NCBI RefSeq assembly: GCF_019263585.2
Contig: NZ_JADQDF010000001.1
Location: 620,001-684,000 of the forward strand
Origin: Pseudonocardia oceani
GTDB lineage: Bacteria > Actinomycetota > Actinomycetes > Mycobacteriales > Pseudonocardiaceae
Length of the DNA stretch: 64,000 nucleotides
Direction: 5' to 3'
This document shows positions 1-64,000 of this stretch, piece after piece. The translations under genes and the position numbers were made by a program. The notes below the pieces were generated by a model. The model saw nothing but the letters and a program-made list of their open reading frames with translations, did no database searches and was not told the origin of the DNA. How positions within the stretch are numbered: position 1 is the first letter of the stretch; each line of letters opens with the position of its first letter.

Positions 1-1
1 C

Positions 2-253
2 GACGGCGACATCGAGCTCGCCCGGTTCGCGGCCGAGACGGCCCAACGGGTCGACCCGGACCGCACCTTCGATCGCCCGTTCACCGACCTGATGCGCATC
101 GCCCACGCAGCGGGCGATCTCGCCGAGATGCGCGAACACGCCGAGCTGCTCCTCGCCGAGCGAGGGTTCGAGGTCGGCGAGGACCTTCCACCCGAGAGCT
201 TCGCCGTGTTCGACGCGCTGTTCCCGCACGGCCTCCGCGTCCCGACCAGCTGA
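2..253 (+). CDS. C-terminal end of an unrecognised protein (5' end outside window)
   Basis: An open reading frame enters from the left edge and ends at TGA 251-253, giving 83 visible residues. They look helical, charged and soluble, and end in ...HGLRVPTS. I do not recognise a family. A helical-repeat or BTAD-like C-terminus is possible but unsupported. The next gene starts 7 bp downstream and uses a ribosome binding site made from this gene's stop region (TGAGGA), so the two are probably co-transcribed. The position at the edge of a mobilizable element suggests an element-borne gene. Confidence 0.55.
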   Translation, partial: DGDIELARFAAETAQRVDPDRTFDRPFTDLMRIAHAAGDLAEMREHAELLLAERGFEVGEDLPPESFAVFDALFPHGLRVPTS

Positions 254-260
254 GGACCCG

Positions 261-884
261 GTGGCGGCGATCCTCGTGACGGCAAGCTGCGCCGTCGGCG
301 CGGCCGCACTTATGCCCCTGCTGGTGCGCCTTGCAGCGGCGACGGCGCATCGCAAAGCCGTGACCACGACGCCGGTTCGCCTTGCGCTGGCCGCGGCGCT
401 CGGAGGCGTCGGTGCCGCAGCGGGCGCACGGCTCGACACCGCCCACGCGGTGGGGCTGTTCCCCATACTGATCCTGGCCGGTGCTGCAGCGCTCGTCGAC
501 GCCCGTGAGCGCAGGCTCCCCGACGTTCTCACCGGCTGCCTTGCGGCCGTCGTCGCGGTGGCGATCACTCTGGCTGTCGTCGGCGGGCGCGCCGACGGCA
601 CACGCGCGATGTACGGCTTTCTCACCGGTCTCCTCCTCGCGATCATCGGGAAGTGGGTGAGCGACCAGGCGGTGGGGTGGGGCGACGTCAAGCTCGCGCC
701 GAGCCTGACCGCGTGCCTGGCCTGGAGCGGCTGGTTCACCGTGTACCTCGGCCTGCTCGCCTGGGCATTGCTCATCCTGGCGACCGCAGCCCTGCTGGCC
801 GCTCGTTCAGGTCGGGCCGTGATCGTGCCGTACGGCCCCGCGATGGTCACCGGAACTCTGATGGCGGTGCTGGTCACGGCCTGA
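261..884 (+). CDS. Type IV prepilin peptidase-like aspartyl protease (A24 family, methylase domain absent)
   Basis: The 207-aa protein is almost entirely hydrophobic and carries the two aspartate signatures of A24 peptidases: D80 in VDARERRLPD and D142 in GWGDVKLA. It lacks the N-terminal cysteine-rich methylase domain of PilD, so it resembles the short TadV/FppA-like or archaeal form. In the family such enzymes cleave leader peptides of type IV pilin-like proteins at the membrane. The start is GTG 261, preceded by TGAGGA. It lies beside mobilization genes, so it may process a conjugation or pilus-like protein of the element, but no pilin gene is visible in the window. The family call is firm; the substrate is unknown. 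Confidence 0.8.
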   Translation: MAAILVTASCAVGAAALMPLLVRLAAATAHRKAVTTTPVRLALAAALGGVGAAAGARLDTAHAVGLFPILILAGAAALVDARERRLPDVLTGCLAAVVAVAITLAVVGGRADGTRAMYGFLTGLLLAIIGKWVSDQAVGWGDVKLAPSLTACLAWSGWFTVYLGLLAWALLILATAALLAARSGRAVIVPYGPAMVTGTLMAVLVTA

Positions 885-1767
885 TCGCGCCGCGACCGGG
901 CTCAGGTCGGTGGCTTGATGGTTGGGCGGGGCGCGGGGAACGGCCGGGCCCGTCGCCGAGTGCTGCGCGGGCGCCGGACGCTTCGTTCTGCTGATTGAGG
1001 AGTTCGACGGCGTCGTCGTCGGCTTCAACTGCCAGTGCGCGGGATGCGGCTCGGAACGGCTGCCGCGTCGCCTCCCCGCCGGGGGCCGGCGAGGACGCGG
1101 CCCGTTGGGGCGTTCGTGCCGGGGATGCGGACGCTGCATCGAGGTCGACGTCGGCGAACCTCTCGGCGATCGCCCCGTCGACCTCGCTCAACATATCCCG
1201 CAGGTTCCGCGCGACCGCCTGGTGCTGCGCGCGTCGTGGATCGAGGTCGGCTACGGCAGCGGCCTCATCTGCGGTGCCCCACCGGTCCTGGCCCAGTCGA
1301 AGCGACCGATCGGTCACGCTCCACCCGACGAGCTCATGGGCAGGCCGAGTGAGGATGTGCTCCCGCAACGCTCCGGCCAGGTCGTGGTTCGCCAGCTCGG
1401 CGCCGACGGGACCGAGCCCCGGAACGAACCCGACGACCGCCCAGCTGTCGCGGCCGAGGCTGGACAGCGACACGACCATCGCCTCACGCTCCATCTGCCC
1501 AGCCAGCAGCCCACGCGCAGCGCGATAGGTGTCATTGTCGAGCGGACGCGGTAACGGTCCGGCCGCTGCGGATGGATCGCCGGTGGCGTTGGCGAGGGCC
1601 GCCCGCCCTGCGTGCACGTCGCGCGCCGCCCGTCGCCGACCCGGGCGGTCCCGCGCCACGGCCGCACGCCGGTGCCGGACCAGCCCGTCAGCGATGAACG
1701 TGGCGACGTGCGCGAGCTGGTACAGCTCGTAACCGGGAACCGCGAGCAGCGGGTAGTCGGTGGTCAT
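874..1767 (-). CDS. Unknown protein, last gene of the mobilization operon
   Basis: This 297-aa protein starts at ATG 1767 inside an ATGA overlap with the gene upstream, which fixes the start and implies translational coupling. The first ~190 residues look folded (the stretch VSLSSLGRDSWAVVGFVPG is typical). The last ~100 residues are rich in Ala, Pro, Ser and Arg and are probably disordered. I recognise no domain and see no signal peptide or membrane segment. It is the fourth gene in a minus-strand series MobC-like, relaxase, unknown, unknown, all joined by 4-bp overlaps, so it probably belongs to the DNA-processing or maintenance functions of the element. The 3' end overlaps the convergent prepilin peptidase gene by 11 bp. 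Confidence 0.75.
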   Translation of the reverse strand: MTTDYPLLAVPGYELYQLAHVATFIADGLVRHRRAAVARDRPGRRRAARDVHAGRAALANATGDPSAAAGPLPRPLDNDTYRAARGLLAGQMEREAMVVSLSSLGRDSWAVVGFVPGLGPVGAELANHDLAGALREHILTRPAHELVGWSVTDRSLRLGQDRWGTADEAAAVADLDPRRAQHQAVARNLRDMLSEVDGAIAERFADVDLDAASASPARTPQRAASSPAPGGEATRQPFRAASRALAVEADDDAVELLNQQNEASGARAALGDGPGRSPRPAQPSSHRPEPGRGAIRP

Positions 1768-2411
1768 GGCGCCATCCCCGACGTCGGCGGCCGGAGACGC
1801 GACACCGACGCCGGAGCCGGCGGCGGAGCCGCCGCACCGGATGCCTTGGGCCACAGCCGCGACGGCGTCGCCCGCAGATCCCGCTTGACCAGCGCCGGGA
1901 AGAAGGCGTCCGACGCGATGTCGACGGCACCGCGCAGTACCCGCTCGGAGCCCGGCGGCACGAAGACGTGCCGAGCGAGGTTGTAGGCATCGCGGAACGC
2001 GTTGGTACAGCTGTGGAAGGCGCCATGGTCCCGTACCTCGAACGCGACACGACCGAGCTGGACCCGCAGGTACGAGCGATTCGTCTGCTCCCCCTCTCCG
2101 ACGATGGTCACGCTGGACGCCGGACGGCCGATGGCGTTGACGACGACACCCGGTTCGGGCATCCCTCGCAAGCCCCGGATGCTCCTGCGGTCGGCGTTGA
2201 CCGGCAGCGCCTTGGCCGCTTCGTGGCTTTCCAGCCAGACGTTGAGGAAGTGCTCCGCCGTCGTCTCCTGATGCAGATACAGCAGGGTCCGGCCGATCCG
2301 CACCGCCACGGCCGCCTCGTCCGTGCCCGGATGCTGCACGGTGACGGCCGTGTCCTGGGCTCCGACCAGCCGCACGATCGCCAGTACGGCCTGGTCACTG
2401 CCGCGCGTCAC
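1764..2411 (-). CDS. Unknown protein of the mobilization operon
   Basis: The 215-aa protein starts with GTG 2411 within a GTGA overlap with the relaxase stop codon and ends in an ATGA overlap with the next gene. The N-terminal half alternates short beta-like segments (AVLAIVRLVG, AVAVRIGRTLLYLHQ), and the C-terminus is Pro/Ala rich. There is no recognisable motif, signal peptide or membrane helix. Strict coupling to a relaxase suggests an auxiliary DNA-transfer or regulatory role, but that is inference only. Confidence 0.75.
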   Translation of the reverse strand: MTRGSDQAVLAIVRLVGAQDTAVTVQHPGTDEAAVAVRIGRTLLYLHQETTAEHFLNVWLESHEAAKALPVNADRRSIRGLRGMPEPGVVVNAIGRPASSVTIVGEGEQTNRSYLRVQLGRVAFEVRDHGAFHSCTNAFRDAYNLARHVFVPPGSERVLRGAVDIASDAFFPALVKRDLRATPSRLWPKASGAAAPPPAPASVSRLRPPTSGMAP

Positions 2412-3880
2412 GGCCGCGGGCCTGTTGATCGTCGCGTCATCCTCGCCTCGCTCTCCGGCACCACCTGTGTGGCCGAGCCTGGCTCCCGCGGGAATCCGGC
2501 GCGTTCCCTCCCGCTCCCCTGCGCCGCTCTCGAGCCGGAGTGGGGATCGCGCCGCGCCAGGTGGCGGGCCTGCAGGCGGGCGCCCGCGACGTCGGCCGCG
2601 GCGGCCTGATGCGCGCGGTCCCGTTCGCGTTGCCAGGCCGCGATCTCGTGCAGGAGCCCGGCCACGGCGATCGCCAGGGCCACCGAGCCGGCCGTGTCCT
2701 TCCCGCGGAAGCCGCGGGCGGCGAGCAGTCGCCGTGCGAGCATCCTCAGTTCCGCCCCCACGGGGCCGACGTCGGGAACCCGCCCTCCCGGCGCCCGCGA
2801 GGCTCGCTCGTACCGTTCTGCGGCATCCGACCAGCCCTGCTTGTGACCTCGGTCGTTCGCGGCGAGCGCGGTCAGCACGTCGCCGGTGGCGTGGACGATG
2901 CCGTCGACACCTTCTTGCGGGTCCGGCGTGCCGACGGCCACACGGGCGCGGACGACGACGTCCTCGGCTTCCGCGGACGACGGCCGTTCAGCCGGACCGG
3001 GCCGGTCGGGGTTCTGGGCCCATCGGCGGCGCAGCTGCGGCAACGACAAGTCCGGGGCGAGCTTGCTTCCGCTGAAGAAGACCTGCTGGCCCGCCGCCGT
3101 GACGTCACCCGCCCTCCCGATCCGGTAGCCCAGCGCGTCACCCGACGGACCTCGCCGCAGCTCCGCCCGATAGCCCATCGCCCGAAGCTCCGCGACGAAC
3201 TCCTCCGGCCCGACCGCCCGGATCGCCGCCTCGTGCGCGGCGCGGCGCAGCTCCGGTCTCGCCGGACCGCGCCCCTGCCGTGCCGCCTTCTCCGTCTCGC
3301 CCCGACCCGGCCGCCGGGCCGCCGTGTCGTCGGCCACGGCGGTGATGGTCAGGCCGAGACGCTGCTCGATGGCCCGGGCGGTCGCACGCAGCTTCGGGTA
3401 GTCGTGATGCGGCCAGAACCGACGGCCGGTGTCCTGGCGCACCAGGACGGCCGCGATGTGGATGTGGTCCTCCGCGTGCCGGATCGCCACCCAACGCGGC
3501 CCACCCGGATCGCCGCGCTCGGCGATACCCGCACCATCAAGCAGTTCCCGAGCGATGTCCGCCCACTGCCCGTCATCCAGGGTGCGGTCCGACGCGGCGA
3601 CCCGGGCCGAGCAATGCCACACGTACCCGCGCTTCGACCCGTTCCGCGGCGCGCGGGTCGGCAAGCCCGCCGCGATCGCCGGCGCGTGCAGCGCATCCAC
3701 CAGCGGGCCGAGCTGCAGGTCGTACTCGGAGGGTCCCGTCCGCTCCGGCTGCCAGCCCGCGTCGAGGCCGTCCCAGCTCGCGATGACCCTAGGTGAACGA
3801 TGCACCTCGGACGTGCCCGGACCCAGCAGGTAGGCCAGCAAACCGGCCGGCCGCCAGCCGTGAACGACCTTCGTGATCAC
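2408..3880 (-). CDS. Relaxase / mobilization nuclease (MOB family, HUH-type)
   Basis: This 490-aa protein should nick the element at oriT and pilot the strand during conjugative mobilization. The N-terminus MITKVVHGWRPAGLLAYLLG is typical of actinobacterial relaxases. Residues 135-141 form the metal-binding signature HAEDHIH, matching the HxxDHxH three-histidine motif. The C-terminal ~200 residues are Arg/Ala rich and lower in complexity. The start is GTG 3880 in a GTGA overlap with the MobC-like gene. A fragment of a second, related relaxase lies at 27464-27716. The catalytic tyrosine cannot be assigned by eye. No coupling ATPase or type IV secretion genes are visible, so the element is either mobilizable only or continues left of the window. 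Confidence 0.88.
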   Translation of the reverse strand: MITKVVHGWRPAGLLAYLLGPGTSEVHRSPRVIASWDGLDAGWQPERTGPSEYDLQLGPLVDALHAPAIAAGLPTRAPRNGSKRGYVWHCSARVAASDRTLDDGQWADIARELLDGAGIAERGDPGGPRWVAIRHAEDHIHIAAVLVRQDTGRRFWPHHDYPKLRATARAIEQRLGLTITAVADDTAARRPGRGETEKAARQGRGPARPELRRAAHEAAIRAVGPEEFVAELRAMGYRAELRRGPSGDALGYRIGRAGDVTAAGQQVFFSGSKLAPDLSLPQLRRRWAQNPDRPGPAERPSSAEAEDVVVRARVAVGTPDPQEGVDGIVHATGDVLTALAANDRGHKQGWSDAAERYERASRAPGGRVPDVGPVGAELRMLARRLLAARGFRGKDTAGSVALAIAVAGLLHEIAAWQRERDRAHQAAAADVAGARLQARHLARRDPHSGSRAAQGSGRERAGFPREPGSATQVVPESEARMTRRSTGPRP

Positions 3881-4368
3881 CGGCCCTGGCGCCCGCCGCG
3901 GGCTCCCGCTCGCCGGCCCCCCGTGCCGGCTGCGAGGGCTGCGGCCGTCGCAGCGTCGACCCGGCCCAGAAGCTCACCAGCCAGGTCCGCGGCACTCGTC
4001 CTCTGTGCGCCTGACGTGACCTGCTCGATGACGTCCACGGCCCGGCGGACATCGGCGCGGAACCGGACCAGCTCGGCAACGAGCTCCTGCCACGTCACCG
4101 GCACCGGGTCCGCCTGGCCCTGCGCGCGCCCCACCGCGAGCTGCCCGACCCAGGCCCCGACCGACAAACCCTCACGCTGCGCGGCCGCGCCAACCGCATC
4201 GGCTTCTGCAGGGCTGAGCCGCACCCGCACCTCGTGCCGCCGGGGAGCGTCTGCCGGCGGGCGACGTCGATGTCGCCCTGGCCGAGAATGACTGCCGCTG
4301 CTCACCGGGCCGAGGCTGCTCGCCGAGACGGCCGCGGCCGTGCCCCGCGGTTCCCCTGCGTCGCCCAC
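3877..4368 (-). CDS. MobC-like plasmid mobilization accessory protein
   Basis: The 163-aa protein contains the typical mobilization-accessory core: a basic N-terminus, then RRHEVRVRLSPAEADAVG, the segment GLSVGAWVGQLAV, and a helical C-terminal half. This matches the ribbon-helix-helix arrangement of MobC proteins, which bind oriT and help the relaxase. The start is taken as GTG 4368. It is the first gene of the minus-strand mobilization operon and its stop codon overlaps the relaxase start. The hairpin-rich candidate oriT lies 0.4 kb upstream. Confidence 0.75.
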   Translation of the reverse strand: MGDAGEPRGTAAAVSASSLGPVSSGSHSRPGRHRRRPPADAPRRHEVRVRLSPAEADAVGAAAQREGLSVGAWVGQLAVGRAQGQADPVPVTWQELVAELVRFRADVRRAVDVIEQVTSGAQRTSAADLAGELLGRVDAATAAALAAGTGGRRAGARGGRQGR

Positions 4369-4747
4369 GGCACCGACGTGCTACCTCACTGCAGCGACAG
4401 CCTCCGTCGGCACGGCCTGCACGCCGTGCCGGCCGGATCGTCGAGCAGCGACGTCAACAGCACCAACCGTCCGCAGAGCGCGACAGGCCCGGGTGGATCC
4501 TGCCGCGGCGGGAGCTGATCCGCCGGCACCGCATGGAAGAGCCGGTCCCGCGCATCACGCAACCAAGTGATCGAGAGCGGATCGATCTCGTCACCCGTGG
4601 GCATCGAACGACACCCGTGCTTGCGACGCATGCCGCGTCGATCCAGTCCGCTCCCCCACTTCTGCCACAAACCCTCATCCTTTCCGATGCGCCTCGAAGC
4701 CTCGATTGCAACAAGAGGCGGCCTTCGCGCGGGTCAGAACCGAGGAT

Positions 4748-4787
4748 CTGTGGACAGGTCTGCACTGTCGTGTTCGCTGTGGACAGG
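4748..4787. repeat. Iteron-like direct repeat pair
   Basis: The 11-bp sequence CTGTGGACAGG occurs at 4748-4758 and again at 4777-4787, 29 bp apart start to start. The pair lies immediately left of the 12-bp inverted repeat. Such spaced repeats often bind replication or mobilization proteins. The function here is inference. Confidence 0.6.
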
Positions 4788-4788
4788 A

Positions 4789-4816
4789 ACGTCCGGAACC
4801 CCCCGGTTCCGGACGT
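4789..4816. repeat. Perfect 12-bp inverted repeat, candidate oriT hairpin
   Basis: ACGTCCGGAACC at 4789-4800 and its exact reverse complement at 4805-4816 are separated by CCCC. There is no T-tract and no gene end nearby, so a terminator is unlikely. The position upstream of the MobC-like and relaxase genes fits an oriT recognition hairpin. Confidence 0.65.
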
Positions 4817-4821
4817 CACAC

Positions 4822-4856
4822 AGCGCATGAGTAGACCGAAGGTCTACTTAGCGCAT
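4822..4856. repeat. Hairpin flanked by direct repeats
   Basis: An 8-bp stem, AGTAGACC at 4830-4837 and GGTCTACT at 4841-4848, has a GAA loop. It is bracketed by the direct repeats AGCGCAT at 4822-4828 and 4850-4856. It sits 14 bp from the neighbouring 12-bp inverted repeat, so the two probably form one protein-binding region. Confidence 0.6.
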
Positions 4857-5226
4857 ATCTTGCTCCGCCCGGGGGAACAGCGTCACGAACGACGAGGTCA
4901 GGCACCCGGTTCTCTATTGGCTCAGCTTGCGCATTCCACACCCATCGAGGCTCGGGCGAACAGACACGTGTGGGATCGGCAGCGCCCCACGATCATCCAC
5001 GGCGGAACCAATGACGTGAAGTTGGTCCACCATCTCTTTCAAGGTTCAGCAGCCTGCGGTGACCTGGGGCATGGTCGTCATGGATGTGCAAATAGCGCAC
5101 CGATGCATCGGCAGCTAGACCTCTGATCAGCAGGGGGGAACGATGCAGACCGCTATGCCTGCCAACCCTCGGTAGCGCGTAGCGACCGATACCTGAGCCG
5201 CTACATCGACGGCACAGGAGTCGGCA

Positions 5227-5427
5227 ATGACAATCCAGACCACCTTGCCCCCGAAGTGGTACACGACCGCACAGGTCGCGGAGATGCTCGGCTTCGGCCT
5301 GTACAAGACGAAGTCACTCATCGCCAGCGGTGAACTCCGGTCACTCAAGGACGGCAGATACCGCCGGATCCTCCCCGAGTGGGTGGACGAGTACGTGTCG
5401 AGACGAGTTCAGGAGCACGAAGCATGA
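5227..5427 (+). CDS. Excisionase-like helix-turn-helix protein
   Basis: This 66-aa protein matches the short MerR-like excisionase/HTH_17 family: WYTTAQVAEMLGFGLYKTKSLIASG forms the winged helix-turn-helix and RYRRILPEWVDEYV the wing. Such proteins bend attachment-site DNA and steer the integrase toward excision. The stop codon overlaps the integrase start (ATGA 5424-5427), so the two genes are translationally coupled. Confidence 0.85.
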   Translation: MTIQTTLPPKWYTTAQVAEMLGFGLYKTKSLIASGELRSLKDGRYRRILPEWVDEYVSRRVQEHEA

Positions 5428-6650
5428 CTGGACGGGCCCGCGCCAACGGCGAGGGATCGATCTTCGCCTATCGCAACGGGTTCGCCGCATACTCCTGGGT
5501 TCGGACACCGGCAGGCAGGAGACAGAAGAAGTGGGTCTACGGCAAGACCCGGGAGCACGTACACGACAAGTGGATCGTCCTCCAGCAACGCGCCAAGGCC
5601 GGTCCGGTCGCGAACCGCGTTCCTACGCTCGGCGAGCACCTGCACTACTGGCTCGACGAGGTCGTGCGTCCCAACCTCGCGCCGTTGACCTACCAGACCT
5701 ACGAGACGATCGTCCGGCTGTACATCGAACCTGCGCTAGGGACGAAACGGCTCGACCGCCTGCAGCTGCGCGATGTCCAGACCTGGATCAACGGAACCGC
5801 TCGGGCGTGCCAGTGCTGCGTCCAGGGCAAGGACGCCCGTCGCCCTCCTGACAAGCAACGTTGCTGCGCCGTCAGTCGCTGCTGTCAGACGACGATCTCC
5901 CCAAGAACCCTCTCCGACATTCGCGGCTGTCTTCGGTCCGCGCTCGGCCAAGCCGTGACCGAGGAACTCATCAGCCGCAACGTCGCCGCCGTGGTCAAGC
6001 TGCCCAAGGTTCGCAGCCGATCAAACCGACGTCAGGCTTGGACGAGCGACGAGGCACGGCGATTCCTCGAGTCCGCCCGTGCCGATGACGATCCGCTCTA
6101 CGCGGCCTACGTCCTCATCCTCGTGCTCGGATTGCGAAAGGGCGAGGTGCTCGGGCTCACCTGGGCCACGGTCGACATCGATCGGTGCGCCGTGAAGATT
6201 GCTCTCCAACTCCAGCGGGTTAGCCGGCAGCTCCTCCATCGCGAGACGAAGACTGAGGGATCCGATGCCGCGCTCCCCCTCCCCGATATCTGCGTGGCCG
6301 CCCTCCGCCTGCGCTGCGGCGCGCAGCAAGGTGCCCGCGCTGCGGCTGGCTCTGCATGGCGGGGGAACGACCTGATCTTCACGACCCGCTTCGGCACGCC
6401 GATAGAGCCGCGCAACTTCAACCGTTCCTGGGATGCACGATGCAGAAAGGCCGATGTCCGCAAGATCACCGTGCACGACGGGCGACGCAGTTGTGGCACC
6501 TTACTCGCCGACCTCGACGTCCACCCCCGCGTGGCCATGCAAATCCTCCGGCACGCGCAATTCGCGCTGACCATGGAGATTTACACATTGGCCTCGCCAC
6601 AGGCGACGAAGGAGGCCCTGAAGCGACTCGGCGCCAGCCTCGACCGATAA
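5424..6650 (+). CDS. Tyrosine-type site-specific integrase
   Basis: The 408-aa recombinase starts at ATG 5424, overlapping the excisionase stop. An Arm/core-binding region is followed by a cysteine-rich insertion (CQCCVQGK, QRCCAVSRCC) seen in some actinobacterial phage and element integrases, and then the catalytic domain. The domain shows the arginine in LGLRKGEVLGLTW, the HDGRRSCGTLL box (usually HxLRH), then LRHAQFALTMEIYTLAS with the tyrosine nucleophile. It probably catalyses integration into the tRNA-Val(CAC) gene at 8725-8796, whose 3' end faces this element. Only the usual second histidine region of the HxxR box looks altered (HDGRR). Confidence 0.9.
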   Translation: MTGRARANGEGSIFAYRNGFAAYSWVRTPAGRRQKKWVYGKTREHVHDKWIVLQQRAKAGPVANRVPTLGEHLHYWLDEVVRPNLAPLTYQTYETIVRLYIEPALGTKRLDRLQLRDVQTWINGTARACQCCVQGKDARRPPDKQRCCAVSRCCQTTISPRTLSDIRGCLRSALGQAVTEELISRNVAAVVKLPKVRSRSNRRQAWTSDEARRFLESARADDDPLYAAYVLILVLGLRKGEVLGLTWATVDIDRCAVKIALQLQRVSRQLLHRETKTEGSDAALPLPDICVAALRLRCGAQQGARAAAGSAWRGNDLIFTTRFGTPIEPRNFNRSWDARCRKADVRKITVHDGRRSCGTLLADLDVHPRVAMQILRHAQFALTMEIYTLASPQATKEALKRLGASLDR

Positions 6651-7000
6651 GAGAGTCCGCAGCGCCTACAGCGAGCATCGTCAGACACCGACTATCGGAT
6701 CGCCTCACGAGTGCCTGCGGACGACGCCTTGTCGTGTTAGATGTCGAAGCAGAAATGCTGACAGATCATAGTCTTCGCGCCTTGATAAGCGCGGCAACGG
6801 CGGAGGCTCGGCACGTTGCGGGTTGCCTATGGAATATCGTCGACGCTCATGGCTCGAGATAGCAAGATCATCCGTGAGGAGCGCGGTCCAATTTGCATCG
6901 AGAACCCTTCAAGATCGTCGCCAACGAGAGCTTGGGCGGACGTCCGCTGGTTCTGGGGCGTTGAGGTAAAGAACGCGTTCGTCCCGGATCCAGGGAGACG
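6651..7000. other. Gene-free stretch between integrase and Shedu gene
   Basis: This 350-bp gap between the integrase and the convergent Shedu gene contains no convincing frame and no clear terminator hairpin. Confidence 0.5.
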
Positions 7001-8296
7001 TCAGCCGTCCTGCTCCTGCTCCGCGAGGTCGACGCTCCACTCTGCTCTTGCCAGCAACTCGTCGAACGTGATGATCTCGGGTTCATAGAGGTTCCGTCTA
7101 TACAGCTCGAAGGAGCGATGCTTCGCGCGGTGCACACCGCCGCCGGAACCTCGAAGCTGGTCGAGGTGACCGAGGATGAGGAACGACCTGGGTCGGATGA
7201 AGTACGAGCTCTCGCCCGTCTCGGCGCCGTCGTCGTCCAGCTCCGGAAGGGCCTCACCGATCTGCTGCGACGCAAGGGCGATCGTCTGCTGGATTTGCGC
7301 TACGCCGCCGGAGCACTGAGCCGACGGGGGCCAGCAGCCAGAACGAAAGTCACCGCTGCCACCCGCGAGAAGGCCTGTCTTGTGGTGCTTGATCTCCGCA
7401 AAGACCAACGAACGGATACTTCCCGTCGTCCGCAGCAGGCCGTCCACTCTCTTCCCAGCCCTCCCGACGGAGAAGCCGGCGACGACTTTCTCAAGCTTGT
7501 CCCTGTCCCACGACGTCAGAAGCTGCCCGGTCAGCCCGATCCCCAGGATCCACGGGTTCGCCTCCAGGAAGCGCTGCCAGACCGCCTCCGGCTTTCCGCC
7601 CCCGCGCTCCGACTCGAAGTAATCCTCGTCCTCCATGAGACTTCGGAACTCGGCAACGACCTCCCGGCGGTGAGCGATCGCGACTACGTCATCGGCATTC
7701 GGGTCGTCCACGATGGCGCGCCGGAACTCGCCTGGCGAACGGCGGTAGGCGCTGATGACGTTCTCGGGGTCGGTGAAGAACTCCCGCATGATGTCGTCGT
7801 CGAGACGAACCTTGCCCTCGTCGCCCTCGACCGGGACGTACTGGAGGCTCTGGATCACCTGGATCAACCGCGCCGACGACTTTCGGTCCAGCTTGAGCAG
7901 GCTGTCCATACGTTCGGCGTCACCGTTCGTCGGGACCTTCTGGATCTCGATCTCCCGGACCTGCCCAGCCTGGCGGGCGATCTGGATCTTGATCTGCTTG
8001 CGACCACCGGGCGTCGTCGACACGACGGCCTCCGTCCACTCGATCTCTTCCGCGGTGCCGAGGTCCTCGGGCTCGGGCGCCTCGTCGAAGACCTTGGTCA
8101 CGAAACGAGCCGGCTCGCCGTAGTCCTGTGAGTTGCGCAGGTCGAGACGGAACGACCTGCTGATATAGGTGCGCTCAGGCAGCCGACCGAGGGCGTAGCC
8201 GACCTCCGTCGGCGGGGGCGGCGGCGTGTAGACCCAACTCCCGCGCGGCATCTCTTCCCTGTCAGTTCCGTCAGCGCTGACCGCGATAGTGACCAT
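7001..8296 (-). CDS. sduA: Shedu anti-phage defence nuclease SduA (DUF4263)
   Basis: The C-terminal half of this 431-aa protein carries the Shedu nuclease domain (about residues 225-420). It shows FLEANPWILG, then VDGLLRT with D285, FAEIKHHKTGLL with E301 and K303 (a PD-(D/E)xK active site), the QIQQTIALA helix, and the family ending RSFELYRRNLYEPEIITFDELL. The N-terminal ~220 residues are the variable regulatory or sensor half. In the family, Shedu is a single-gene system in which an oligomeric nuclease blocks phage growth. It lies between an element integrase and the tRNA-Val that bounds the element, a usual place for cargo. ATG 8296 gives the longest frame; ATG 8251, preceded by GGGAAG, is an alternative start. 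Confidence 0.88.
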   Translation of the reverse strand: MVTIAVSADGTDREEMPRGSWVYTPPPPPTEVGYALGRLPERTYISRSFRLDLRNSQDYGEPARFVTKVFDEAPEPEDLGTAEEIEWTEAVVSTTPGGRKQIKIQIARQAGQVREIEIQKVPTNGDAERMDSLLKLDRKSSARLIQVIQSLQYVPVEGDEGKVRLDDDIMREFFTDPENVISAYRRSPGEFRRAIVDDPNADDVVAIAHRREVVAEFRSLMEDEDYFESERGGGKPEAVWQRFLEANPWILGIGLTGQLLTSWDRDKLEKVVAGFSVGRAGKRVDGLLRTTGSIRSLVFAEIKHHKTGLLAGGSGDFRSGCWPPSAQCSGGVAQIQQTIALASQQIGEALPELDDDGAETGESSYFIRPRSFLILGHLDQLRGSGGGVHRAKHRSFELYRRNLYEPEIITFDELLARAEWSVDLAEQEQDG

Positions 8297-8683
8297 CGAG
8301 CTCGATCAGTACCAATAGTGTCTCGCACGGGGGCCCCACCGAGGCGAGCGGGTCACCGAAGGCGACGAGAGTCGACCGATCGGTGTGTTGACACCAGATC
8401 GACGTCAACAGGAGCAGACAAGCCGACGACCTGCAGAGACGTTCTCAGCAAAAACGCGGGAACTAGAGGTCCGCGCTGCTCGTGGGTAGCGGCCTCAGCC
8501 CAGGTTGCTTGAGCAGGTCTCCGACCGGGAGAGCTCGGAGCCGACCCTCCGACCGCCCGTCGCCGGACATCCGCTGGCCGACAGCGTGCCGATACCCGGC
8601 GACGCCGCGCGGATGAGAATTGACGCGGCAGCCAGCAACTTCCCCTGCTGGCGTAGCTGTACTTCGTAGCTGTACGACGGCGA
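8297..8683. other. Gene-free stretch upstream of Shedu, next to tRNA-Val
   Basis: About 390 bp contain no credible gene. A 10-bp direct repeat GTAGCTGTAC occurs at 8653-8662 and 8666-8675. This interval should hold the sduA promoter and part of the element's attachment junction, but I cannot see the other att copy, which would lie left of the window. Confidence 0.45.
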
Positions 8684-8714
8684 AGGCCCGGTCCGAAGAT
8701 CTCGAACCGGGCCT
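8684..8714 (-). terminator. Hairpin terminator of tRNA-Val(CAC)
   Basis: AGGCCCGGT at 8684-8692 pairs exactly with ACCGGGCCT at 8706-8714, giving a 9-bp GC-rich stem with a 13-nt loop just past the 3' end of the minus-strand tRNA. Confidence 0.6.
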
Positions 8715-8724
8715 CTGACCTGCG

Positions 8725-8796
8725 TGGGCGATACTGGGATCGAACCAGTGACCTCTTCGGTGTGAACGAAGCGCTCTCCCCCTGAGCTAATCGCCC
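8725..8796 (-). tRNA. tRNA-Val (anticodon CAC)
   Basis: Read on the minus strand, the 72-nt gene begins GGGCGATTAGCTCAG and ends ATCGCCC plus discriminator A. The anticodon loop TTCACAC sits between CTTCG and CGAAG, and the T-arm is GGTTCGATCC. CCA is not encoded. Its 3' end faces the integrase-bearing element, so it is probably the integration target. Confidence 0.95.
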
Positions 8797-8818
8797 GAGC
8801 CGTCGCAGACTCTACACG

Positions 8819-9229
8819 TCAGAAGAACGGGCTCTGCAGCCAGGTCCATCCGCCGAGCCCGACCCAGCCGGCCACGAGGTGCAGCGCGCCGAGCAGGTAC
8901 AGGGTGGTCAGGACGATCAGTCCGGTGGCCGCCAGTACGGTCGCCCGGACGACGACGGACTGGCGGCCCAGCCACCGTGTCCATGCGTCGTACTTGCCGC
9001 GGGCGTAGCGCAGGACGCGCTTGGCCCAGGCGAACTCGCTGGCGAGGATCGCGAGGCCGGCGAACACGATGAGCCAGCCGGGCCCCGGGTACGGGATGGC
9101 GATGATCCCGAGCACCAGCACGATCGTGCCGACCACACCCACGCCGATGCGGTAGGTCCGGCGCAGCGCCGGGTTCTCGTCGATCCGCTGGCGGAACCCC
9201 GCCGCCCCGGTCTTCTGGACGCTGCTCAT
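8819..9229 (-). CDS. TIGR02611-type small membrane protein (PGPGW motif)
   Basis: The 136-aa protein has about four membrane segments and the signature IPYPGPGWLIVFAGLAILASEF, typical of actinobacterial TIGR02611/PGPGW membrane proteins of unknown function. The start is ATG 9229 within an ATGA overlap with the anti-sigma gene, so it is the third gene of the sigma/anti-sigma operon. A link to the envelope-stress function of that operon is inference. Confidence 0.85.
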   Translation of the reverse strand: MSSVQKTGAAGFRQRIDENPALRRTYRIGVGVVGTIVLVLGIIAIPYPGPGWLIVFAGLAILASEFAWAKRVLRYARGKYDAWTRWLGRQSVVVRATVLAATGLIVLTTLYLLGALHLVAGWVGLGGWTWLQSPFF

Positions 9230-10077
9230 ACCTCGACCTGCCCGCTCGCCACGACGATCGTCGGCGACGAGGGAGCTTCGCGACCGGGCTCGATCGAGAT
9301 CGCGTACTGCGCGAAGTCCTCCGTCTCGGGCGCCGAGCCTACCGGGCGCGAGCCCTGGTCGGCGGTGGCGACGTCGAAGGTGCCCAGCGGCACGGGCGCC
9401 GTATCGGGCTTGATCCCCCACAGCACGTAGGTGTGGTCGTGCGGGTTGGCCTCGAGCCCGAGTGAGTAGACCTGGCGCTCACCGCTGTCGAGCAGGACCG
9501 CCGCGACCATGGTGTTGTCGGCCGACTCCAGCATCGCGTGCTTCGTGCCCGGCTCGTCGAGCCGCGCGATGAGCTCGGAGAGCCCCTGGGCCTGGGCGGA
9601 CTCGGCGTCGCGCTGCTGCTCGAGCTGCGCGGCGCGCACGGCGAGACCTCCCACGGACAGCACGGCGACGACGGCGAGCGACGCCGCGACGAGCTTGCGG
9701 CCGCGGCTGCTGAGCCACGACGGGCGTCGACCGGCGCGGCCCTCCTCGTCGAGGCGGTGGCGACGGCCGTCGCCCGGGTACTGCGGGACCGGCACCGGCG
9801 CCGGTTCCGGCTTCTCCTCACGCCGGGCCGGCACCGGGCGCTGCTCGGTCTGGGCGACGGCGGACATCAGGCGGTCGCGCAGCCCCGGCGGGGGCTCCGC
9901 GGCCGCGACGGTGCCGCCCATCGCGGACAGGACCGACTCGGCGTCCGCCACGGCCGCACGGCACGACGCGCAGTGCGGCAGGTGCAGCAGCACCGCCATC
10001 TCCTCGTCGGGCTCCAGGGCGTGCAGCGCCCACCCGACCGCCTGCTGCGTCAACGGGCATTCCTGGGGTGTCGTCAT
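9226..10077 (-). CDS. Anti-sigma factor, RskA-like, zinc-binding and membrane-spanning
   Basis: The 283-aa protein begins with an anti-sigma domain carrying the zinc motif H32-x3-C36-x2-C39 (HLPHCASC). A charged linker follows, then one membrane helix at about residues 128-150 (KLVAASLAVVAVLSVGG), and an extracytoplasmic domain ending in the IxxEPGxxxPSxxxVVxSG pattern of RskA proteins. In the family it holds its ECF sigma factor inactive at the membrane until regulated proteolysis. It overlaps the sigma gene by 4 bp. Confidence 0.92.
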   Translation of the reverse strand: MTTPQECPLTQQAVGWALHALEPDEEMAVLLHLPHCASCRAAVADAESVLSAMGGTVAAAEPPPGLRDRLMSAVAQTEQRPVPARREEKPEPAPVPVPQYPGDGRRHRLDEEGRAGRRPSWLSSRGRKLVAASLAVVAVLSVGGLAVRAAQLEQQRDAESAQAQGLSELIARLDEPGTKHAMLESADNTMVAAVLLDSGERQVYSLGLEANPHDHTYVLWGIKPDTAPVPLGTFDVATADQGSRPVGSAPETEDFAQYAISIEPGREAPSSPTIVVASGQVEV

Positions 10078-10796
10078 CGCGCGCCGCCGAAGTCGGTCGC
10101 GAACTCGCCGAGCAGCGGGCCGAGCACGCTCCGCAACCGCTGCACGCCGGTGAACATGCGCGACTTCACGGTGCCCAGCGGCACGCCGGTGAGAGCCGCG
10201 ACCTCACGCTGCGTGTAACCGCCGTAGTAGGCGAGCGCCAGCGCCTGGCGCTGCTCGACCGGCAGCCGGCCCAGCGCGTCGCGCACCTGCCCCGCGACGA
10301 CCTTGCCCAGTGCGGCCTGGTCGGCGCCCGGTCCGGGAGGGGCCGACCACTCGTCGCCGTCCTCGGCCGCGGGCACGGTGCGGCGGCGGATGGAGCTCTC
10401 GCGGCGCACGGCGTCGACGGACTTGTGGTGCACCAGGGTCAACAGCCAGGTGCCGAAGGCGCCGCGCTCGGGGTCGAAGCGGCGCGGGTCGCGCCAGAAG
10501 GCGAGGAACACCTCCTGCACGACGTCCTCCGCGATCCCGTCATCAGCGCAGATGCGGCGGGCCAGGGAGTACGCCGGACGGCCGTAGCGGTCGTAGAGCG
10601 CACCGAGAGCGGTCTGGTCGCCGTCGACGATCCGGGCGACGAGGACCTCGTCGGCCGGATCGTGGGCGCGCGTCGACGCAGCTCTGGGCCGCCTCCCGGC
10701 GGGCCCCGGCGCATCGGCGACTTCAGCCACCAGCGGGATCCTCACGTCATCGTCTTCGCTGCGACGCAGCGGTCGGTTCAGATTAGTCTCCACCAC
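10074..10796 (-). CDS. ECF RNA polymerase sigma factor (SigK/SigL-like)
   Basis: This 240-aa protein has sigma region 2 (LYDRYGRPAYSLARRIC, then AEDVVQEVFLAFWR) and region 4 (LPVEQRQALALAYYGGYTQREVAALTGVPLGTVKSRM). The first ~40 residues are a nonconserved extension, and a start near residue 40 cannot be excluded. It directs transcription of a stress regulon and is controlled by the overlapping RskA-like gene. The target genes are not visible here. Confidence 0.92.
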   Translation of the reverse strand: MVETNLNRPLRRSEDDDVRIPLVAEVADAPGPAGRRPRAASTRAHDPADEVLVARIVDGDQTALGALYDRYGRPAYSLARRICADDGIAEDVVQEVFLAFWRDPRRFDPERGAFGTWLLTLVHHKSVDAVRRESSIRRRTVPAAEDGDEWSAPPGPGADQAALGKVVAGQVRDALGRLPVEQRQALALAYYGGYTQREVAALTGVPLGTVKSRMFTGVQRLRSVLGPLLGEFATDFGGAR

Positions 10797-10960
10797 CCCG
10801 GTCGGCGCAGGATCACCCTCTGCAGAGCGTGACCATTGCCCCGTCGGAGTGAGGGCGTACCGGCATCCGGGCGGTGTGTGTAGCTCGACCCGTCACATCT
10901 TGGCGACACGGTCGTTTTTCTTTCTGACGAGCCACGCAGGACCACGAAAGAGGACGCACG

Positions 10961-11401
10961 ATGCGCGACGAGCACACGGTCATCTGCTCACCGGCGGTGT
11001 TCGAGCTGATCACCGATGACGCCCCTGCGGTGCGCGTCAAGGTCGATCTGACGTACCACAGCCGCGACCCCTTCGCCGTGCAGGCGTCCTTCCGCACCGG
11101 TCACGGTAGCGCGGTGGACTGGGTCTTCGCCCGGGACCTGCTGCACGACGGTCTCATCGCCCCCTCCGGGAACGGTGACGTCCGGGTGCAGCCCGTGCCC
11201 CACGACCCGAACCGGGTGCAGCTGGAGCTGTCCTCCCCGTCCGGCCACGCGGTGTTCACCACGTGCGCACAGACGCTGGGCGAGTTCTTGCATCGCACCT
11301 ACGACGCGGTCGCACCCGGGCACGAGTACTCCTGGCTCGACTTCGAGAGTGCGCTGTCGGAGCTGCTCCAGGACAAGGACACCGACCGCGCTCGGGACTG
11401 A
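10961..11401 (+). CDS. SsgA-family sporulation/cell-division regulator (SsgB-like)
   Basis: The 146-aa protein matches SsgA-like proteins (SALPs): VKVDLTYHSRDPFAVQASF near the N-terminus, VDWVFARDLLHDGL in the middle and FLHRTYDAVAPGHEYSWLDF toward the end. SALPs control septum placement and spore-wall formation in morphologically complex actinomycetes. SsgB recruits FtsZ in Streptomyces. The ATG 10961 start is preceded by GAGGACGC. Upstream of the tRNA cluster, it looks like conserved core genome. Confidence 0.92.
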   Translation: MRDEHTVICSPAVFELITDDAPAVRVKVDLTYHSRDPFAVQASFRTGHGSAVDWVFARDLLHDGLIAPSGNGDVRVQPVPHDPNRVQLELSSPSGHAVFTTCAQTLGEFLHRTYDAVAPGHEYSWLDFESALSELLQDKDTDRARD

Positions 11402-11506
11402 TCGAGCAGGTCGGAGGGCCTGAGCCGCCGCACAGGGGGTGGGTGTGGAACCCCCTGGCGGGCTAGGCTAAGGTTCTCCACAACGCGGTGGACACACCGC
11501 AAGCAG

Positions 11507-11578
11507 GCGGACGTAGCGCAGTGGTAGCGCATCACCTTGCCAAGGTGAGGGTCGCGGGTTCGAATCCCGTCGTCCGCT
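11507..11578 (+). tRNA. tRNA-Gly (anticodon GCC)
   Basis: The 72-nt cloverleaf starts GCGGACG and ends CGTCCGC plus discriminator T. The anticodon loop TTGCCAA lies between TCACC and GGTGA, and the T-arm is GGTTCGAATCC. It is the first of three tandem tRNA genes. Confidence 0.96.
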
Positions 11579-11628
11579 CGGAGGGTCCGCTCGGACCTCC
11601 AGGTCTAGATCCCTGAGTCACCGGATCT

Positions 11629-11700
11629 GGCGGTGTGGCCGAGTGGTTTAGGCAAGGGCCTGCAAAGCCCTGTACGCGGGTTCGATTCCCGCCACCGCCT
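11629..11700 (+). tRNA. tRNA-Cys (anticodon GCA)
   Basis: The gene starts GGCGGTG and ends CACCGCC plus T. The anticodon loop CTGCAAA lies between AGGGC and GCCCT, and the T-arm is GGTTCGATTCC. Confidence 0.96.
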
Positions 11701-11701
11701 C

Positions 11702-11773
11702 GGGCGATTAGCTCAGTGGGAGAGCGCTTCCTTGACACGGAAGAGGTCACAAGTTCAATCCTTGTATCGCCCA
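11702..11773 (+). tRNA. tRNA-Val (anticodon GAC), target of integration
   Basis: The gene starts GGGCGATTAGCTCAG and ends ATCGCCC plus discriminator A, followed by an encoded CCA at 11774-11776. The anticodon loop TTGACAC lies between CTTCC and GGAAG. Its 3' half is part of a 63-bp sequence repeated exactly at 26267-26329, so the gene is the integration site of the downstream island and its 3' end has been restored by the element. Confidence 0.96.
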
Positions 11774-11793
11774 CCACGTAAGGCCTGGTCAGA
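11731..11793. repeat. att site 1 (63-bp direct repeat, tRNA-Val 3' end)
   Basis: The 63 bp from the anticodon loop through the tRNA 3' end and on into ...GGTCAGA are identical to 26267-26329. The integrase gene lies immediately inside the repeat. This is the left boundary of the 14.5-kb island. Confidence 0.9.
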
Positions 11794-11822
11794 GCCCCAG
11801 CTGGGGATCCTGCCCAGGCCTT
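11780..11822. terminator. Nested hairpin between tRNA-Val and the convergent integrase gene
   Basis: AAGGCCTGG at 11780-11788 pairs with CCAGGCCTT at 11814-11822. Inside it, CCCCAGCTGGGG at 11795-11806 is a perfect palindrome. It covers the end of the integrase gene and follows the tRNA cluster, so it probably terminates both. Related hairpins follow att copies 2 and 3. Confidence 0.6.
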
Positions 11823-13000
11823 CTTGGCGTTCTGGGCGGGGTTGAGTAACTACGTGAGTAACTATCTCGGCGACGGCCCGGGAAGACGCGGTTCATGGCC
11901 GTCGCGCCCTCCTCGATGAACGGCCGGAGCTGCTTGCGGTAGACGGACTCGGTCACCTTTGAGCCGCCGGTGTGACCGATCAGCCGGGCGATCTCCTCGA
12001 TCGGCACTCCCCCGTCCGACAGGAGCGACACGAAGCTGTGGCGCAGTTCTCGCGGCGACCACCGACGGTCGTCCAGACCTGCCGCCACCGCGACGCGCTG
12101 GAAATCACGGCGCACGTTCGCCGCGTCCATCGCCGTCCCGGCCTCGGTCGCGAAGACCAGATCGCGGTCGGTCCACCGTTCTCCCGCCGCTGCGCGCGCG
12201 ATCCGCTGCCGGTCTCGGTGCTCCTCCAACGCCTCGACGCAACGCTCCGGCAACGCGAGGTTCCGCCGCGAACCCCGTGTCTTCGTGTCACCGCCGGCGC
12301 GCACCGAACGCCAGACCCGCACGTTCGGCGGAACCGGCGGGACGCCGTCCGGATCGCCTACCAGGTCGACGTGCTCCCACGTCAGCGCCCGCAGCTCCTC
12401 GGTGCGGGCACCGGTCAGCAACGACACGACCACGTAGGCGCCCATCGTGGTCGCCGGCGCGGCCTCGAGCAGCGCCTGCGCCTGGTCGAACGTCATCGCC
12501 TGCGACGGCCGCCCGCCCAGCCCGGTCGGGGTGCCGCACAGCAGCATCACGTTGCGCTTCACCTTGTCCCGCGCCTGCGCCCGGGTGATCGACCGGGACA
12601 GGATCGACTTGATCCGCGACACCGTGCTCGTGCTCAGCTCGCGCGCCTTCTCCGCCAGCCAGCGGTCGACGTCCTCCGCCGACAGCTCACGCAGCTTCCG
12701 TCGGCCCAGCGCCGGGACGACGTGACGCAGCGCGAGGTCGCGCAGGGTCTGCACCGTGCTCGGGTCCCGCCCGCCGAGCCCGTGGTCGGGCCAGTCCTGC
12801 ACCGCCCGTTGCACGGTGTAGCTCTGCGCGGCGATCAGGACGCCGTCGTCGTGGTCGCGGACGAGCTCCTTGAGCCGGTTGCGCGCCTCGGTCCGGGTGC
12901 GTCCGCTGGCCTTGCCGACGATGCGCTTGCCGGAGGGCGTGTGACCCCACGGTGATGGTCGCGACCCATCGCTGTCGTGCCTCGTCGTAGTGCAGGCCAC
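11789..13000 (-). CDS. Tyrosine integrase of the catabolic island, N-terminus frameshifted
   Basis: The frame encodes 403 aa with a complete catalytic domain: the arginine in LLTGARTEELRALTW, SPRELRHSFVSLLSDGG, LIGHTGGSKVTESVYR with the tyrosine nucleophile. The natural N-terminus is in another frame, however: from ATG 13028 the sequence reads MTARRSRGDGGLHYDEARQ up to ATITVG, and the reading then has to shift at the CCCC run 12945-12948 to continue as HTPSGKR. The GTG at 12998-13000 would give an artificial N-terminus of about 18 residues. The same shift is present in copy 2. The gene sits against att1 and should have integrated the island into tRNA-Val(GAC). Activity is uncertain. Confidence 0.8.
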   Translation of the reverse strand: MACTTTRHDSDGSRPSPWGHTPSGKRIVGKASGRTRTEARNRLKELVRDHDDGVLIAAQSYTVQRAVQDWPDHGLGGRDPSTVQTLRDLALRHVVPALGRRKLRELSAEDVDRWLAEKARELSTSTVSRIKSILSRSITRAQARDKVKRNVMLLCGTPTGLGGRPSQAMTFDQAQALLEAAPATTMGAYVVVSLLTGARTEELRALTWEHVDLVGDPDGVPPVPPNVRVWRSVRAGGDTKTRGSRRNLALPERCVEALEEHRDRQRIARAAAGERWTDRDLVFATEAGTAMDAANVRRDFQRVAVAAGLDDRRWSPRELRHSFVSLLSDGGVPIEEIARLIGHTGGSKVTESVYRKQLRPFIEEGATAMNRVFPGRRRDSYSRSYSTPPRTPRRPGQDPQLGL

Positions 13001-13011
13001 CGTCGCCGCGG

Positions 13012-13257
13012 CTACGCCGCGCCGTCATCGGCTTGCCGCACCAGCAAAGCGACGTACTCGGCGATCGCGGCGGCGGGGATGAGCCCGGGCCGGCCCTGGG
13101 TCACCGAGCGCAGCCGGCCCGAGCGGATCAGCTCGTAGATCACCGAACGGCTCAACGACAGCAGCCGCATCGCCTCGGGAACGCGGTACAGCTGCACCGT
13201 CTGGTCGCCGCCCTCGTGCTCCTCGTTCCACATCTCTGCCTCCTTCGACCGATCCAC
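13012..13257 (-). CDS. Excisionase-like HTH protein of the island
   Basis: This 81-aa protein has the excisionase-type helix-turn-helix LYRVPEAMRLLSLSRSVIYELIRSGRLRSV and the wing ending ...AAAIAEYVALLV. ATG 13257 gives the full length; the internal ATG of MWNEEHEGG is an alternative start. Its 3' end overlaps the natural integrase start (ATG 13028) by 17 bp. A near-identical but frameshifted copy lies at 27211-27455. Confidence 0.82.
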   Translation of the reverse strand: MDRSKEAEMWNEEHEGGDQTVQLYRVPEAMRLLSLSRSVIYELIRSGRLRSVTQGRPGLIPAAAIAEYVALLVRQADDGAA

Positions 13258-13264
13258 GGGAGGC

Positions 13265-14197
13265 CCACGGTGACGATCCGCGTGACGCGCTCCGTTGCCG
13301 CTGCCAGCCCGGCTTGCTCATGTCGACCCAGTCCTGCGGCGTCTCGCGGTTCCCGCGGTACCCGACGCTCGACGGAGTCCGCTGGAACACGATCACCTGC
13401 TTCGCCGTCTTCGCGAGCTCCGGCACGACCTGGACGGCGGTGGCGCCGGTACCGATGATCCCGACGCGCTTGTCGGCCAGGCCCGTCATCGGGCGGTCGA
13501 AGGCGCCGCCGGTGTAGGCGTAGTCCCACCTGCTCGTGTGGAAGGTGTGCGGGCGGAAACGGTCGATGCCCGGCAGGTTCGGCAGCTTCGGCAGGCTCTG
13601 CCGGCCACAGGCCAGAACGAGGTAGTCCGACGTCAGCTCGTCGCCGCGGTCCGTGCGGACGTGCCACCGACCGTCGGCCTTGTTCCATGCGGCACCTGTG
13701 ATCGCGGTCTGGAACAGGGCGCGGTCGTACAGGCCGTAGGCCTGACCTATGCGCCGGCTGTGCTCCAGCATCTCCGGGGCGTAGGAGTAGCGCGTCCGGG
13801 GTGCGTAGTCGAGCTCCTCCAGCAGGGGGAGGTAGACGTGCGCCTCGATGTCGCACATGGCTCCCGGATAGCGGTTCCAGTACCACGTACCGCCGAAGTC
13901 ACCACCGACCTCGACGACGCGGACGTCCGACACACCTGCTTCACGCAGCCGCGCGCCCTGGAGGAGTCCGCCGAATCCACCGCCGGCCACGATGACGGTC
14001 GTGTACTCGCGAAGAGGCTCCCGCCGAACGTCGGGATCGACACACGGGTCCTTGCGGAAGCGAGCGAACCTTCCGCCGGCGCGGGCGTACCGGCGCCGCC
14101 CGTCGACGCGGAGGCGGCGGGCGCGCTCCTCCTCGTACCTGCGCTTGAGCTCAGCTGGATCGAAGTCCAGCGTCCCCTCGATCACGTCAGCAGACAC
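13265..14197 (-). pseudogene. Truncated Baeyer-Villiger monooxygenase (5' part only)
   Basis: From GTG 14197 (preceded by GGGAGGGG) about 310 codons of a BVMO are intact. They include the FAD-binding VAGGGFGGL, GGTWYWNRYPGAMCD, the fingerprint-like FHTSRWDY and the NADPH-binding IGTGATAVQVVPEL. The similarity stops after DMSKPGWQRQR, exactly where sequence shared with the second integrase module begins, so roughly the C-terminal half of a ~600-aa enzyme is missing. The frame stays open through the excisionase gene, but that part is not BVMO sequence. Recombination involving the int-xis module probably cut the gene. Confidence 0.85.
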
Positions 14198-14520
14198 GCG
14201 CCGCCCCTCCCTCGAACCACCGTCGGGTACGTGCACTCGGCAGCGCCCCCTGTCTGCAGCCAGTGAACCGAGCGCTCCGCCCTGCGCGAAGGGACAGCGG
14301 TCGCGGAGGGGCGAGACAAATGTCGTGGGTGCGCCCGCCTTCGCAGGCCGCGCCGAGGATCGCCCGTCCCGCCGGCAGCGCCGTCGATCGGCGGATCAAC
14401 TAGTATTCGCTGTGCCAGGCGGTCTGGCGTCCTCACCACGGATTCACGAGCTTCATGGATCGATCCGTGGATCAGGACGAGGGTCGCCTGGGGATGATCG
14501 AGGCCGTCAGAGGAGGTCGT
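14198..14520. promoter_or_regulatory. Divergent promoter region between truncated BVMO and tetR gene
   Basis: This 323-bp intergenic stretch should hold both promoters. GATTCACGAG at 14441-14450 resembles the inverted form of the operator found at 20717-20738 (9 of 12 core positions). A perfect palindrome GGATCGATCC lies at 14457-14466. GACAAATGTC near 14318 is another small inverted repeat. TetR autoregulation here is plausible but inferred. Confidence 0.45.
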
Positions 14521-15228
14521 ATGGCTCGCGATCCGGGCGCTCCCGCCCGACGACGCGGCAGCGCGTCAACACGAGCCGCCGCAGCGAAGAGTCCGCTCGC
14601 AGCCGCTGCCAGCAGCAGCCCCGCGACGGTGCGCGGCCGCAAGACGCGTGCCGCCCTGGTCAGCGCGGCGCGTGAGGTGTTCGAGGAGCTCGGGTATCGG
14701 GATGCCCGTCTGTCCGACATCGCGGCGCGGGCCGGCACGTCCTACGGGGTCTTCTACCACTACTTCGAGTCGAAGGAGTCGATCCTCGACGAGTTGTTCA
14801 CCGCCGTCACCGGCGAGATGTACAACGCGTCGCAGGCGGCCACGAGCCACGCCACCGATCCGGTCGACAAGATCCGCGCCGCGAACCGTGAGTACCTCGT
14901 GGTCGCGGCGCGCAACGCCCGGTTGATCGCCATGATCGAGGAGCTGGCCTACCGCGACCCGCGGTTCCGCGAGCTCAAGCTGCGCATCCGGGAACCGTTC
15001 CTCCGCCGGAACGAGGCCGGCATCCGCAGCCTCCAGAAGCGCGGCCTGGCCGACCCGGCGCTCGACGCGCCCACGGCCGCGTCCCTGCTCGGCGGGATGA
15101 TCGAGAACTTCACCATGCTGTGGTTCGTGCACGGCATCGAGTACGACGAGGACGTCGCAGTGGAGACGCTGTCGAGGCTGTGGGCCCAGGCCATCGGTCT
15201 CCGCGTGCAGCCCGCCATCGAGGACTGA
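14521..15228 (+). CDS. TetR-family transcriptional regulator
   Basis: The protein has 235 aa from ATG 14521, which follows GAGGAGG. After a low-complexity Ala/Ser/Arg N-terminal tail, the TetR DNA-binding domain spans about residues 41-90: RAALVSAAREVFEELGYRD, then DIAARAGTSYGVFYHYFESK. The C-terminal ligand domain is helical. It is divergent from the truncated BVMO and convergent with the atuA/carboxylase operon. It is the only regulator in the catabolic island and so the natural candidate for the GACT-N4-RRTC operators. An earlier ATG at 14494 has no good ribosome binding site. Confidence 0.88.
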   Translation: MARDPGAPARRRGSASTRAAAAKSPLAAAASSSPATVRGRKTRAALVSAAREVFEELGYRDARLSDIAARAGTSYGVFYHYFESKESILDELFTAVTGEMYNASQAATSHATDPVDKIRAANREYLVVAARNARLIAMIEELAYRDPRFRELKLRIREPFLRRNEAGIRSLQKRGLADPALDAPTAASLLGGMIENFTMLWFVHGIEYDEDVAVETLSRLWAQAIGLRVQPAIED

Positions 15229-15255
15229 GCAGGTCCATCCTGCGCGATCCGGGGT

Positions 15256-17037
15256 TCATCCGTCGCGGGCGGGCAGCAGCACCGTCGGGATGTCGACGTG
15301 CTTGGCGCGCAGGTACTCGCCCAGACCCTTGCCCTGGGAGTCCAGGTGCGGGTTCGCCGCGACGCCCCGACCGAGCAGACCCACGACCGTGACGCCGCAC
15401 GCGCGCAGCAGCGGAAGCTCCCACAGGCGCAGCTCGCAGCCTTCGGCCTCAGGGATGAGGGTGCGCAGTCGGTCCTCGCCCCACCACGACCGCAACCACG
15501 CGTGCGTCGCGTCGTCGCGGGCCCAGACGCCCAGGGTCGCGTTGCCCGCCTTGTCCCCGGAGCGGGACCCGAGCACGGTGCCGAGCGGAGCGCGGGACGT
15601 CGGTCCGGAGGGCACCGGAGCACCGGGCGGCGTCGCGTCCGGGGCCGGGGCCGGGTGCGCCGCCACGCTCGTGGCGGCCGGCGTGGTCTCCCAGCTGTCC
15701 ACCCCGAGCGTGACCCGCTGCGTGAGGCGTTCGGCGGGCAGCAGCGTCGGCCAGAACACGCTGATCTCGGCGCCGGCGCCGGGAGGTCCGGTGAAGTACA
15801 GGCCCGGGTAGGTCGCAAGGCCGAGCTCCACGGCATGCCGGGAGAACGACGCCACCCGAGCGCGGTCCGGTCCGACCACGGTGACGGTCAGCAGCGCGAC
15901 GGCCTCGGCCATGGTGGCCGGGTCGGGCCGGTCGGCCCGCAGCAGGCGGACGGTGACGTCGTCGAACGACTCCTCGCCGCCGGGCACCGCGGCCCAGAGC
16001 GCCGCCCGGGCCAGCTCCGCCTTGGCCTCGATCCCGGTGCCCGTGAGGACGAACGTCGTCTCGTTGCGCCAACCGCCGCTCACCAGTGCTCCGACCTTGA
16101 CCGTCGGCGGTGCGGGCTCGCCACGGGCCCCGGAGATCCGGACCCGGTCCTCGCCCTCCTGTTCGAGGCGAACGGTGTCGAGCCGGGTGACCACGTCGGG
16201 GTTGAGGTAGCGCGGCCCGTCGACCTCGTAGAGCAGCTGGGCCGTGACCGTCTCCACGGTGACGGCGCCGCCCGTACCCGGATGCTTGGTGATCACCGCG
16301 GATCCGTCGGAGGCGATCTCCGCGATCGGGAACCCGGCCCGGGCCATGTCGGGGACCTCGTGGAAGAAGGAGAAGTTGCCCCCGGTCGCCTGCGCGCCGC
16401 ACTCGATGACGTGGCCTGCGGCGACAGCACCGGCCAGTGCGTCCCAGTCGTCGCGGGCCCACCCGAAGTGCCACGCCGCGGGCCCCAGGATGACGGCGGC
16501 GTCGGTGACCCGCCCGGTGACCACGACGTCCGCGCCCGCGCCGAGGGCCTCGGTTATCCCCCAGCCGCCCAGGTAGGCGCTGACCACCTCGGGCTCGCGT
16601 CCCGTCGTGGCGAACGGTCGGCCGGTGTCGAGGTGCGGGGCGGTCCACCCGGCGGCCCGTTCGCGGGCGAACGCCTCGGTGGCGTCGTCGCCGTCGACGA
16701 CGGCGACCCGCACGGTGCGGCCGAGGCGCTCGGCGACGGCGGCCACCTCGGCCGCGCAGCCGTGGGGGTTCAGTCCACCCGCGTTGGACACCACCTTGAT
16801 GCCCCGGTCGAGGCAGTCGCCCAGCACGTCGGCCATCTGGCTCACGAAGGTCCGCGCGTACCCGGCGCCGGGGTCGCGGCGGCGCTGCTTGACCAGCAGG
16901 CCCATCGTCAGCTCGGCCAACCAGTCGCCGGTCAGGACGTCGATGGGCCCGCCGTCGACCATCTCCCGCGCAGCGGAGAGCCGGTCTCCGAAGAAGCCGG
17001 AGCAGTTGGCGACGCGCAGCGCCCGCGGCCCGGTCAT
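15256..17037 (-). CDS. AtuA-family protein (DUF1446), acyclic terpene utilisation type
   Basis: The 593-aa protein begins ALRVANCSGFFGDRL and continues with DVLTGDWLAELTMG, VVSNAGGLNPHGCA and the GWARDDWDALAGAV region of DUF1446/AtuA proteins. It ends in the extra C-terminal domain with GSRSGDKAGNATLGVWA (about residues 480-590). AtuA is needed for citronellol/geraniol breakdown in Pseudomonas, where it accompanies geranyl-CoA carboxylase; its chemistry is not settled. ATG 17037 lies in an ATGA overlap with the carboxylase gene, which fixes the start. Confidence 0.88.
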   Translation of the reverse strand: MTGPRALRVANCSGFFGDRLSAAREMVDGGPIDVLTGDWLAELTMGLLVKQRRRDPGAGYARTFVSQMADVLGDCLDRGIKVVSNAGGLNPHGCAAEVAAVAERLGRTVRVAVVDGDDATEAFARERAAGWTAPHLDTGRPFATTGREPEVVSAYLGGWGITEALGAGADVVVTGRVTDAAVILGPAAWHFGWARDDWDALAGAVAAGHVIECGAQATGGNFSFFHEVPDMARAGFPIAEIASDGSAVITKHPGTGGAVTVETVTAQLLYEVDGPRYLNPDVVTRLDTVRLEQEGEDRVRISGARGEPAPPTVKVGALVSGGWRNETTFVLTGTGIEAKAELARAALWAAVPGGEESFDDVTVRLLRADRPDPATMAEAVALLTVTVVGPDRARVASFSRHAVELGLATYPGLYFTGPPGAGAEISVFWPTLLPAERLTQRVTLGVDSWETTPAATSVAAHPAPAPDATPPGAPVPSGPTSRAPLGTVLGSRSGDKAGNATLGVWARDDATHAWLRSWWGEDRLRTLIPEAEGCELRLWELPLLRACGVTVVGLLGRGVAANPHLDSQGKGLGEYLRAKHVDIPTVLLPARDG

Positions 17038-19043
17038 GACAGGGTGCCCTCCACCGGCGCGATGGCGACGAGCAGCGTGCCGGCCTGGACGAACCGGCCC
17101 ACCTCGACGTGGATCTCGTCGACGACGCCGTCGACGGCGGCGACCGCCGGATGCTCCATCTTCATGGCCTCCACCACGACGAGCGTCTGGCCCGCAGCCA
17201 CGCGCTCCCCCACCGCAACCTGGACGGCGACGACGGTGCCCGGCATCGCACTGACCGGACCGGTCGCCGCGGCACTCCCGGCGCCGGCCTCGGGCAGGCG
17301 CGGCCGTGGGTGCCAGCCGGACTGCGCGCGGGGATCGTTGACCCACACGGAGCCGTCGGGGTGCGCGGCGACCGTGCACGGGACGTCCACGCCCTCGTGC
17401 CGGACCCGTACGGCGTCCGGCCCGAGCCGGAGCAGCGTGAACTCGTGCCGCACCCCGTCGGTCACGAGGACCATGTCGGTGTCGCCGTGCCCGCTCCCGA
17501 GCCGGTAGCCGACGAGCACGGGCTCGCCGCCCACCGGCGCCCATTCCGCCGTGGTCAGCAGGTCGGCGATCAGCGGCCGGAACCCGGGAGGCGCGTGACC
17601 ACCGACGAGGTCGTCGGCGCGCCGGCGGGCCACGGACACCGCGATCGCAGCGGCCAGGTGCACCACGGGCGGAGTCGCGGGCGAGGGGTCGAGCAGCTGC
17701 GGGTGGAGGTCGAGGAAGTCGGTGCGGGTCTCCCCCGCCAGGAAGTCCCGATCGCGCAGCAGGGCGGCGAGGAACTCGCGGTTGGTCGTGATGCCGTGCA
17801 CCTGGACGGCGTCGAGCGCCGCGGCGAGCTGCCCGGCGGCCTCCGCGCGGGTGTCGCCGCGAGCGATGATCTTGGCGAGCATCGGGTCGTAGAACGCCGA
17901 GACCTCACCCGACGCCGCGACACCGTCCTCGTACCGCAGGCCGGGCCGGGGTTGGTGGGCGTACCGGTGCAGGGTGCCGGGGGTGGGCAGGTAGTCCCGC
18001 GCCGGGTCCTCGGCGTAGAGCCGCACCTCGATGGCGTGTCCCCGTGGGACGACGTCCGCCTGCTCGATGCCGATGGCCTCGCCCTGCGCCACCCGCAGCT
18101 GCAGCGCGACCAGGTCCACGCCGGTGACCTCCTCGGTCACCGGGTGCTCGACCTGCAGTCGCGTGTTCATCTCCAGGAAGTAGAACTCACCGCTGCGGTC
18201 GTCGAGGAGGTACTCGACGGTGCCGGCGCCGAGGTAGCCCAGCTCGCGGACGAGGGACACCGACGTCGTCCCCATGCGCTCCCGCAAGTGGGGGCTCACC
18301 ACCGGTGACGGCGCCTCCTCGAGCACCTTCTGGTGGCGCCGCTGCACCGAGCACTCCCGCTCACCCAGGTGGATCGCGTTGCCGTGGGTGTCCCCGAAGA
18401 CCTGGATCTCGACGTGCCGCGCCGCGTCGAGGTAGCGCTCGAGGAAGACCGTCGGGTTGCCGAAGGAGCTCCCGGCCTCGCGACGGGCGCCCGCGACGGC
18501 GTCGACGAGCCCGTCGGCGGTGCGGACCAGCCGCATCCCCTTGCCGCCTCCACCGGCGACCGCCTTCACCAGCAGTGGGAACCCGACGCCCTCGGCCTCC
18601 GCCAGCCACTCCTGCTGGTCGTCGCCGTCCAGCCGGGCGTCGGGCAGGACCGGGACCCCGGCCTTGCGGGCGATCTCCTTCGCCCTGTCCTTGAGCCCCA
18701 TGTCGCGCATCGACTCCGGCCCGGGCCCGACGAACAGCACCCCGGCGTGCGCGCACGCCTCCGCGAACCCGGCGTTCTCGGACAGGAACCCGTAGCCGGG
18801 GTGCAGCGCGTCCGCACCGCTGCGCCGAGCCGCGTCGAGGATCTTCTCGCCGTCCAGGTAGGACTGCGCGCTCGTCGTACCGCCGATGCCCACCGCCGCA
18901 TCGGCGTCGAGGACGTGCGGAGAACGGGCATCGGGCTCGGAGTAGACGGCCACCGTGCGGATGCCTATGGCACGGGCCGTGCGGATGACCCGTCGGGCGA
19001 TCTCGCCGCGGTTGGCCACCAGGAGCGTGCTGATCCGGGTCAC
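17034..19043 (-). CDS. Acyl-CoA carboxylase biotin-carboxylase/BCCP subunit (geranyl- or methylcrotonyl-CoA type)
   Basis: The 669-aa protein starts at GTG 19043 (VTRISTLLVANRGEIARRV), 8 bp after the carboxyltransferase stop and behind GAGGA. It has the biotin-carboxylase fold: LHPGYGFLSENAGFAEAC, the ATP-grasp glycine loop KAVAGGGGKGMRLV, FLEMNTRLQVEHPVTE. A C-terminal biotin-carrier domain has the biotinylation motif VVEAMKMEHP. This subunit carboxylates biotin with ATP and bicarbonate and passes it to the carboxyltransferase next door. Substrate choice between geranyl-CoA, 3-methylcrotonyl-CoA and related enoyl-CoAs cannot be read from sequence. The AtuA neighbour favours an isoprenoid acyl-CoA. 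Confidence 0.92.
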   Translation of the reverse strand: MTRISTLLVANRGEIARRVIRTARAIGIRTVAVYSEPDARSPHVLDADAAVGIGGTTSAQSYLDGEKILDAARRSGADALHPGYGFLSENAGFAEACAHAGVLFVGPGPESMRDMGLKDRAKEIARKAGVPVLPDARLDGDDQQEWLAEAEGVGFPLLVKAVAGGGGKGMRLVRTADGLVDAVAGARREAGSSFGNPTVFLERYLDAARHVEIQVFGDTHGNAIHLGERECSVQRRHQKVLEEAPSPVVSPHLRERMGTTSVSLVRELGYLGAGTVEYLLDDRSGEFYFLEMNTRLQVEHPVTEEVTGVDLVALQLRVAQGEAIGIEQADVVPRGHAIEVRLYAEDPARDYLPTPGTLHRYAHQPRPGLRYEDGVAASGEVSAFYDPMLAKIIARGDTRAEAAGQLAAALDAVQVHGITTNREFLAALLRDRDFLAGETRTDFLDLHPQLLDPSPATPPVVHLAAAIAVSVARRRADDLVGGHAPPGFRPLIADLLTTAEWAPVGGEPVLVGYRLGSGHGDTDMVLVTDGVRHEFTLLRLGPDAVRVRHEGVDVPCTVAAHPDGSVWVNDPRAQSGWHPRPRLPEAGAGSAAATGPVSAMPGTVVAVQVAVGERVAAGQTLVVVEAMKMEHPAVAAVDGVVDEIHVEVGRFVQAGTLLVAIAPVEGTLS

Positions 19044-19051
19044 GGTCGTCC

Positions 19052-20662
19052 TCACATCCGGAACGGGGCGAAGTTGTCCGCACCGGCGACGGGCGCCGAG
19101 TGCGTCGCCGACAGGGCCAGTCCGAGCACCGTGCGCGTGTGGCGGGGGTCGATCACGCCGTCGTCCCACAGGCGGCCGGTGGCGTAGACCGCACCCGACT
19201 GGGCTTCGATCATCTCCTCGGTCTCGCGGCGGACCCGGGCGTCGGTCTCCTCGTCGTAGGGCCTGCCCGCTCGCTCCGCTGCCCGCTGCTGGACGATCGA
19301 CATCACGCCGGCCAGCTGCGTGCCGCCCATGACCGCGATCCGGTGGCTGGGCCAGGTGAAGACGAACCGCGGATCGTAGGCCCGCCCGGACATGGCGTAG
19401 TTCCCCGCGCCGTAGGACGCGCCGACCATCAGCGTCAGGTGCGGCACCGCCGAGTTGGACACGGCGTTGATCAGCTTCGCCCCGTCCTTGATGATGCCGC
19501 CGCGCTCGGCGGCGCTGCCGACCATGAAGCCCGTGATGTTCTGGACGAACAGCAACGGGGTGCTGCGGGCGTTGGCGAGCTGGATGAAGTGCGCACCCTT
19601 GTTGGACTCCTCCGAGAAGAGGATCCCGTTGTTGGCCAGCACCCCGACCGGGAAGCCGGCGATCGACCCCCACCCGCACACCAGCTGCGTGCCGTAGAGC
19701 GGCTTGAACTCCGAGAACCGCGAGCCGTCGAGGACGCGCGCCAGGATCTCCCGGACCTCGACCGCCCGCTTCGGGTCCGACGCCGCGCAGCCCAGCAGCC
19801 CGTCCGGGTCGTGCACCGGTGGGTCGGCGGGCAGGGACGGGCCGGGACCGGCGCGGCGCCACCGCAGGTCGGCGATGATCTGACGACCGGTGCGGATCGC
19901 GTCGCGCTCGTCCTCGGCGAGGTAGTCGGCCAGGCCGGACACGCGCGCGTGCATCTCCGCGCCACCGAGCGACTCGTCGTCGACGTCCTCGCTGATGGCC
20001 ATCTTCACCAGCGGCGGCCCTCCGAGGTAGACCGTCGCGGCCTCCTTCACCAGCACCGTGTACTCGCTCAGGCCCGGCAGGTACGCGCCTCCGGCGGTCG
20101 AGCTGCCGAAGACCAGCGACACCGTGGGGATCCCGGCAGCCGAGAGACGGGTCAGCTCGTGGAAGGTGCGACCGCCGGGGACGAAGATGTCGGCCTGGCT
20201 GGGCAGGTCTGCACCCCCGGACTCCACGAGGGAGATCACCGGGAGCCGGTTGCGGTGGGCGATGTCGAGCGCCCGCAACTGCTTGTCGACCGCCGCAGGG
20301 TTCAGCGAACCGCCCTTCACCGTGGACTGGTTCGCGATGACCATGCACTCGGTGCCCGAGACCGCGCCGACGCCCGTGATCAACCGGCCGCCCGGTTGAC
20401 CGTCCGGCTCGTGGGCACCGGCGTAGCTCGACAGCTCCAGGAAGGGCGCGTCCTCGTCCAGCAACAGGTCCACCCGCTCCCGCGCCAGCAGGCGCCCGCG
20501 CGAGTGGTGCCGGTCCACAGCCCGCTCGCCGCCTGCCGCGAGCACCTGCCGGGCGAGCTCGGAGAACGGGCGCAACGACTCCAGCATCGCCTGCCGGTCC
20601 CGGGCGAACTGGGCCGACTCAGGGTCCAGGGAGGTTCCCAGCACTGCCATGTGTTCAGCCAT
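19052..20662 (-). CDS. Acyl-CoA carboxylase carboxyltransferase subunit
   Basis: From ATG 20662 the protein has 536 aa. It shows the MCC/GCC-type carboxyltransferase features: LLDEDAPFLELSSYAG, VKGGSLNPAAVDKQLRALDI, LVESGGADLPSQADIF, the AGGAYLPGLSEYTV segment, ITGFMVGSAAERGGIIKDGAK and GASYGAGNYAMSGRAYDPRF. It transfers CO2 from biotin to a 3-methyl-branched 2-enoyl-CoA. A longer frame begins at ATG 20725, but it runs through the operator-like site at 20717-20738, so the later start is preferred. It is first in the operon CT, BC, atuA. Confidence 0.92.
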   Translation of the reverse strand: MAEHMAVLGTSLDPESAQFARDRQAMLESLRPFSELARQVLAAGGERAVDRHHSRGRLLARERVDLLLDEDAPFLELSSYAGAHEPDGQPGGRLITGVGAVSGTECMVIANQSTVKGGSLNPAAVDKQLRALDIAHRNRLPVISLVESGGADLPSQADIFVPGGRTFHELTRLSAAGIPTVSLVFGSSTAGGAYLPGLSEYTVLVKEAATVYLGGPPLVKMAISEDVDDESLGGAEMHARVSGLADYLAEDERDAIRTGRQIIADLRWRRAGPGPSLPADPPVHDPDGLLGCAASDPKRAVEVREILARVLDGSRFSEFKPLYGTQLVCGWGSIAGFPVGVLANNGILFSEESNKGAHFIQLANARSTPLLFVQNITGFMVGSAAERGGIIKDGAKLINAVSNSAVPHLTLMVGASYGAGNYAMSGRAYDPRFVFTWPSHRIAVMGGTQLAGVMSIVQQRAAERAGRPYDEETDARVRRETEEMIEAQSGAVYATGRLWDDGVIDPRHTRTVLGLALSATHSAPVAGADNFAPFRM

Positions 20663-20716
20663 CCCATCTCGTCCGGGCCTCGCGGCCGGCGGGGCCACTC
20701 CTGATGAAACCAACTT

Positions 20717-20738
20717 TCGACTCATGAATCAACTCTTG
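20717..20738. promoter_or_regulatory. Operator-like site A (GACT-N4-RRTC)
   Basis: The core GACTCATGAATC followed by AACTCTTG lies between the divergent carboxylase and esterase genes. The core and its flanks recur upstream of the BVMO operon at 25754-25775 and 25840-25861. It is an imperfect inverted repeat of a size suited to a TetR dimer. The assignment to the island TetR protein is inferred. Confidence 0.6.
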
Positions 20739-20905
20739 AGCGAGGAGATTTTCGCCCTGTGCCGGGTCTTGCCGGCTGTGCAGCCCTGGCGCAGCCTGTG
20801 CAGAGGGAGAGAAAATTGACCGGTGAGTCGAGATGGTGTTGTCTGTTACGGCGCCTCCGCACGAGCCTGATCGAGGCGACCCCACTCGACGTCAAGGAGG
20901 ACGCA

Positions 20906-21817
20906 GTGCCCAGCACCGAGTCAGACGCCCTGCGCGCGCATTTCCAGTCGATGAGCGACCGGATGGCTGCCGATCCCGGAATGGATCTCCTCGCCCTCCG
21001 GGCGATGATGAACGAGCTCGGCGACCGCGGCGCCGAGCCGGAGGACGTCACCTACTCCGAGGTCGACGCAGACGGCGTCCGCGGCCTGTGGTGCACACCT
21101 GCCGGCGCCGCTGCGGACCGCGTCGTCCTCTACACCCACGGCGGCGGGTTCGTGGCCAACAGCATCGCGAGCCACCGGAAGCTGGCTGCCCACCTGGCCA
21201 GGGCGACGGGGGCCCGCGCCTTCATGCCCGACTACCGGCTCGCCCCCGAGCACCCGTTCCCCGCTGCACTCGACGATGCGCTCGCGGCGTACCGGTACCT
21301 GCGCGGACAGGGCATCGAGGCCGGACGCATCGTCACTGCGGGCGACTCCGCGGGAGGCAACCTCGCGGTGTCCCTGGTGGTCAGGCTGCGCGAGCTCGGC
21401 GAACCGCTGCCCGCCGGAATCGTCGCCTTCTCCCCCTGGGTCGACATGGAGCACCTCGGCAAGACCCTCGACACCAACGCCGAGACCGATGCACTGGTCC
21501 AGCGGCCCGTCGTCGAGATGATGGGGGCGATGTACCTCGGCGAGAGCGGCTCCCCCACCGATCCGCTGGCCAACCCGCTGCACGCCGACCTCACCGGGTT
21601 GCCGCCCCTGTTCGTCGCGGCAGGTGGTGCGGAGTGCCTGCTCGACGACTCGCAGCGCCTGGCCGACCGCGCCCGGGACCACGACGTCGAGGTCGAGTTC
21701 TCGATCTCCCCCGGGCAGCAGCACGTCTACCCGTTCATGGTCGGCCGCGCCCAGGAGGCCGACGACACGGTGAGCGCCGCCGGGTCGTGGGCGCGCGCCA
21801 AGCTCGGACTCTCCTGA
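20906..21817 (+). CDS. Alpha/beta hydrolase of the hormone-sensitive lipase family (esterase)
   Basis: The 303-aa protein starts at GTG 20906, 6 nt after AAGGAGG. It has the oxyanion-hole motif YTHGGGFVANS, the nucleophile elbow TAGDSAGGNLAVS, the family signature MPDYRLAPEHPFPAAL, the acid region after FVAAGGAECLLDD and the histidine in SPGQQHVYPF. Such enzymes hydrolyse short and medium carboxylic esters in the cytoplasm. Divergent from the carboxylase operon and in the same island as a BVMO, it is well placed to cleave the ester made by the BVMO; that pairing is inference. Confidence 0.9.
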   Translation: MPSTESDALRAHFQSMSDRMAADPGMDLLALRAMMNELGDRGAEPEDVTYSEVDADGVRGLWCTPAGAAADRVVLYTHGGGFVANSIASHRKLAAHLARATGARAFMPDYRLAPEHPFPAALDDALAAYRYLRGQGIEAGRIVTAGDSAGGNLAVSLVVRLRELGEPLPAGIVAFSPWVDMEHLGKTLDTNAETDALVQRPVVEMMGAMYLGESGSPTDPLANPLHADLTGLPPLFVAAGGAECLLDDSQRLADRARDHDVEVEFSISPGQQHVYPFMVGRAQEADDTVSAAGSWARAKLGLS

Positions 21818-21826
21818 CGGACGCAA

Positions 21827-21875
21827 CGACGCCGAGAGGCGGGTCTCCGGTGCGGAGACCCGCCTCTCGGCGTCG
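21827..21875. terminator. Perfect 23-bp bidirectional terminator hairpin
   Basis: The arms 21827-21849 and 21853-21875 are exact reverse complements with a GTG loop. The hairpin lies between the convergent esterase and SnoaL-like genes and should stop transcription from both sides. Confidence 0.88.
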
Positions 21876-21907
21876 TCTGCGGTGCGTGACGGTCCGACGA
21901 GCCGTCG

Positions 21908-22318
21908 CTACTGCGCCTGGACCTGCTCGACGTAGGCCAGCACCTGGAACGGGTCCAGGGCCTCCTTGACGCTGAGCACCTTGCCGTCCTTGATCGTCCA
22001 CATCATCTGGTAGTTGTTGACGTACTCCGCGGAGCCCGGACCGATCCCGTGGGAGTTCGCCTCCACCGCCACCCGGTCGCCTTCGGCGGTCAGGCTCTTC
22101 ACGGTGAAGGAGAACTCGTCGAACGGCGTGAGGAAGCCGGTCAGCAGCTTGTAGGTCCCCTCCTTGTCGTTGGGGCCGCCGTACTCGAACCGGTCCTTGC
22201 GGTTGGGGAGTTCCCACGTCGCGTCCTCGGCGAGGACGTCCATGAGCGCGTCGAACTCCCTCTTGTCGATGTGCGAGCAGGCGCGCCGGACCAGTTCCTT
22301 GTTCGCTTCCGCGGACAT
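21908..22318 (-). CDS. SnoaL/NTF2-like protein
   Basis: The 136-aa protein has the cone-shaped NTF2 pattern: NKELVRRACSHIDKREFDALMDVLAEDATWELP, then a set of beta strands ending MMWTIKDGKVLSVKEALDPFQ. Family members are small ligand-binding proteins, isomerases or hydratases. ATG 22318 is preceded by GGAGTC. It is downstream of the ligase and BVMO genes in the same orientation, so a role in the same degradative pathway is likely but undefined. Confidence 0.82.
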   Translation of the reverse strand: MSAEANKELVRRACSHIDKREFDALMDVLAEDATWELPNRKDRFEYGGPNDKEGTYKLLTGFLTPFDEFSFTVKSLTAEGDRVAVEANSHGIGPGSAEYVNNYQMMWTIKDGKVLSVKEALDPFQVLAYVEQVQAQ

Positions 22319-22399
22319 GATGACTCCTCTTCGGACGGACGCCGCCTGGTGCGGACGTCGGTGATCGCACTCGAACGGGCTCGCGCCCGGCCGGGGGGC

Positions 22400-23986
22400 T
22401 CAGAGCTGCTGATCGCGCAACGCGACCTTCTTGATCTTCCCCGAGGGGGTGAGCGGCAGTGACTCGACGACGACGATCTCGCCCGGCACCTTGTACTCGG
22501 CGAGCTGTCGTCGGCACCGCTCGACGAGCGCGTCCACGTCGACGAGCGCACCGGCGGCCGGGACGACGTAGGCCCTGCCCACCTCGCCGAAGACCGGGTG
22601 GGGCACACCGATGACGGCACTCATAGCGATGCGGTGGTCGGCGGCCAGGACGTTCTCGATCTCGGCGGGGTAGACGTTGTACCCCCCGCGCACGTACATC
22701 TCCTTCTTCCGGCCGCGCAGTGCGATGCGGCCGTCGGGCCGGAGCACCGCCATGTCGCCGGTGGCGAGCCAGCCCCCCGGGACGAAGGTCGCACTCGTCT
22801 CGTCAGGACGTTCCCAGTAGCCGGCGGCGACGCAGGCGCCGCTGATCTGCAGCTCCCCCTCCCCTCCGGGCTCGACCACACCGCCCTCGTCGTCGACCAC
22901 CCGCGCCGCGAAGGGCCCGATGGGGACACCGATCGTGCTGGTGAGGGTGTCCATGTCGTCGTCGGCGGCCGAGATGACGCAGCCGCCCGACGTCTCGGAC
23001 AGGCCGTAGAGGTTGGCAAGGCGGGCCCCGGCGAAGACGTCGAGGATCCGCTTGCCCAGCTCCGGTTCGACGTTCGATCCGCCGATGACACAGGTCCGCA
23101 CCGATGACGTGTCCGCCTCGGCGAACTCCGGCAGTCCCAGCATCATCGCGTACATCGTCGGGACTCCGACGAAGAGCGTGACGCGCCGCTCGACGGTCGT
23201 CTGCAGTGCTGTTCGAGGGTGGTAGCCGGCGAGGAGGGCCACGCTCCCTCCGGCGATCATCGCTGCGGCGACCGTGCAGGTCATCCCGCCGACGTGGTTC
23301 AGGGGCATGTGCCCGATCGCCACGTCATCGGCACGTTGATCCAGGTGGGCGACCTGCGCCTGCGCCGAGGCGAGGATGCTGCGGTGCGTCAGCACCGCAC
23401 CCTTCGGGTCGCCGGTGGTGCCGGAGGTGTACAGCAGCACGGCGGGATCGTCCGGCTGCACCGAGGCCGACGCGCGCCGGATCACCCCGACATCGGGCTC
23501 CTCGATCAGCAGGTCGCTCCAGCTGACGCCTCCCGCGAGCGTCCGCCGGCCGAGGGTGACGAAGTGCCGCACGGTGGGCAGCCGGTCGCGCAGCCCCTCC
23601 AGGAACTCCACGAAGTCGAAGTCCCGGTGCTCGTCGACGCACACCAGCACCGTCGTCGCCGACTGGTTGAGCATGTACTCGAACTCGCGCTCCCGGTACG
23701 CCACGTTCAGCGTCACCAGGACCGCCCCGATCTTGGCGGCGGCGAACCAGGTGGCGATCCACTCGGGCGAGTTCGGCGCGGCGACGGCGATCCGGTCGCC
23801 GGCGCGCACGCCGGCCGCCAGCAACCCCGCCGCGAACTGGTCGCTGCGGCGATGCACGTCGCCGTAGGTCGCATCGGCGGCACCGTCCTCGCCCAGGAGG
23901 AACGGCGCGGTGGAACGGCCCCGGCACGCCGCCGCGAGGGCATCAGCGAGGGTCGACGGGCTGTAGCCGGAAGGCTCTGCGGTCAT
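22400..23986 (-). CDS. AMP-dependent acyl-CoA synthetase/ligase
   Basis: The 528-aa ANL-superfamily enzyme shows the P-loop YTSGTTGDPKGAV (from about residue 184), LYGLSETSGG, GWLATGDMAVLRPDGRI, RGGYNVYPAEIENVL, and near the C-terminus LTPSGKIKKVAL with the adenylation lysine. It activates a carboxylic acid with ATP and CoA. The start ATG 23986 lies 10 bp after the BVMO stop, so the two are co-transcribed. The acid is unknown. In context it could be the product of BVMO plus esterase action. Confidence 0.9.
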   Translation of the reverse strand: MTAEPSGYSPSTLADALAAACRGRSTAPFLLGEDGAADATYGDVHRRSDQFAAGLLAAGVRAGDRIAVAAPNSPEWIATWFAAAKIGAVLVTLNVAYREREFEYMLNQSATTVLVCVDEHRDFDFVEFLEGLRDRLPTVRHFVTLGRRTLAGGVSWSDLLIEEPDVGVIRRASASVQPDDPAVLLYTSGTTGDPKGAVLTHRSILASAQAQVAHLDQRADDVAIGHMPLNHVGGMTCTVAAAMIAGGSVALLAGYHPRTALQTTVERRVTLFVGVPTMYAMMLGLPEFAEADTSSVRTCVIGGSNVEPELGKRILDVFAGARLANLYGLSETSGGCVISAADDDMDTLTSTIGVPIGPFAARVVDDEGGVVEPGGEGELQISGACVAAGYWERPDETSATFVPGGWLATGDMAVLRPDGRIALRGRKKEMYVRGGYNVYPAEIENVLAADHRIAMSAVIGVPHPVFGEVGRAYVVPAAGALVDVDALVERCRRQLAEYKVPGEIVVVESLPLTPSGKIKKVALRDQQL

Positions 23987-23996
23987 CGGGCGCCTC

Positions 23997-25661
23997 TCAA
24001 CCGACCTGGGCGGGCTCGGCGGAGCTCGACAGCACGAACCCGTCGAAGTCCTTCGCGACCACGCCGTCCAGCCACTGCGCGTAGGCGCCGGCCCCACCGA
24101 AGTAGAACAACGGGCTGCGGGGCTTGCCGGGGATGTTCGCCCCGAGGTACCAGCTGCCCACCTTCTCGCCCTGCGGGATGAGCGTCATGTGGAGCACCTC
24201 GTCGAGGTGCGCCTTCCACGCCGCGGCGGCCTCCGGCGTCGCCTCGATGCGGTCCAGGCCCTGCTCGCCCATCCGCTCGAGCGCCTGCCCGAGGGTCCAC
24301 ACGACCTTCTCCACGACGACCGGGATGTTGGCGTAGGCGCTCTGCGGCCCGCAGATGAAGAGGAGGTTCGGGAAGCCGGGGTTGGAGATCCCGAGGTAGG
24401 TCTGCGGCCCCTCGCGCCACTCGTCGGTCAGCCTGCGACCGTCCACACCCGCGATGTCGATCTTCTCCAGGGCGCCGGTCACGGCGTCGAAGCCGGTGGC
24501 GAACACCAGGACGTCCACCTGGTGCTCGGCCCCCGACGCGGTGCGCACCCCGCCGGGGACGATCTCGGCGATCGGGTCGGACAGGACGTCGACGAGCGTG
24601 ACGTCGTCGCGGTTGTAGGTCTCGTAGTAGCCGTGGCCCGCCGGCGGGCGCTTCGCGACGTAGGGGTAGCCCTTCGGGCACAGCAGCTCGGCCGTGACCG
24701 GGTCCTTCACGGTCTCGCGAATCTTGCCGCGGATGAACTCGGACGCGGCGTCGTTGGAGCGCTGGTCGATGAGGATGTCGTCGAAGGTCTCGAACACGTA
24801 GTGGAAACCTCCGTCGCGCCAGCCCTGCTCGAAGACCTGCTCGCGCTCCTCGTCGGTGACGTCGTCGTAGACCCGACCGGCCGGGCTCATCGGGAAGCCG
24901 AAGACGTGCGACTGCGCCTTCTGCCAGATCGCGGGGTAGTCGGCCTTGATCTGCGCGACCTGCTCCTCGCTCAGCGGGTGGTTCTGCGCGGGGACCACGA
25001 AGTTGGGCGTCCGCTGGAAGACGGTCAGGTGCGCCGCCTCCTCGGCGATGACGGGGATCGCCTGCACCGCACTGGCCCCTGCACCGATGACCCCGACCCG
25101 CTTCCCGGCGAAGTCCACCGGCTCCTTCGGCCAGTTGCCGGTCACGTACACCTCGCCGGCGAACGAGTCGATGCCCGCGAACTGCGGCTTGTGAGGCACG
25201 GACAGGTGGCCCAGCCCGGTGATGAAGTACGTGCACCGGAGCGTGTCACCGGTGTCGGTGCGGACGCTCCAGGTATTCGACCGGGCGTCGTAGGACGCCG
25301 ACTCGACCCGCGTGCTGAACCGGATGTTCTTGCGGAGGTCGAACTTGTCGGCCACGAACCGCTGGTAGTCGAGCACCTCCTGCTGCTTCGGGTAGCGCTC
25401 CTTCCACGTCCACTCCTCGAGGAGTTCCGGGAAGGACGAGAAGCAGTAGGACCAGCTCTCGCTGTCGGTTCGCGCGCCCGGGTACCTGTTCCAGTACCAC
25501 GTCCCACCGACGTCCGTTCCCGCTTCGACGGCGACGGCGGACAACCCGAGCCTGCGCAGCTCGATGAGCATGCGCAGCCCGGAGAACCCCGCTCCGACCA
25601 CGACGGCGTCGAAGTCGGTCCCGCTGTCGGTCCTGCCGGTGTCCGTCGTCTGCGTTGACAT
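23997..25661 (-). CDS. Baeyer-Villiger-type flavin monooxygenase
   Basis: The 554-aa protein has the first Rossmann motif VVGAGFSGL (22-29), the BVMO box GGTWYWNRYPGARTD, and the second Rossmann motif GVIGAGASAVQAIPVI. The family fingerprint FxGxxxHxxxWP appears at residues 167-178 as FAGEVYVTGNWP, with valine at the usual histidine position. BVMOs insert one oxygen next to a ketone carbonyl using NADPH and O2, giving an ester or lactone. The start is ATG 25661 behind GAGGAGGA. It is followed by the acyl-CoA synthetase gene 10 bp downstream and preceded by two operator-like sites. It is clearly different from the truncated BVMO at 13265. Confidence 0.9.
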   Translation of the reverse strand: MSTQTTDTGRTDSGTDFDAVVVGAGFSGLRMLIELRRLGLSAVAVEAGTDVGGTWYWNRYPGARTDSESWSYCFSSFPELLEEWTWKERYPKQQEVLDYQRFVADKFDLRKNIRFSTRVESASYDARSNTWSVRTDTGDTLRCTYFITGLGHLSVPHKPQFAGIDSFAGEVYVTGNWPKEPVDFAGKRVGVIGAGASAVQAIPVIAEEAAHLTVFQRTPNFVVPAQNHPLSEEQVAQIKADYPAIWQKAQSHVFGFPMSPAGRVYDDVTDEEREQVFEQGWRDGGFHYVFETFDDILIDQRSNDAASEFIRGKIRETVKDPVTAELLCPKGYPYVAKRPPAGHGYYETYNRDDVTLVDVLSDPIAEIVPGGVRTASGAEHQVDVLVFATGFDAVTGALEKIDIAGVDGRRLTDEWREGPQTYLGISNPGFPNLLFICGPQSAYANIPVVVEKVVWTLGQALERMGEQGLDRIEATPEAAAAWKAHLDEVLHMTLIPQGEKVGSWYLGANIPGKPRSPLFYFGGAGAYAQWLDGVVAKDFDGFVLSSSAEPAQVG

Positions 25662-25753
25662 CGGTCTCCTCCTCGGAGTTCGAGGTCGCCCGGCGGGCGC
25701 CGCGAAGAACTGGAACGCGTCCTGACCGCGACTCGCCCGCATCGTGGCGGTAC

Positions 25754-25775
25754 TCGACTCGTGGGTCAATGTTCG
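25754..25775. promoter_or_regulatory. Operator-like site B upstream of the BVMO operon
   Basis: The core GACTCGTGGGTC preceded by TC matches the site between the carboxylase and esterase genes at most core positions. It lies about 95 bp upstream of the BVMO start codon. Confidence 0.55.
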
Positions 25776-25839
25776 TGGGCCGTGAAAGGTGATCGAGCGC
25801 GTGTGCACCTCTGAAGCACTGGTGACATGGAACACCGAG

Positions 25840-25861
25840 TCGACTCGTCAGTCAACTCTTG
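25840..25861. promoter_or_regulatory. Operator-like site C upstream of the BVMO operon
   Basis: The core GACTCGTCAGTC is a perfect GACT-N4-AGTC inverted repeat and is followed by AACTCTTG exactly as in site A. It lies 86 bp upstream of site B, a spacing suited to cooperative repression. Confidence 0.6.
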
Positions 25862-26266
25862 CCCGGAATCTCGTTCTGCGTCTGCTCGTCGACCACGCCG
25901 GAGGCGACCCTCGTCGAGACCATGCGCGATCGCGACTCGATCGGCACGACACCGCGCAGACACGGACCGACCACAGGACCCGACAACACACTCCAGGTCG
26001 TGGTCCCGACGTGGTCCCCGGGATTCATGACCATGGCTCGCCGAGCACTCAGGCAGGACCGCCTGCCCGACGCCGCGCCGTCACAGCCACGCGCCGACCA
26101 CGGTTCGACCACGGCGAGCAAAGGCGCCACAGCGTCTGAAGATCAACATCTGGTTGACCGACTGGGTGACTACGGACCTGGATCCGGACGGATTTCCGGG
26201 GATGCCGGGGGACGTCGCGGCGCCCTGACCTGCACATACGCCCTTGAGGTGCACTCACACGACCTT
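25862..26266. other. Gene-free stretch before att2
   Basis: About 400 bp hold no convincing gene or hairpin. It joins the BVMO control region to the right-hand att repeat and is probably residual element DNA. Confidence 0.45.
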
Positions 26267-26329
26267 CTTGACACGGAAGAGGTCACAAGTTCAATCCTTG
26301 TATCGCCCACCACGTAAGGCCTGGTCAGA
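26267..26329. repeat. att site 2 (63-bp direct repeat of tRNA-Val 3' end)
   Basis: This is an exact copy of 11731-11793, starting at the anticodon loop of tRNA-Val(GAC). The 5' half of the tRNA is absent, so it is a duplicated attachment core and not a gene. It ends the catabolic island and starts a second, decayed element. Confidence 0.9.
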
Positions 26330-26358
26330 ACCCCATCTGGGGATCCTGCCCAGGCCTT
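26316..26358. terminator. Hairpin following att2 (copy of the att1 hairpin)
   Basis: AAGGCCTGG at 26316-26324 pairs with CCAGGCCTT at 26350-26358, with an inner CCCCATCTGGGG stem. It is the counterpart of 11780-11822 and ends the decayed second integrase gene. Confidence 0.5.
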
Positions 26359-27227
26359 CTTGGCGTTCTGGGCGGGATTGGGTAACTACGTGAGTCACTA
26401 TCCCGGCGTCGCCCCGGGAACACGCGGTTCGTGGCCGTCGCACCCTCCTCGATGACCGGCCGCAGCTGCTTGCGGTAGACCGACTCGGTCACCTTCGAGC
26501 CGCCCGTGTGCCCGATCAACCGGGCGATCTCCTCGACGGCACTCCCCCGTCCGACAGCAGCGACACGAAGCTGTGGCGCAGCTCCCGCGGTGACCACCGA
26601 CGGTCGTTCAGGCCGGCAGCGACGGCCACGCGCTGGAAGTCACGGCGCACGTCGGCGGCGGGCATCACCGTCCCCGCCTCGGCCGCGAAGACCAAGTCGC
26701 GGTCGGTCCACCGCTCTCCCGCCGCAGCTCGGGTGGCCACCTGCCGGTCGCGGTGCTCCTCCAACGCCTCCACGCAACGCGAGTGTCCGCCGCGAACCCC
26801 GTGTCAACGCCAGACCCGCACGTTCGGCGGAACCGGTGGGACGCCGTCCAGATCGCCAACCAGGTCGACGTGCTCCCACGTCAGCGCACGCATCTTGCGT
26901 CGGCCCAGCGCCGGGACGACGTGACGCAGCGCGAGGTCGCGCAGGGTCTGCACCGTGCTCGGGTCCCGCCCGCCGAGCCCGTGGTCGGGCCAGTCCTGCA
27001 CCGCCTGCTGCACGGTGTAGCTCTGCGCGGCGATCAGGACGCCGTCGTCGTGGTCGCGGACGAGCTCCTTGAGCCGGTTGCGCGCCTCGGTCCGGGTGCG
27101 TCCGCTGGCCTTGCCGACGATGCGCTTGCCGGAGGGCGTGTGACCCCACGGTGATGGTCGCGACCCATCGCTGTCGTGCCTCGTCGTAGTGCAGGCCACC
27201 GTCGCCGCGGCTACGCCGCGCCGTCAT
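26325..27227 (-). pseudogene. Decayed second copy of the island integrase
   Basis: The sequence parallels 11789-13028 closely. The ends are nearly identical, but about 110 codons around the core-binding/catalytic junction are deleted: VPALGRRK runs directly into RALTWEHVDLV. Further small indels follow near 26780-26810 and at 26536, the latter breaking the frame after LRHSFVSLLSDGG. It also carries the same CCCC frameshift (27144-27147) near the N-terminus as copy 1. The natural start would be ATG 27227. Confidence 0.88.
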
Positions 27228-27455
27228 CGGCTTGCCGCACCAGCAAAGCGACGTACTCGGCGATCGCGGCGGCGGGGATGAGCCGGGCCGGCCCTGGGTC
27301 ACCGAGCGCAGCCGGCCCGAGCGGATCAGCTCGTAGATCACCGAACGGCTCAACGACAGCAGCCGCATCGCCTCGGGAACGCGGTACAGCTGCACCGTCT
27401 GGTCGCCGCCCTCGTGCTCCTCGTTCCGCATCTCTGCCTCCTTCGACCGATCCAC
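27211..27455 (-). pseudogene. Frameshifted second copy of the excisionase-like gene
   Basis: The sequence is nearly identical to 13012-13257 but lacks one C in the run near 27284, so the frame changes after SVTQGRPG. The identity with copy 1 stops abruptly after the shared GATCCACGGGAGGC at about 27463, where unrelated sequence begins on each side. Confidence 0.85.
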
Positions 27456-27463
27456 GGGAGGCG

Positions 27464-27716
27464 TTGCCGCGCCGGCCCCGGTCGTCGAACTCGCCCGGTC
27501 CGGCGGCGATCGCCGGGGCGCGCAGCGCCCGGATCATCGGGCCCAGCTCGAGGTCGAACTCACCCGGACCGGTCTGCGCCGGCTGCCACCCCGTGTCCCG
27601 TCCGCCCCAGCTCGCGATCATCCGCGGCCACACGTGCTCCTGCGCCCGCCCCGGCCCCATCCGGTAGGGGAGACCAGCCCACCGACTCGCCTCCCGAGCA
27701 CCACCTTGGTGATCAT
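27464..27716 (-). pseudogene. Relaxase fragment
   Basis: From ATG 27716 the sequence reads MITKVVLGRRVGGLV, and after a frameshift near 27675 continues as MGPGRAQEHVWPRMIASW and TGPGEFDLELGPMIRALRA. This is the first ~70 residues of a relaxase related to the one at 2408-3880. The gene ends at the junction with the second excisionase copy. It shows that the second element was once mobilizable. Confidence 0.82.
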
Positions 27717-27899
27717 CGGCGGGCCTCGAACTCCGCTGCCGCCATCTCGATGACGGCCTCCTCGCTCGTGGTCCATCTCGAACCCGAGGAACGCCCCCGT
27801 TCCGCACTGACCACGCCCCTGAGCCGGCCGGAAGCATCGCTTCCGGCATATCTCGCTCTGCCTTGCTCTGCCCGCCGAGCGGCATCAGCGACTACCGCG

Positions 27900-28706
27900 T
27901 CAGCCGCCGCCGGGAACCTCGCCGGTGCTGGTGAGGTGGTCGGCGACGTCGCGCAGCTTGGTGTTGGTGGCCTGGCTCGCGCGGATCAGCAGCTGGAACG
28001 CCACCTCGCTGCTGATCTTGTAGCGTTCCATCAGGATGCCCTTGGCCTGGCCGATCAGGTCGCGCGACTCGAGGCCGCGGCTCAGCCGTTGGTGCTGTTC
28101 GGACCCGACGAGGGCGATCGCGGCGTGGCTGGCCAGGAGCAGGGCGATGTGCTCGGACTCGTCGTCGAAGCCGTGCGGGTCGTGGTTGTAGAGGTTGAGC
28201 GCGCCGAGGTTCTCGCCCTCGACGTAGAGCTGTACCGACATCATCGACCCGATGCCCAACTCCAGAGCCCGCCCGGTGAACTGCGGCCACCGGTCCTCCG
28301 TGCCCATGTCCGACAGCCGCATGGAGCGCTGGTTGTAGATGGTGCTCATGCACGGGCCCTGCCCGGTCTCGTACTGGGCCCGATCCACCCGCTGGGCCAG
28401 CTCGTCGGTGCACGCCGTCGTCTCGATCGTCGTACGCCGGGTCACCCGGCTGATGGCGGCGATCTGCGCCCCGGGCACGTTGTCGACCGCCGCTTGCACG
28501 ATGCCCGCCAAGGTGTCGTCCAGGGTGGGTTCCTGCTGCAGCTCCCGCGCCAGCTCGCTCAGGTGCACCGCGAGGTCGTCCGGGTGCAGGTGCTTGCCGG
28601 TGTCGCTGCTGGACGGGCGGCCGCGACCGTCGCTGCCGGATGAACCCGCCCGGTCGTCGGGGCGCCCGGAAGCACTGCTCACATGATGGGTGGTCGTCGT
28701 GCTCAC
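27900..28706 (-). CDS. GAF and ANTAR domain regulator
   Basis: From GTG 28706 the protein has 268 aa. After a Ser/Gly-rich tail there is a GAF domain (about 55-195: AISRVTRRTTIETTACTD, YETGQGPCMSTIYNQRSMRL, MMSVQLYVEGENLGALNLY). A C-terminal ANTAR domain follows (about 205-255: LIGQAKGILMERYKISSEVAFQLLIRASQ). ANTAR proteins bind paired RNA hexaloops and prevent transcription termination; the GAF domain supplies the signal. Targets are unknown. An earlier ATG 28754 is possible but has weaker coding character. Confidence 0.9.
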   Translation of the reverse strand: MSTTTTHHVSSASGRPDDRAGSSGSDGRGRPSSSDTGKHLHPDDLAVHLSELARELQQEPTLDDTLAGIVQAAVDNVPGAQIAAISRVTRRTTIETTACTDELAQRVDRAQYETGQGPCMSTIYNQRSMRLSDMGTEDRWPQFTGRALELGIGSMMSVQLYVEGENLGALNLYNHDPHGFDDESEHIALLLASHAAIALVGSEQHQRLSRGLESRDLIGQAKGILMERYKISSEVAFQLLIRASQATNTKLRDVADHLTSTGEVPGGG

Positions 28707-28893
28707 CTTCTTCTCCGTGCGGAACCCCGCCGTTGGACTCATACAGCCCATCACAGGTACCGCTGCGCCGGCGAGGCTGGTAGACAGGCGGTGCTTGGTG
28801 CTGGTCTTGATGACCCAGGATTGCGATCAAGCGCGACACAGCGAGGCCGTCGTGCGCCACACCACCGATCCCCGGTACCCCCCGGGAGACCAT

Positions 28894-29239
28894 ATGCGCC
28901 GCATCAGCGTCCAGATCGCCTTTCCGCGTCCCGCCGTGAGGCTGGTGTGCGTCGCTGGTGAGGTGGACATGGCGACTGCACCGGTCCTGCGCGAGGCGTG
29001 CACCCGCGACCTCCGCGGTCGGCCGCCGGTGCGCGATCTGGTGGTCGACCTGAGCCGGGTGGGGTTTCCTGGCCTCCGCCGGGCTCCACGTCCTGCTCGA
29101 GTGCCACGCGCAGTTCGCCACCGTCGGCCTGGTCGCGCAGCATCCACCGGTCGCCGTGCCGCTGCGGATCACGGGCCTGGACGGGGTGCTCTCCCTGCAC
29201 GCCTGCCTCGCCGACGCGCTGCGCGTCCTCGATGAGTGA
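28894..29239 (+). pseudogene. STAS-domain anti-sigma factor antagonist, frameshifted
   Basis: ATG 28894 starts a STAS domain (VRLVCVAGEVDMATAPVLREA, VRDLVVDLSRVGF). One extra T near 29068 then shifts the frame. In the restored frame it continues FLASAGLHVLLECHAQF and ends ADALRVLDE at 29239. It lacks the expected serine context DxSG (LASAG is present). It is either inactivated or carries a sequencing error. It is divergent from the GAF-ANTAR gene. Confidence 0.75.
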
Positions 29240-29462
29240 GCAGCGCCTGGAGGTGAGCGCCTCTGGCCATCTGGCGCGGGTGCGGGCGCACCGGGTCGTG
29301 CTGTGCGCCGAACTGGACGCGGTCCGCCGGCGGACGGTGCAGATGCGGGAGGACGACCGAGCGCGCCGACAGCGGATGCGCAGCGCCAGGAGCTGGTACC
29401 GGAAGCCCGGCTCGCCACCAGCGATCACGGAGCCCGCCCCGTACCGTCGTCCGGAGGGGTAG
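29232..29462 (+). CDS. Small hypothetical protein
   Basis: A 76-aa frame starts at ATG 29232, overlapping the end of the STAS gene (ATGAGTGA). It is basic, with a likely helix HLARVRAHRVVLCAELDAVRRRTV followed by an Arg-rich stretch. I recognise no family. The overlap supports coupling, but codon evidence is weak because the region is decayed. Confidence 0.4.
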   Translation: MSEQRLEVSASGHLARVRAHRVVLCAELDAVRRRTVQMREDDRARRQRMRSARSWYRKPGSPPAITEPAPYRRPEG

Positions 29463-29639
29463 ACGTCCGCCGCGCGCCGTGCACCCCAGGTCCGGCCGTT
29501 GAACACACCTTCGGCCGGACCGCCGGACTGCGACTCGCCCTGCCCGGCTGCTGAGCGGGATCACCCTGGCCGACAGCGACGCAGGATCGGCGGATCACCC
29601 GGTCGGCATGGGGATTGCGGGCGGTGGTCCACCCGGGCC

Positions 29640-29985
29640 TTGCAGTAGAGGGCTTCGACCAGGTCCTCGACCTTGCGAGTGGACACGCCGCGCAGATGGG
29701 ACTCCATCACCACCGCGAACAGGGCCTGCTCGACCGGCGCGCCGCTCGAGCAGCGACGGGGAGACCGAGCCGGTGCGCAGCTTCGGGATCCGCGACGCCG
29801 CATCCCGCCGTCGTGGACAGGATGCGGACGCGGTGCCCGTTGCGCTGGGCGGTGCGTTCCGCGGAACGCTCGTGAGGGCCGGCACCGATCGCGTCGGTGA
29901 GCTCGGCCACGATCAACGCCTGGATAGGTACGCCGAACGGGCCGGGAGTTACACCACCAGCGGAGACGTGACCTCGGCCGGATGA
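29640..29985 (-). mobile_element. IS256-family transposase relic
   Basis: Pieces of an IS256/Mutator-type transposase lie on the minus strand in several frames: ELTDAIGAGPHERSAERTAQRNGHR, IPKLRTGSVSPSLLERR, and ALFAVVMESHLRGVSTRKVEDLVEAL. At least two frameshifts separate them, and neither the catalytic C-terminus nor inverted terminal repeats are visible, so it is a dead fragment. Confidence 0.85.
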
Positions 29986-30239
29986 GTCGCTCGGTGATCG
30001 GGACGCTGCCCGAACGGGCAGCCGCCACCGAGACTGATCCACCGACCTGTCGACTCACGACCTCGACGCACTGCGCGCTGTCCAACACCGTCTCAACCAC
30101 CGCCCACGCAACACTGACGGGTGGCGAACACCCGCCGAACCGTGGGGGCCTGATGGCGCCATGATCCGGTCATCGCCGCGGCGGTTCCCGAATCCAGCTT
30201 GAAACCCGCGGTCCTCGGACGGGTCGCACCTTCACACCC

Positions 30240-30515
30240 TTAGCTGCTGGAACGCAGGCAGAGATCTTTACCCTCGACGGCATAGCCCTCGGTTCCGTTC
30301 GGGCAGTTGTCGATGTCATCGACGGTGCTGACCACAGCTCGTCCGCTGTCGCAATCGACCTCAGTGATCCTGGCCGTCGCGCCGCCCTGGTTCGCGACCG
30401 AGACGCAGTCGCCGCGCTCGATCCCGCCACCATCGCTGAACAGCAACGCCGCGAGGGCGCCGCCCGCGACCAGGATGCCGGGCAGGATCAAGCGGCTGGG
30501 GGACTTGGGATTCAA
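30240..30515 (-). CDS. Small membrane-anchored LppU/SCO3897-like protein
   Basis: The 91-aa protein has an N-terminal membrane segment (LILPGILVAGGALAALLF) and a short exported domain with three cysteines (GDCVSVANQ, VDCDSGRAVVSTV, LCLRSS). The pattern fits LppU/SCO3897-type secreted proteins, whose function is unknown. The N-terminus MNPKSPSR supports the ATG 30515 start, with GGAGATC in front of it. Confidence 0.72.
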   Translation of the reverse strand: MNPKSPSRLILPGILVAGGALAALLFSDGGGIERGDCVSVANQGGATARITEVDCDSGRAVVSTVDDIDNCPNGTEGYAVEGKDLCLRSSS

Positions 30516-30820
30516 CGTCGATCTCCTTGCAGTGCTGGGGGCTTGCGTGTACGTCGAGCCGCGGTCGATCTCCGTTACCCGGCCCTCGGCACGAGTCAGC
30601 CATACCTCGTCATGACGCGGTCACCTCGTCGATGTCGCCGTCGAAGTCGGGTCACACCGTCACCGAAACGCCGTCGTCACAGCGCGGGCGACGGGCCCGG
30701 TTCAGACGACGCTCAGCGCCGCACCGGACATACCTCCCCATGTTGCGATGCGCGTCCCGGCGTCCATTCGCCCGGATCGTCGGCGGCCTCGCGCTGCTGG
30801 TCGCGGCGTTGGTGGTCCAG

Positions 30821-30849
30821 CGCCCACCACGTAGGCCTGGTCAGAGCCC
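30821..30849. repeat. att site 3 (partial, diverged)
   Basis: CGCCCACCACGTA-GGCCTGGTC and the following AGAGCCC match the tRNA 3' end and downstream part of att1 with a single-base gap. The downstream hairpin arms (CCTGGTC and GACCAGG) and the ...TTCTTGG.CTTCTGGGCGG sequence also correspond to att1. The anticodon half of the core is missing. Confidence 0.75.
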
Positions 30850-30980
30850 AATCGGAGGATTCGGACCAGGTCTTCTTGGCCTTCTGGGCGGCGCTGAGGG
30901 CGGAGTTCGCGCGGTAACCACCGCCGGTCGTCCAGACCTGCTGCGGCGGCCACACGCCGGAAGACCGCCGCCGGTTGCCG
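30850..30980 (-). pseudogene. Third integrase scrap
   Basis: On the minus strand the segment reads VFRRVAAAAGLDDRRWLPREL, matching FQRVAVAAGLDDRRWSPREL of the integrase at 11789. It then jumps to a C-terminal-like tail (RRPEGQEDL for RRPGQDPQL). Most of the gene is deleted. Its position next to att3 mirrors the two larger modules. Confidence 0.7.
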
Positions 30981-31250
30981 CACGGAGCCCGGGCTGCTGC
31001 TGCTCGACGTCCTGCGCCGCGTGCACCGGGAGGCCGCCGACCGCAGCTCGACCGGTTCGCGATGCGCGACACGCCGACCGGCGACATACTCGTCCCGCGG
31101 CTTCAGCCACGTGGCCGCGAGGAGAGTCATGACCCACCGGCTCCGTCGATGCGCAACGCCCGCCCGCGGTGCGCGATCAGTCGCGCCCACGTCCGATGAG
31201 CACGTGTTCCACGCGCCCTCCGGACTCCGCCCGTCGTCCCGGGAAGGCCG

Positions 31251-34079
31251 ATGACGACGGCTCCCGGGGCCGAGGACGCCACGGCGGACGCCGGACACCA
31301 GGAACAGGTGGCGGGCACGGGCGACGCCGACCGGCCCGTCCTCCTGCTCGTCGATGACGACCCACAGCGACGCAGCCTCGTCGCGAGCCTGCTCGGCCCG
31401 CACTGCACCGTCCTCGTCGGGCACGACAGGGCCGACGCGTTGGAGGCGGTCGGGCGGCACACGATCGACGTCCTGGTGCTCGGCTCCACGAGGTCCGGCC
31501 TGCTCACCGAGGTCCGCGCGCGGCCCGCGTCGGCAGCGGTGCCGGCGATCCTGCTGACGTGCCGGGCGGAGGACGACGCCGTGCTGCAGGGGCTGCAGTC
31601 AGGCCTGGACGACCTGCTCTCCGTGCCCTCGTCCGCCCACGACGTGCTGACCGGTCTGCGATCCGCCCTCGACGCGGCGCGCTCGGACCACCTCGACCGA
31701 GCCTGGCGCAGCGCGGTGCTCGCCGCGAACCAGGAGGGCTGCTGCATCGTGGACGGCGCCGGCGGCGCGATCGTCTCGGCCAACGCGGCCGCGACGGATC
31801 TGCTCGGCCTGCGGCCCGAGGACGTCCCGTTCGGTCCACCGCACCCCTTCCTCCCGGCGGCCGAGGAGGACCCGGAGGGGTTCGCCCTGGTCGAGTCGGC
31901 GTGGACGCGGGCGTCGACCGAGGAACGCGGGCGCGCCGTCGTGCCGCTGCGGCACGTCACGACCCGGGCCCGCGTCTGGGTGTCCGTCTCCTACAGTGAG
32001 CTTCCGGTCGGCAGCCGTGGAGGCCGCTCCTACCTCGCGACGCTGCACGACGTGACCGCCGCCCGGCGCGCCGCCGAGCGCGACGCGCTGCTGGCCCGGG
32101 CAGCGGCGCTGCCGACCGAACCGGGTCCGCTCGCCGAGCGGCTGCGACGGTTCCTCCCGATCATCGCTCGCGTACTGGGCGGGCGGGTCGAGGTGGAACT
32201 GCGCGGTCCGGACGGGCGCAGCGAACCGGTCGCAGCAGCGCCGGGCGCTCGGCAGGTCGGGAACGGGCACGACGGTGACGACCTCGTCGTTCCCCTGGTC
32301 GGCACCGACCGGGTGCTCGGGACGCTGCGCGTCGCCGGGCTCGACCTCGCGACCACCTCCGACACCGGCACAGCCGAGGGATCCAGGGCCGAGGTGGACA
32401 TGGCCGAGCTGCTCGCGCGACGCATCGCCGCCGCGGTGGACGCCGACCGGGTCGCGGAGCGGGCCACCCGGTTGCACGAGGTCACCACAGCGCTCGCCTC
32501 GGCAGGAACCCTGCTCGAGACCGCCCGCGCGCTGGTCGACGGGGTGCGGCGGGCGCTGGCGACGAGCAGCGCCGCGGTCTACGCGGTGGCCCCCGACGGC
32601 CTGCACCTGCACCTGGTGCACCGTCACGACGGGGATCCCGGTAGGGCGAGCGGGGAGCCGGTCCTGCGGGTCGACGGCCCGGGTGCGGTGGCGCGCGCCG
32701 CGGCCGGCCGCGGACCGGTGTGGCCACCGACCTCGACCGGCCCCATCGCCGCGATCCCGCTCACCGTCGGCGAACGCGTCGTCGGGGTGCTGGCCGTGGA
32801 GCGCAGCGGATCCGGTCACCTCCTGCCCGACGAACGCGACTTCGCCGCGACGCTGGCGGGCCAGGCCGCCCAGGCCTTCGAGCGCGCGGCGCTGGCGGAC
32901 CAGCGGTGGCAGCTCGCCCGGGCCCTGCAGCGCGCCCTGCTGCCCACCTCCCTGCCCGCGTTCGCCCACCTCGCCCTGGCCGCGCACTACGAGCCCGCCC
33001 AGCAGGAGTTCGAGGCCGGCGGCGACTGGTACGACGTCTTCGCCCTCGGCCCGGCCCGGGTCGCGCTCGTGGTGGGCGACGTGGTCGGGCAGGGCCCCAC
33101 CGCGGCGGCGGTCATGGGCCAGCTGCGCAGTGTCGTGTCGGCCTACCTGCACGACGGTCACTCCCCCGCCCAGGCGCTGGAGGGCCTGGACCGCGCCGCC
33201 CGACGCATACCCGGCGCTCGGGGAAGTACCGCGCTGTGTCTGACCATCGACACGGACAGCGGCGACGTGGCCTGGTCGGCGGCGGGGCACGTACCGCCCC
33301 TGATCGCCGGTCCCGACGGCACCCGCTTCGCGCAGGGCGGGCAGGGCGCGCTGCTCGGAGTGTCCGACCGTGCGCCCTACGGCGAAGGTCGAGAGACCGT
33401 CGTCCCGGGCACCACGGTCGCCCTCTACACCGACGGCCTCGTCGAACGTCGCGGCCAGGTCGTCGACGACGGGCTGCAGCGGCTCGCTGCCGTGGCCGAA
33501 CGAGGCCACCAGCGTCCGCCCGGAGAACTGCTCGACGTGCTCCTCGCCGAGGTCCTCGGCTCCGACACCGGCGACGACGTCGCGCTCGTCCTCGCGCGGC
33601 TCGTGCCCCGCCCGCTCGAACGGCGCCTCGACGCCGACCCGTTGCTCCTCCCCGGGCTGCGGCACGACGTGCACGCCTGGGCCGTCGCCGCGGGCATGTC
33701 CGAGGACGGCGCCGACGACCTCCAGCTGGCTCTGAGCGAGGCAGCCACCAACTGCGTCGAGCACGCCTATGCCGGGGGCGCCGGCGAGATCCGCTGCCGG
33801 GTGCACCGCACCGCGGACGGGGCGGTCGAGGCGAGCGTGCAGGACTTCGGCGCCTGGCGGCCGCCGCCGGCCGACCCCGGCTACCGCGGCCGCGGGCTCG
33901 CCGTGATCCACACCCTGGCCGAGCACGTCGAGCTCCACCCCACCCCGCAGGGGACCACGATCGTCTTCCGGATCCCCGCGAGCACAGAACCGCTGGCCCA
34001 GCGCGCGCCGGGCGGCAGCGCACCCCAGTGGTGGACGCGCCAGGAGCGTCCCGGTCCCGGTACGGTTCCCGGATGCTGA
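31251..34079 (+). CDS. REC-PAS-GAF-PP2C(SpoIIE)-HATPase fusion, RsbU/RsbW-type stress regulator
   Basis: The 942-aa protein combines several modules: a receiver-like domain (about 28-145), PAS (150-270), GAF-like regions (290-545), a SpoIIE-type PP2C phosphatase (555-765) with AGGDWYDVF, VVGDVVGQGPTAAAVMGQLR and GDDVALVLARL, and an RsbW-type histidine-kinase-like ATPase (790-930) with LALSEAATNCVEHAY and GRGLAVIH. Phosphatases of this kind dephosphorylate STAS antagonists, and RsbW-type ATPases phosphorylate them and bind sigma factors; here both are in one chain. The receiver keeps the acidic pair (VDDDP) but has glycine at position 78 where the phospho-acceptor Asp should be, and it lacks the conserved Lys. 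The stop overlaps the next gene by 7 bp. Confidence 0.9.
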   Translation: MTTAPGAEDATADAGHQEQVAGTGDADRPVLLLVDDDPQRRSLVASLLGPHCTVLVGHDRADALEAVGRHTIDVLVLGSTRSGLLTEVRARPASAAVPAILLTCRAEDDAVLQGLQSGLDDLLSVPSSAHDVLTGLRSALDAARSDHLDRAWRSAVLAANQEGCCIVDGAGGAIVSANAAATDLLGLRPEDVPFGPPHPFLPAAEEDPEGFALVESAWTRASTEERGRAVVPLRHVTTRARVWVSVSYSELPVGSRGGRSYLATLHDVTAARRAAERDALLARAAALPTEPGPLAERLRRFLPIIARVLGGRVEVELRGPDGRSEPVAAAPGARQVGNGHDGDDLVVPLVGTDRVLGTLRVAGLDLATTSDTGTAEGSRAEVDMAELLARRIAAAVDADRVAERATRLHEVTTALASAGTLLETARALVDGVRRALATSSAAVYAVAPDGLHLHLVHRHDGDPGRASGEPVLRVDGPGAVARAAAGRGPVWPPTSTGPIAAIPLTVGERVVGVLAVERSGSGHLLPDERDFAATLAGQAAQAFERAALADQRWQLARALQRALLPTSLPAFAHLALAAHYEPAQQEFEAGGDWYDVFALGPARVALVVGDVVGQGPTAAAVMGQLRSVVSAYLHDGHSPAQALEGLDRAARRIPGARGSTALCLTIDTDSGDVAWSAAGHVPPLIAGPDGTRFAQGGQGALLGVSDRAPYGEGRETVVPGTTVALYTDGLVERRGQVVDDGLQRLAAVAERGHQRPPGELLDVLLAEVLGSDTGDDVALVLARLVPRPLERRLDADPLLLPGLRHDVHAWAVAAGMSEDGADDLQLALSEAATNCVEHAYAGGAGEIRCRVHRTADGAVEASVQDFGAWRPPPADPGYRGRGLAVIHTLAEHVELHPTPQGTTIVFRIPASTEPLAQRAPGGSAPQWWTRQERPGPGTVPGC

Positions 34080-36220
34080 CCGACGTCGTCGACCTCGTCG
34101 GTCACCTGCCCTTCCCGATCGGCGTCACCGCCGGCCCGGACCACGTGGTGGAGCTGCTCGACCCGACCGCGTACCGGCTGCTCGGGTCCGGTCTCGTCGT
34201 CGGCACCACGGCACGGGCGTCCCTGCCCGTGGGCGATGCCGTCCTCGCCGCGCTGGACCGGGCGTACCGCGAGGGCGAGCCGAGCCTGACCGGGGTGGGT
34301 CCGGCCGCGGTGACGGTCGGCTGCGTCCCGATCCGCGACCCCGACGGCAGCGTGGCCGGGGTGCTGCTGCACGTCGTCGGGGAGGGGCACGACGGACTGG
34401 AGCTGATCGACGCCGCGCGCGCCCGTCGGCGGTCCTCCGCGCTGCAGCAGCTCGCCACCGAGCTCTCCCGGGCTGCCACACCGTCGGCGATCGGCGCGCT
34501 GTGCGTCACCGCCGCCGTCGAGGTGCTGCACGCCGACGCGGCGGGCGCGTACGCCTCGGCCGGGCCCGGCCGCCTCGAGGTGCTGCACTCCGTCGGCTGG
34601 CCCGAGGCCACCAGACGGCAGTACGAGCACCTGGTCCTGCAGCACGGCCGCCCCCTGTCCGACGCCGTCCTCGACGGCGAGCCCGTGTGGATCGAGGACG
34701 CCGAGCAGTGGCGGCTGCGGTACCCGGAGATGGCTCCGGTCGGCACCTCGGGAGGCTTCCAGGCCACCGCCTGCATCCCCTTCCGGGTCGAGGACCGCGA
34801 CCTCGGTGCCGCGGTGTTCACCTTCGCCCGGCCCCGCGCCTTCACCACCGGCGAGCGCGGGCACCTGCTGGCCGTGGCGGCGCTGTGCGCGCAGGCCCTC
34901 GACCGCGCCCGGCTCCTGGTGGCCGAGCAGGCGGCCCGTGCCGCGGCCGAGCAGCAGCGCGACCGGATGACGTTCCTGGCCCGGGCCGGTCGCCTGATGG
35001 AGGCCCCGCTGTCGGTGCAGGAGCGCCTGCGGCAGCTCGCCGACCTGGCCGTCCCGACGATCGCCGACTGGTGCGCCGTGCACCTCGTGCGCGACGACCG
35101 CGTCGACCGCATCGCCGTCGCCCACGCCGATCCGGCCAAGGTGCGCTTCGTCGACGAGCTGCAGCACCGGTACCCGCCCGATCCCCACGCGCCCGGTGGC
35201 GCGATCCAGGTGGCCCGCACCGGCGTGCCCGTGCACCTGCGCGACATCCCCGACGAGATGCTCGTCGCTGCGGCCGTCGACGAGGCGCACCTGGACATCC
35301 TGCGGGGCATCGGCATGCGCTCGGCCGTCGTCGTCCCGCTGGTCGTGCGCGACACCCGTCTCGGCGCCCTCACCCTGGTCCACGCGGAGTCCGGCAACCG
35401 CTTCGACGAGACCGACCTGGCCTTCGCCCAGCAGCTGGCCGCGACAGCGGCCCTCGCGCTCGACAACGCACGTCTGTTCGAGCAGCAGCAGGCCATCGCG
35501 CGCACCCTGCAGTCGGCGCTGCTGCCGCGGAGCCTGCCCGCGATGACCGGGCTGGAGCTCGCGGCCCGCTACGTTCCGCAGGCCGCCCATCCCGGGGCCG
35601 TCCAGGTGGGCGGTGACCTCTACGACGTCGTCCCCGGCCGCGACCGCTGCGCGGTGACCGTCGCCGACGTGTGCGGCAAGGGCACCGAGGCCGCGGCGCT
35701 CACGGCGCTGATCCGGCACACCGTCCGCGCCGAGGTCGATCACGGTGTGCAGCCCGCCGAGGTGCTCCGTCGGCTCAACGCCGCGATGCTGCGCGAGCCC
35801 GGCACGGACCCCGCGCGGTTCGCCACGGTGGTGCACGCGCAGCTCGTCACCGACGTCGGCGGCGCGTCGGTGCGACTCACCAGCGGCGGGCACGAGCCAC
35901 CGCTGGTGCTGCGCGCCGGCGGGGTCGAGGTGCTCGACGCGCCCGGTACCCTCCTCGGCGTCTACCCCGAAATCGATCTGGTCGAGGTCGACGTGCGGCT
36001 CGCCCCCGGCGAGGTGCTGGTGCTGTACACCGACGGCGTGACGGAGGCTCACGGAGTGGACGGTCTGTACGGCCCGGACCGCCTGGCGGCGGTGGTCGCG
36101 GAGTGCGCCGGACGCAGCGCGGAGTCGGTCGCCGAGGCCGTCCTCTCCGACGTCGCGGCCTTCCGACACGGCCCGCCGCGCGACGACGTCGTGCTGCTCG
36201 TCGTCCGGGCCGCACCGTGA
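34073..36220 (+). CDS. GAF-GAF-PP2C (SpoIIE) serine phosphatase, RsbU-like
   Basis: The 715-aa protein starts at ATG 34073, inside the upstream gene's end (ATGCTGA). An N-terminal PAS-like region (1-110) is followed by two GAF domains (about 130-285 and 305-470), a short coiled linker and a PP2C domain (490-715) with QVGGDLYDVV, TVADVCGKGTEAAALTALIR and PRDDVVLLVV. In the family it dephosphorylates a STAS anti-sigma antagonist in response to ligands sensed by the GAF domains. The STAS and RsbW-type genes follow with 4-bp and 3-bp overlaps, making a complete partner-switching operon. Confidence 0.92.
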   Translation: MLTDVVDLVGHLPFPIGVTAGPDHVVELLDPTAYRLLGSGLVVGTTARASLPVGDAVLAALDRAYREGEPSLTGVGPAAVTVGCVPIRDPDGSVAGVLLHVVGEGHDGLELIDAARARRRSSALQQLATELSRAATPSAIGALCVTAAVEVLHADAAGAYASAGPGRLEVLHSVGWPEATRRQYEHLVLQHGRPLSDAVLDGEPVWIEDAEQWRLRYPEMAPVGTSGGFQATACIPFRVEDRDLGAAVFTFARPRAFTTGERGHLLAVAALCAQALDRARLLVAEQAARAAAEQQRDRMTFLARAGRLMEAPLSVQERLRQLADLAVPTIADWCAVHLVRDDRVDRIAVAHADPAKVRFVDELQHRYPPDPHAPGGAIQVARTGVPVHLRDIPDEMLVAAAVDEAHLDILRGIGMRSAVVVPLVVRDTRLGALTLVHAESGNRFDETDLAFAQQLAATAALALDNARLFEQQQAIARTLQSALLPRSLPAMTGLELAARYVPQAAHPGAVQVGGDLYDVVPGRDRCAVTVADVCGKGTEAAALTALIRHTVRAEVDHGVQPAEVLRRLNAAMLREPGTDPARFATVVHAQLVTDVGGASVRLTSGGHEPPLVLRAGGVEVLDAPGTLLGVYPEIDLVEVDVRLAPGEVLVLYTDGVTEAHGVDGLYGPDRLAAVVAECAGRSAESVAEAVLSDVAAFRHGPPRDDVVLLVVRAAP

Positions 36221-36543
36221 CCCAGCACGACGACGGTGACGTGCGACGGGTCGTGCTGCGCGGAGAGCTCGACATCACCACCGTGGACCGGGCCGACGCC
36301 GAGGTCACCGAGGCCGAGGCGAGCACCCCGGCGATGCTGCTCCTGGACCTGTCCGAGCTCACCTTCGTCGACTCGTCGGGCGTCCGGCTCGTGCTGCTGG
36401 CCGACGACCGGGCCCGGGCCTGCGGACGCCGCCTCGCCGTGCGCCTCGGCGCCGGTCCGGCGCTGCGCGTCTTCCGGGCACTGGGACTGCTGCCCAAGCT
36501 CGAGATCATCCCCGAACCAGCACCCGGCTACGACACATCGTGA
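36217..36543 (+). CDS. STAS-domain anti-sigma factor antagonist (RsbV-like)
   Basis: The 108-aa protein starts at GTG 36217 in a GTGA overlap. It is a single STAS domain: VVLRGELDITTVDRADAEV, LLLDLSELTFVDSSGVRLVLLA, with the phosphorylatable serine in the DSSG motif. It should be phosphorylated by the RsbW-type protein next door and dephosphorylated by the PP2C proteins upstream. Confidence 0.93.
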   Translation: MTQHDDGDVRRVVLRGELDITTVDRADAEVTEAEASTPAMLLLDLSELTFVDSSGVRLVLLADDRARACGRRLAVRLGAGPALRVFRALGLLPKLEIIPEPAPGYDTS

Positions 36544-36935
36544 TGCCGGACCTCGCTGCCGCATTGAGCGCATCGATCGACCTGCCGACACACCCCCGCA
36601 GCGTCCCGACCGCGCGACACCTGCTCTCAGAGCTGCTGTTGTCCTGGAACGCCGACCGGTTCCGCGACGACGCGAACCTGCTCGTCAGCGAACTCGTCAC
36701 CAACGTCGTACGGCACGTCGGCAACCGGAGACCACCGATGGTGCTCGAGGTTCATCTCTCCGGCCCCGGCCTCCGCGTGGCGGTTGTCGACTCGTCCAGC
36801 GCCCGGGCCGCACTCGTCGATCAGCCCTCGTCGGACGGCGGCTACGGTCTCGCGCTCGTCGACGCACTGTCCGAGCGGTGGGGCACCGAGCCCTACGGTG
36901 ACGGCAAACGGGTGTGGTTCGAACTGCGGCGATGA
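36543..36935 (+). CDS. RsbW-like anti-sigma factor / serine kinase (HATPase_c_2)
   Basis: The 130-aa protein starts at ATG 36543, overlapping the STAS stop (TGATG). It shows the GHKL ATPase pattern: ANLLVSELVTNVVRHVG (N box), LRVAVVDSSS (G1-like), GGYGLALVDALSERWG (G2). It would bind either a sigma factor or the unphosphorylated STAS partner. No sigma gene is in this operon, so the target sigma factor is elsewhere. Confidence 0.92.
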   Translation: MPDLAAALSASIDLPTHPRSVPTARHLLSELLLSWNADRFRDDANLLVSELVTNVVRHVGNRRPPMVLEVHLSGPGLRVAVVDSSSARAALVDQPSSDGGYGLALVDALSERWGTEPYGDGKRVWFELRR

Positions 36936-37077
36936 CCGGCCGATCCCGCGCGGCAGCGCCAGGCGCGTGCATCCTGCGAAGATCGCCGCTCCCGAGCGTG
37001 GGCGGAAGCCGAGCTGCCCACGGCGCGTCCGGCCGTTCCGTCCGGTCAACCCGGGCTGCGGCTGGTAGGAGGACTCC

Positions 37078-37605
37078 ATGACCGAGCCTCCGAAGCTCTC
37101 CACACTCGCCGACGTCCGTCCCGCGTCGGCCGGCCCGCGCAGCGTGCGTGGCCGCAGCGCGACGATCGCGCTGCTGCTGGTGATCGTCCTCGCCGGAGCG
37201 GGCGGGCTGTTCGGCGTCCGCACGACCACCACCACCGCGACCGCCGGCCCTTTCGAGTTGTCGCTCGAGCACGCCTGGATCGCCCGGGCCGGGCTCGACG
37301 TCCCCTGGACCGTGAGCGTCCACCGGACCGGTGGCTTCACGGGTCCGGTCACCCTCGCCGTCACCAGCAGCTACTTCGACATCTACGAGAGCCAGGGCCT
37401 CGACCCCGAACCCGCCACCCGGACCGCCGACGCCGAGTTCCTCTACTGGACCTTCGACCCCCCGCCCTCCGGCGAGAACCTGACCGTCGACTTCGACGCC
37501 TACATCCAGCCCTCCAGCCAGTGGGGCGCCTCCGGCCGACTCCGCCTGATCGAGGACGGCGCATCCGTCGTCCTCGTCGACTTCACCACTGCGCTGGTGC
37601 CCTGA
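37078..37605 (+). CDS. Membrane-anchored protein of unknown function
   Basis: The 175-aa protein starts at ATG 37078 behind TAGGAGGAC. A cytoplasmic N-terminal tail of about 25 residues leads to one membrane helix (IALLLVIVLAGAGGLFGV), then an exported domain made mainly of beta strands (WTVSVHRTGGFTGPVTLAVT). I recognise no family. The stop overlaps the YetF-like start (TGATG), so the two are probably made together. Confidence 0.8.
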   Translation: MTEPPKLSTLADVRPASAGPRSVRGRSATIALLLVIVLAGAGGLFGVRTTTTTATAGPFELSLEHAWIARAGLDVPWTVSVHRTGGFTGPVTLAVTSSYFDIYESQGLDPEPATRTADAEFLYWTFDPPPSGENLTVDFDAYIQPSSQWGASGRLRLIEDGASVVLVDFTTALVP

Positions 37606-38084
37606 TGGAGATCATCGTCCGGGCCGTCGTCCTGTTCGGGTTCCTCTGGCTCATCACGCGCGTCGCGGGCCGCGCCACCCTCGGCGAGCTCAGCACCTTC
37701 CAGCTCCTGCTCTACGTGACGATGGGCGACCTCGTCCAACAGTCGATCACGCAGCAGGACTACTCGGTCACGTCCGGCGTCCTCGCCGTCAGCGTCTTCG
37801 CCCTGCTCACCATCGCCATCTCCTGGGTGAACGCACGTTCTCCCCGGCTACGGCCCCTCACCCACGGCATCCCGGTCATCATCCTGAGGGCCGGGGAACC
37901 GCTGCTGGAGCAGATGCGTCGCGAACGGCTCTCCGTCGACGACCTCATGGCCGCCGCCCGCGAGAAGGGCATCCGCCGCCTCACCCAGGTCGACCTCGCC
38001 GTCCTGGAGACCGACGGGAAGATCTCCTTCTTCACCGACGAGTCCGACTCCGCAGGCGCACCCGAACGCCCCTCCGTCGGCTGA
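37605..38084 (+). CDS. YetF/DUF421-type membrane protein
   Basis: The 159-aa protein has three N-terminal membrane segments with the family marks ITRVAGRATLGELSTFQLLLYVTMGDLVQQ. The cytoplasmic YetF domain follows (PVIILRAGEPLLEQMRRERLSVDDLMAAAREKGI, DLAVLETDGKISFF). YetF-type proteins occur in spore-forming and stress-adapted bacteria; their molecular role is not established. Length and motif order are typical. Confidence 0.9.
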   Translation: MEIIVRAVVLFGFLWLITRVAGRATLGELSTFQLLLYVTMGDLVQQSITQQDYSVTSGVLAVSVFALLTIAISWVNARSPRLRPLTHGIPVIILRAGEPLLEQMRRERLSVDDLMAAAREKGIRRLTQVDLAVLETDGKISFFTDESDSAGAPERPSVG

Positions 38085-38133
38085 TCCGCCACCGCGCCTC
38101 GAGGTCCCGCCCGCGACCGGCGTCGGTGCCGTC

Positions 38134-38889
38134 TCAGTAGTACACGGCGAGCCGGGCGCGGGGACCGTCGATCACGTCCACCGGGGTGTCGAAGATGTCG
38201 GACAGCACGTCGCTGCGCATGATCTCGTCGGGCGTTCCGACCCGCACCACACAGCCGGCCTTGACCGCGCAGATGCGGTCGGCGTAGTGCCCGGCGAAGT
38301 TGATGTCGTGCACCACGATCACGACGGTGCGCCCGAGCTCGGTGGCTGCGCGGCGCAGGTGGCCCATCATCTGCACGGAGTGCTGCATGTCGAGGTTGTT
38401 GAGGGGCTCGTCGAGCAGGAGGTAGTCGGTGTCCTGGGCGAGCACCATCGCGACGTAGGCCCGCTGCCGCTGTCCCCCGGACAGCTCGTCGAGGTAGCGG
38501 TGCTCGAGCTCGCCCAGGCCGAGGAAGTCGATCGAGCGGCTGACGACCTCCTCGTCGTCGACGGTGAGCCGTCCGCCGGAGTGCGGGAAGCGGCCGAACC
38601 CCACGAGCTGGCGGACGGTGAGCCGGGTGATGAAGTGGTTCTCCTGGCGCAGGATCGACACCACCTTGGCCAGGTCGGTGGAGTTCGTGCTCGCCACGTC
38701 GTAGCCCGCGATCTCGATGGTCCCGGCATCCATCCCGAGGAGCCTGCCGATCATCGTGAGCAGCGTCGACTTGCCTGCGCCGTTCGGGCCGATCAGCGCC
38801 GTCACGCCGCCCCGGGGGATCGTCAGGTCGACCGGCCCGATGGAGACGTCCGACCCGTAGTGCTTGGTCACCTCGTGGAGCGTGATCAC
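38134..38889 (-). CDS. Siderophore ABC transporter ATP-binding protein (YclP-like)
   Basis: The 251-aa protein has Walker A LIGPNGAGKST, the signature LDELSGGQRQRAYVAMVLAQ, Walker B DYLLLDEPLNNLD and the switch histidine VVIVVHDINFAGHYAD. The stretch ILRQENHF...LTVRQLVGFGRFPHS is typical of the YclP/VctC group, which imports catecholate or petrobactin-type ferric siderophores. It is last of four genes with overlapping ends. Confidence 0.93.
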   Translation of the reverse strand: MITLHEVTKHYGSDVSIGPVDLTIPRGGVTALIGPNGAGKSTLLTMIGRLLGMDAGTIEIAGYDVASTNSTDLAKVVSILRQENHFITRLTVRQLVGFGRFPHSGGRLTVDDEEVVSRSIDFLGLGELEHRYLDELSGGQRQRAYVAMVLAQDTDYLLLDEPLNNLDMQHSVQMMGHLRRAATELGRTVVIVVHDINFAGHYADRICAVKAGCVVRVGTPDEIMRSDVLSDIFDTPVDVIDGPRARLAVYY

Positions 38890-39923
38890 AGCCGGCCCTT
38901 CCGCAGGAGGTGGACGAGGAAGAACGAGCCGCCGACGACCTCGATGATGACGCCCACGGCACCCTGGGCGTAGAACACGTTGCGCAGCAGGAAGTACGCC
39001 CCACCGAGGACGACGACGCCGGTGAGCCAGGCGACCGGGAACAGCAGGCGGTGGTCGAAGGTGTCGGCGAGCTGGTAGGCGATCATGGCGACGAGGAAGC
39101 CGAAGAACGTCATCGGCCCGACGAGCGCGGTGGACACGGCCATGAGCACGGACACGAGCAGCAGCACGACGATCGTCTCGCGGCGCTGGTGCAGGCCGAG
39201 GTTGACAGCGGTCTCGCGGCCCAGCCCCAGGACGTTCAACCGTGCGGAACGGAGCCAGAGCAGCCCGCCGGCCACCACGGCGAGCGGGACCGCGACCGGG
39301 AGGTAGTCGGCCTCCGCGTTCGCCACACTGCCGATCAACCGGGCGGTCAGCACGTCGAACTCCGTCGGGGTCAGCAGCCGCTGCAGGAAGGTCGCCAGCG
39401 CGCCGAGGCCGCCGCCGAGGATGATCCCGATCAGCAGCATCACGTGCAGGTTCGCGCGCCGCCCGGTCAGCAGGGCGCCGTAGAGCAGGGCGGCGAACCC
39501 GACCATCAGCGCGACCTGTGCCAGGAACTGCCCCACGCCCCGGACCACCGTCACCCCGGCGATCCCGAACGCGAACACCGCGCCGGTCTGCACGAGTCGG
39601 TACAGCGACTCGAACCCCATGATCGACGGCGTGAGGATGCGGTTGGCCGTCACCGTCTGGAAGGACACCGTGGCGACCGCCTGGCAGAAGGCCACGACGA
39701 CGATCACGGCGACGCTCGTCGCGCGCAGCTCGGCGATGCGCCAGAACCCCGTGCTCCCGATCGGCATCGGGTTGTCCCAGGCCAGGAGGCCGAATGCCAC
39801 GAGCAGGGCGAGCCCGGACAGCACCCCGACGACGAGCCGGTAGCGCCGGGCGGCACGGGCGTCGGGGAGCGCCGTGGAACGCCGCGCAGCCCCCGCCCGG
39901 GACAGGATCTCGGGCTCAGGCAC
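38886..39923 (-). CDS. Siderophore ABC transporter permease (FecCD family, YclO-like)
   Basis: The protein has 345 aa from GTG 39923, which overlaps the end of the first permease gene. About nine membrane segments are visible with FecCD features: TVTANRILTPSIMGFESLYRLVQTGAVF, GLGRETAVNLGLHQRRE, VGPMTFFGFLVAMIAYQL. It forms the membrane channel with the neighbouring permease. Its stop overlaps the ATPase start by 4 bp. Confidence 0.9.
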   Translation of the reverse strand: MPEPEILSRAGAARRSTALPDARAARRYRLVVGVLSGLALLVAFGLLAWDNPMPIGSTGFWRIAELRATSVAVIVVVAFCQAVATVSFQTVTANRILTPSIMGFESLYRLVQTGAVFAFGIAGVTVVRGVGQFLAQVALMVGFAALLYGALLTGRRANLHVMLLIGIILGGGLGALATFLQRLLTPTEFDVLTARLIGSVANAEADYLPVAVPLAVVAGGLLWLRSARLNVLGLGRETAVNLGLHQRRETIVVLLLVSVLMAVSTALVGPMTFFGFLVAMIAYQLADTFDHRLLFPVAWLTGVVVLGGAYFLLRNVFYAQGAVGVIIEVVGGSFFLVHLLRKGRL

Positions 39924-40890
39924 GTCGACGCCGCCCGAGCAGGAGCGAGATGAACACGACGGCACCCACGATCGCGAGGATCAGCGCGACGGGGATCTCG
40001 AACGGCATGACGATGGTCCGGCCGATGAGGTCGCAGGCGGTGACGACGGCGACACCGAGCACGCACACCCACGGAAGGTTCGAGCGCAGGTCGTCACCGC
40101 GGAACAGCGACACCACGTTCGGCACGATCAGGCCCAGGAACGGCAGGTTGCCGACCACGACCGTGACGACGCCGGTGGCCACGGCGATCAGACCGGTGCC
40201 GATGAGCACGACCCGCCGGTAGTCGAGGCCGACGTTCGTCGCGATGTCGCGGCCGAGCCCGGCGATCGTGAACCGGTCGGCGGCGACGAACACGGCGACC
40301 ACGGCGACCGCCGCCAGCCAGAGGGGCTCGTACTGGCCGCGCAGCACGGAGGTGAACGAACCCAGGAACCACACCCCCATGCTCTGCAGCATGCCGGTCG
40401 ACAGCGCGATGTAGGTCGCGACCGCGCCCACGACCGCCGCGAGCATCATGCCCACGATCGGCACGATGATCGACGACCGCAGGGTCACACCCTGCAGGAT
40501 CAGGAAGAAGACCATCGTGCCGACGAAGGCGGCGACGACGGCACCGGTCATCTTCACCGTCAGGGGCGCCTCGGGGGCCGCGATCATCACCAGGAGCAGG
40601 CCGAGGCCGGCCCACTCGGTCGTGCCGGTCGTCGTCGGCTCCACGAACCGGTTCTGTGTCAGCTGCTGCATGACCAGACCGGACATCGCCATCGCGGCGC
40701 CCGCGAGCACCAGCGCGACGGTGCGCGGGATGCGGGTGATCGCGAACATCTCGGCCCCGTCCGGAGCCCCGAACACGTCGTAGACGCCGACGAACAGCGA
40801 CGTGACCACCAACGCCGCCGTGCCGAGCACGCCGATCAGGAGCGGCCAGGTGAACAGACGCTCCCGGGGAGCCCGGGTTCGCGTGTGCAC
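39916..40890 (-). CDS. Siderophore ABC transporter permease (FecCD family, YclN-like)
   Basis: The 324-aa protein starts at GTG 40890 (VHTRTRAPRERLF). It has FecCD motifs: ITRIPRTVALVLAGAAMAMSGLVMQQLTQNRFVEPTTTG, GLGRDIATNVGLDYRR, VVVGNLPFLGLIVPNVVSL. It begins 8 bp after the binding-protein stop. Upstream in-frame sequence belongs to another frame of the binding-protein gene, so the GTG start is preferred. Confidence 0.88.
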   Translation of the reverse strand: MHTRTRAPRERLFTWPLLIGVLGTAALVVTSLFVGVYDVFGAPDGAEMFAITRIPRTVALVLAGAAMAMSGLVMQQLTQNRFVEPTTTGTTEWAGLGLLLVMIAAPEAPLTVKMTGAVVAAFVGTMVFFLILQGVTLRSSIIVPIVGMMLAAVVGAVATYIALSTGMLQSMGVWFLGSFTSVLRGQYEPLWLAAVAVVAVFVAADRFTIAGLGRDIATNVGLDYRRVVLIGTGLIAVATGVVTVVVGNLPFLGLIVPNVVSLFRGDDLRSNLPWVCVLGVAVVTACDLIGRTIVMPFEIPVALILAIVGAVVFISLLLGRRRRA

Positions 40891-40898
40891 GGCGCCCG

Positions 40899-41891
40899 TC
40901 AGGTGCGCTCGAGGCGGTCGGCCAGCGACTCGAAGAAGGCGGTGTAGGTCTGGATCCCCTCGTTGACGTAGGTGTACTGGGGCATGTACACGATCCTGTC
41001 CTGCTGCACCGCGGGGACGTTGCGCAGCGCCTCGGAGTTGGCGATGAGCTGGTCGGCGGGGACGTACTCGGTCTCCAGGTTCGCGCTGATGGCCGCGTCC
41101 CGGTCCATCGCGAGGATCACGTCGGGGTTCGACTGCGCGATGGCCTCGACGGAGATGTCGTCGCCCTGGTGGTCGGTGGAGCCGTCGGCCTGCAGGGCGG
41201 GCGTCAGCCCGAGCATGTCGAACACCGGGCCCAGCGTGCGGCCGGTTCCGGGGGCGGCATAGTTGATCTCGCCACCGGAGGTGATGATCGCCATCACCCG
41301 GTCCGCCGGGTCGTAGGCCGCCTGCACCCGGGCGACGGCGGCGTCGAAGTCGTCGACGATCCGCTGGGCGTCCTCCTCCCGGCCGAACACCTGGCCGAGC
41401 GCCTGCACCTGCCGCTTGAGCTCGTCGGCCAGCGGCTCGGTCTCGCGCGGGTCCAGCTCGATGATCGATGCCTCCGGGGCGAGCGTGCGCAGATCCTCGT
41501 AGAAGGACGCGAACCGCTGCCCGTTGATGATCAGGTCCGGCTCCACCGCGACGACCGCCTCGAGATCCGGCTCGTTGTGCGAACCGAGGTCCGTGATGGC
41601 CGGGTCGGTCTTGTACGGGCTGTCCCCGGCGATCAGGGGCACCGGGGCCGCAGCGAGCGGGACGTCCCACTCGGCGAGGGTCTGGAACAGCCGGTTGTCC
41701 GTGGCGATGACGCGCGCCGGCGGGAGCGCGACGGTCTGCACGCCGTGGTTGTCCTCGATCTGCACGGTGCCCGTCGCCGCCGGCACCTCGGACGAGGGGT
41801 TCCCGGGCGAGGAACATGCGGCGAGGCCGACCGTCAGGGCGACCGCGGACAAGGCCAGCGCGGTACCTCGGCTGCGCGACGACGTGGTCAA
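40899..41891 (-). CDS. Siderophore-binding lipoprotein (YclQ-like substrate-binding protein)
   Basis: The 330-aa protein probably starts at TTG 41891, seven nucleotides after AAGGAG. A signal sequence ends in the lipobox LAAC (ALTVGLAACSS). The periplasmic-binding fold follows, with DNRLFQTLAEWDVPLAAAPVPL, HNEPDLEAVVAVEPDLIINGQRF and a C-terminal TAFFESLADRL. It captures a ferric siderophore outside the membrane for the two permeases. No siderophore biosynthesis gene lies in the window. Confidence 0.88.
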   Translation of the reverse strand: MTTSSRSRGTALALSAVALTVGLAACSSPGNPSSEVPAATGTVQIEDNHGVQTVALPPARVIATDNRLFQTLAEWDVPLAAAPVPLIAGDSPYKTDPAITDLGSHNEPDLEAVVAVEPDLIINGQRFASFYEDLRTLAPEASIIELDPRETEPLADELKRQVQALGQVFGREEDAQRIVDDFDAAVARVQAAYDPADRVMAIITSGGEINYAAPGTGRTLGPVFDMLGLTPALQADGSTDHQGDDISVEAIAQSNPDVILAMDRDAAISANLETEYVPADQLIANSEALRNVPAVQQDRIVYMPQYTYVNEGIQTYTAFFESLADRLERT

Positions 41892-42297
41892 ATCAGGACT
41901 CCTTCGAGGGGTGCGGTCCGATCGTGACGGAGCAGCGCGGCTGCTGCGTGGCGGCGCTCCGGGGAGTGAGGTTAGCCATGCCTGCTTCAACACTTCAAGC
42001 GACGTTCGTCACGAATCTGACGATTGTTGCGTTCCGCCATCCGTCTCCGGCGGCCTCGACCGGACGAGGCCGACCGGGCAGCCCACCGCCCTGCGCGCCG
42101 GGGTGAGGGGTGGCGCCGGCTGCTCGGGGCGGACGATCACGGAACGTCGCGCCCTGCCGGTGCAGCGCCCGGGGTGTGGGCGCGGGCTCGCGGTCGCGAG
42201 CACACCGACCACCCAGCTCGAGACGACGGGCCCGGGACGAGGCGGTTCGCCACCGACCGCGCTCCGTCAGGGCGACCGGACGGGCTAGCGTGCGGGG
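41892..42297. other. Intergenic control region of the siderophore operon
   Basis: About 400 bp between divergent genes hold the iron-box-like site at 41967-41985. No small gene is convincing. The rest should contain the promoter of the HNH-like gene on the plus strand. Confidence 0.5.
41967..41985 (-). promoter_or_regulatory. IdeR/DtxR-like iron box
   Basis: TGAGGTTAGCCATGCCTGC matches the 19-bp actinobacterial iron-box consensus at 13 positions, with a complete AGGTTAGCC left half. It lies about 75-95 bp upstream of the binding-protein start codon. Iron repression of the operon is expected. Confidence 0.6.
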
Positions 42298-42738
42298 ATG
42301 AGCCTCCTCGAGACCGTGGCCGAGCGCGACGGCTGGCGGTGCTGGGTGTGCGACGAACCGGTCGACCCCGACATGTCGGTGAACGACCCCCGCGGACCCA
42401 GCGTCGACAGCCGGACCGCCGACCGGAAGGCGAAGCTCGCCGAACGCCTCGCGCACCGCGGGTGCAACACCCGCAAGGGCGCGGTGAAGGTGGACATCGC
42501 CTGGCCGGACCACCTGTACGTGGTCGAGCCCGCGCCGCTGATCACCGTCGCCGGGAGGCTGGAGCGCAAGGGGGGACGCGAGATGGTGGCGCGCTGCCCG
42601 ACCGAGCGCGACGCCCGGGAGACCGCGGAGTGGCTGGTGGACCGCTTCTCCCGGCTGGCGCCGGGGCTGGCGGTGACCGCCGAGACCACGGCGGGCGGCG
42701 GCCAGTTCCTCGTCACCCTGGTCGCCGGCCGCCGCTGA
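42298..42738 (+). CDS. HNH-like zinc-binding protein of unknown function
   Basis: The 146-aa protein has an N-terminal HNH-like zinc unit: CWVCDEPVDP, then DRKAKLAERLAHRGCNTRKGA, where the CxxC and HRxCN elements resemble HNH nucleases. The first catalytic His position is not obvious. The C-terminal half (RCPTERDARETAEWLVDRFSRL) is a separate small domain. It could be a degenerate HNH nuclease or a zinc-structured DNA-binding protein. Confidence 0.65.
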   Translation: MSLLETVAERDGWRCWVCDEPVDPDMSVNDPRGPSVDSRTADRKAKLAERLAHRGCNTRKGAVKVDIAWPDHLYVVEPAPLITVAGRLERKGGREMVARCPTERDARETAEWLVDRFSRLAPGLAVTAETTAGGGQFLVTLVAGRR

Positions 42739-42753
42739 CCGGGAGGCGTGTGG

Positions 42754-43312
42754 CTAGGACTCCGTGAACCGGGCGTAGACCTCGGCCACCTCGCGGCCCG
42801 GGTCGGCCAGGTGCGCGGCCATCCGTCGCTCCGCCAGCTTCGCGTCGCCCTCCGCGATGGCGGCCAGCACGCGGCGGTGGGCCCGCTGGGTCGAGGCGAG
42901 GGCGACGTCGAGGTCCAGCCGGTCCAGCGGTTCGACCATCGCGATCCGGGTCGCCTCGATCGCGTGGAGCAGCAGCGGCAGGTCGGCCATCTCCGCGATC
43001 AGCAGGTGGAACGCCGGGTCCAGCGCCCGGAACGTCCCGATGTCCGTCGCCGTGCCCAGCCCTTGAACGGCCCGGTCCAGGCAGGTGTAGCCCTCGTCGG
43101 AGAGGCGCTCCGCCGCGCGGCGGGCGGCGAGCGGTTCGATGCAGGCCCGGAACTCGAGCAGCCCCTGCAGCTCCGGCCACGGGACGAGCGGGGGCACGCG
43201 GCCGTCGACGGTGGGGGGCGCCGTGACGATGGAGCCACCGTTGACGCCCCGGCGCACCTCGATCAGACCCTCGTGGTGGAGGCGTCCCACAGCGACTACG
43301 CGCGCTGCGTGG
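42754..43312 (-). pseudogene. FCD-type GntR regulator lacking most of its DNA-binding domain
   Basis: The C-terminal FCD ligand domain is complete (LLEFRACIEPLAARRAAERLSD, FHLLIAEMADLPLLLHAIE, QRAHRRVLAAIAEGDAKLAERRMAAHL). The frame also includes the end of a GntR winged helix (VGRLHHEGLIEVRRGVNGGSIV). Upstream the helix-turn-helix cannot be found, and the open frame to 43839 has no GntR features. The 5' end is therefore probably lost, next to a region of palindromic repeats. Confidence 0.7.
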
Positions 43313-43514
43313 CGCGGGCGGGCGGGCCGGGCTGCTCGAGCTGTACAAAGCCCGGATGGGTGTGGTGCGCGGGCCGCGGACCCGCTCGTCCACAAGGCGA
43401 CGGGGATCGCGCTGAAGCACACCGGTGCGCGCGGCCCCGGCGGCGGAGGCCTTCCTGGAGCAGCCCGGGCGGTGATGCCCCGGGCCGTCGTGCGGGCGGC
43501 GAGGGAGGAGCTCG

Positions 43515-43586
43515 GCTCGCACACACCTCCCGCAGCTCGCACACACCTCCGGCCCTGTGTGCCAGCACCGCAGCCTGTGTGCGAGC
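43515..43586. repeat. Four-unit palindromic repeat with 20-bp spacing (copy 1)
   Basis: GCTCGCACACACCTCC begins at 43515 and again at 43535. The inverted unit CTGTGTGC begins at 43555, and CTGTGTGCGAGC at 43575. Unit starts are exactly 20 bp apart, so the two outer and two inner units can pair. A sister cluster lies at 48975-49044. Confidence 0.8.
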
Positions 43587-43590
43587 CGCC

Positions 43591-43608
43591 CGCGTTCCGC
43601 GGAACGCG
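43591..43608. repeat. 18-bp perfect palindrome
   Basis: CGCGTTCCGCGGAACGCG is identical to its reverse complement and lies 4 bp after the four-unit repeat. Confidence 0.7.
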
Positions 43609-43925
43609 ACCCGCGCCGCCGATGAAGCCGCCGCCGTTCGCGTCCACGACCGAGCCGGTGATGTGGCCGGCGCCCGCCGCGAGCCCGGCCGGCTTCCGCA
43701 GGCGCGCGACACGTTCGGTCTGCTCTCGCGGTGCACGACCACCTCGTCCCCGCGGTCGTGGAGCGCCTCCAGCGCATCGGTGACCGTCGCCCGTCGACCG
43801 CGACGATCCTCGAGTCGGTGAAGGGGAAGGTCTGCGCACGATGAGCGACGTGCGGCCGTGACCACGACGGGGCCCTGACCATGGTGGGCCGCCCGCGATC
43901 GCGCCGGTGGTGAGAGGCTGACGGG

Positions 43926-44726
43926 GTGCACACGCGTCACGCCTTCGACGTCCGGCAGTCCGGCCGGGCCGACGGCCCGCTCCTGCTGCTCGCGCACGGC
44001 TTCGGCTGCGACCAGCACATGTGGCGCCTCGTCGCGCCGATCCTCGAACGCACGTGCCGGGTGGTGTCGTTCGACTTCATCGGTGCGGGCGGGTCCGACC
44101 CGACCCGTTGGGACCCCGACCGCTACTCCACCCTCGACGGGTACGCCGCCGACGTCGCGGAGATCTGCCGCGAGCTCGACCTGCGCGACGTCGTGCTCGT
44201 CGGCCACTCGGTCAGCGCCATGATCGGCGTGCTCACCGCCGCCCTCGTCCCCGACCGCATCGGCCGGCTCGTCCTGGTCGCCCCGTCCCCGCGCTACGTC
44301 GACGACGCCGACTACCGGGGCGGCTTCAGCCGCGAGGACATCGACGAGCTGCTCGACTCCCTGGCCAGCAACTACCTGGGGTGGTCGGCCACCATGGCCC
44401 CGGCCATCATGGGCAACCCCGACCGCCCCGAGCTCGGCCGGGAGCTGACCGACAGCTTCTGCCGGATGGACCCCGACATCGCCCGCGTCTTCGCCCGCAC
44501 CACGTTCCTGTCCGACAACCGGGTCGACCTGGCCGGCGTCGCGGTGCCGACCCTCGTCCTGCAGAGCACCCACGACGTGATCGCCGCGCCGGAGGTCGGC
44601 GCCTACGTGCACGACCGCATCCCCGGCAGCACGCTCGTCCTCCTCGACGCGATCGGCCACTGCCCGCAGCTGTCGGCGCCCGAGCAGACCGCCGCGGCGG
44701 TCCTGGACTTCGTGCACGCCCGGTGA
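43926..44726 (+). CDS. rsbQ: RsbQ-like alpha/beta hydrolase
   Basis: The 266-aa protein closely follows Bacillus RsbQ: LAHGFGCDQHMWRLVAPILE, STLDGYAADVAEICRELDL, the nucleophile elbow LVGHSVSAMIG, LVLVAPSPRYVDD and IGHCPQLSAPEQT with the catalytic histidine. RsbQ is needed for the phosphatase RsbP to respond to energy stress, probably by supplying or handling a small hydrophobic ligand. The partner gene follows with a GTGA overlap, exactly as the functional pair requires. Confidence 0.92.
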   Translation: MHTRHAFDVRQSGRADGPLLLLAHGFGCDQHMWRLVAPILERTCRVVSFDFIGAGGSDPTRWDPDRYSTLDGYAADVAEICRELDLRDVVLVGHSVSAMIGVLTAALVPDRIGRLVLVAPSPRYVDDADYRGGFSREDIDELLDSLASNYLGWSATMAPAIMGNPDRPELGRELTDSFCRMDPDIARVFARTTFLSDNRVDLAGVAVPTLVLQSTHDVIAAPEVGAYVHDRIPGSTLVLLDAIGHCPQLSAPEQTAAAVLDFVHAR

Positions 44727-45910
44727 GCTCCGCCGCGCCGGTCGACGGGCCCTCCGACGACGACCCGGCGGACCTGTACGACCGGGCCCCGTGCGGGCTG
44801 CTCTCCACCCGCATGGACGGCACGATCACCCGGGTCAACGCGACCCTGCTGGACCTGCTGGGGGGCCGCCGCGACGAGCTGGTGGGGCGCCGGTTCGTCG
44901 ACCTGCTCGGTGTCGGCGACCGGATCTACCACGAGACCCACTTCGCCCCGCTGCTGAGCATGCAGGGCTCGGTGGGCGGGATCGCGGTGGAGCTGCGGGG
45001 CCGCAGCGGTCGCGTGCCGGTGCTGCTGAGCTCCGCGGTCACCCACGACGGGGCCGGTCGGCCGACCGGGATCCGCACCGCGGTCTTCGAGGCCGTCGGC
45101 CGCCGGGGGTACGAGCGGGAGCTGCTGCGCGCCCGCGAGGCCGCCGACCGCGAGCGCGACAGCGCCCGGCGGCTCGCGCGCGAGCTGCAGCGCTCCCTGT
45201 TGCCGCCGACGCTGCCCGTGGTCCCCGGCCTGGAGCTCGCCGCGCACTACCACCCCGGCTCCGACGACGAGGTCGGCGGCGACTTCTACGACGTGTTCCC
45301 GCTCGCCGGCGGGGGCTGGGCGTTCTTCCTCGGCGACGTCTGCGGCAAGGGCGCCGTCGCGGCGGCACTCACCTCGCTGACCCGCTACGCCCTGCGCTCG
45401 GCCGCGGTGTACGACCCCGACCCCACCACGGTGTTGAACACCCTCAACACCGTCCTGCGCCAGGAGCGCCGGCCCGGCGTCCACGCGCTGTGCACCGCCG
45501 TCTTCGGCCGGGTCACCCCTTCCTCCGACGGCGCCCGCGTCGTCATGGGCACGGCCGGGCACCCCGCTCCGCTGGTGCTGTCCGGCGCCGGCGGCGCGCG
45601 GTACCTCGACGTCGCCGGCGGGCAGCTCCTGGGCGCCATCGACTCCCCCGCGGTCGCCGTCACGGAGACCGACCTCGCACCCGGCGACACCCTCCTGCTC
45701 CACACCGACGGGCTCACCGAGGCCCGGACCGGCCCCGGCCCCGACGACCGCTACGAGGAGGAGCGTCTGCTCGCCCTGGCCGCCGGGCTCGGCCCGGTCT
45801 CCGCCGCGGCCGCGGTCACCACCGTCGCGCGGCTGCTCGCAGACCTCGGTGACGGCGTCGAGGACGACGTCGCGCTCCTCGCGCTGCGCGCCTCCCCGGG
45901 CCATCCATGA
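44723..45910 (+). CDS. rsbP: RsbP-like PAS-PP2C serine phosphatase
   Basis: The 395-aa protein starts at GTG 44723 in a GTGA overlap with rsbQ. An N-terminal PAS domain (about 15-130) is followed by a charged coiled coil (YERELLRAREAADRERD) and a SpoIIE-type PP2C domain (170-395) with EVGGDFYDVF, FLGDVCGKGAVAAALTSLTR and EDDVALLALR. In Bacillus, RsbP dephosphorylates the STAS antagonist under energy stress when RsbQ is present. Its likely STAS substrates here are at 36217 or 50933. Confidence 0.92.
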   Translation: MSSAAPVDGPSDDDPADLYDRAPCGLLSTRMDGTITRVNATLLDLLGGRRDELVGRRFVDLLGVGDRIYHETHFAPLLSMQGSVGGIAVELRGRSGRVPVLLSSAVTHDGAGRPTGIRTAVFEAVGRRGYERELLRAREAADRERDSARRLARELQRSLLPPTLPVVPGLELAAHYHPGSDDEVGGDFYDVFPLAGGGWAFFLGDVCGKGAVAAALTSLTRYALRSAAVYDPDPTTVLNTLNTVLRQERRPGVHALCTAVFGRVTPSSDGARVVMGTAGHPAPLVLSGAGGARYLDVAGGQLLGAIDSPAVAVTETDLAPGDTLLLHTDGLTEARTGPGPDDRYEEERLLALAAGLGPVSAAAAVTTVARLLADLGDGVEDDVALLALRASPGHP

Positions 45911-45980
45911 GGCTGGGCTGATAGAGGTCGGGCCACCACCGTCGGTTTGCCCGAGCGGAGGACGACCGTGAAGTACACAG

Positions 45981-46137
45981 ATGGAGTGCACCGGGACCGT
46001 CACGCGCCGGGAACCGACGGACCTGCGCGCGATCCCGAGCGGCGGCGTCGTGCACTACGAGCGCGAGATCGTCGCGGAGGGCATGTGGAACGCCGCGCGC
46101 CGAGCGGGGGGCGGACGTCCGCGAGTCGCAGGACTGA
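45981..46137 (+). pseudogene. Remnant of an unrecognised gene
   Basis: A short coding-like segment reads RAIPSGGVVHYEREIVAEGMW, then NAARRAGADVRESQD and stop once a one-base excess in the G run near 46111 is removed. I do not recognise the family. It lies between rsbP and the MaoC-like gene without its own intact start. Confidence 0.4.
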
Positions 46138-46246
46138 TCCACGCCCACCGCGTCGCACACACGACGGGCACCCCGAGGTGTGCGCATCGTCATCCCACGG
46201 ATCACCACCGCTACCGCGATGCTGGACCCTCCCCCGAGGAGGAACC

Positions 46247-47152
46247 GTGCCCGACACCCCGACCACCGGCACCCCGACCACCGGCACCCTGTCCGACCAC
46301 CTCGCCCACTGGGCCCCGCCCGTGGTCGAGACCTCGCGCCGGGTCGACCCCTGGTCCTCCGCCGCGTTCGCCGCCCTGATCGACGCCGCACCGCCCGCCC
46401 TCGACGCAGGCACCCCGCTGCCTCCGATGTGGCACTGGTTCACCCTGCTCGACCACCCCGCCACCGCCGACATCGGCGAGGACGGACACCCCGCGCACGG
46501 GCCGTTCCTGCCCCCGATCCCCGGCCGGCGCCGCATGTTCGCCGGAGGACGCCTGCACCACACCGGGGACATCACCCACGGATCCCTGCTGCACACCCGG
46601 TCCTCGGTCACCGCCGTCACCACCAAGACCGGCCGCACCGGGGAGATGGCGTTCGTGACCGTGCGCCACGAACTGTCCGCCGACGGCGCACCCGTCGCCG
46701 TCGAGGAACAGGACGTCGTCTACCGCTCCGAACCCGACGACACCCCCCGACGCACCACGCCCCGCCCCGCCGGCGGCGAGCCCGAACCGGCCGGGGACTG
46801 GCGCCGCGCCCTGACCACCGGGCCCGTGCTGCTGTCCCGGTTCAGCGCCCTGACCTACAACGGGCACCGCATCCACTACGACACCCCCTACGCCACCGGC
46901 GTCGAGGGCTACCCCGACCTCGTCGTCCACGGCCCGCTGCTCGCCCTGCTCGCCCTGGAACTGCCCCGCCTGCACTCCCCCGCCGCCCCCGTCGCCGAGT
47001 TCGCCTACCGCCTGGTGCGGCCCGCGTTCAGCCCGGCCACGGTCGTCGCGGCCGGCTCGCCCGCCGGCGACGGCGCCGAGATCGCGGTCGCCGCGCAGGG
47101 CGCCCTGCCCTCGCTCACCGCCACCGTGCGGCTCGGGGGCGAGCACACGTGA
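46247..47152 (+). CDS. MaoC/FAS1-like acyl-CoA hydratase (mesaconyl/methylfumaryl-CoA hydratase type)
   Basis: The 301-aa protein starts at GTG 46247 behind GAGGAGGAACC. It has the double hot-dog arrangement: an N-terminal FAS1-type dehydratase half (MWHWFTLLD, GRRRMFAGGRLHHTGDITHGSLLHTRSSV) and a C-terminal half with LLSRFSALTYNGHRIHYDTPYATGVEGYPDLVVHGPLLALL. That pattern belongs to mesaconyl-C4-CoA/3-methylfumaryl-CoA hydratases. The following gene is a broken CitE-like lyase, a usual partner of this enzyme. Confidence 0.87.
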   Translation: MPDTPTTGTPTTGTLSDHLAHWAPPVVETSRRVDPWSSAAFAALIDAAPPALDAGTPLPPMWHWFTLLDHPATADIGEDGHPAHGPFLPPIPGRRRMFAGGRLHHTGDITHGSLLHTRSSVTAVTTKTGRTGEMAFVTVRHELSADGAPVAVEEQDVVYRSEPDDTPRRTTPRPAGGEPEPAGDWRRALTTGPVLLSRFSALTYNGHRIHYDTPYATGVEGYPDLVVHGPLLALLALELPRLHSPAAPVAEFAYRLVRPAFSPATVVAAGSPAGDGAEIAVAAQGALPSLTATVRLGGEHT

Positions 47153-47440
47153 GGGGTCCCGCGCTGCTGTTCTGCCCCGGGGACCGCCCCGACCGGTAGG
47201 CCAAGGCCGCCGCGGCCGCGGACGCGGTGGTCCTCGACCTCGAGGACGCCGTGGCCCCGGACGCAAGGACGCGGCCCGCGACGCCGTGCTGCGCGGCCTC
47301 GCCGGACTCGACCACGCCGACCTCGATCCCGCCGCCGTCGTCGTCCGCGTCAAGCCGCCGGCACCCCGTGGCACGCCGCCGACGCCGCCGCCGTCGGCCA
47401 CGCGGCCACGGCCTGGCAGGTGTACGGCGCGCGGCTGCGA
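47149..47440 (+). pseudogene. Broken CitE-like CoA ester lyase
   Basis: GTG 47149 (GTGA overlap) begins GPALLFCPGDRPDR, then a TAG replaces an aromatic codon. The sequence continues AKAAAAADAVVLDLEDAVAPD, and after frameshifts as AKDAARDAVLRGLAGL and VVVRV...PP. This is the first ~95 residues of the CitE/malyl-CoA lyase fold. It stops where the convergent lsr2 gene ends, so about two thirds of the gene is missing. Confidence 0.82.
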
Positions 47441-47446
47441 CAGCGG

Positions 47447-47878
47447 TCAGGCGTCGACGGTGGCCTTCCTGCGGGTGCGCCGCTTCGGCTTCTCCTCCGC
47501 GACGGGCTCCGCCTCGACGACGGGTTCCGGCTCGACGGGAGCGTTCCCGCGGTTCTCGTAAGCGGTGAGGACCGCCGACGACATGCGGCCGCGCTCGGAC
47601 ACCTCGAGGCCGTTCGCCATCGCCCAGGCGCGGATGGCCGCGTTCTCCTCCTTGGACTTCGTCGACGTGCTCGCACGCTGCGGGGTCCGGCGCGCGGTGC
47701 CCCCGCCCGCCCGGCGCGCCGCGCCGACGAAGGGGGCGATGACGTCGCGCAGCTCGGAGGCGTGGGCCGCGTTGAGGTCGATCTCGAACTGCCGGCCGTC
47801 GATCGCGAACGACACCGTCTCCTCGGCCTCGCTGCCGTCCAGATCGTCGACGAGTGTCTCCACTACCTGCTTCGCCAT
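47447..47878 (-). CDS. lsr2: Lsr2 nucleoid-associated protein
   Basis: The 143-aa protein begins MAKQVVETLVDDLDGSEAEETVSFAIDG with the dimerization domain (FEIDLNAAHASELRDVIAPFV). The C-terminal DNA-binding domain has IRAWAMANGLEVSERGRMSSAVLTAYENR with the AT-hook-like RGR. A long acidic/basic tail (residues ~110-143) extends beyond the usual 112 aa. Lsr2 silences AT-rich and foreign DNA in actinobacteria, which is relevant in an island-rich region. ATG 47878 is the start. Confidence 0.94.
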   Translation of the reverse strand: MAKQVVETLVDDLDGSEAEETVSFAIDGRQFEIDLNAAHASELRDVIAPFVGAARRAGGGTARRTPQRASTSTKSKEENAAIRAWAMANGLEVSERGRMSSAVLTAYENRGNAPVEPEPVVEAEPVAEEKPKRRTRRKATVDA

Positions 47879-48091
47879 AACCGCTTCCGTTCGATTGTTC
47901 CTGATGGTTCCAGGACGGAGTATGCCCATTTGCGGGAACTTGTCGAATCGTATCGCGGGAATGTGGCGGATCCCATCCACAATCGTGGTCGGCGGTTTCC
48001 CGGAACGCGGCGCGGTTCGCACGGGAACCGACGTCCGGGGGCTCGGCGTGGCGCCCCGGATCCGCGACACGGCCGGTGGCACGATCTTCGG

Positions 48092-48964
48092 ATGAGCGCC
48101 GGACCGAAGTTCCCGCAGGTGGAGTACGCCGACTCGACCGGCGCCCTGCGCCGCTGCTACGACGACATGCAGTCGGTGCTGGGGGTGCCGTGGGTGATGT
48201 TCGCCGCGCGCAGCCTGGCGGTGTTCGGCGGGTTCGTCCCCGCCGCATGGCAGGCCGCCGCGCCCGTCTTCGCCACCGAGCAGGTCGCCCGGGCCGCCGA
48301 CGAGCTGCGCGGGCTCGCGGTCCTGCCGGGCGCCGCGCCGCCGGACCCGCGGCCGCGGCTGGCGCAGCTCGGTTTCGGCGACGCCGGGGTCGCCGAGGTC
48401 CGCACGGCCCTCGACGCCCTCAACCACGGCAACGCCCGGTACCTGCTGCTGATCACGGCCTGGTGCGAGGGCGTCCAGGGGCGGTCGAGCGGGGGCGGCA
48501 CATCCGGCGCGGCCCTGGCGCCGGCGCGGCCGGCCGCGCCGGCGGCGGGCATGGCACCGCTGCACCTCGTCGACCCCCGCGACGCCGACGAGCGCGTGAC
48601 CGGGCTGCTCACGCGCGTCACCGACCTGCACCTGCACCACGGCCCGTCCAGCGACTTCCGGGTGCTCGCCCGCTGGCCGGACTTCCTGGAGGTGGCCCTG
48701 GACGACGTGCTGGGCCCGGTGGTGCGCACCGCGCCCTACGAGACCACGGCGCTGGCCCTGCTGGACCGGGCGCGGGCCCACGTCCGGAGCTTCCCCGCAC
48801 CCGCGGGCCTCTCCCCCGGGCAGGCGCTCGCGGTGTGCACCGAGGCCGAGGTCGCGGCGGTCACCGGGCTGCTGTTCCTCTTCCAGCGGTTCATCCTCGA
48901 CGTCACGATCGACATGGTGCGGTGCGCGCAGGCCCTCGACGGGCCGTCGTCCCCGCTGCGGTAG
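48092..48964 (+). CDS. DehI-family halocarboxylic acid dehalogenase-like protein
   Basis: The 290-aa protein shows the duplicated helical DehI pattern: YDDMQSVLGVPWVMFAARSLAVFGGFVPAAW in the first half, and TDLHLHHGPSSDFRVLARWPDFLEVALDDVLGPVV in the second. DehI enzymes hydrolyse 2-haloacids without a covalent intermediate, but many family members are uncharacterised. ATG 48092 is the start. It is transcribed away from lsr2. Confidence 0.82.
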   Translation: MSAGPKFPQVEYADSTGALRRCYDDMQSVLGVPWVMFAARSLAVFGGFVPAAWQAAAPVFATEQVARAADELRGLAVLPGAAPPDPRPRLAQLGFGDAGVAEVRTALDALNHGNARYLLLITAWCEGVQGRSSGGGTSGAALAPARPAAPAAGMAPLHLVDPRDADERVTGLLTRVTDLHLHHGPSSDFRVLARWPDFLEVALDDVLGPVVRTAPYETTALALLDRARAHVRSFPAPAGLSPGQALAVCTEAEVAAVTGLLFLFQRFILDVTIDMVRCAQALDGPSSPLR

Positions 48965-48974
48965 GGCCGAGCCG

Positions 48975-49044
48975 ACCTCGCACACCGGGTGCGCACCTCG
49001 CACACCACCGACGCTGTGCGAGGTCACCACCCGGTGTGCGAGGT
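48975..49044. repeat. Four-unit palindromic repeat with 20-bp spacing (copy 2)
   Basis: ACCTCGCACACC begins at 48975 and 48995. The inverted units end at 49024 (CTGTGCGAGGT) and 49044 (GGTGTGCGAGGT). The 20-bp period and the two-forward, two-inverted layout are the same as at 43515-43586. It lies just after the DehI-like gene and could also act as a terminator. Confidence 0.8.
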
Positions 49045-49202
49045 GGGCGGCGGCTGAACGAGAAACGGGCGGCGGCGCGCTCCGTCGAATGAGAAAGACC
49101 CCACCGGCTCTTCCCGCACGCCGGGAGCGCCCGTTGACCGGGCCGGGTGCCTGGCGGACGGTCGGCGCTGCTCCGCCCCCGTGCGTCCCCGTAGGAGAGC
49201 CC

Positions 49203-49292
49203 ATGACCACGCACTTCCCGCGTCCCGCGGACGTCCCGGTGACGCCGGTCGACACCAGTCCCGCGAAGGAGGGCACCACCGATGGCCACTGA
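49203..49292 (+). CDS. Short leader-like ORF before the APC permease
   Basis: A 29-aa frame starts at ATG 49203 behind TAGGAGAG and ends at 49292, overlapping the permease start (ATG 49282) by 11 bp. The peptide is Thr/Pro/Val rich (THFPRPADVPVTPVDTSP). The strong ribosome binding site and the overlap suggest translational coupling to the permease. A separate function is not evident. Confidence 0.5.
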   Translation: MTTHFPRPADVPVTPVDTSPAKEGTTDGH

Positions 49293-50826
49293 CGCCTCGT
49301 CCGCCGCGACCGGCAGCAGCACACCCCCCGGCTCCGGGGGTTTCCACCGGACGCTGGGCCTGCCCGACGTCATCGCCCAGGGCCTCTCGGTCATCGCCCC
49401 GGCGATGTCGGGCGCCTTCCTCACCTACCTGGCCTCCACGAAGGCGGGCGGCGCGACGCCGCTGGCGTACCTGCTCGGCACGCTCGCGATGCTCGCCGTC
49501 GGCGGCACCGTGGCGATGTTCGCGCGCTCGCTGTCGTCGGCCGGGTCGATGTACACCTACATCACCCGCGGCGCGAACCGCGGCCTCGGCTTCCTCGGCG
49601 GCTGGTGCTACGCGGCGGCGTTCCTCGTGCTCGGCGGTGCCGTCCTGTGCGGCTTCGGGTTCTTCACGGCGAGCTTCGTCGAGCTGCTGACCGGCGCCGA
49701 CCCGGACTGGTACTGGTTCTCCCTGGTCGGCCTCGTCGTCATCGCGCTGATGAGCATGTTCGACATCCAGGCCTCCACCCGCACCCAGCTCGTCATCCTC
49801 GCGCTGACGATGGCGGCGCTGGTCGTGACGGCCGTGGTCGTCATCGGGATCGGGTCGCCGGCGACGAGCGTCATCGACGGGACCACGCCGGTGGAGTCGG
49901 CAGGCCGCAGCTTCGACCTGTCGGCGTTCTGGCCGAGCGCGGCCGGCGTGAGCTGGACGGGTGTGCTGTTCGGCCTGTCCTTCGCGATGCTGTCGTTCAC
50001 CGGCGCCGAGGCGAGCGCGGTGCTGTCGGAGGAGACCCGCGACCCGCGCCGCGCCGTCCCGCGCGCCGTGATCGGCTCGATCGTCGTGGCCGGCCTGTTC
50101 TACCTCGTCATCACGTACGCGACGGCGATCGGCTTCGGCGTGCAGCAGGCGACGACGGACTGGCCCGCCTCGGTCGCCGGGCTCGCCGCCGTCGCGCCGA
50201 ACGAGGCGTTCGCCGCGGTGGTGCTCGCCAGCGCCGCCCTGGCCAGCCTGTTCTGCTCGCTCGGCGTGCACATCGCGGTGTCCCGGGTGCTGTTCGCGAT
50301 GGGCCGCGAGCGGGTGCTGCCCGCCCGCCTGGGCACCCTGCACCCGCGCTGGGGCACGCCGTGGCGCGCGATCGGCCTCGTGCTCACCGTGTGGGTCGTG
50401 CTGGCCGCGCTGTCGCTGCTGCTGACCAGCCGCGAGGGCCAGGTCGCCCTCGCCGGCGGCGTGGACAGCGGCCAGACCGGCGGGATCTTCCTGTTCACCT
50501 TCCTCGCCGGCATCGGCACGCCGCTGGTGATGGGCGTGTACCTGCTGCTCGGGATCGCCGGCGTGATGCAGGGCAGGCGCACCGGCCGTCCGGCGTTCCA
50601 GGTGGTCGGCGCGCTCGCCGCCCTGGTCGGGGCACTGGCCGTGTTCGGCGGTCTGTACTACTCGTTCGTCCCGTCGGCGCCCGGCGCCGAGATCCCCGTG
50701 CAGTACGCGATGGTGCCGTGGGTCTGCCTGGGCGTCGTGGCCGTCGGTGCCGCCGTGGCGACGTGGACCCGCCGCAGCCGGCAGGCGATCTGGCAGGACA
50801 TGGGGCGGGTGTTCGACGAGGTGTAG
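49282..50826 (+). CDS. APC-superfamily amino acid/polyamine permease
   Basis: The 514-aa protein has 12 predicted membrane segments and APC features: GLPDVIAQGLSVIAPAMSGAF in helix 1, GSMYTYITRGANRGLGFLGGW, and the conserved FGLSFAMLSFTGAEASAVLSEETRDPRRAVPRA. It probably imports or exchanges an amino acid or amine. The substrate cannot be assigned. A STAS-domain gene follows 107 bp downstream. Confidence 0.9.
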   Translation: MATDASSAATGSSTPPGSGGFHRTLGLPDVIAQGLSVIAPAMSGAFLTYLASTKAGGATPLAYLLGTLAMLAVGGTVAMFARSLSSAGSMYTYITRGANRGLGFLGGWCYAAAFLVLGGAVLCGFGFFTASFVELLTGADPDWYWFSLVGLVVIALMSMFDIQASTRTQLVILALTMAALVVTAVVVIGIGSPATSVIDGTTPVESAGRSFDLSAFWPSAAGVSWTGVLFGLSFAMLSFTGAEASAVLSEETRDPRRAVPRAVIGSIVVAGLFYLVITYATAIGFGVQQATTDWPASVAGLAAVAPNEAFAAVVLASAALASLFCSLGVHIAVSRVLFAMGRERVLPARLGTLHPRWGTPWRAIGLVLTVWVVLAALSLLLTSREGQVALAGGVDSGQTGGIFLFTFLAGIGTPLVMGVYLLLGIAGVMQGRRTGRPAFQVVGALAALVGALAVFGGLYYSFVPSAPGAEIPVQYAMVPWVCLGVVAVGAAVATWTRRSRQAIWQDMGRVFDEV

Positions 50827-50932
50827 CGCGGTGCTCCCGGCTCGGGCGATCCGTCTCGCCGACTCCACCGGGGTGACCTACTCTCGGCTCTCCACAGGTC
50901 GGCGGCGGCCTCGTCCACGAGGAGCGGTCACG

Positions 50933-51301
50933 GTGACGATCAGCAGATCAGGGCCACCCACCGGGTCGGTCTGCGTCAACGCGGTGCACCGGCCCCGCCC
51001 CGGCGTGGTCGTGCTGGACCTCACCGGCGAGCTGGACATCGCGACGACTCCGTCGGTCGCCGCCTGCATCGACGAGGCCGCGGCCGACGGGATCGACCAC
51101 CTCGTGCTGGACGTGGGCGAGGTGACGTTCATGGCCTCGTCGGGCGTGGGCCTGTTCTTCGGGCTGCTCGGCCGCGACGGGATCGGCGCCGTGCACCTGG
51201 TCGGCGCGCATCGCAACGACCAGGTCCGCCGCGTCCTGGACGTGTCCGGGCTGCGCCTGCTGTTCCCCGACCACGGGTCCGTCGACGACGCCCTCGCCTG
51301 A
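50933..51301 (+). CDS. STAS-domain anti-sigma factor antagonist
   Basis: From GTG 50933, behind GAGGAGC, the protein has 122 aa. The STAS core reads VVVLDLTGELDIATTPSVAACID, LVLDVGEVTFMASSGVGLFFGLL with the serine in ASSG. It could be phosphorylated by an RsbW-type kinase and dephosphorylated by one of the PP2C proteins in this region. No kinase gene is adjacent. Confidence 0.88.
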   Translation: MTISRSGPPTGSVCVNAVHRPRPGVVVLDLTGELDIATTPSVAACIDEAAADGIDHLVLDVGEVTFMASSGVGLFFGLLGRDGIGAVHLVGAHRNDQVRRVLDVSGLRLLFPDHGSVDDALA

Positions 51302-51318
51302 CGGACCCGCGGGACGGG

Positions 51319-52207
51319 TCAGCGCATGAGGTCGGCCAGCGCGGCCATCTCCGTCTCGGGGTCGACGACGGGCTGGATGACGATCTCGTCGACGCCCGCC
51401 CGCTCCATCCCCGCGATCCGGTCGAGGAGCTCTTCGCGCTTCCCGATCAGGCCCAGCTCGTCGACGAGCGAGGGCAGGATCAGCTCCCGGTCGTCGGGAT
51501 CGATGCGGCCCAGGTAGTTGCGGTAGAGGTGGTCGTGGCGGTCGGACGAGGTGGCGGTGGTGCCGCGCTTGTCGAGCAGCCGCTGCACCGCGGCGGCCTC
51601 CTCGGGCTCGAGGGTCTCCCGGAAGCCGGGGCTGTCGGCGGCGAAGGTCAGCAGCGCCATCGCGATGTGGCCCATGGTGTCGCGCGCAAGGTCACCGTGG
51701 CGGTCCTCGCCGTCGTCGAGCACCCGCAGCGACGTCATGACGTAGGAGTCGACCTCCTCGGGCTGCCCCGCCTCGCGCGCGGCCTCGCGCCGGCTGGTGT
51801 CGAAGGCGGTCCACGCCCCGGGGTCGAGCAAGCCGAACGAGATCACCCCGGCGCCGCGCCTGCCGGCGATCGCGGCCGCCTTGAGCCCGAAGGCGGCGAT
51901 GACGAACTCCACCGGTGAGGTCGTGTCGACGTACGGCCCGACGTGCAGGAACTTCACCGAGCGGACCCGCTCGCCCTCGCGGTAGTCGGTGGACCGGCCG
52001 GCGGTGAGGTCCTGCACGGCCGCGGCCCAGCTTGATCCGGCTGGTGGCCTGGGCGCACAGCGCCAGGGAGACGAAGGGGTCCCCGTTGACCATCGGCGTG
52101 TCGTACACCCAGAAGCTGTGGAACCCCAGCTCCTCGGCGCGGACGGCCATCTGCTCGACCCCGGGACGGGCGGTCATCACGATTCCGGTGCGCACGGGTC
52201 TCCTCAT
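51319..52207 (-). pseudogene. Broken F420-type luciferase-like (LLM) oxidoreductase
   Basis: ATG 52207 begins RTGIVMTARPGVEQMAVRAEELGFHSFWVYDTPM and runs to ATSRIKLG. The sequence then jumps to AAVQDLTAGRSTDYREGERVRSVKF in another frame and continues to LADLMR at 51319. The missing part is the segment that normally holds the GIGTG loop, about 50 residues, so an internal deletion with frameshift near 52030 has inactivated it. Confidence 0.82.
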
Positions 52208-52309
52208 CGTCGAGTGTGACCGGCGTCATGGTCGCACGCAGGAGGGCCCACCTGTCATGGATCCGCGCGCCGTCCCGTCATGAGGGGGAACGAGCAGACA
52301 GGAGCGAAC

Positions 52310-53497
52310 ATGCAGCACCGCATCGTGGTCCTGGGCGCCGGGTACGCCGGGGCCTGCGCCGCCGGGTACCTCGCCCGCCGGCTCCACCCCTCCGAGGTCG
52401 AGATCACCGTCGTGAACGCCGAGGCCGAGTTCGTCGAGCGGATGCGCCTGCACCAGCTCGCCGCGGGCGGCGACGGGCGCCGCCATCTGCTGGCGGACCT
52501 GTTCGGCGGCACCGGCATCCGGCTGCGCGTGGCGCGGGTGGGCGCCGTCGACACCGACCGGCGCGAGGTCACCGTGACCGACGGCGCCGGCACCGACCGC
52601 CTCGGCTACGACACCCTGCTGCACGCGCTCGGCAGCACCGTCGCCGACCGCGGCGTCCCGGGGGTGGCCGCGCACGCGTTCGACGTCGCGGGCCGGCCGT
52701 CGGCGCTGCGCCTGTGCCGGCGCCTGGACGAGCTGGGCGGGGACGGGACGGTGCTGGTCGTCGGCGGCGGCCTGACCGCGATCGAGGCCGCCACCGAGAT
52801 CGCGGAGTCCCGGCCCGGGCTCCGGGTCGTGCTCGCCACCCGCGGGCGGGTGGGCGGCTGGTTCGGCCCGACGGCGCGGCGCCACCTGCTGCGGGCGTTC
52901 GACCGGCTCGGCGTCGAGCTCCACGAGCACGCCACCGTCGTGGGCGTCGACGCGACGGGTGTCCGGACCGCCGACGGCACCGTGCTGCGCTCCGACGCGA
53001 CCGTGTGGGCGGCCGGGTTCGCCGTGCCGCCCCTCGCGGCCGACGCCGGAATCGCCGTCGACGAGGACGGCCGGATCGTCGTCGACCGGCAGATGCGGTC
53101 GGTCTCGCACCCGCAGGTCTACGCGGCGGGCGACAGCGCCCGCGCGATCGGCGACAACGGGCGGCCGCTGCCGATGTCGTGCGCCACCGCGGGGCTCACC
53201 AGGATGCAGGCGACGGCGTCGATCATCGGTGACCTCACCGGCCGCCGGATCCCCGCCTCCCCGCTGGCGTACACCGGCAACTGCGTCAGCCTCGGCCGGG
53301 CGGACGCGCTGTTCCAGGTGGTCGACGGCGAGGGGCGGTCGACGTGGTCGCTGCGCGGGGCGGCGGCCGCGCGGATGAAGGCGGGCGTGCTGCGGGCCAC
53401 GGCGTGGAACCAGGGCCACCCGACGTTCGGGCTGCCCGTGCGCCGCCGGCGCCTGGCGGACGCGATCGACCGTCCCGTCGGGGCGGTGCGGCCCTAG
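52310..53497 (+). CDS. NAD(P)/FAD-dependent oxidoreductase (NDH-2-like)
   Basis: The 395-aa protein starts at ATG 52310 after AGGAGCGAAC. It has two Rossmann motifs (VVLGAGYAGACAAGYLARR, VLVVGGGLTAIEAATEI) and the FAD-contact motif VYAAGDSAR, as in type II NADH dehydrogenase-like proteins. It may act on quinones or as a soluble reductase; no C-terminal membrane anchor is evident. The ECF41-type sigma gene begins 11 bp downstream, a usual pairing for that sigma group. Confidence 0.88.
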   Translation: MQHRIVVLGAGYAGACAAGYLARRLHPSEVEITVVNAEAEFVERMRLHQLAAGGDGRRHLLADLFGGTGIRLRVARVGAVDTDRREVTVTDGAGTDRLGYDTLLHALGSTVADRGVPGVAAHAFDVAGRPSALRLCRRLDELGGDGTVLVVGGGLTAIEAATEIAESRPGLRVVLATRGRVGGWFGPTARRHLLRAFDRLGVELHEHATVVGVDATGVRTADGTVLRSDATVWAAGFAVPPLAADAGIAVDEDGRIVVDRQMRSVSHPQVYAAGDSARAIGDNGRPLPMSCATAGLTRMQATASIIGDLTGRRIPASPLAYTGNCVSLGRADALFQVVDGEGRSTWSLRGAAAARMKAGVLRATAWNQGHPTFGLPVRRRRLADAIDRPVGAVRP

Positions 53498-53508
53498 GGT
53501 CCTCGTCC

Positions 53509-54447
53509 GTGGACACGGCCACCGTGGAGCGCTTCGAGGCCAACCGGACGCGGTTGGCCTCGTTGGCGTACCGCCTCCTCGGGTCGGCGGCCGACGCGGA
53601 GGACGCGGTGCAGGACGCCTTCCTGCGCTGGCAGGCCGCCGACCGGGCGAGCATCGAGGTGCCCGAGGCGTGGCTGACGACGGTCGTCACCCGTCTCGCG
53701 CTCGACCGGCTCCGCTCGGCGACCGCGCGGCACGAGCGGCCGGCCGGTACCTGGCTGCCCGAACCGCTGCTCGACGGCGACCCGATGCTGGGCCCGGCCG
53801 ACACCGCCGAGCAGCGCGAGTCGGTGACGCTGGCGGTGCTGCGGCTGCTCGAGCGGCTCACGCCGGTTCAGCGCGCGGTCTACGTCCTGCGCGAGGCGTT
53901 CTCCCACAGCCACGCCGAGATCGCCCGGATCCTCGACATCAGCGAGTCGGCGAGCCAGCAGCACGCCCTGCGGGCCCGGCGCCACGTCGCCGCCGCGCGC
54001 GGGGCCGCCGAGGTCGACCACGCGTCGGCCCGCCGGATCGTGGAGGCGTTCGTCGACGCCGCGGCGTCGGGGCGCACCGAGCGGCTCGTCGCGCTGCTGT
54101 CCCACGACGCCACCGCCGTCGGCGACGGCGCCGGCGGGACGGCCACCACGCCGATCGAGATCTCGGTCCCCGAGCGGATCGCCGCCGCGCTGCGCGCCGG
54201 CTTCCGGCCGACGCCCGCGAAGCGCAGGCTGGTCGGCGGCACGCCCGCGGTGCACGCCGGCGTCGTCAACGGCTCCCCCGCGGTGGTCGTCGCCGTCGGG
54301 GACCGGGTGGTGGGCGTGCTGGTGCTCGGTGTTCGCGACGACCGTATCGCCACCGTCGACGCCATCGCCTCCCCCGCTCGCCTGGTCCGCCTCACCGCGC
54401 GGTGGGGCCGGAGCGAGCACCCCGATCCGGTCATCGCGGAGTGGTGA
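53509..54447 (+). CDS. ECF41/SigJ-type sigma factor with NTF2-like C-terminal domain
   Basis: The 312-aa protein starts at GTG 53509. Sigma region 2 (LASLAYRLLGSAADAEDAVQDAFLRW) and region 4 (LTPVQRAVYVLREAFSHSHAEIARILDISESASQQ) are followed by a SnoaL-like domain from about residue 175. In ECF41 proteins this C-terminal domain regulates the sigma factor in place of a separate anti-sigma factor, and the linker has a DGGGK motif. Here the corresponding place reads GDGAGGTAT, a variant. It probably controls the upstream oxidoreductase gene. Confidence 0.9.
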   Translation: MDTATVERFEANRTRLASLAYRLLGSAADAEDAVQDAFLRWQAADRASIEVPEAWLTTVVTRLALDRLRSATARHERPAGTWLPEPLLDGDPMLGPADTAEQRESVTLAVLRLLERLTPVQRAVYVLREAFSHSHAEIARILDISESASQQHALRARRHVAAARGAAEVDHASARRIVEAFVDAAASGRTERLVALLSHDATAVGDGAGGTATTPIEISVPERIAAALRAGFRPTPAKRRLVGGTPAVHAGVVNGSPAVVVAVGDRVVGVLVLGVRDDRIATVDAIASPARLVRLTARWGRSEHPDPVIAEW

Positions 54448-55153
54448 GCGCGCGCACCGCGGCCCCGGTCGCCGCCGCGCTGGCCGCGGTCGCGGTCGCG
54501 GCGCGTCGTCGTGGCGGCGCGGGCCCGACGGTGGTTCTCGGTACGGCCGCACTGCTGCGACCTGCTCGACCGCTGCCGCGCCGTCCCGGTCGTCGGCGAA
54601 CCGTCCCGACGTGGCAGACCGTGCACCTCCTGTCCCACCGCCCCGGCGGGGCGACCGACGTGCTCGTGGTGGCCGTCGACACCGGCACGATCGGCGGCTG
54701 CGCCGTGGGGCCGGACGGGCCGACGCCGCTGCGGACCTGGCGGGTCGGGCCCGTCAGCGACGGGACGCGCCCGTTGACCTGACTGCCCCGGCCCGGCGAG
54801 GTGCTGCCCGACGTCGGCGACGACCTCGCGGCGGGGCTCGATCAGCCGGGCCGTCGCGCGGATGGTGGTCACGGCGGGCCCCGGGGCGTCGTGGGGGGCG
54901 AGCGTCGCCGGCGGCACCTTCGCCACGCAGCTGCCCGCCGGGGTCGCGCCGGACCCGCGCGGCCTGACCGTGCGGGCGCTGGACGCCGTCGGCCGGGTGC
55001 TCCACGAGGGTGCGGGGGCGGACTGATCCGGGGCCCGTGTCACATCCGGGGTCGCCGCGGTGCTCTGAGGATGTGGAGTCCGTACGGCACGATGTGCACC
55101 CACCACCCGTCGCCCGACGGGCTGGTCAGCCCGACCGGGGGGACGGCCTGGCG
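54448..55153. other. Stretch with a possible decayed gene
   Basis: About 700 bp hold no complete gene. A coding-like tail reads VVTAGPGASWGASVAGGTF, then ATQLPAGVAPDPRGLTVRALD and VGRVLHEGAGAD with a stop at 55026. A frame from GTG 54444 contains VPTWQTVHLLSHRPGG but ends at 54782. These may be pieces of one broken gene. I do not recognise it. Confidence 0.4.
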
Positions 55154-55672
55154 GTGTCGGTCCGACGGCGGCGGGGCGCCGTGCGGACCGATCTCGAGGA
55201 GGTCTTCCGCGCCGCCTACCCCCGCGTCGTCGCCGTCGCGGCCCGGGTGCTCGGCTCGCGGTACGAGGCCGAGGACGTGGCGCAGGAGGTCTTCCTGTCC
55301 TTCGCCCGCACGGCGGTGCCCGCGGGCGAGGCGGCGGGATGGCTGACGGTGGCCGCGGCGCACACGGCGCTCAACCACCTGCGGACCGGGCGGCGCCGCA
55401 CCGCCCGGGAGTCGGCCGTCGACGGCGGCCGGGACGTCCAGCCCGACGTCGCCGACGCCGTCGTGACCCTCGACGAGCGCCGGCGCGTGCGGGCGGCGCT
55501 GGCCCGGCTGCCCAGACGCCAGGCCGTCGCGCTCGTCCTGCGGCACAGCGGCCTGAGCTACGCCGAGGTCGCCGCCGCCCTCGACCTCTCCCCCGGCAGC
55601 GTCGGCACGACCGTGCGGCGCGCCGAGACCGCCCTACGCGAGGAGCTGACCCGCCATGCGCCACCCGACTGA
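55154..55672 (+). CDS. ECF sigma factor (SigE-like, with adjacent anti-sigma factor)
   Basis: Region 2 reads FRAAYPRVVAVAARVLGSRYEAEDVAQEVFLSFAR and region 4 reads LPRRQAVALVLRHSGLSYAEVAAALDLSPGSVGTTVRRAE. The start is uncertain: GTG 55154 (172 aa) is given, and GTG 55181 is equally possible. The gene overlaps the anti-sigma gene by 17 bp, and an ABC exporter follows, so the sigma factor probably controls this operon. Confidence 0.87.
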   Translation: MSVRRRRGAVRTDLEEVFRAAYPRVVAVAARVLGSRYEAEDVAQEVFLSFARTAVPAGEAAGWLTVAAAHTALNHLRTGRRRTARESAVDGGRDVQPDVADAVVTLDERRRVRAALARLPRRQAVALVLRHSGLSYAEVAAALDLSPGSVGTTVRRAETALREELTRHAPPD

Positions 55673-56831
55673 CGGCACGCTGCGCCGCCTGCTCGACGAG
55701 CCCGCCGGGGTCCCCGACGCCGAGCGCGAGCACGCCGCGGGCTGCCCGGTGTGCCTGGCCGCGCTGCGCGAGGCCCGCGCGGACGCCGACCTCGTCGGCG
55801 CGGCGCTCGGCCCGGACCTCGTCGGCGTGGACGCCCTCCCGGCGGTCGACGTCGACGCGGCGTGGGCCCGGATCGCGCCCGCGGTCGCCGCAACGCCCCG
55901 CGCGCCGTCGGCCGCCGTCCCGGTGCCCCGGCGACGGGTCGCCCTGCGTCGTTCTGCTCTGCGCCGTTCTGCTCTGCGCCGTTCTGCTCTGCGCCGTTCT
56001 GCTCTGCGCCGTTCTGCTCTGCGCCGTCCCGCCGTGGCCGTCGCCGCCGTCGCCGCCCTGCTCACCGGGGCGGGAGTCGCCGCCGCCTCGGACTGGCTGC
56101 CGATCTTCCGCACCGACCGGGTCGCCGCCGTCACGGTGACGCAGTCGGACCTGGTGGCGCTGCCCGACCTCGACGCCTACGGCGAGCTCGAGCTCACCGC
56201 CGGGGCCGACCTGCGCGACGTCGCGGACGCGGACGCCGCGGAGGAGGTCACCGGGCTCGCGGTCCCCGAGGTGCGCGTACTGCCCCGCGGCGTGACGGGC
56301 GGGCCGCAGTTCCAGGCGGGCGAGCAGCTCGCCGCCGAGTTCACGTTCTCCGCGGCCGAGGCGGCGCGGACCGCCGCCGCGGCGGGGGCCACGCTGCCGC
56401 CGCCCCCGCCGGGCATGGACGGCGCGCGGTTCCGGCTCGTCGCCGGGCCCGGGTACGCCGCGGTCTGGCCGACGGGCAGTGGCCTGCCGGGCCTGGTCGT
56501 GGCCCGCGCCGTCGCCCCCACCGGCTACTCGTCGGGCATCCCGTTCGAGACCGCCCGCGACTACCTGCTCTCCCTGCCCGGCCTGCCCCCGGGCGTCGCG
56601 GACCAGCTGCGGGGCTTCTCCGGCGACGGCACGACCCTGCCGCTACCGCTGCCGGCCGGGGAGGTGACGAGCACCGCGGCCGACGTCGGCGGGCGGCCCG
56701 CGACGGTACTCACGACCCGGGACGGGGCGCTGGCCTGCGTCGTCTGGGTGCGCGACGGCGTCGTGACCGCGGTCGCCGGGTCGCTCGACGCCGGCGAGGT
56801 GCTGGCCGTGGCCCGCGAGCTGGGCCCGTGA
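55656..56831 (+). CDS. Membrane anti-sigma factor with RRSAL pentapeptide repeats
   Basis: The 391-aa protein has a zinc motif H26-x3-C30-x2-C33 (HAAGCPVC) and a cytoplasmic anti-sigma region up to about residue 90. Five and a half copies of Ala-Leu-Arg-Arg-Ser follow (96-124), then one membrane helix (about 125-145) and an extracytoplasmic domain with lipid-binding-like character (YLLSLPGLPPGVADQLRGF). It should hold the overlapping ECF sigma factor at the membrane. The basic repeat just inside the membrane is unusual and is encoded by perfect DNA repeats. Confidence 0.85.
   Translation: MRHPTDGTLRRLLDEPAGVPDAEREHAAGCPVCLAALREARADADLVGAALGPDLVGVDALPAVDVDAAWARIAPAVAATPRAPSAAVPVPRRRVALRRSALRRSALRRSALRRSALRRSALRRPAVAVAAVAALLTGAGVAAASDWLPIFRTDRVAAVTVTQSDLVALPDLDAYGELELTAGADLRDVADADAAEEVTGLAVPEVRVLPRGVTGGPQFQAGEQLAAEFTFSAAEAARTAAAAGATLPPPPPGMDGARFRLVAGPGYAAVWPTGSGLPGLVVARAVAPTGYSSGIPFETARDYLLSLPGLPPGVADQLRGFSGDGTTLPLPLPAGEVTSTAADVGGRPATVLTTRDGALACVVWVRDGVVTAVAGSLDAGEVLAVARELGP
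55944..56027 (+). repeat. 15-bp tandem repeat (5 full copies plus partial)
   Basis: The unit CTGCGCCGTTCTGCT repeats with a period of exactly 15 bp from 55944 to 56018, followed by a 9-bp partial unit. The first copy differs by one base (CGT for CGC). Because 15 is a multiple of three, copy changes would keep the anti-sigma frame. Confidence 0.95.
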
Positions 56832-57790
56832 CGGGGACCGTCCCCTCCCCCGCCGCGGCCGGGCTCGTCGACCTCTCGCCGTCGCCCGCGGTGTGGTGCT
56901 CGGGCCTGCGCAAGCGGTACGGCCGCCGGACCGCGGTCGACGGCGTGTCCTTCACCGTCGGGCGCGGCGACGTGGTGGGCCTGATCGGCCCGAACGGCGC
57001 CGGCAAGACCAGCACCATCAAGATGCTGCTCGGCCTGGTCCGGCCGGACGCGGGCGACGTGCTGCTGCTCGGGCGGCCGGCGCGGGACCCGCGGGCCCGG
57101 GCGCGCGTCGGCTACCTGCCCGAGCTCTTCCGCTACCAGCCCTGGCTCACCGCGGCCGAGGTGCTCGCCCTGCACGTGCGGCTCGCGGGGGCCGACGTGC
57201 CGGTCGCCGAGCAGCGCGGGTGCCTGGACCTCGTCGGGCTCGGCGACCGCGCGGGCGACCGGGTCGGCGGCTTCTCCAAGGGCATGCAGCAGCGCCTCGG
57301 GCTGGCCGTCGCGCTGGTGGCCCGCCCGGAGCTCGTCGTCCTGGACGAGCCGGCGAGCGCGCTGGACCCGCTCGGCCGCGCCGACGTCCGCGACCTGCTG
57401 CTCGCCCTCCGGGAGCGCGGCGTCGCGGTCCTGCTCAACTCCCACCTCATCGGCGACGTGGAGCGCGTGTGCGACCGGGTCGTCGTCCTCGACCACGGCC
57501 GCGTCGTCGCCGCCGGCACGCTCCCGGAGCTGCTCGGCGGGCGCGAGGTGCGGCTGCGGCTCACCGGCGTGGGCCCGCAGGCCCACGCCCGGCTGGCCGC
57601 CGTGGGCCGGCTGACCCGCAGTGCCGACGCCTTCACCGTCGCCCTGCCGGCCGACCCCGGTCCGGCGGTCGTGCCCGACCTCGTGGCCGACCTGGTCGGC
57701 CTCGGGGTGCGCGTCCACACCGTCGAGCCGGGCCGGGTCAGCCTGGAGGAGCGGCTGCTCGGCATCCTCCGCGGCGGGGGGCAGCCGTGA
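56828..57790 (+). CDS. ABC transporter ATP-binding protein (ABC-2 export type)
   Basis: The 320-aa protein starts at GTG 56828 (GTGA overlap). It has Walker A LIGPNGAGKTST, the signature GGFSKGMQQRLGLAVAL, Walker B LVVLDEPASALDP, and the switch histidine in LLNSHLIGDV. The C-terminal DUF4162-like extension (REVRLRLTGVG...) is typical of CcmA/NatA exporters. It works with the permease encoded next. Confidence 0.92.
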   Translation: MTGTVPSPAAAGLVDLSPSPAVWCSGLRKRYGRRTAVDGVSFTVGRGDVVGLIGPNGAGKTSTIKMLLGLVRPDAGDVLLLGRPARDPRARARVGYLPELFRYQPWLTAAEVLALHVRLAGADVPVAEQRGCLDLVGLGDRAGDRVGGFSKGMQQRLGLAVALVARPELVVLDEPASALDPLGRADVRDLLLALRERGVAVLLNSHLIGDVERVCDRVVVLDHGRVVAAGTLPELLGGREVRLRLTGVGPQAHARLAAVGRLTRSADAFTVALPADPGPAVVPDLVADLVGLGVRVHTVEPGRVSLEERLLGILRGGGQP

Positions 57791-58644
57791 ACGTCGTCCT
57801 CACGATCGCGGCGCTCACGGTCCGCGAGGCCGTGCGGCGCCGGGTGCTGCGCGCGGTGCTCGGGCTGACGATCGCCCTGCTCGTGATCACGGCGCTCGGG
57901 TTCCCCGCCCTGAACGCCGCCGAGGCCGAGAGCGGCGGCCTGACGACGGGCGAGGGTCGGCTGGTGGCCGGGATCGTGCTCAACCTCGTACTGTTCGGGC
58001 TCAGCCTGATCGCCGCGCTCGGCACCGCCTTCCTCGCCGGGCCGACGGTGTCGGGCGAGATCGAGTCGGGCACGGCGCTGGCGGTGCTGGCGCGACCGGT
58101 GCACCGGTCCGCGGTGCTGCTGGGCAAGTGGCTGGGCCTGGCCGTGTTCGGTTGCGGCTTCGTGGTCGTGGCCGGGTCCGCCCAGCTCCTGGTGGTCCTC
58201 GCCACCGTCGGCTACCGGCCGCCGCACGCCGCGGCCGGCCTGGCGCTGCTCGCGGGCCAGACGGCCGTGCTGCTCACGCTGGGGGTGCTGCTGTCCACCG
58301 TCACCTCGCCGCTGGCGTCGGGGGTCACGGCGGTCGGCCTCTTCGGGGCCACCTGGATCGCGGGGGTCGTCGGCGGGCTGGGTGTCTCGCTGCGCAGCGA
58401 CGCCGTCACCGCCGTCGGCACGGTGTCCCGGGTGCTGCTGCCGACCGACGGCCTGTGGCGCGGGGCGATGAACGCGTTCCAGGACCCGGTCGCGCTGGCG
58501 CAGTTCGGCGGCCCGGCGATCGAGGGCGGCGTCCCCTTCCTCAGCGAGGCCCCGCTCACCGGCGCCTACCTCGCCTGGGTGACCGTCTGGGTCGTCGTGG
58601 TCCTCGCGCTCGCGGTGGTGGCGTTCCAGCGCCGCGACCTCTGA
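57787..58644 (+). CDS. ABC-2 type exporter permease
   Basis: The 285-aa protein starts at GTG 57787 (GTGA overlap). It has six membrane segments in the ABC-2/NosY layout: LTVREAVRRRVLRAVLGL in front of helix 1, and GPTVSGEIESGTALAVLARPVHRSAVLLGKWLGL between helices 2 and 3. It forms an exporter with the preceding ATPase. The cargo is unknown; a role in removing or placing envelope components would fit an ECF-controlled operon. Confidence 0.9.
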   Translation: MNVVLTIAALTVREAVRRRVLRAVLGLTIALLVITALGFPALNAAEAESGGLTTGEGRLVAGIVLNLVLFGLSLIAALGTAFLAGPTVSGEIESGTALAVLARPVHRSAVLLGKWLGLAVFGCGFVVVAGSAQLLVVLATVGYRPPHAAAGLALLAGQTAVLLTLGVLLSTVTSPLASGVTAVGLFGATWIAGVVGGLGVSLRSDAVTAVGTVSRVLLPTDGLWRGAMNAFQDPVALAQFGGPAIEGGVPFLSEAPLTGAYLAWVTVWVVVVLALAVVAFQRRDL

Positions 58645-58684
58645 CCACAGGAGTGGAACCACCCGCAGCGGGGAACGGAGCGGT

Positions 58685-59344
58685 GTGGACGCGACGCCCC
58701 GCCTGATCACGGTCTCCCACCCCCGCGACGCCGAGGGGCTGGTGCTCGTCCTGCACGGCGGCGCGAGCCGGCCCGGCAGCCCCATGGTCAGCCCGACGCA
58801 GCTGTCGGTGCTGCGCATGGTGCCCATCGCCCGCCGGATCGCGTGGGCCGGGCGGCGGAGGCTCGCGGTGTACCGCCTGCTGAACTCGGTGCGCGGGTGG
58901 GACAGCCGGCACACCCCCGTCGACGACGCCCGCTGGGCGCTGCGGCAGCTCGCCGACCGCTTCCCCGAGCCGGTGCCCACCGGTCTCGTCGGCCACTCCC
59001 TCGGTGGCCGCGCCGCGCTGCTGGCCGGCGACGACCCCGCCGTGCGCAGCGTGGTGGCCCTCAACCCGTGGGTGCGCGCCTCCGACACCGTCGACCTGGC
59101 GGGCCGCGAGGTGCTGGTCGTGCACGGCTCCGACGACCGGATCGCCGACCCGCGCGAGTCGGCGTCGATGGCCCGGCGCCTGGCGGGCAGCGCGAACGTC
59201 AGTTACGTGCAGGTCCGCGGGGGCAGGCACGCGATGCTGCGCCGGTTCCGAACGTTCGACACCCTCGCGGCCGACTTCACCGCCGAGTCCCTGCTGGGGT
59301 CCGGTGCGGTGAGCCCGTCCGGGGACGGCTGGCAGCAGGTCTGA
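58685..59344 (+). CDS. Alpha/beta hydrolase
   Basis: The 219-aa protein starts at GTG 58685. It has LVLVLHGGASRPG for the oxyanion region, LVGHSLGGRAALLAG as the nucleophile elbow, VHGSDDRIADP for the acid and GGRHAMLRRF for the histidine. It is a small dienelactone-hydrolase-like esterase of unknown substrate. It lies 40 bp after the ABC permease and may belong to the same operon. Confidence 0.85.
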   Translation: MDATPRLITVSHPRDAEGLVLVLHGGASRPGSPMVSPTQLSVLRMVPIARRIAWAGRRRLAVYRLLNSVRGWDSRHTPVDDARWALRQLADRFPEPVPTGLVGHSLGGRAALLAGDDPAVRSVVALNPWVRASDTVDLAGREVLVVHGSDDRIADPRESASMARRLAGSANVSYVQVRGGRHAMLRRFRTFDTLAADFTAESLLGSGAVSPSGDGWQQV

Positions 59345-59372
59345 CGCCCTCTTCCCCCCGCGTGCCGATCAT

Positions 59373-59810
59373 GCTCCCGCGGGCCGCCGGGGGCGCGCGG
59401 GGGCGCGGAACGGGCGCGGGAACCGGGAGGGCGCGCGGGACGGCCAGCGGACGCCCACGCCCACGGAAGCGCACCACGACGCCCCCCACGCGACCCCACG
59501 TCACACTCCCGATGATCACCCGGCCACCCGCCGGCCGCGCCGCCCTTCCCGCGCGCCGAACAGGCTCCCGCGAGCCGCCGGGGGCTCGCGGGAGCAGGGA
59601 ACGCGCGCGGCAACCGGGAACGCGCGCGGGACGGCCGCCGTGCACCACCTCGCGCGGAACCGCACCACCACGCCCCCGCGACGACCCCCGGGCCGCACTC
59701 CCGACGATCACCACCGACCGGCCGCAGCCCCAGCCCTTGATCGCCGGGTCCGCACCACCACCGCCCCCCGCACGACCCCACGTCACAGTCCCGACGATCA
59801 AACCGGCCCC
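59373..59810. repeat. 191-bp degenerate tandem repeat region
   Basis: Two units with a period of about 191 bp (starting near 59373 and 59564) share the order hairpin GCTCCCGCG-GGCC..., GAACGCGCGCGG-type runs, GCACCACNACGCCCCC, then CTCCCGAYGATCACC. A third partial unit repeats the GCACCACC and CCCGACGATCA blocks at 59752 and 59791. No ribosome binding site or credible protein frame is seen. It lies between the hydrolase and the S9 peptidase. Confidence 0.75.
59564..59595. repeat. 13-bp perfect hairpin inside repeat unit 2
   Basis: GCTCCCGCGAGCC at 59564-59576 pairs exactly with GGCTCGCGGGAGC at 59583-59595 around a 6-nt loop. The matching hairpin in unit 1 has two mismatches. Confidence 0.8.
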
Positions 59811-59928
59811 GCCCCCGCCCCCCGCGTCCCACGGGAACACGCGGAGCACGGAAAGCGCCCGGGGCTTGACCGTGCCGCAACGGCACGGTGTTCGGTGGAC
59901 CCACCACCCGCCCCGCAACGGAGGACCG

Positions 59929-61827
59929 ATGCCCGCGCCCCTGATCGACGTCGAGGACTTCTTCGCCGATCCGCAGTTCGCCCACCCCACGATCTCGCCC
60001 GACGGCACCCGGATCGCCTACCTCGCCCCGCACGACGGACGGTTGCAGGTGTGGGTGCGCGGTCTCGACGACGACCACGCCGACGCCGTGCGCGTCACCC
60101 GCGACACCCGCCGCGGGATCAGCATGTACCACTGGACCGACGACCCCCGCGTGCTGCTGTACCTGCAGGACGTCGACGGCAACGAGGACTGGCACCTCTA
60201 CCGCGTCCACCTCGACGACCCCGACGCGCCGCCGGTCGACCTGACGCCGATGGACCCGGGCTCGCGCGTGGTCGGCGTCGAGCCGTACCCGCCCGTGCCG
60301 GGGACCGTGCTGGTCGCGATGAACCGGCGGCCGCTGTTCTTCGACCTGTTCCGCGTCGACGTCGCCACCGGCGAGACCGCCGTGCACCTGGAGCAGGACG
60401 ACCCCACCGGCAGCGTCCTGTTCGACCGCGACGGCGTCCCGGCCTTCCACACCGCGCTGGCCGAGGACGGCACCGTCGAGTTCTCCGCGGTCGACCCGGA
60501 CGGCGGGCGGCGGCTGCTGCGCCGCACGGGCGGCGCGGAGCACCCGGTGGGGGTGCACCCGCAGCTGGTCACCGCCGACGGGAAGGGCCTGCTGGTCGGC
60601 TCGTTCCAGGACGGCGACGACCTGCGGCTGGTCCGCATCGACCACGCGACGGGCGACGAGACCGTGGTCGCGGCCGTCGACGGTCACGACCTCGACATCA
60701 CGGGCGCGATGGTGCCCGGCGTGCTCCCGCCCGTCGTCTACACCCACCGGGGCACCGGGGAGGTCCTCGCCGCCCGGTTCACCGGCGACCGCCCGCACGT
60801 CGAGGTGGTCGACCCCGACTTCGCCGAGGTGCACGCGGCCCTGGCGCGGCTCTCCGACGGCGTGCTGGGCACCCTGACCTCCGACGAGGCGGGCCGGCGG
60901 TGGATCGCCACGTTCGTCCACGACCGCGACCCCGGCGCCACCTGGCTCTACGACCGCGACACCGGCGAGTCCCGGTTCCTGTTCCGGTCCCAGCCCCACC
61001 GCGACCCGGCCGCACTGGCCCCGATGACGCCGGTCGCCTTCCCCGCCCGCGACGGCCTGCCGCTGCACGCCCAGCTGACGCTGCCGGTCGGGGTCGAGCC
61101 GCGGGCCCTCCCGCTGGTCCTGGCGGTGCACGGCGGCCCGTGGTTCCACGACAGCTGGGGCTACAGCCCCGAAGTGCAGTTCCTGGCCAACCGCGGCTAC
61201 GCGGTGCTGCAGGTCGACTTCCGCGGCTCGCTGGGCCACGGCCGCCGCCACCTCACCGCCGCCATCGGCGAGTTCGCCCGCGCGATGCACGACGACCTCA
61301 TCGACGCCGTCGACTGGGCGGTCGCGCAGGGGTACGCCGACCCGGACCGCCTCGGCATCTACGGCGGCTCCTACGGCGGGTACGCCGCGCTCGTGGGGGT
61401 CACCGTCACGCCCGACCGGTTCGCCGCCGCCGTCGACTACGTCGGTGTCTCCGACCTGGCGAACTTCCTGCGCACCCTGCCGCCGTTCGTCCGGGCCTAC
61501 AACGTCAACAGCTGGTTCCGCTACGTCGGCGACCCGGAGATCCCCGAGCAGGAGGCCGACATGCTCACGCGGTCGCCGATCACGATGGTCGAGAAGATCC
61601 GCACCCCGCTGCTGGTCGCGCAGGGCGCCAACGACGTCCGCGTGGTGCAGGCCGAGTCCGACAACATCGTCGCCTCGCTGCGGGAGCGCGGCGTGCCCGT
61701 CGAGTACCTCCTCGCCGAGGACGAGGGACACGGCTTCGCCAACCCGGAGAACCGGATGCGCCTCTACCGGGCGATCGAGCGGCACTTCGCCGAGCACCTC
61801 GGCGGACGACGGGCGCCGGACGCGTGA
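59929..61827 (+). CDS. S9-family prolyl oligopeptidase-like peptidase
   Basis: The 632-aa protein starts at ATG 59929 behind GGAGGACC. The N-terminal two thirds is a beta-propeller (FADPQFAHPTISPDGTRIAYLAP, repeated blade-like segments). The C-terminal hydrolase domain has LAVHGGPWFHDSW, the nucleophile in YGGSYGGYAALVG (Ser ~482), the acid in AQGANDVRV (Asp ~568) and DEGHGFANPENR (His ~601). It should cleave short peptides, as acylaminoacyl or dipeptidyl peptidases do. No signal peptide is seen, so it is cytoplasmic. Confidence 0.93.
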   Translation: MPAPLIDVEDFFADPQFAHPTISPDGTRIAYLAPHDGRLQVWVRGLDDDHADAVRVTRDTRRGISMYHWTDDPRVLLYLQDVDGNEDWHLYRVHLDDPDAPPVDLTPMDPGSRVVGVEPYPPVPGTVLVAMNRRPLFFDLFRVDVATGETAVHLEQDDPTGSVLFDRDGVPAFHTALAEDGTVEFSAVDPDGGRRLLRRTGGAEHPVGVHPQLVTADGKGLLVGSFQDGDDLRLVRIDHATGDETVVAAVDGHDLDITGAMVPGVLPPVVYTHRGTGEVLAARFTGDRPHVEVVDPDFAEVHAALARLSDGVLGTLTSDEAGRRWIATFVHDRDPGATWLYDRDTGESRFLFRSQPHRDPAALAPMTPVAFPARDGLPLHAQLTLPVGVEPRALPLVLAVHGGPWFHDSWGYSPEVQFLANRGYAVLQVDFRGSLGHGRRHLTAAIGEFARAMHDDLIDAVDWAVAQGYADPDRLGIYGGSYGGYAALVGVTVTPDRFAAAVDYVGVSDLANFLRTLPPFVRAYNVNSWFRYVGDPEIPEQEADMLTRSPITMVEKIRTPLLVAQGANDVRVVQAESDNIVASLRERGVPVEYLLAEDEGHGFANPENRMRLYRAIERHFAEHLGGRRAPDA

Positions 61828-62732
61828 GCGCGGCGGGGGCGACCGCGTCGCCGGAACCCGCCACGGCGCTCGGCCGCTCCCGCCCGTTCGGCGCCCACCT
61901 GCGCATGAGCGGGTGGAAGCCCCTCGTGCTGATCGTCGTGCCGACGCTGGTCATGGTGGTCCTGCAGGTCCTGCTCTACCGGCTGGTCGCCGTGGTCGAG
62001 GGCGGCGACGACCCGCTCGCCACGACGCTGACGCCGCTGAAGCTCCTCGCGGTCAACGTCAGCATCGCGGTCTCGGGCCTGCTGGCGGTCGCGCTCCTGG
62101 CGCGGACGACCGGCGCGCCGTGGCGGAGCCTGATCAGCTGGCCACGCGCGTTCGACGTCCGCCGCCTGCTGCACCACCTCGTCGACGCGGCGCTGCTGGT
62201 GGCTGCCGGGATCGGGGTGGTGGCGCTCGTGGCGCCCGGCTCCCCCGGCTGGACGGCCTTCGGGGTCAGCGGGACGACGGTCGCCCTGCTGGCGGTCACC
62301 GTGCTGACCACCCCGGCGCAGGCGGCGGGCGAGGAGCTGATGTTCCGCAGCGTCGCGCTGCCCGCCGCCGCCTCCTGGGTGCGCGCGGTCCGCCCGGCCC
62401 TGGTCGTCGGCCTCGTGGTCTCCGGCCTGGCCTTCGCCGCGGTGCACGGCTCGCTCGACCCGTGGCTGTCCGGCTACTACGTCCTGATCGGCGTCAGCAC
62501 GGGGCTGATGGCGGTCCTCAGCGGCGGCATCGAGGCGCCGGTCGCGTTCCACGTCGCCAACAACGTGCTGCTGACGGTCGTCAACGCGCTGATGGCCGAC
62601 GGCGGCGCCGTCCCGCTCGACCGCTCCGTCGGCGCGGGCGACGCGTCGGTGCTGGTCCTCGCCGCCGTCAACGCCGCCATGGTCGTGCTCGTGTGGTGGC
62701 GCGAGCGACGGGCGGCGCGCGCCCGGGACTGA
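61824..62732 (+). CDS. CPBP-family intramembrane metalloprotease (Abi/CAAX-like)
   Basis: The 302-aa protein starts at GTG 61824 (GTGA overlap with the peptidase). About eight membrane segments carry the CPBP motifs: AQAAGEELMFRSVAL (EE pair), LAFAAVHGS (first His) and PVAFHVANN (second His). Family members process prenylated proteins or self-immunity/bacteriocin-related substrates. The partner is unknown. Coupling to a peptidase gene is notable but not diagnostic. Confidence 0.9.
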   Translation: MSAAGATASPEPATALGRSRPFGAHLRMSGWKPLVLIVVPTLVMVVLQVLLYRLVAVVEGGDDPLATTLTPLKLLAVNVSIAVSGLLAVALLARTTGAPWRSLISWPRAFDVRRLLHHLVDAALLVAAGIGVVALVAPGSPGWTAFGVSGTTVALLAVTVLTTPAQAAGEELMFRSVALPAAASWVRAVRPALVVGLVVSGLAFAAVHGSLDPWLSGYYVLIGVSTGLMAVLSGGIEAPVAFHVANNVLLTVVNALMADGGAVPLDRSVGAGDASVLVLAAVNAAMVVLVWWRERRAARARD

Positions 62733-62750
62733 CCCGGCCGGGGCCGCGGG

Positions 62751-63134
62751 TCAGAACACGCCGTTGTCGTTGGCGGAGGTGGCCGGGACGACCTGCAGCA
62801 CGTCCCAGTGCTCGACGACCCGGCCGTCGTCGTCGAGGCGGAAGATGTCGATGCCGGCGTAGTCGTCGCTGCCGGGCCAGGTCTGGTGGCAGTGCACGGC
62901 GACCAGGTCGCCCTCCGCGAGCGCCCGGACGAACCGCACGTGCTTGCCGGGGTGCTCCCGCGCCATGCGCTCGAAGTAGGCGACGAAGGCCTCCTTGCCG
63001 TCGGCGACGTGCACGTTGTGCTGGGTGTAGGTGGCGCCGGCGTAGCGCTCGAGGGCCTCGGCGGGCTCGCACCGGTTGAACATCAGGTCGTAGAAGGCGA
63101 GGACGGTGTCCTTGTTGCGCGCGGGGTCGCTCAT
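62751..63134 (-). CDS. SnoaL-like NTF2-fold protein
   Basis: From ATG 63134 the protein has 127 aa (TTG 63146 is an alternative start). The pattern [27 protein letters not shown], then [20 protein letters not shown] and [21 protein letters not shown] is typical of predicted SnoaL-like aldol condensase or ester-cyclase proteins. It follows the truncated SDR gene in the same direction. Confidence 0.85.
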
Positions 63135-63138
63135 CGGG

Positions 63139-63410
63139 TCAGTCAACAGGGTGCGGGATCGTGTACGGCGCCGTCATGCCACCGTCGACGGGCAGGGCGA
63201 CGCCGGTGACGTAGCGGGCCTCGTCGGAGGCGAGCCAGACCACCGCGTTGCTGATGTCGACCGCGTCGACCCACGGGATGGGCAGGGCGTGCATCGCCTT
63301 CATCGCTGCGGCGGCGGTGGCGCGGTCGGCGCCGGGCGCACCGCCGGAGAACGGGGCGTGGATGGCCGGGTTCTGGATCATGTCGGTGTCGACGTTGGTG
63401 GGGTGCAGAG
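63139..63410 (-). pseudogene. C-terminal remnant of a short-chain dehydrogenase/reductase
   Basis: The frame reads LHPTNVDTDMIQNPAIHAPFSGG and ends AVVWLASDEARYVTGVALPVDGGM, the last third of an SDR. That ending resembles mycofactocin-coupled SDRs. In-frame TGA just upstream, near 63411, blocks any longer protein, and the cofactor-binding TGxxxGxG and catalytic YxxxK parts are missing. It is a truncation, not a short gene. Confidence 0.8.
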
Positions 63411-63469
63411 TTCACCCGGATCCCGTGCGGGGTTCCCGGCCAGGCGCCCCGTGGTGGGGGCGGAGGCGC

Positions 63470-64000
63470 TCACGGCAGGACCCGGTCGATCTCGGGCGCG
63501 AGCAGCTCGGCGGCGCGCGCGGCGGTGATGACGTCGGCCGGGTCGGGCTCGATGATCTCCCGCGACGCCCCGTCCTCGTACACGTGCTCGCCGATCAGGC
63601 GGCAGCGCTCGTCGTAGGGCCAGACGAAGGCCAGGGTGCGGCGCAGCAGGAACATCTCGCCGGGGTCCTCCCCCGCGCGGATGTCGGAGAACGCGCTCTC
63701 GCCCAGCATCGGCGCCGGGACGAAGGCGTTGAACACGACCTCGCCCGAGAACCCGTGGTCGTTGACCGCGATGTCCTGCTCGGCCACCCACATGACGATC
63801 GCGTTCGCGGCCGTCAGGGACTCGTAGAACGCGACGACCTGGTCCATCCCGTCCAGCACGATCGACCGGCCGCCCTCGTGCAGGCGGTACTGCGGGTGCT
63901 CGACGGTCATGTCCGGGGCCAGCAGCTCCCGGTAGCGCCCGGCGACCTCCAGCAGCCCGTGGCGGCGGTAGTTCGTGAGGATCGCGCGATGGCGGGGGTT
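63470..64000 (-). CDS. NTF2-like protein (5' end outside window)
   Basis: The frame is open to the window edge, with 176 residues visible. It starts inside NPRHRAILTNYRRHGLLEVAGRYRELLAPDMTVEHPQYRL and continues with VAFYESLTAANAIVMWVAEQ, ending EIDRVLP. The internal ATG 63910 is not the true start because the upstream sequence is clearly coding. It is the third SnoaL/NTF2-like protein in the window. The function is unknown. Confidence 0.8.
   Translation of the reverse strand, partial: NPRHRAILTNYRRHGLLEVAGRYRELLAPDMTVEHPQYRLHEGGRSIVLDGMDQVVAFYESLTAANAIVMWVAEQDIAVNDHGFSGEVVFNAFVPAPMLGESAFSDIRAGEDPGEMFLLRRTLAFVWPYDERCRLIGEHVYEDGASREIIEPDPADVITAARAAELLAPEIDRVLP

Follow-up and report, generated by a model that had tools for sequence, protein, structure and literature searches.

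Probable tandem accretion of integrative elements at a tRNA-Val(GAC) gene in Pseudonocardia, with apparently mosaic integrase modules

A tRNA-Val(GAC) gene in a 6.8-Mb Pseudonocardia genome (G000, a 3-contig assembly) is followed, within an analyzed stretch of 64,000 bp (the window, G000:C3:620001-684000), by three successive att/integrase modules, whose integrase copies are of the tyrosine family. Did related elements arrive repeatedly at one target, was a single module doubled in place, or did neighboring modules exchange parts? Tandem accretion, with integrative elements stacking at the tRNA 3' end, is very probably the answer: the att cores are shared, the ends of unit 1 match, the C-terminal integrase halves diverged under selection, and intact versions exist in relatives. 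All coordinates are window positions (Table 1). The window integrase modules 1, 2, and 3 are denoted M1, M2, and M3, whereas G063A and G063B are the first and second modules of the relative G063. The genus sample comprised 62 genomes, G000 included. Among named organisms, Pseudonocardia hydrocarbonoxydans NBRC 14498 has the most similar integrase (89%).

Target site, unit boundaries, and genomic setting

The initial annotation had described a 63-bp core at 11731 that recurs exactly at 26267 and partially at 30821, with a hairpin and an integrase copy after each core; the former was borne out by repeat comparison with 100 shuffles and the latter by folding, alignment, and matches. Direct repeats of the target-gene end mark the unit boundaries, 63 bp long and exact for copies 1 and 2 and 9 bp long for copy 3, which retains just this part of the tRNA end (30821-30829). 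A 43-bp piece of the tRNA part has two matches in the window, the mean over 100 shuffles being 0.00. The 46-bp tRNA end is the shared integration target, and the 17 bp past the tRNA, together with the hairpin, are probably element-derived. The same stretch directly follows the tRNA in four others of 26 sequences (G009, G007, G006, and G024). The string GGCCTGGTCAGA occurs some bases further from the tRNA in G012, G004, and G011, so part of the hairpin may be of host origin. The junction between tRNA tail and element was found in 8 of the 62 genus genomes, G000 included, and is present twice in three of them (G000, G005, and G063).

Chance repetition or misassembly is an extremely improbable source of the three modules. 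An assembly error could start from near-identical sequences lying 14.2 kb from each other in a 3-contig assembly, but the shuffles gave 0 matches in 100, the copies are distinguishable by an 11% difference in their C-halves, and independent double copies occur in G005 and G063.

Table 1. Features of the three units and the adjoining island in window coordinates
Feature	Coordinates	Strand	Basis or remark
tRNA-Val(GAC), integration target, whole, adjoining the element end	11702..11776	+	ARAGORN
att copy 1	11731..11793	+	46 bp of tRNA 3' end plus 17 bp beyond
Terminator-like hairpin after att copy 1	11780..11822	+	Folding
Integrase copy 1, 403-aa ORF	11789..13000	-	PF00589
12-bp repeat pair, putative left arm-type integrase sites, GTRACTA class	11844..11867	+	Repeat comparison
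xis copy 1, 81 aa, HTH_17/excisionase	13012..13257	-	Domain match
Flavin monooxygenase gene without its 3' part	13300..14236	-	Fused to xis upstream region
Unit 1 cargo	14455..25835		Pfam
Right arm of unit 1, putative arm-type site included	26140..26266	+	Homology
att copy 2	26267..26329	+	Exact 63-bp repeat of att copy 1
Integrase copy 2, pseudogene with deletions and frameshifts	26325..27199	-	C-half 89% to copy 1
Integrase N-half and frameshifted xis, copy 2	26887..27461	-	~99% identical to 12688-13263
Relaxase and adjoining remnants	27462..27875	-	Homology to G063
att/integrase scrap, copy 3	30821..30963	+	9 bp of tRNA end, hairpin, integrase piece
Segment S	30964..36940		92% in G063 island
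146-aa gene	42298..42738	+	Conserved in islands of four relatives; without Pfam match

The hairpins after copies 1, 2, and 3 have folding energies of -31.7, -31.6, and -25.7 kcal/mol (z of -3.1, -4.2, and -2.3, respectively). A perfect stem of 8-18 bp lies within 65 nt of the tRNA in 26/26 genomes, and the hairpins of these genomes have minimum free energies between -26 and -45 kcal/mol, both surveys being made without a shuffled control. Since all 26 genomes have a hairpin after the tRNA, the element seems to bring its own terminator for the tRNA gene.

Pairs of 12-bp repeats located 68-69 nt past the tRNA are putative arm-type integrase sites. With 50 positions scanned per module, at least 10/12 matches at a lag of 12 were observed in 6 of 12 modules (M1, G063A, G005a, G005b, G006, and G007), the window background being 71/63,976 positions. 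The repeats fall into a GTRACTA class (M1, G063A, and G005a; in part M2, G007, and G009a) and a GGCCTAA-like class (G005b and G006; in part G063B). In M2, M3, G063B, G009a, G024, and G070, the pair is faint or missing, which counts against accretion.

The right flank of the site is formed by metallophosphatase and P450 genes, which are present 3' of tRNA-Val(GAC) in many relatives. A member of the P450 family lies at most 20 kb downstream of the tRNA in 14/26 relatives, several of the sequence stretches being short; in this 26-sequence comparison, the tRNA genes of G014, G001, G002, and G027 were chosen with 10 mismatches and are maybe not the orthologous copy. The distance from the tRNA to the P450 gene is 2.4 kb in G033 and 137 kb in G000. 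Longer DNA in common with the flank of G009 and G005 starts only at 88,097, with the exception of the 146-aa gene, presumably HNH-like, so we take the three modules to form the tRNA-proximal stretch of a ~76-kb island. Parts of this island, e.g., 48-62 kb, are 87-94% alike in G063. Searches with seven integrase-module queries yielded no additional att/integrase copies between 31 and 158 kb.

Contents of the units and their intact relatives

Unit 1 (11731-26266) spans 14,536 bp between att1 and att2. Its integrase, which had been called nearly intact, deserves this description only loosely, as the family's N-terminus is encoded in another frame, reaching to 13028, and the frame breaks near 12.95 kb, a break common to copy 2. 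Homology to the G063 module stops at 13299, and the junction between the truncated monooxygenase gene and the region upstream of xis is near 13300. The cargo includes Pfam matches to TetR, AtuA-like, biotin carboxylase, carboxyltransferase, alpha/beta hydrolase, SnoaL-like, AMP-ligase, and Baeyer-Villiger-type FMO families, which together could form a catabolic pathway. No relaxase, Rep, FtsK/TraB-type, or transfer gene was found in the 11 scanned ORFs of the unit; this counts against accretion and is the reason why unit 1 is counted among mobilizable elements by ancestry. The right arm matches the right ends of the elements in G063 (100/112 identical positions over 26140-26251) and G005 (40/51), both matches exceeding the best of 100 shuffles. 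No right arm scoring above shuffles precedes copy 3, the second scrap of G009, or the second att of G026, again a point against accretion.

The integrase of unit 2 lacks segments of 11, 25, and 300 bp relative to copy 1 and has additional 1-bp gaps. As initially annotated, this copy is linked to a relaxase fragment: positions 27462-27761 are 86% identical to part of the intact relaxase ORF of G063, positions 27760-27875 are 90% identical to G063, and 27500-27715 are 75% identical to a relaxase of G005. The relaxase family PF03432 is thus represented by a remnant in unit 2 and by a gene in both G063 and G005.

Values for copy 3 were taken from BLAST; a MAFFT alignment misplaced this copy. Its similarity to copy 1 is 84.8% over 30821-30898 (E 3e-18), and 83% is reached over 30833-30898; the 64-bp integrase scrap after the hairpin is at 81% (81.3% versus copy 1). 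Copy 3 best resembles the second module of G063 (91.5 and 89.0%, as compared with 91.0 and 80.8% for the first), although over short stretches. Copy 3 and the second scrap of G063 flank segment S, which in G063 contains a SpoIIE/GAF regulator gene, on opposite sides, and this counts against accretion. The units have a common att core and different content, and they appear to be separate arrivals, the N-half/xis block excepted.

A single-element version, sought among relatives as the initial annotation had suggested, is present in G063, the closest relative found. Here an intact element beside tRNA-Val(GAC) comprises uninterrupted ORFs for the integrase (412 aa), the excisionase Xis (81 aa), and a PF03432 relaxase (532 aa). 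The order is tRNA, int, xis, relaxase, GAF-ANTAR gene, segment S, right arm, second att, and integrase scrap, i.e., the site is singly occupied by one intact element plus a scrap, and the unit 1 cargo is absent between xis and relaxase. In G005, two modules are attached to the same core, contigs C49 and C66 being taken as neighbors on the basis of G007; int and xis of G005 are likewise uninterrupted. The MobA/VirD2-type relaxase in G063 and G005 makes the lifestyle of an integrative mobilizable element (IME) likely. In G012 and G028, related integrases adjoin RepSA and FtsK-type genes (the FtsK match of G028 being below the Pfam cut-off), and hence the integration module is common to AICE-like and relaxase-type elements. 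A plasmid form was also considered and rejected: 44/44 plasmid records matched at less than 60% identity, the best (59.4%) being a Nonomuraea record of 11.9 Mb.

Divergence and exchange between the integrase modules

Copies 1 and 2 differ at 51/462 sites (89.0% identity) over the att-proximal 467 bp, at 2/302 sites in the integrase N-half, and at 2/262 sites in xis. The change point separates 58/631 differences from 5/564, a step reached in 0/1000 permutations, and leaves a near-identical block of ~565 bp with ~99% identity. The C-half differences between M1 and M2 are concentrated in third codon positions (31/150, versus 14/148 in first and 6/149 in second positions; P 2e-5), with a dS of 0.354 and a dN/dS of 0.16; rows covering 12699-12940 for G009a, G009b, and M3 (24 columns or fewer) were left out of the codon-position analysis. 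This dS falls inside the range of four flanking genes compared with G009 or G005 (0.23-0.55). Given the codon-position bias and the low dN/dS, both integrase lineages were, in their C-halves, under purifying selection as working integrases rather than decaying duplicates.

G063A is 85-86% identical to either copy in the C-half and 97-99% in the N-half and xis, and the change points of the pairs M1-G063A and M2-G063A show a step similar to that of M1-M2. Rate heterogeneity as the origin of the step is disfavored, the strongest change point of M1-G005a being at 13199, outside int. The frame break near 12.95 kb was found in both window copies and in 0/7 aligned relatives, G063A among them; one of the seven, G026, carries a separate break of its own. 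As the break is common to copies 1 and 2 only, the N-half block was still a single sequence once the break had arisen, unless the break is a sequencing error. Its position within a short homopolymer leaves room for a systematic error of this kind, a point against accretion.

Two sets of trees were built, the first without G063 and the second with G063 and with different rows and columns. The C-halves of M1 and M2 group together with support of 95/94 in the first set and, over a shorter stretch, with weak support of 71/79 in the second, which counts against accretion. In the N-half tree with G063, the M1+M2 grouping is firm (97/93) and lies within a clade that includes G063A (98/99). For the trees without G063, the AU test did not reject a single clade uniting all window copies (p 0.132), a further point against accretion. 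A clade of M1 with the proximal module of G009 was rejected (p 0.024); for M2 with the same module, p was 0.056. Adding G063 removed the support for a one-way conversion of copy 2 by copy 1: among the seven listed differences within the M1/M2 block, G063A has the state of copy 2 in four cases, that of copy 1 in one, and a state of its own in two, and two of these seven hinge on indel alignment.

The 99% identity of the N-half/xis blocks and their common frameshift indicate that at least this block was copied within the lineage, and they speak for in-place duplication, i.e., unequal recombination doubling a single int/xis module whose copies then decayed, with no repeated arrivals. As an explanation of the whole locus, such duplication is improbable: the C-halves are 11% different under strong codon-position constraint, cargo differs between the units, unit 1 owns a right arm, and copy 3 is closer to a G063 module than to copy 1. 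The same block and frameshift run counter to the initial view of progressive decay as a simple age series. Repeated insertion of one family at tRNA-Val(GAC), the other part of that view, is supported by the att core, the differing content, the C-half dN/dS, the right arm, and the G063 element; the idea of a single element decaying strictly in order of age is not supported.

For unit 1 only, and compatibly with accretion, entry might have been through a RecA-mediated single crossover of the Campbell type, in which a circular element paired at its int/xis block with a resident module, rather than through Int at the tRNA. Such an event would leave a hybrid module at either end, the ~565 bp of near-identical sequence offer a natural place for the exchange, the integrase of unit 1 is frameshifted at present, and G063 displays a resident arrangement without unit 1. 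Such a crossover alone, however, leaves two unlike N-halves and requires a conversion tract, and since the C-halves of M1, M2, and G063A are 85-89% alike in every pair, the parent is not assignable. We consider this route rather unlikely.

Under tandem accretion, each element would carry arm-type sites, int, and xis, joined in G063 and G005, where the element is intact, by a MobA/VirD2-type relaxase, and its attP core would copy the tRNA end, while its hairpin could act as the tRNA terminator. Int, presumably bound to the arm repeats, would recombine attP with the tRNA, which remains whole, and newer arrivals would displace earlier units outward. Unit 1 would then be a derivative without the relaxase region and with catabolic-type cargo; units 2 and 3 are decayed. 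RecA-type recombination between neighbors may have left one N-half/xis block, frameshift included, beside older C-halves. The modules look like mosaics, best explained by recombination between modules inside arrays. More tentatively, the tRNA-Val site may be an integrase-shuffling array, in which two arm-site classes stack on one core and neighbors recombine. The att-proximal catalytic half of int would thereby be newly combined with the N-domain/xis block, and one inactivating frameshift left in two neighboring modules would amount to concerted evolution of integrases.

Comparison with known integrative elements

Together with one intact and several degraded relatives, the locus offers a readable case of the way in which relaxase-type integrative elements accumulate at a single tRNA of a soil actinobacterium, carry catabolic-type genes, and swap integrase parts. 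If the mosaic reading is true, it provides a natural test of whether life in arrays, besides transfer, diversifies integrases. Among the matches listed on tRNA-associated islands of Pseudonocardia and on tandem integrases undergoing gene conversion, no title or abstract beginning concerned the tRNA-Val site. Stacking at a tRNA has precedents; the mosaic in the integrases is the less usual of the two.

Tandem accretion of AICEs has been described at tRNA-Lys in Frankia and tRNA-Arg in Streptomyces avermitilis (PMC3218068), as well as at a tRNA-Arg site in Streptomyces where one remnant has no traB (PMC9513070). These arrays resemble the window in having successive elements at one tRNA, the same direct repeats, and decay. 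They are of the TraB type, whereas the intact relatives G063 and G005 have a MobA/VirD2-type relaxase, and neither type was found in the scanned ORFs of unit 1. The RepSA-type initiator and FtsK/TraB-type translocase of pSAM2-type AICEs are absent from the same 11 ORFs.

Accretion of IMEs and CIMEs, including a three-step model, is covered in a review (PMC5704250), which cites Pavlovic 2004. Unit 1 would differ from a plain CIME in retaining xis and a frameshifted integrase.

Tandem arrays of SXT/R391 elements provide a likeness for exchange: according to an experimental study (PMC2786100), neighboring elements recombine, mostly via RecA, yielding mosaic or hybrid elements. The window would share this recombination of array neighbors into mosaics, and differs in that its mosaic is deduced from sequence alone and passes through the integrase gene itself.

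Array order, composition and right flank of the island

The order of the array is not the same in the window and in G063, the closest relative found, which carries an intact integrase-excisionase-relaxase element at tRNA-Val(GAC). Over window positions 30821-36940, the att/int scrap lies to the left of segment S in the window (copy 3) and to the right of S in G063. The G+C content of units 1 and 2 (window 11731-30820) is 70-71%, similar to that of the left flank (71%), whereas deeper parts of the island have ~75%. Beyond the island, its right flank is interrupted by a further ~44-kb stretch (C3:710561-754894 in the P. oceani genome), the counterpart of which measures ~1.5 kb in G009 and ~0.6 kb in G005, two relatives.

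The neighboring valine tRNA

Left of the array, tRNA-Val(CAC) may be the seat of a second element, since mobility-type genes are located on its far side (see table) and window positions 1-4881 are 86% identical in G063. The tyrosine integrase encoded there differs from those of the array.

Features at the valine tRNA left of the array
Feature	Window position	Location
Relaxase (PF03432), NikA-like gene, and tyrosine integrase	2408-6650	Far side of tRNA-Val(CAC)
tRNA-Val(CAC)	8724-8796	

Genes and segments shared with related islands

A 146-aa gene (window 42298-42738), for which no Pfam match was found, is 88-91% conserved across G005, G007, G009, and G063; in G007 it is located ~1.2 kb from the relaxase gene. 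The islands of G005 and G007 have 10.7 kb in common (L076 5945-16608, L077 1-10673) at 99.8% identity, although their tRNA-adjacent DNA is ~80% alike, which suggests a recent transfer. Carboxylase and AtuA-like DNA, as in unit 1, is also present in the G070 island at tRNA-Val(GAC) (locus L130, ~7-12 kb from the tRNA), with 64-67% identity and an order different from that in the window.
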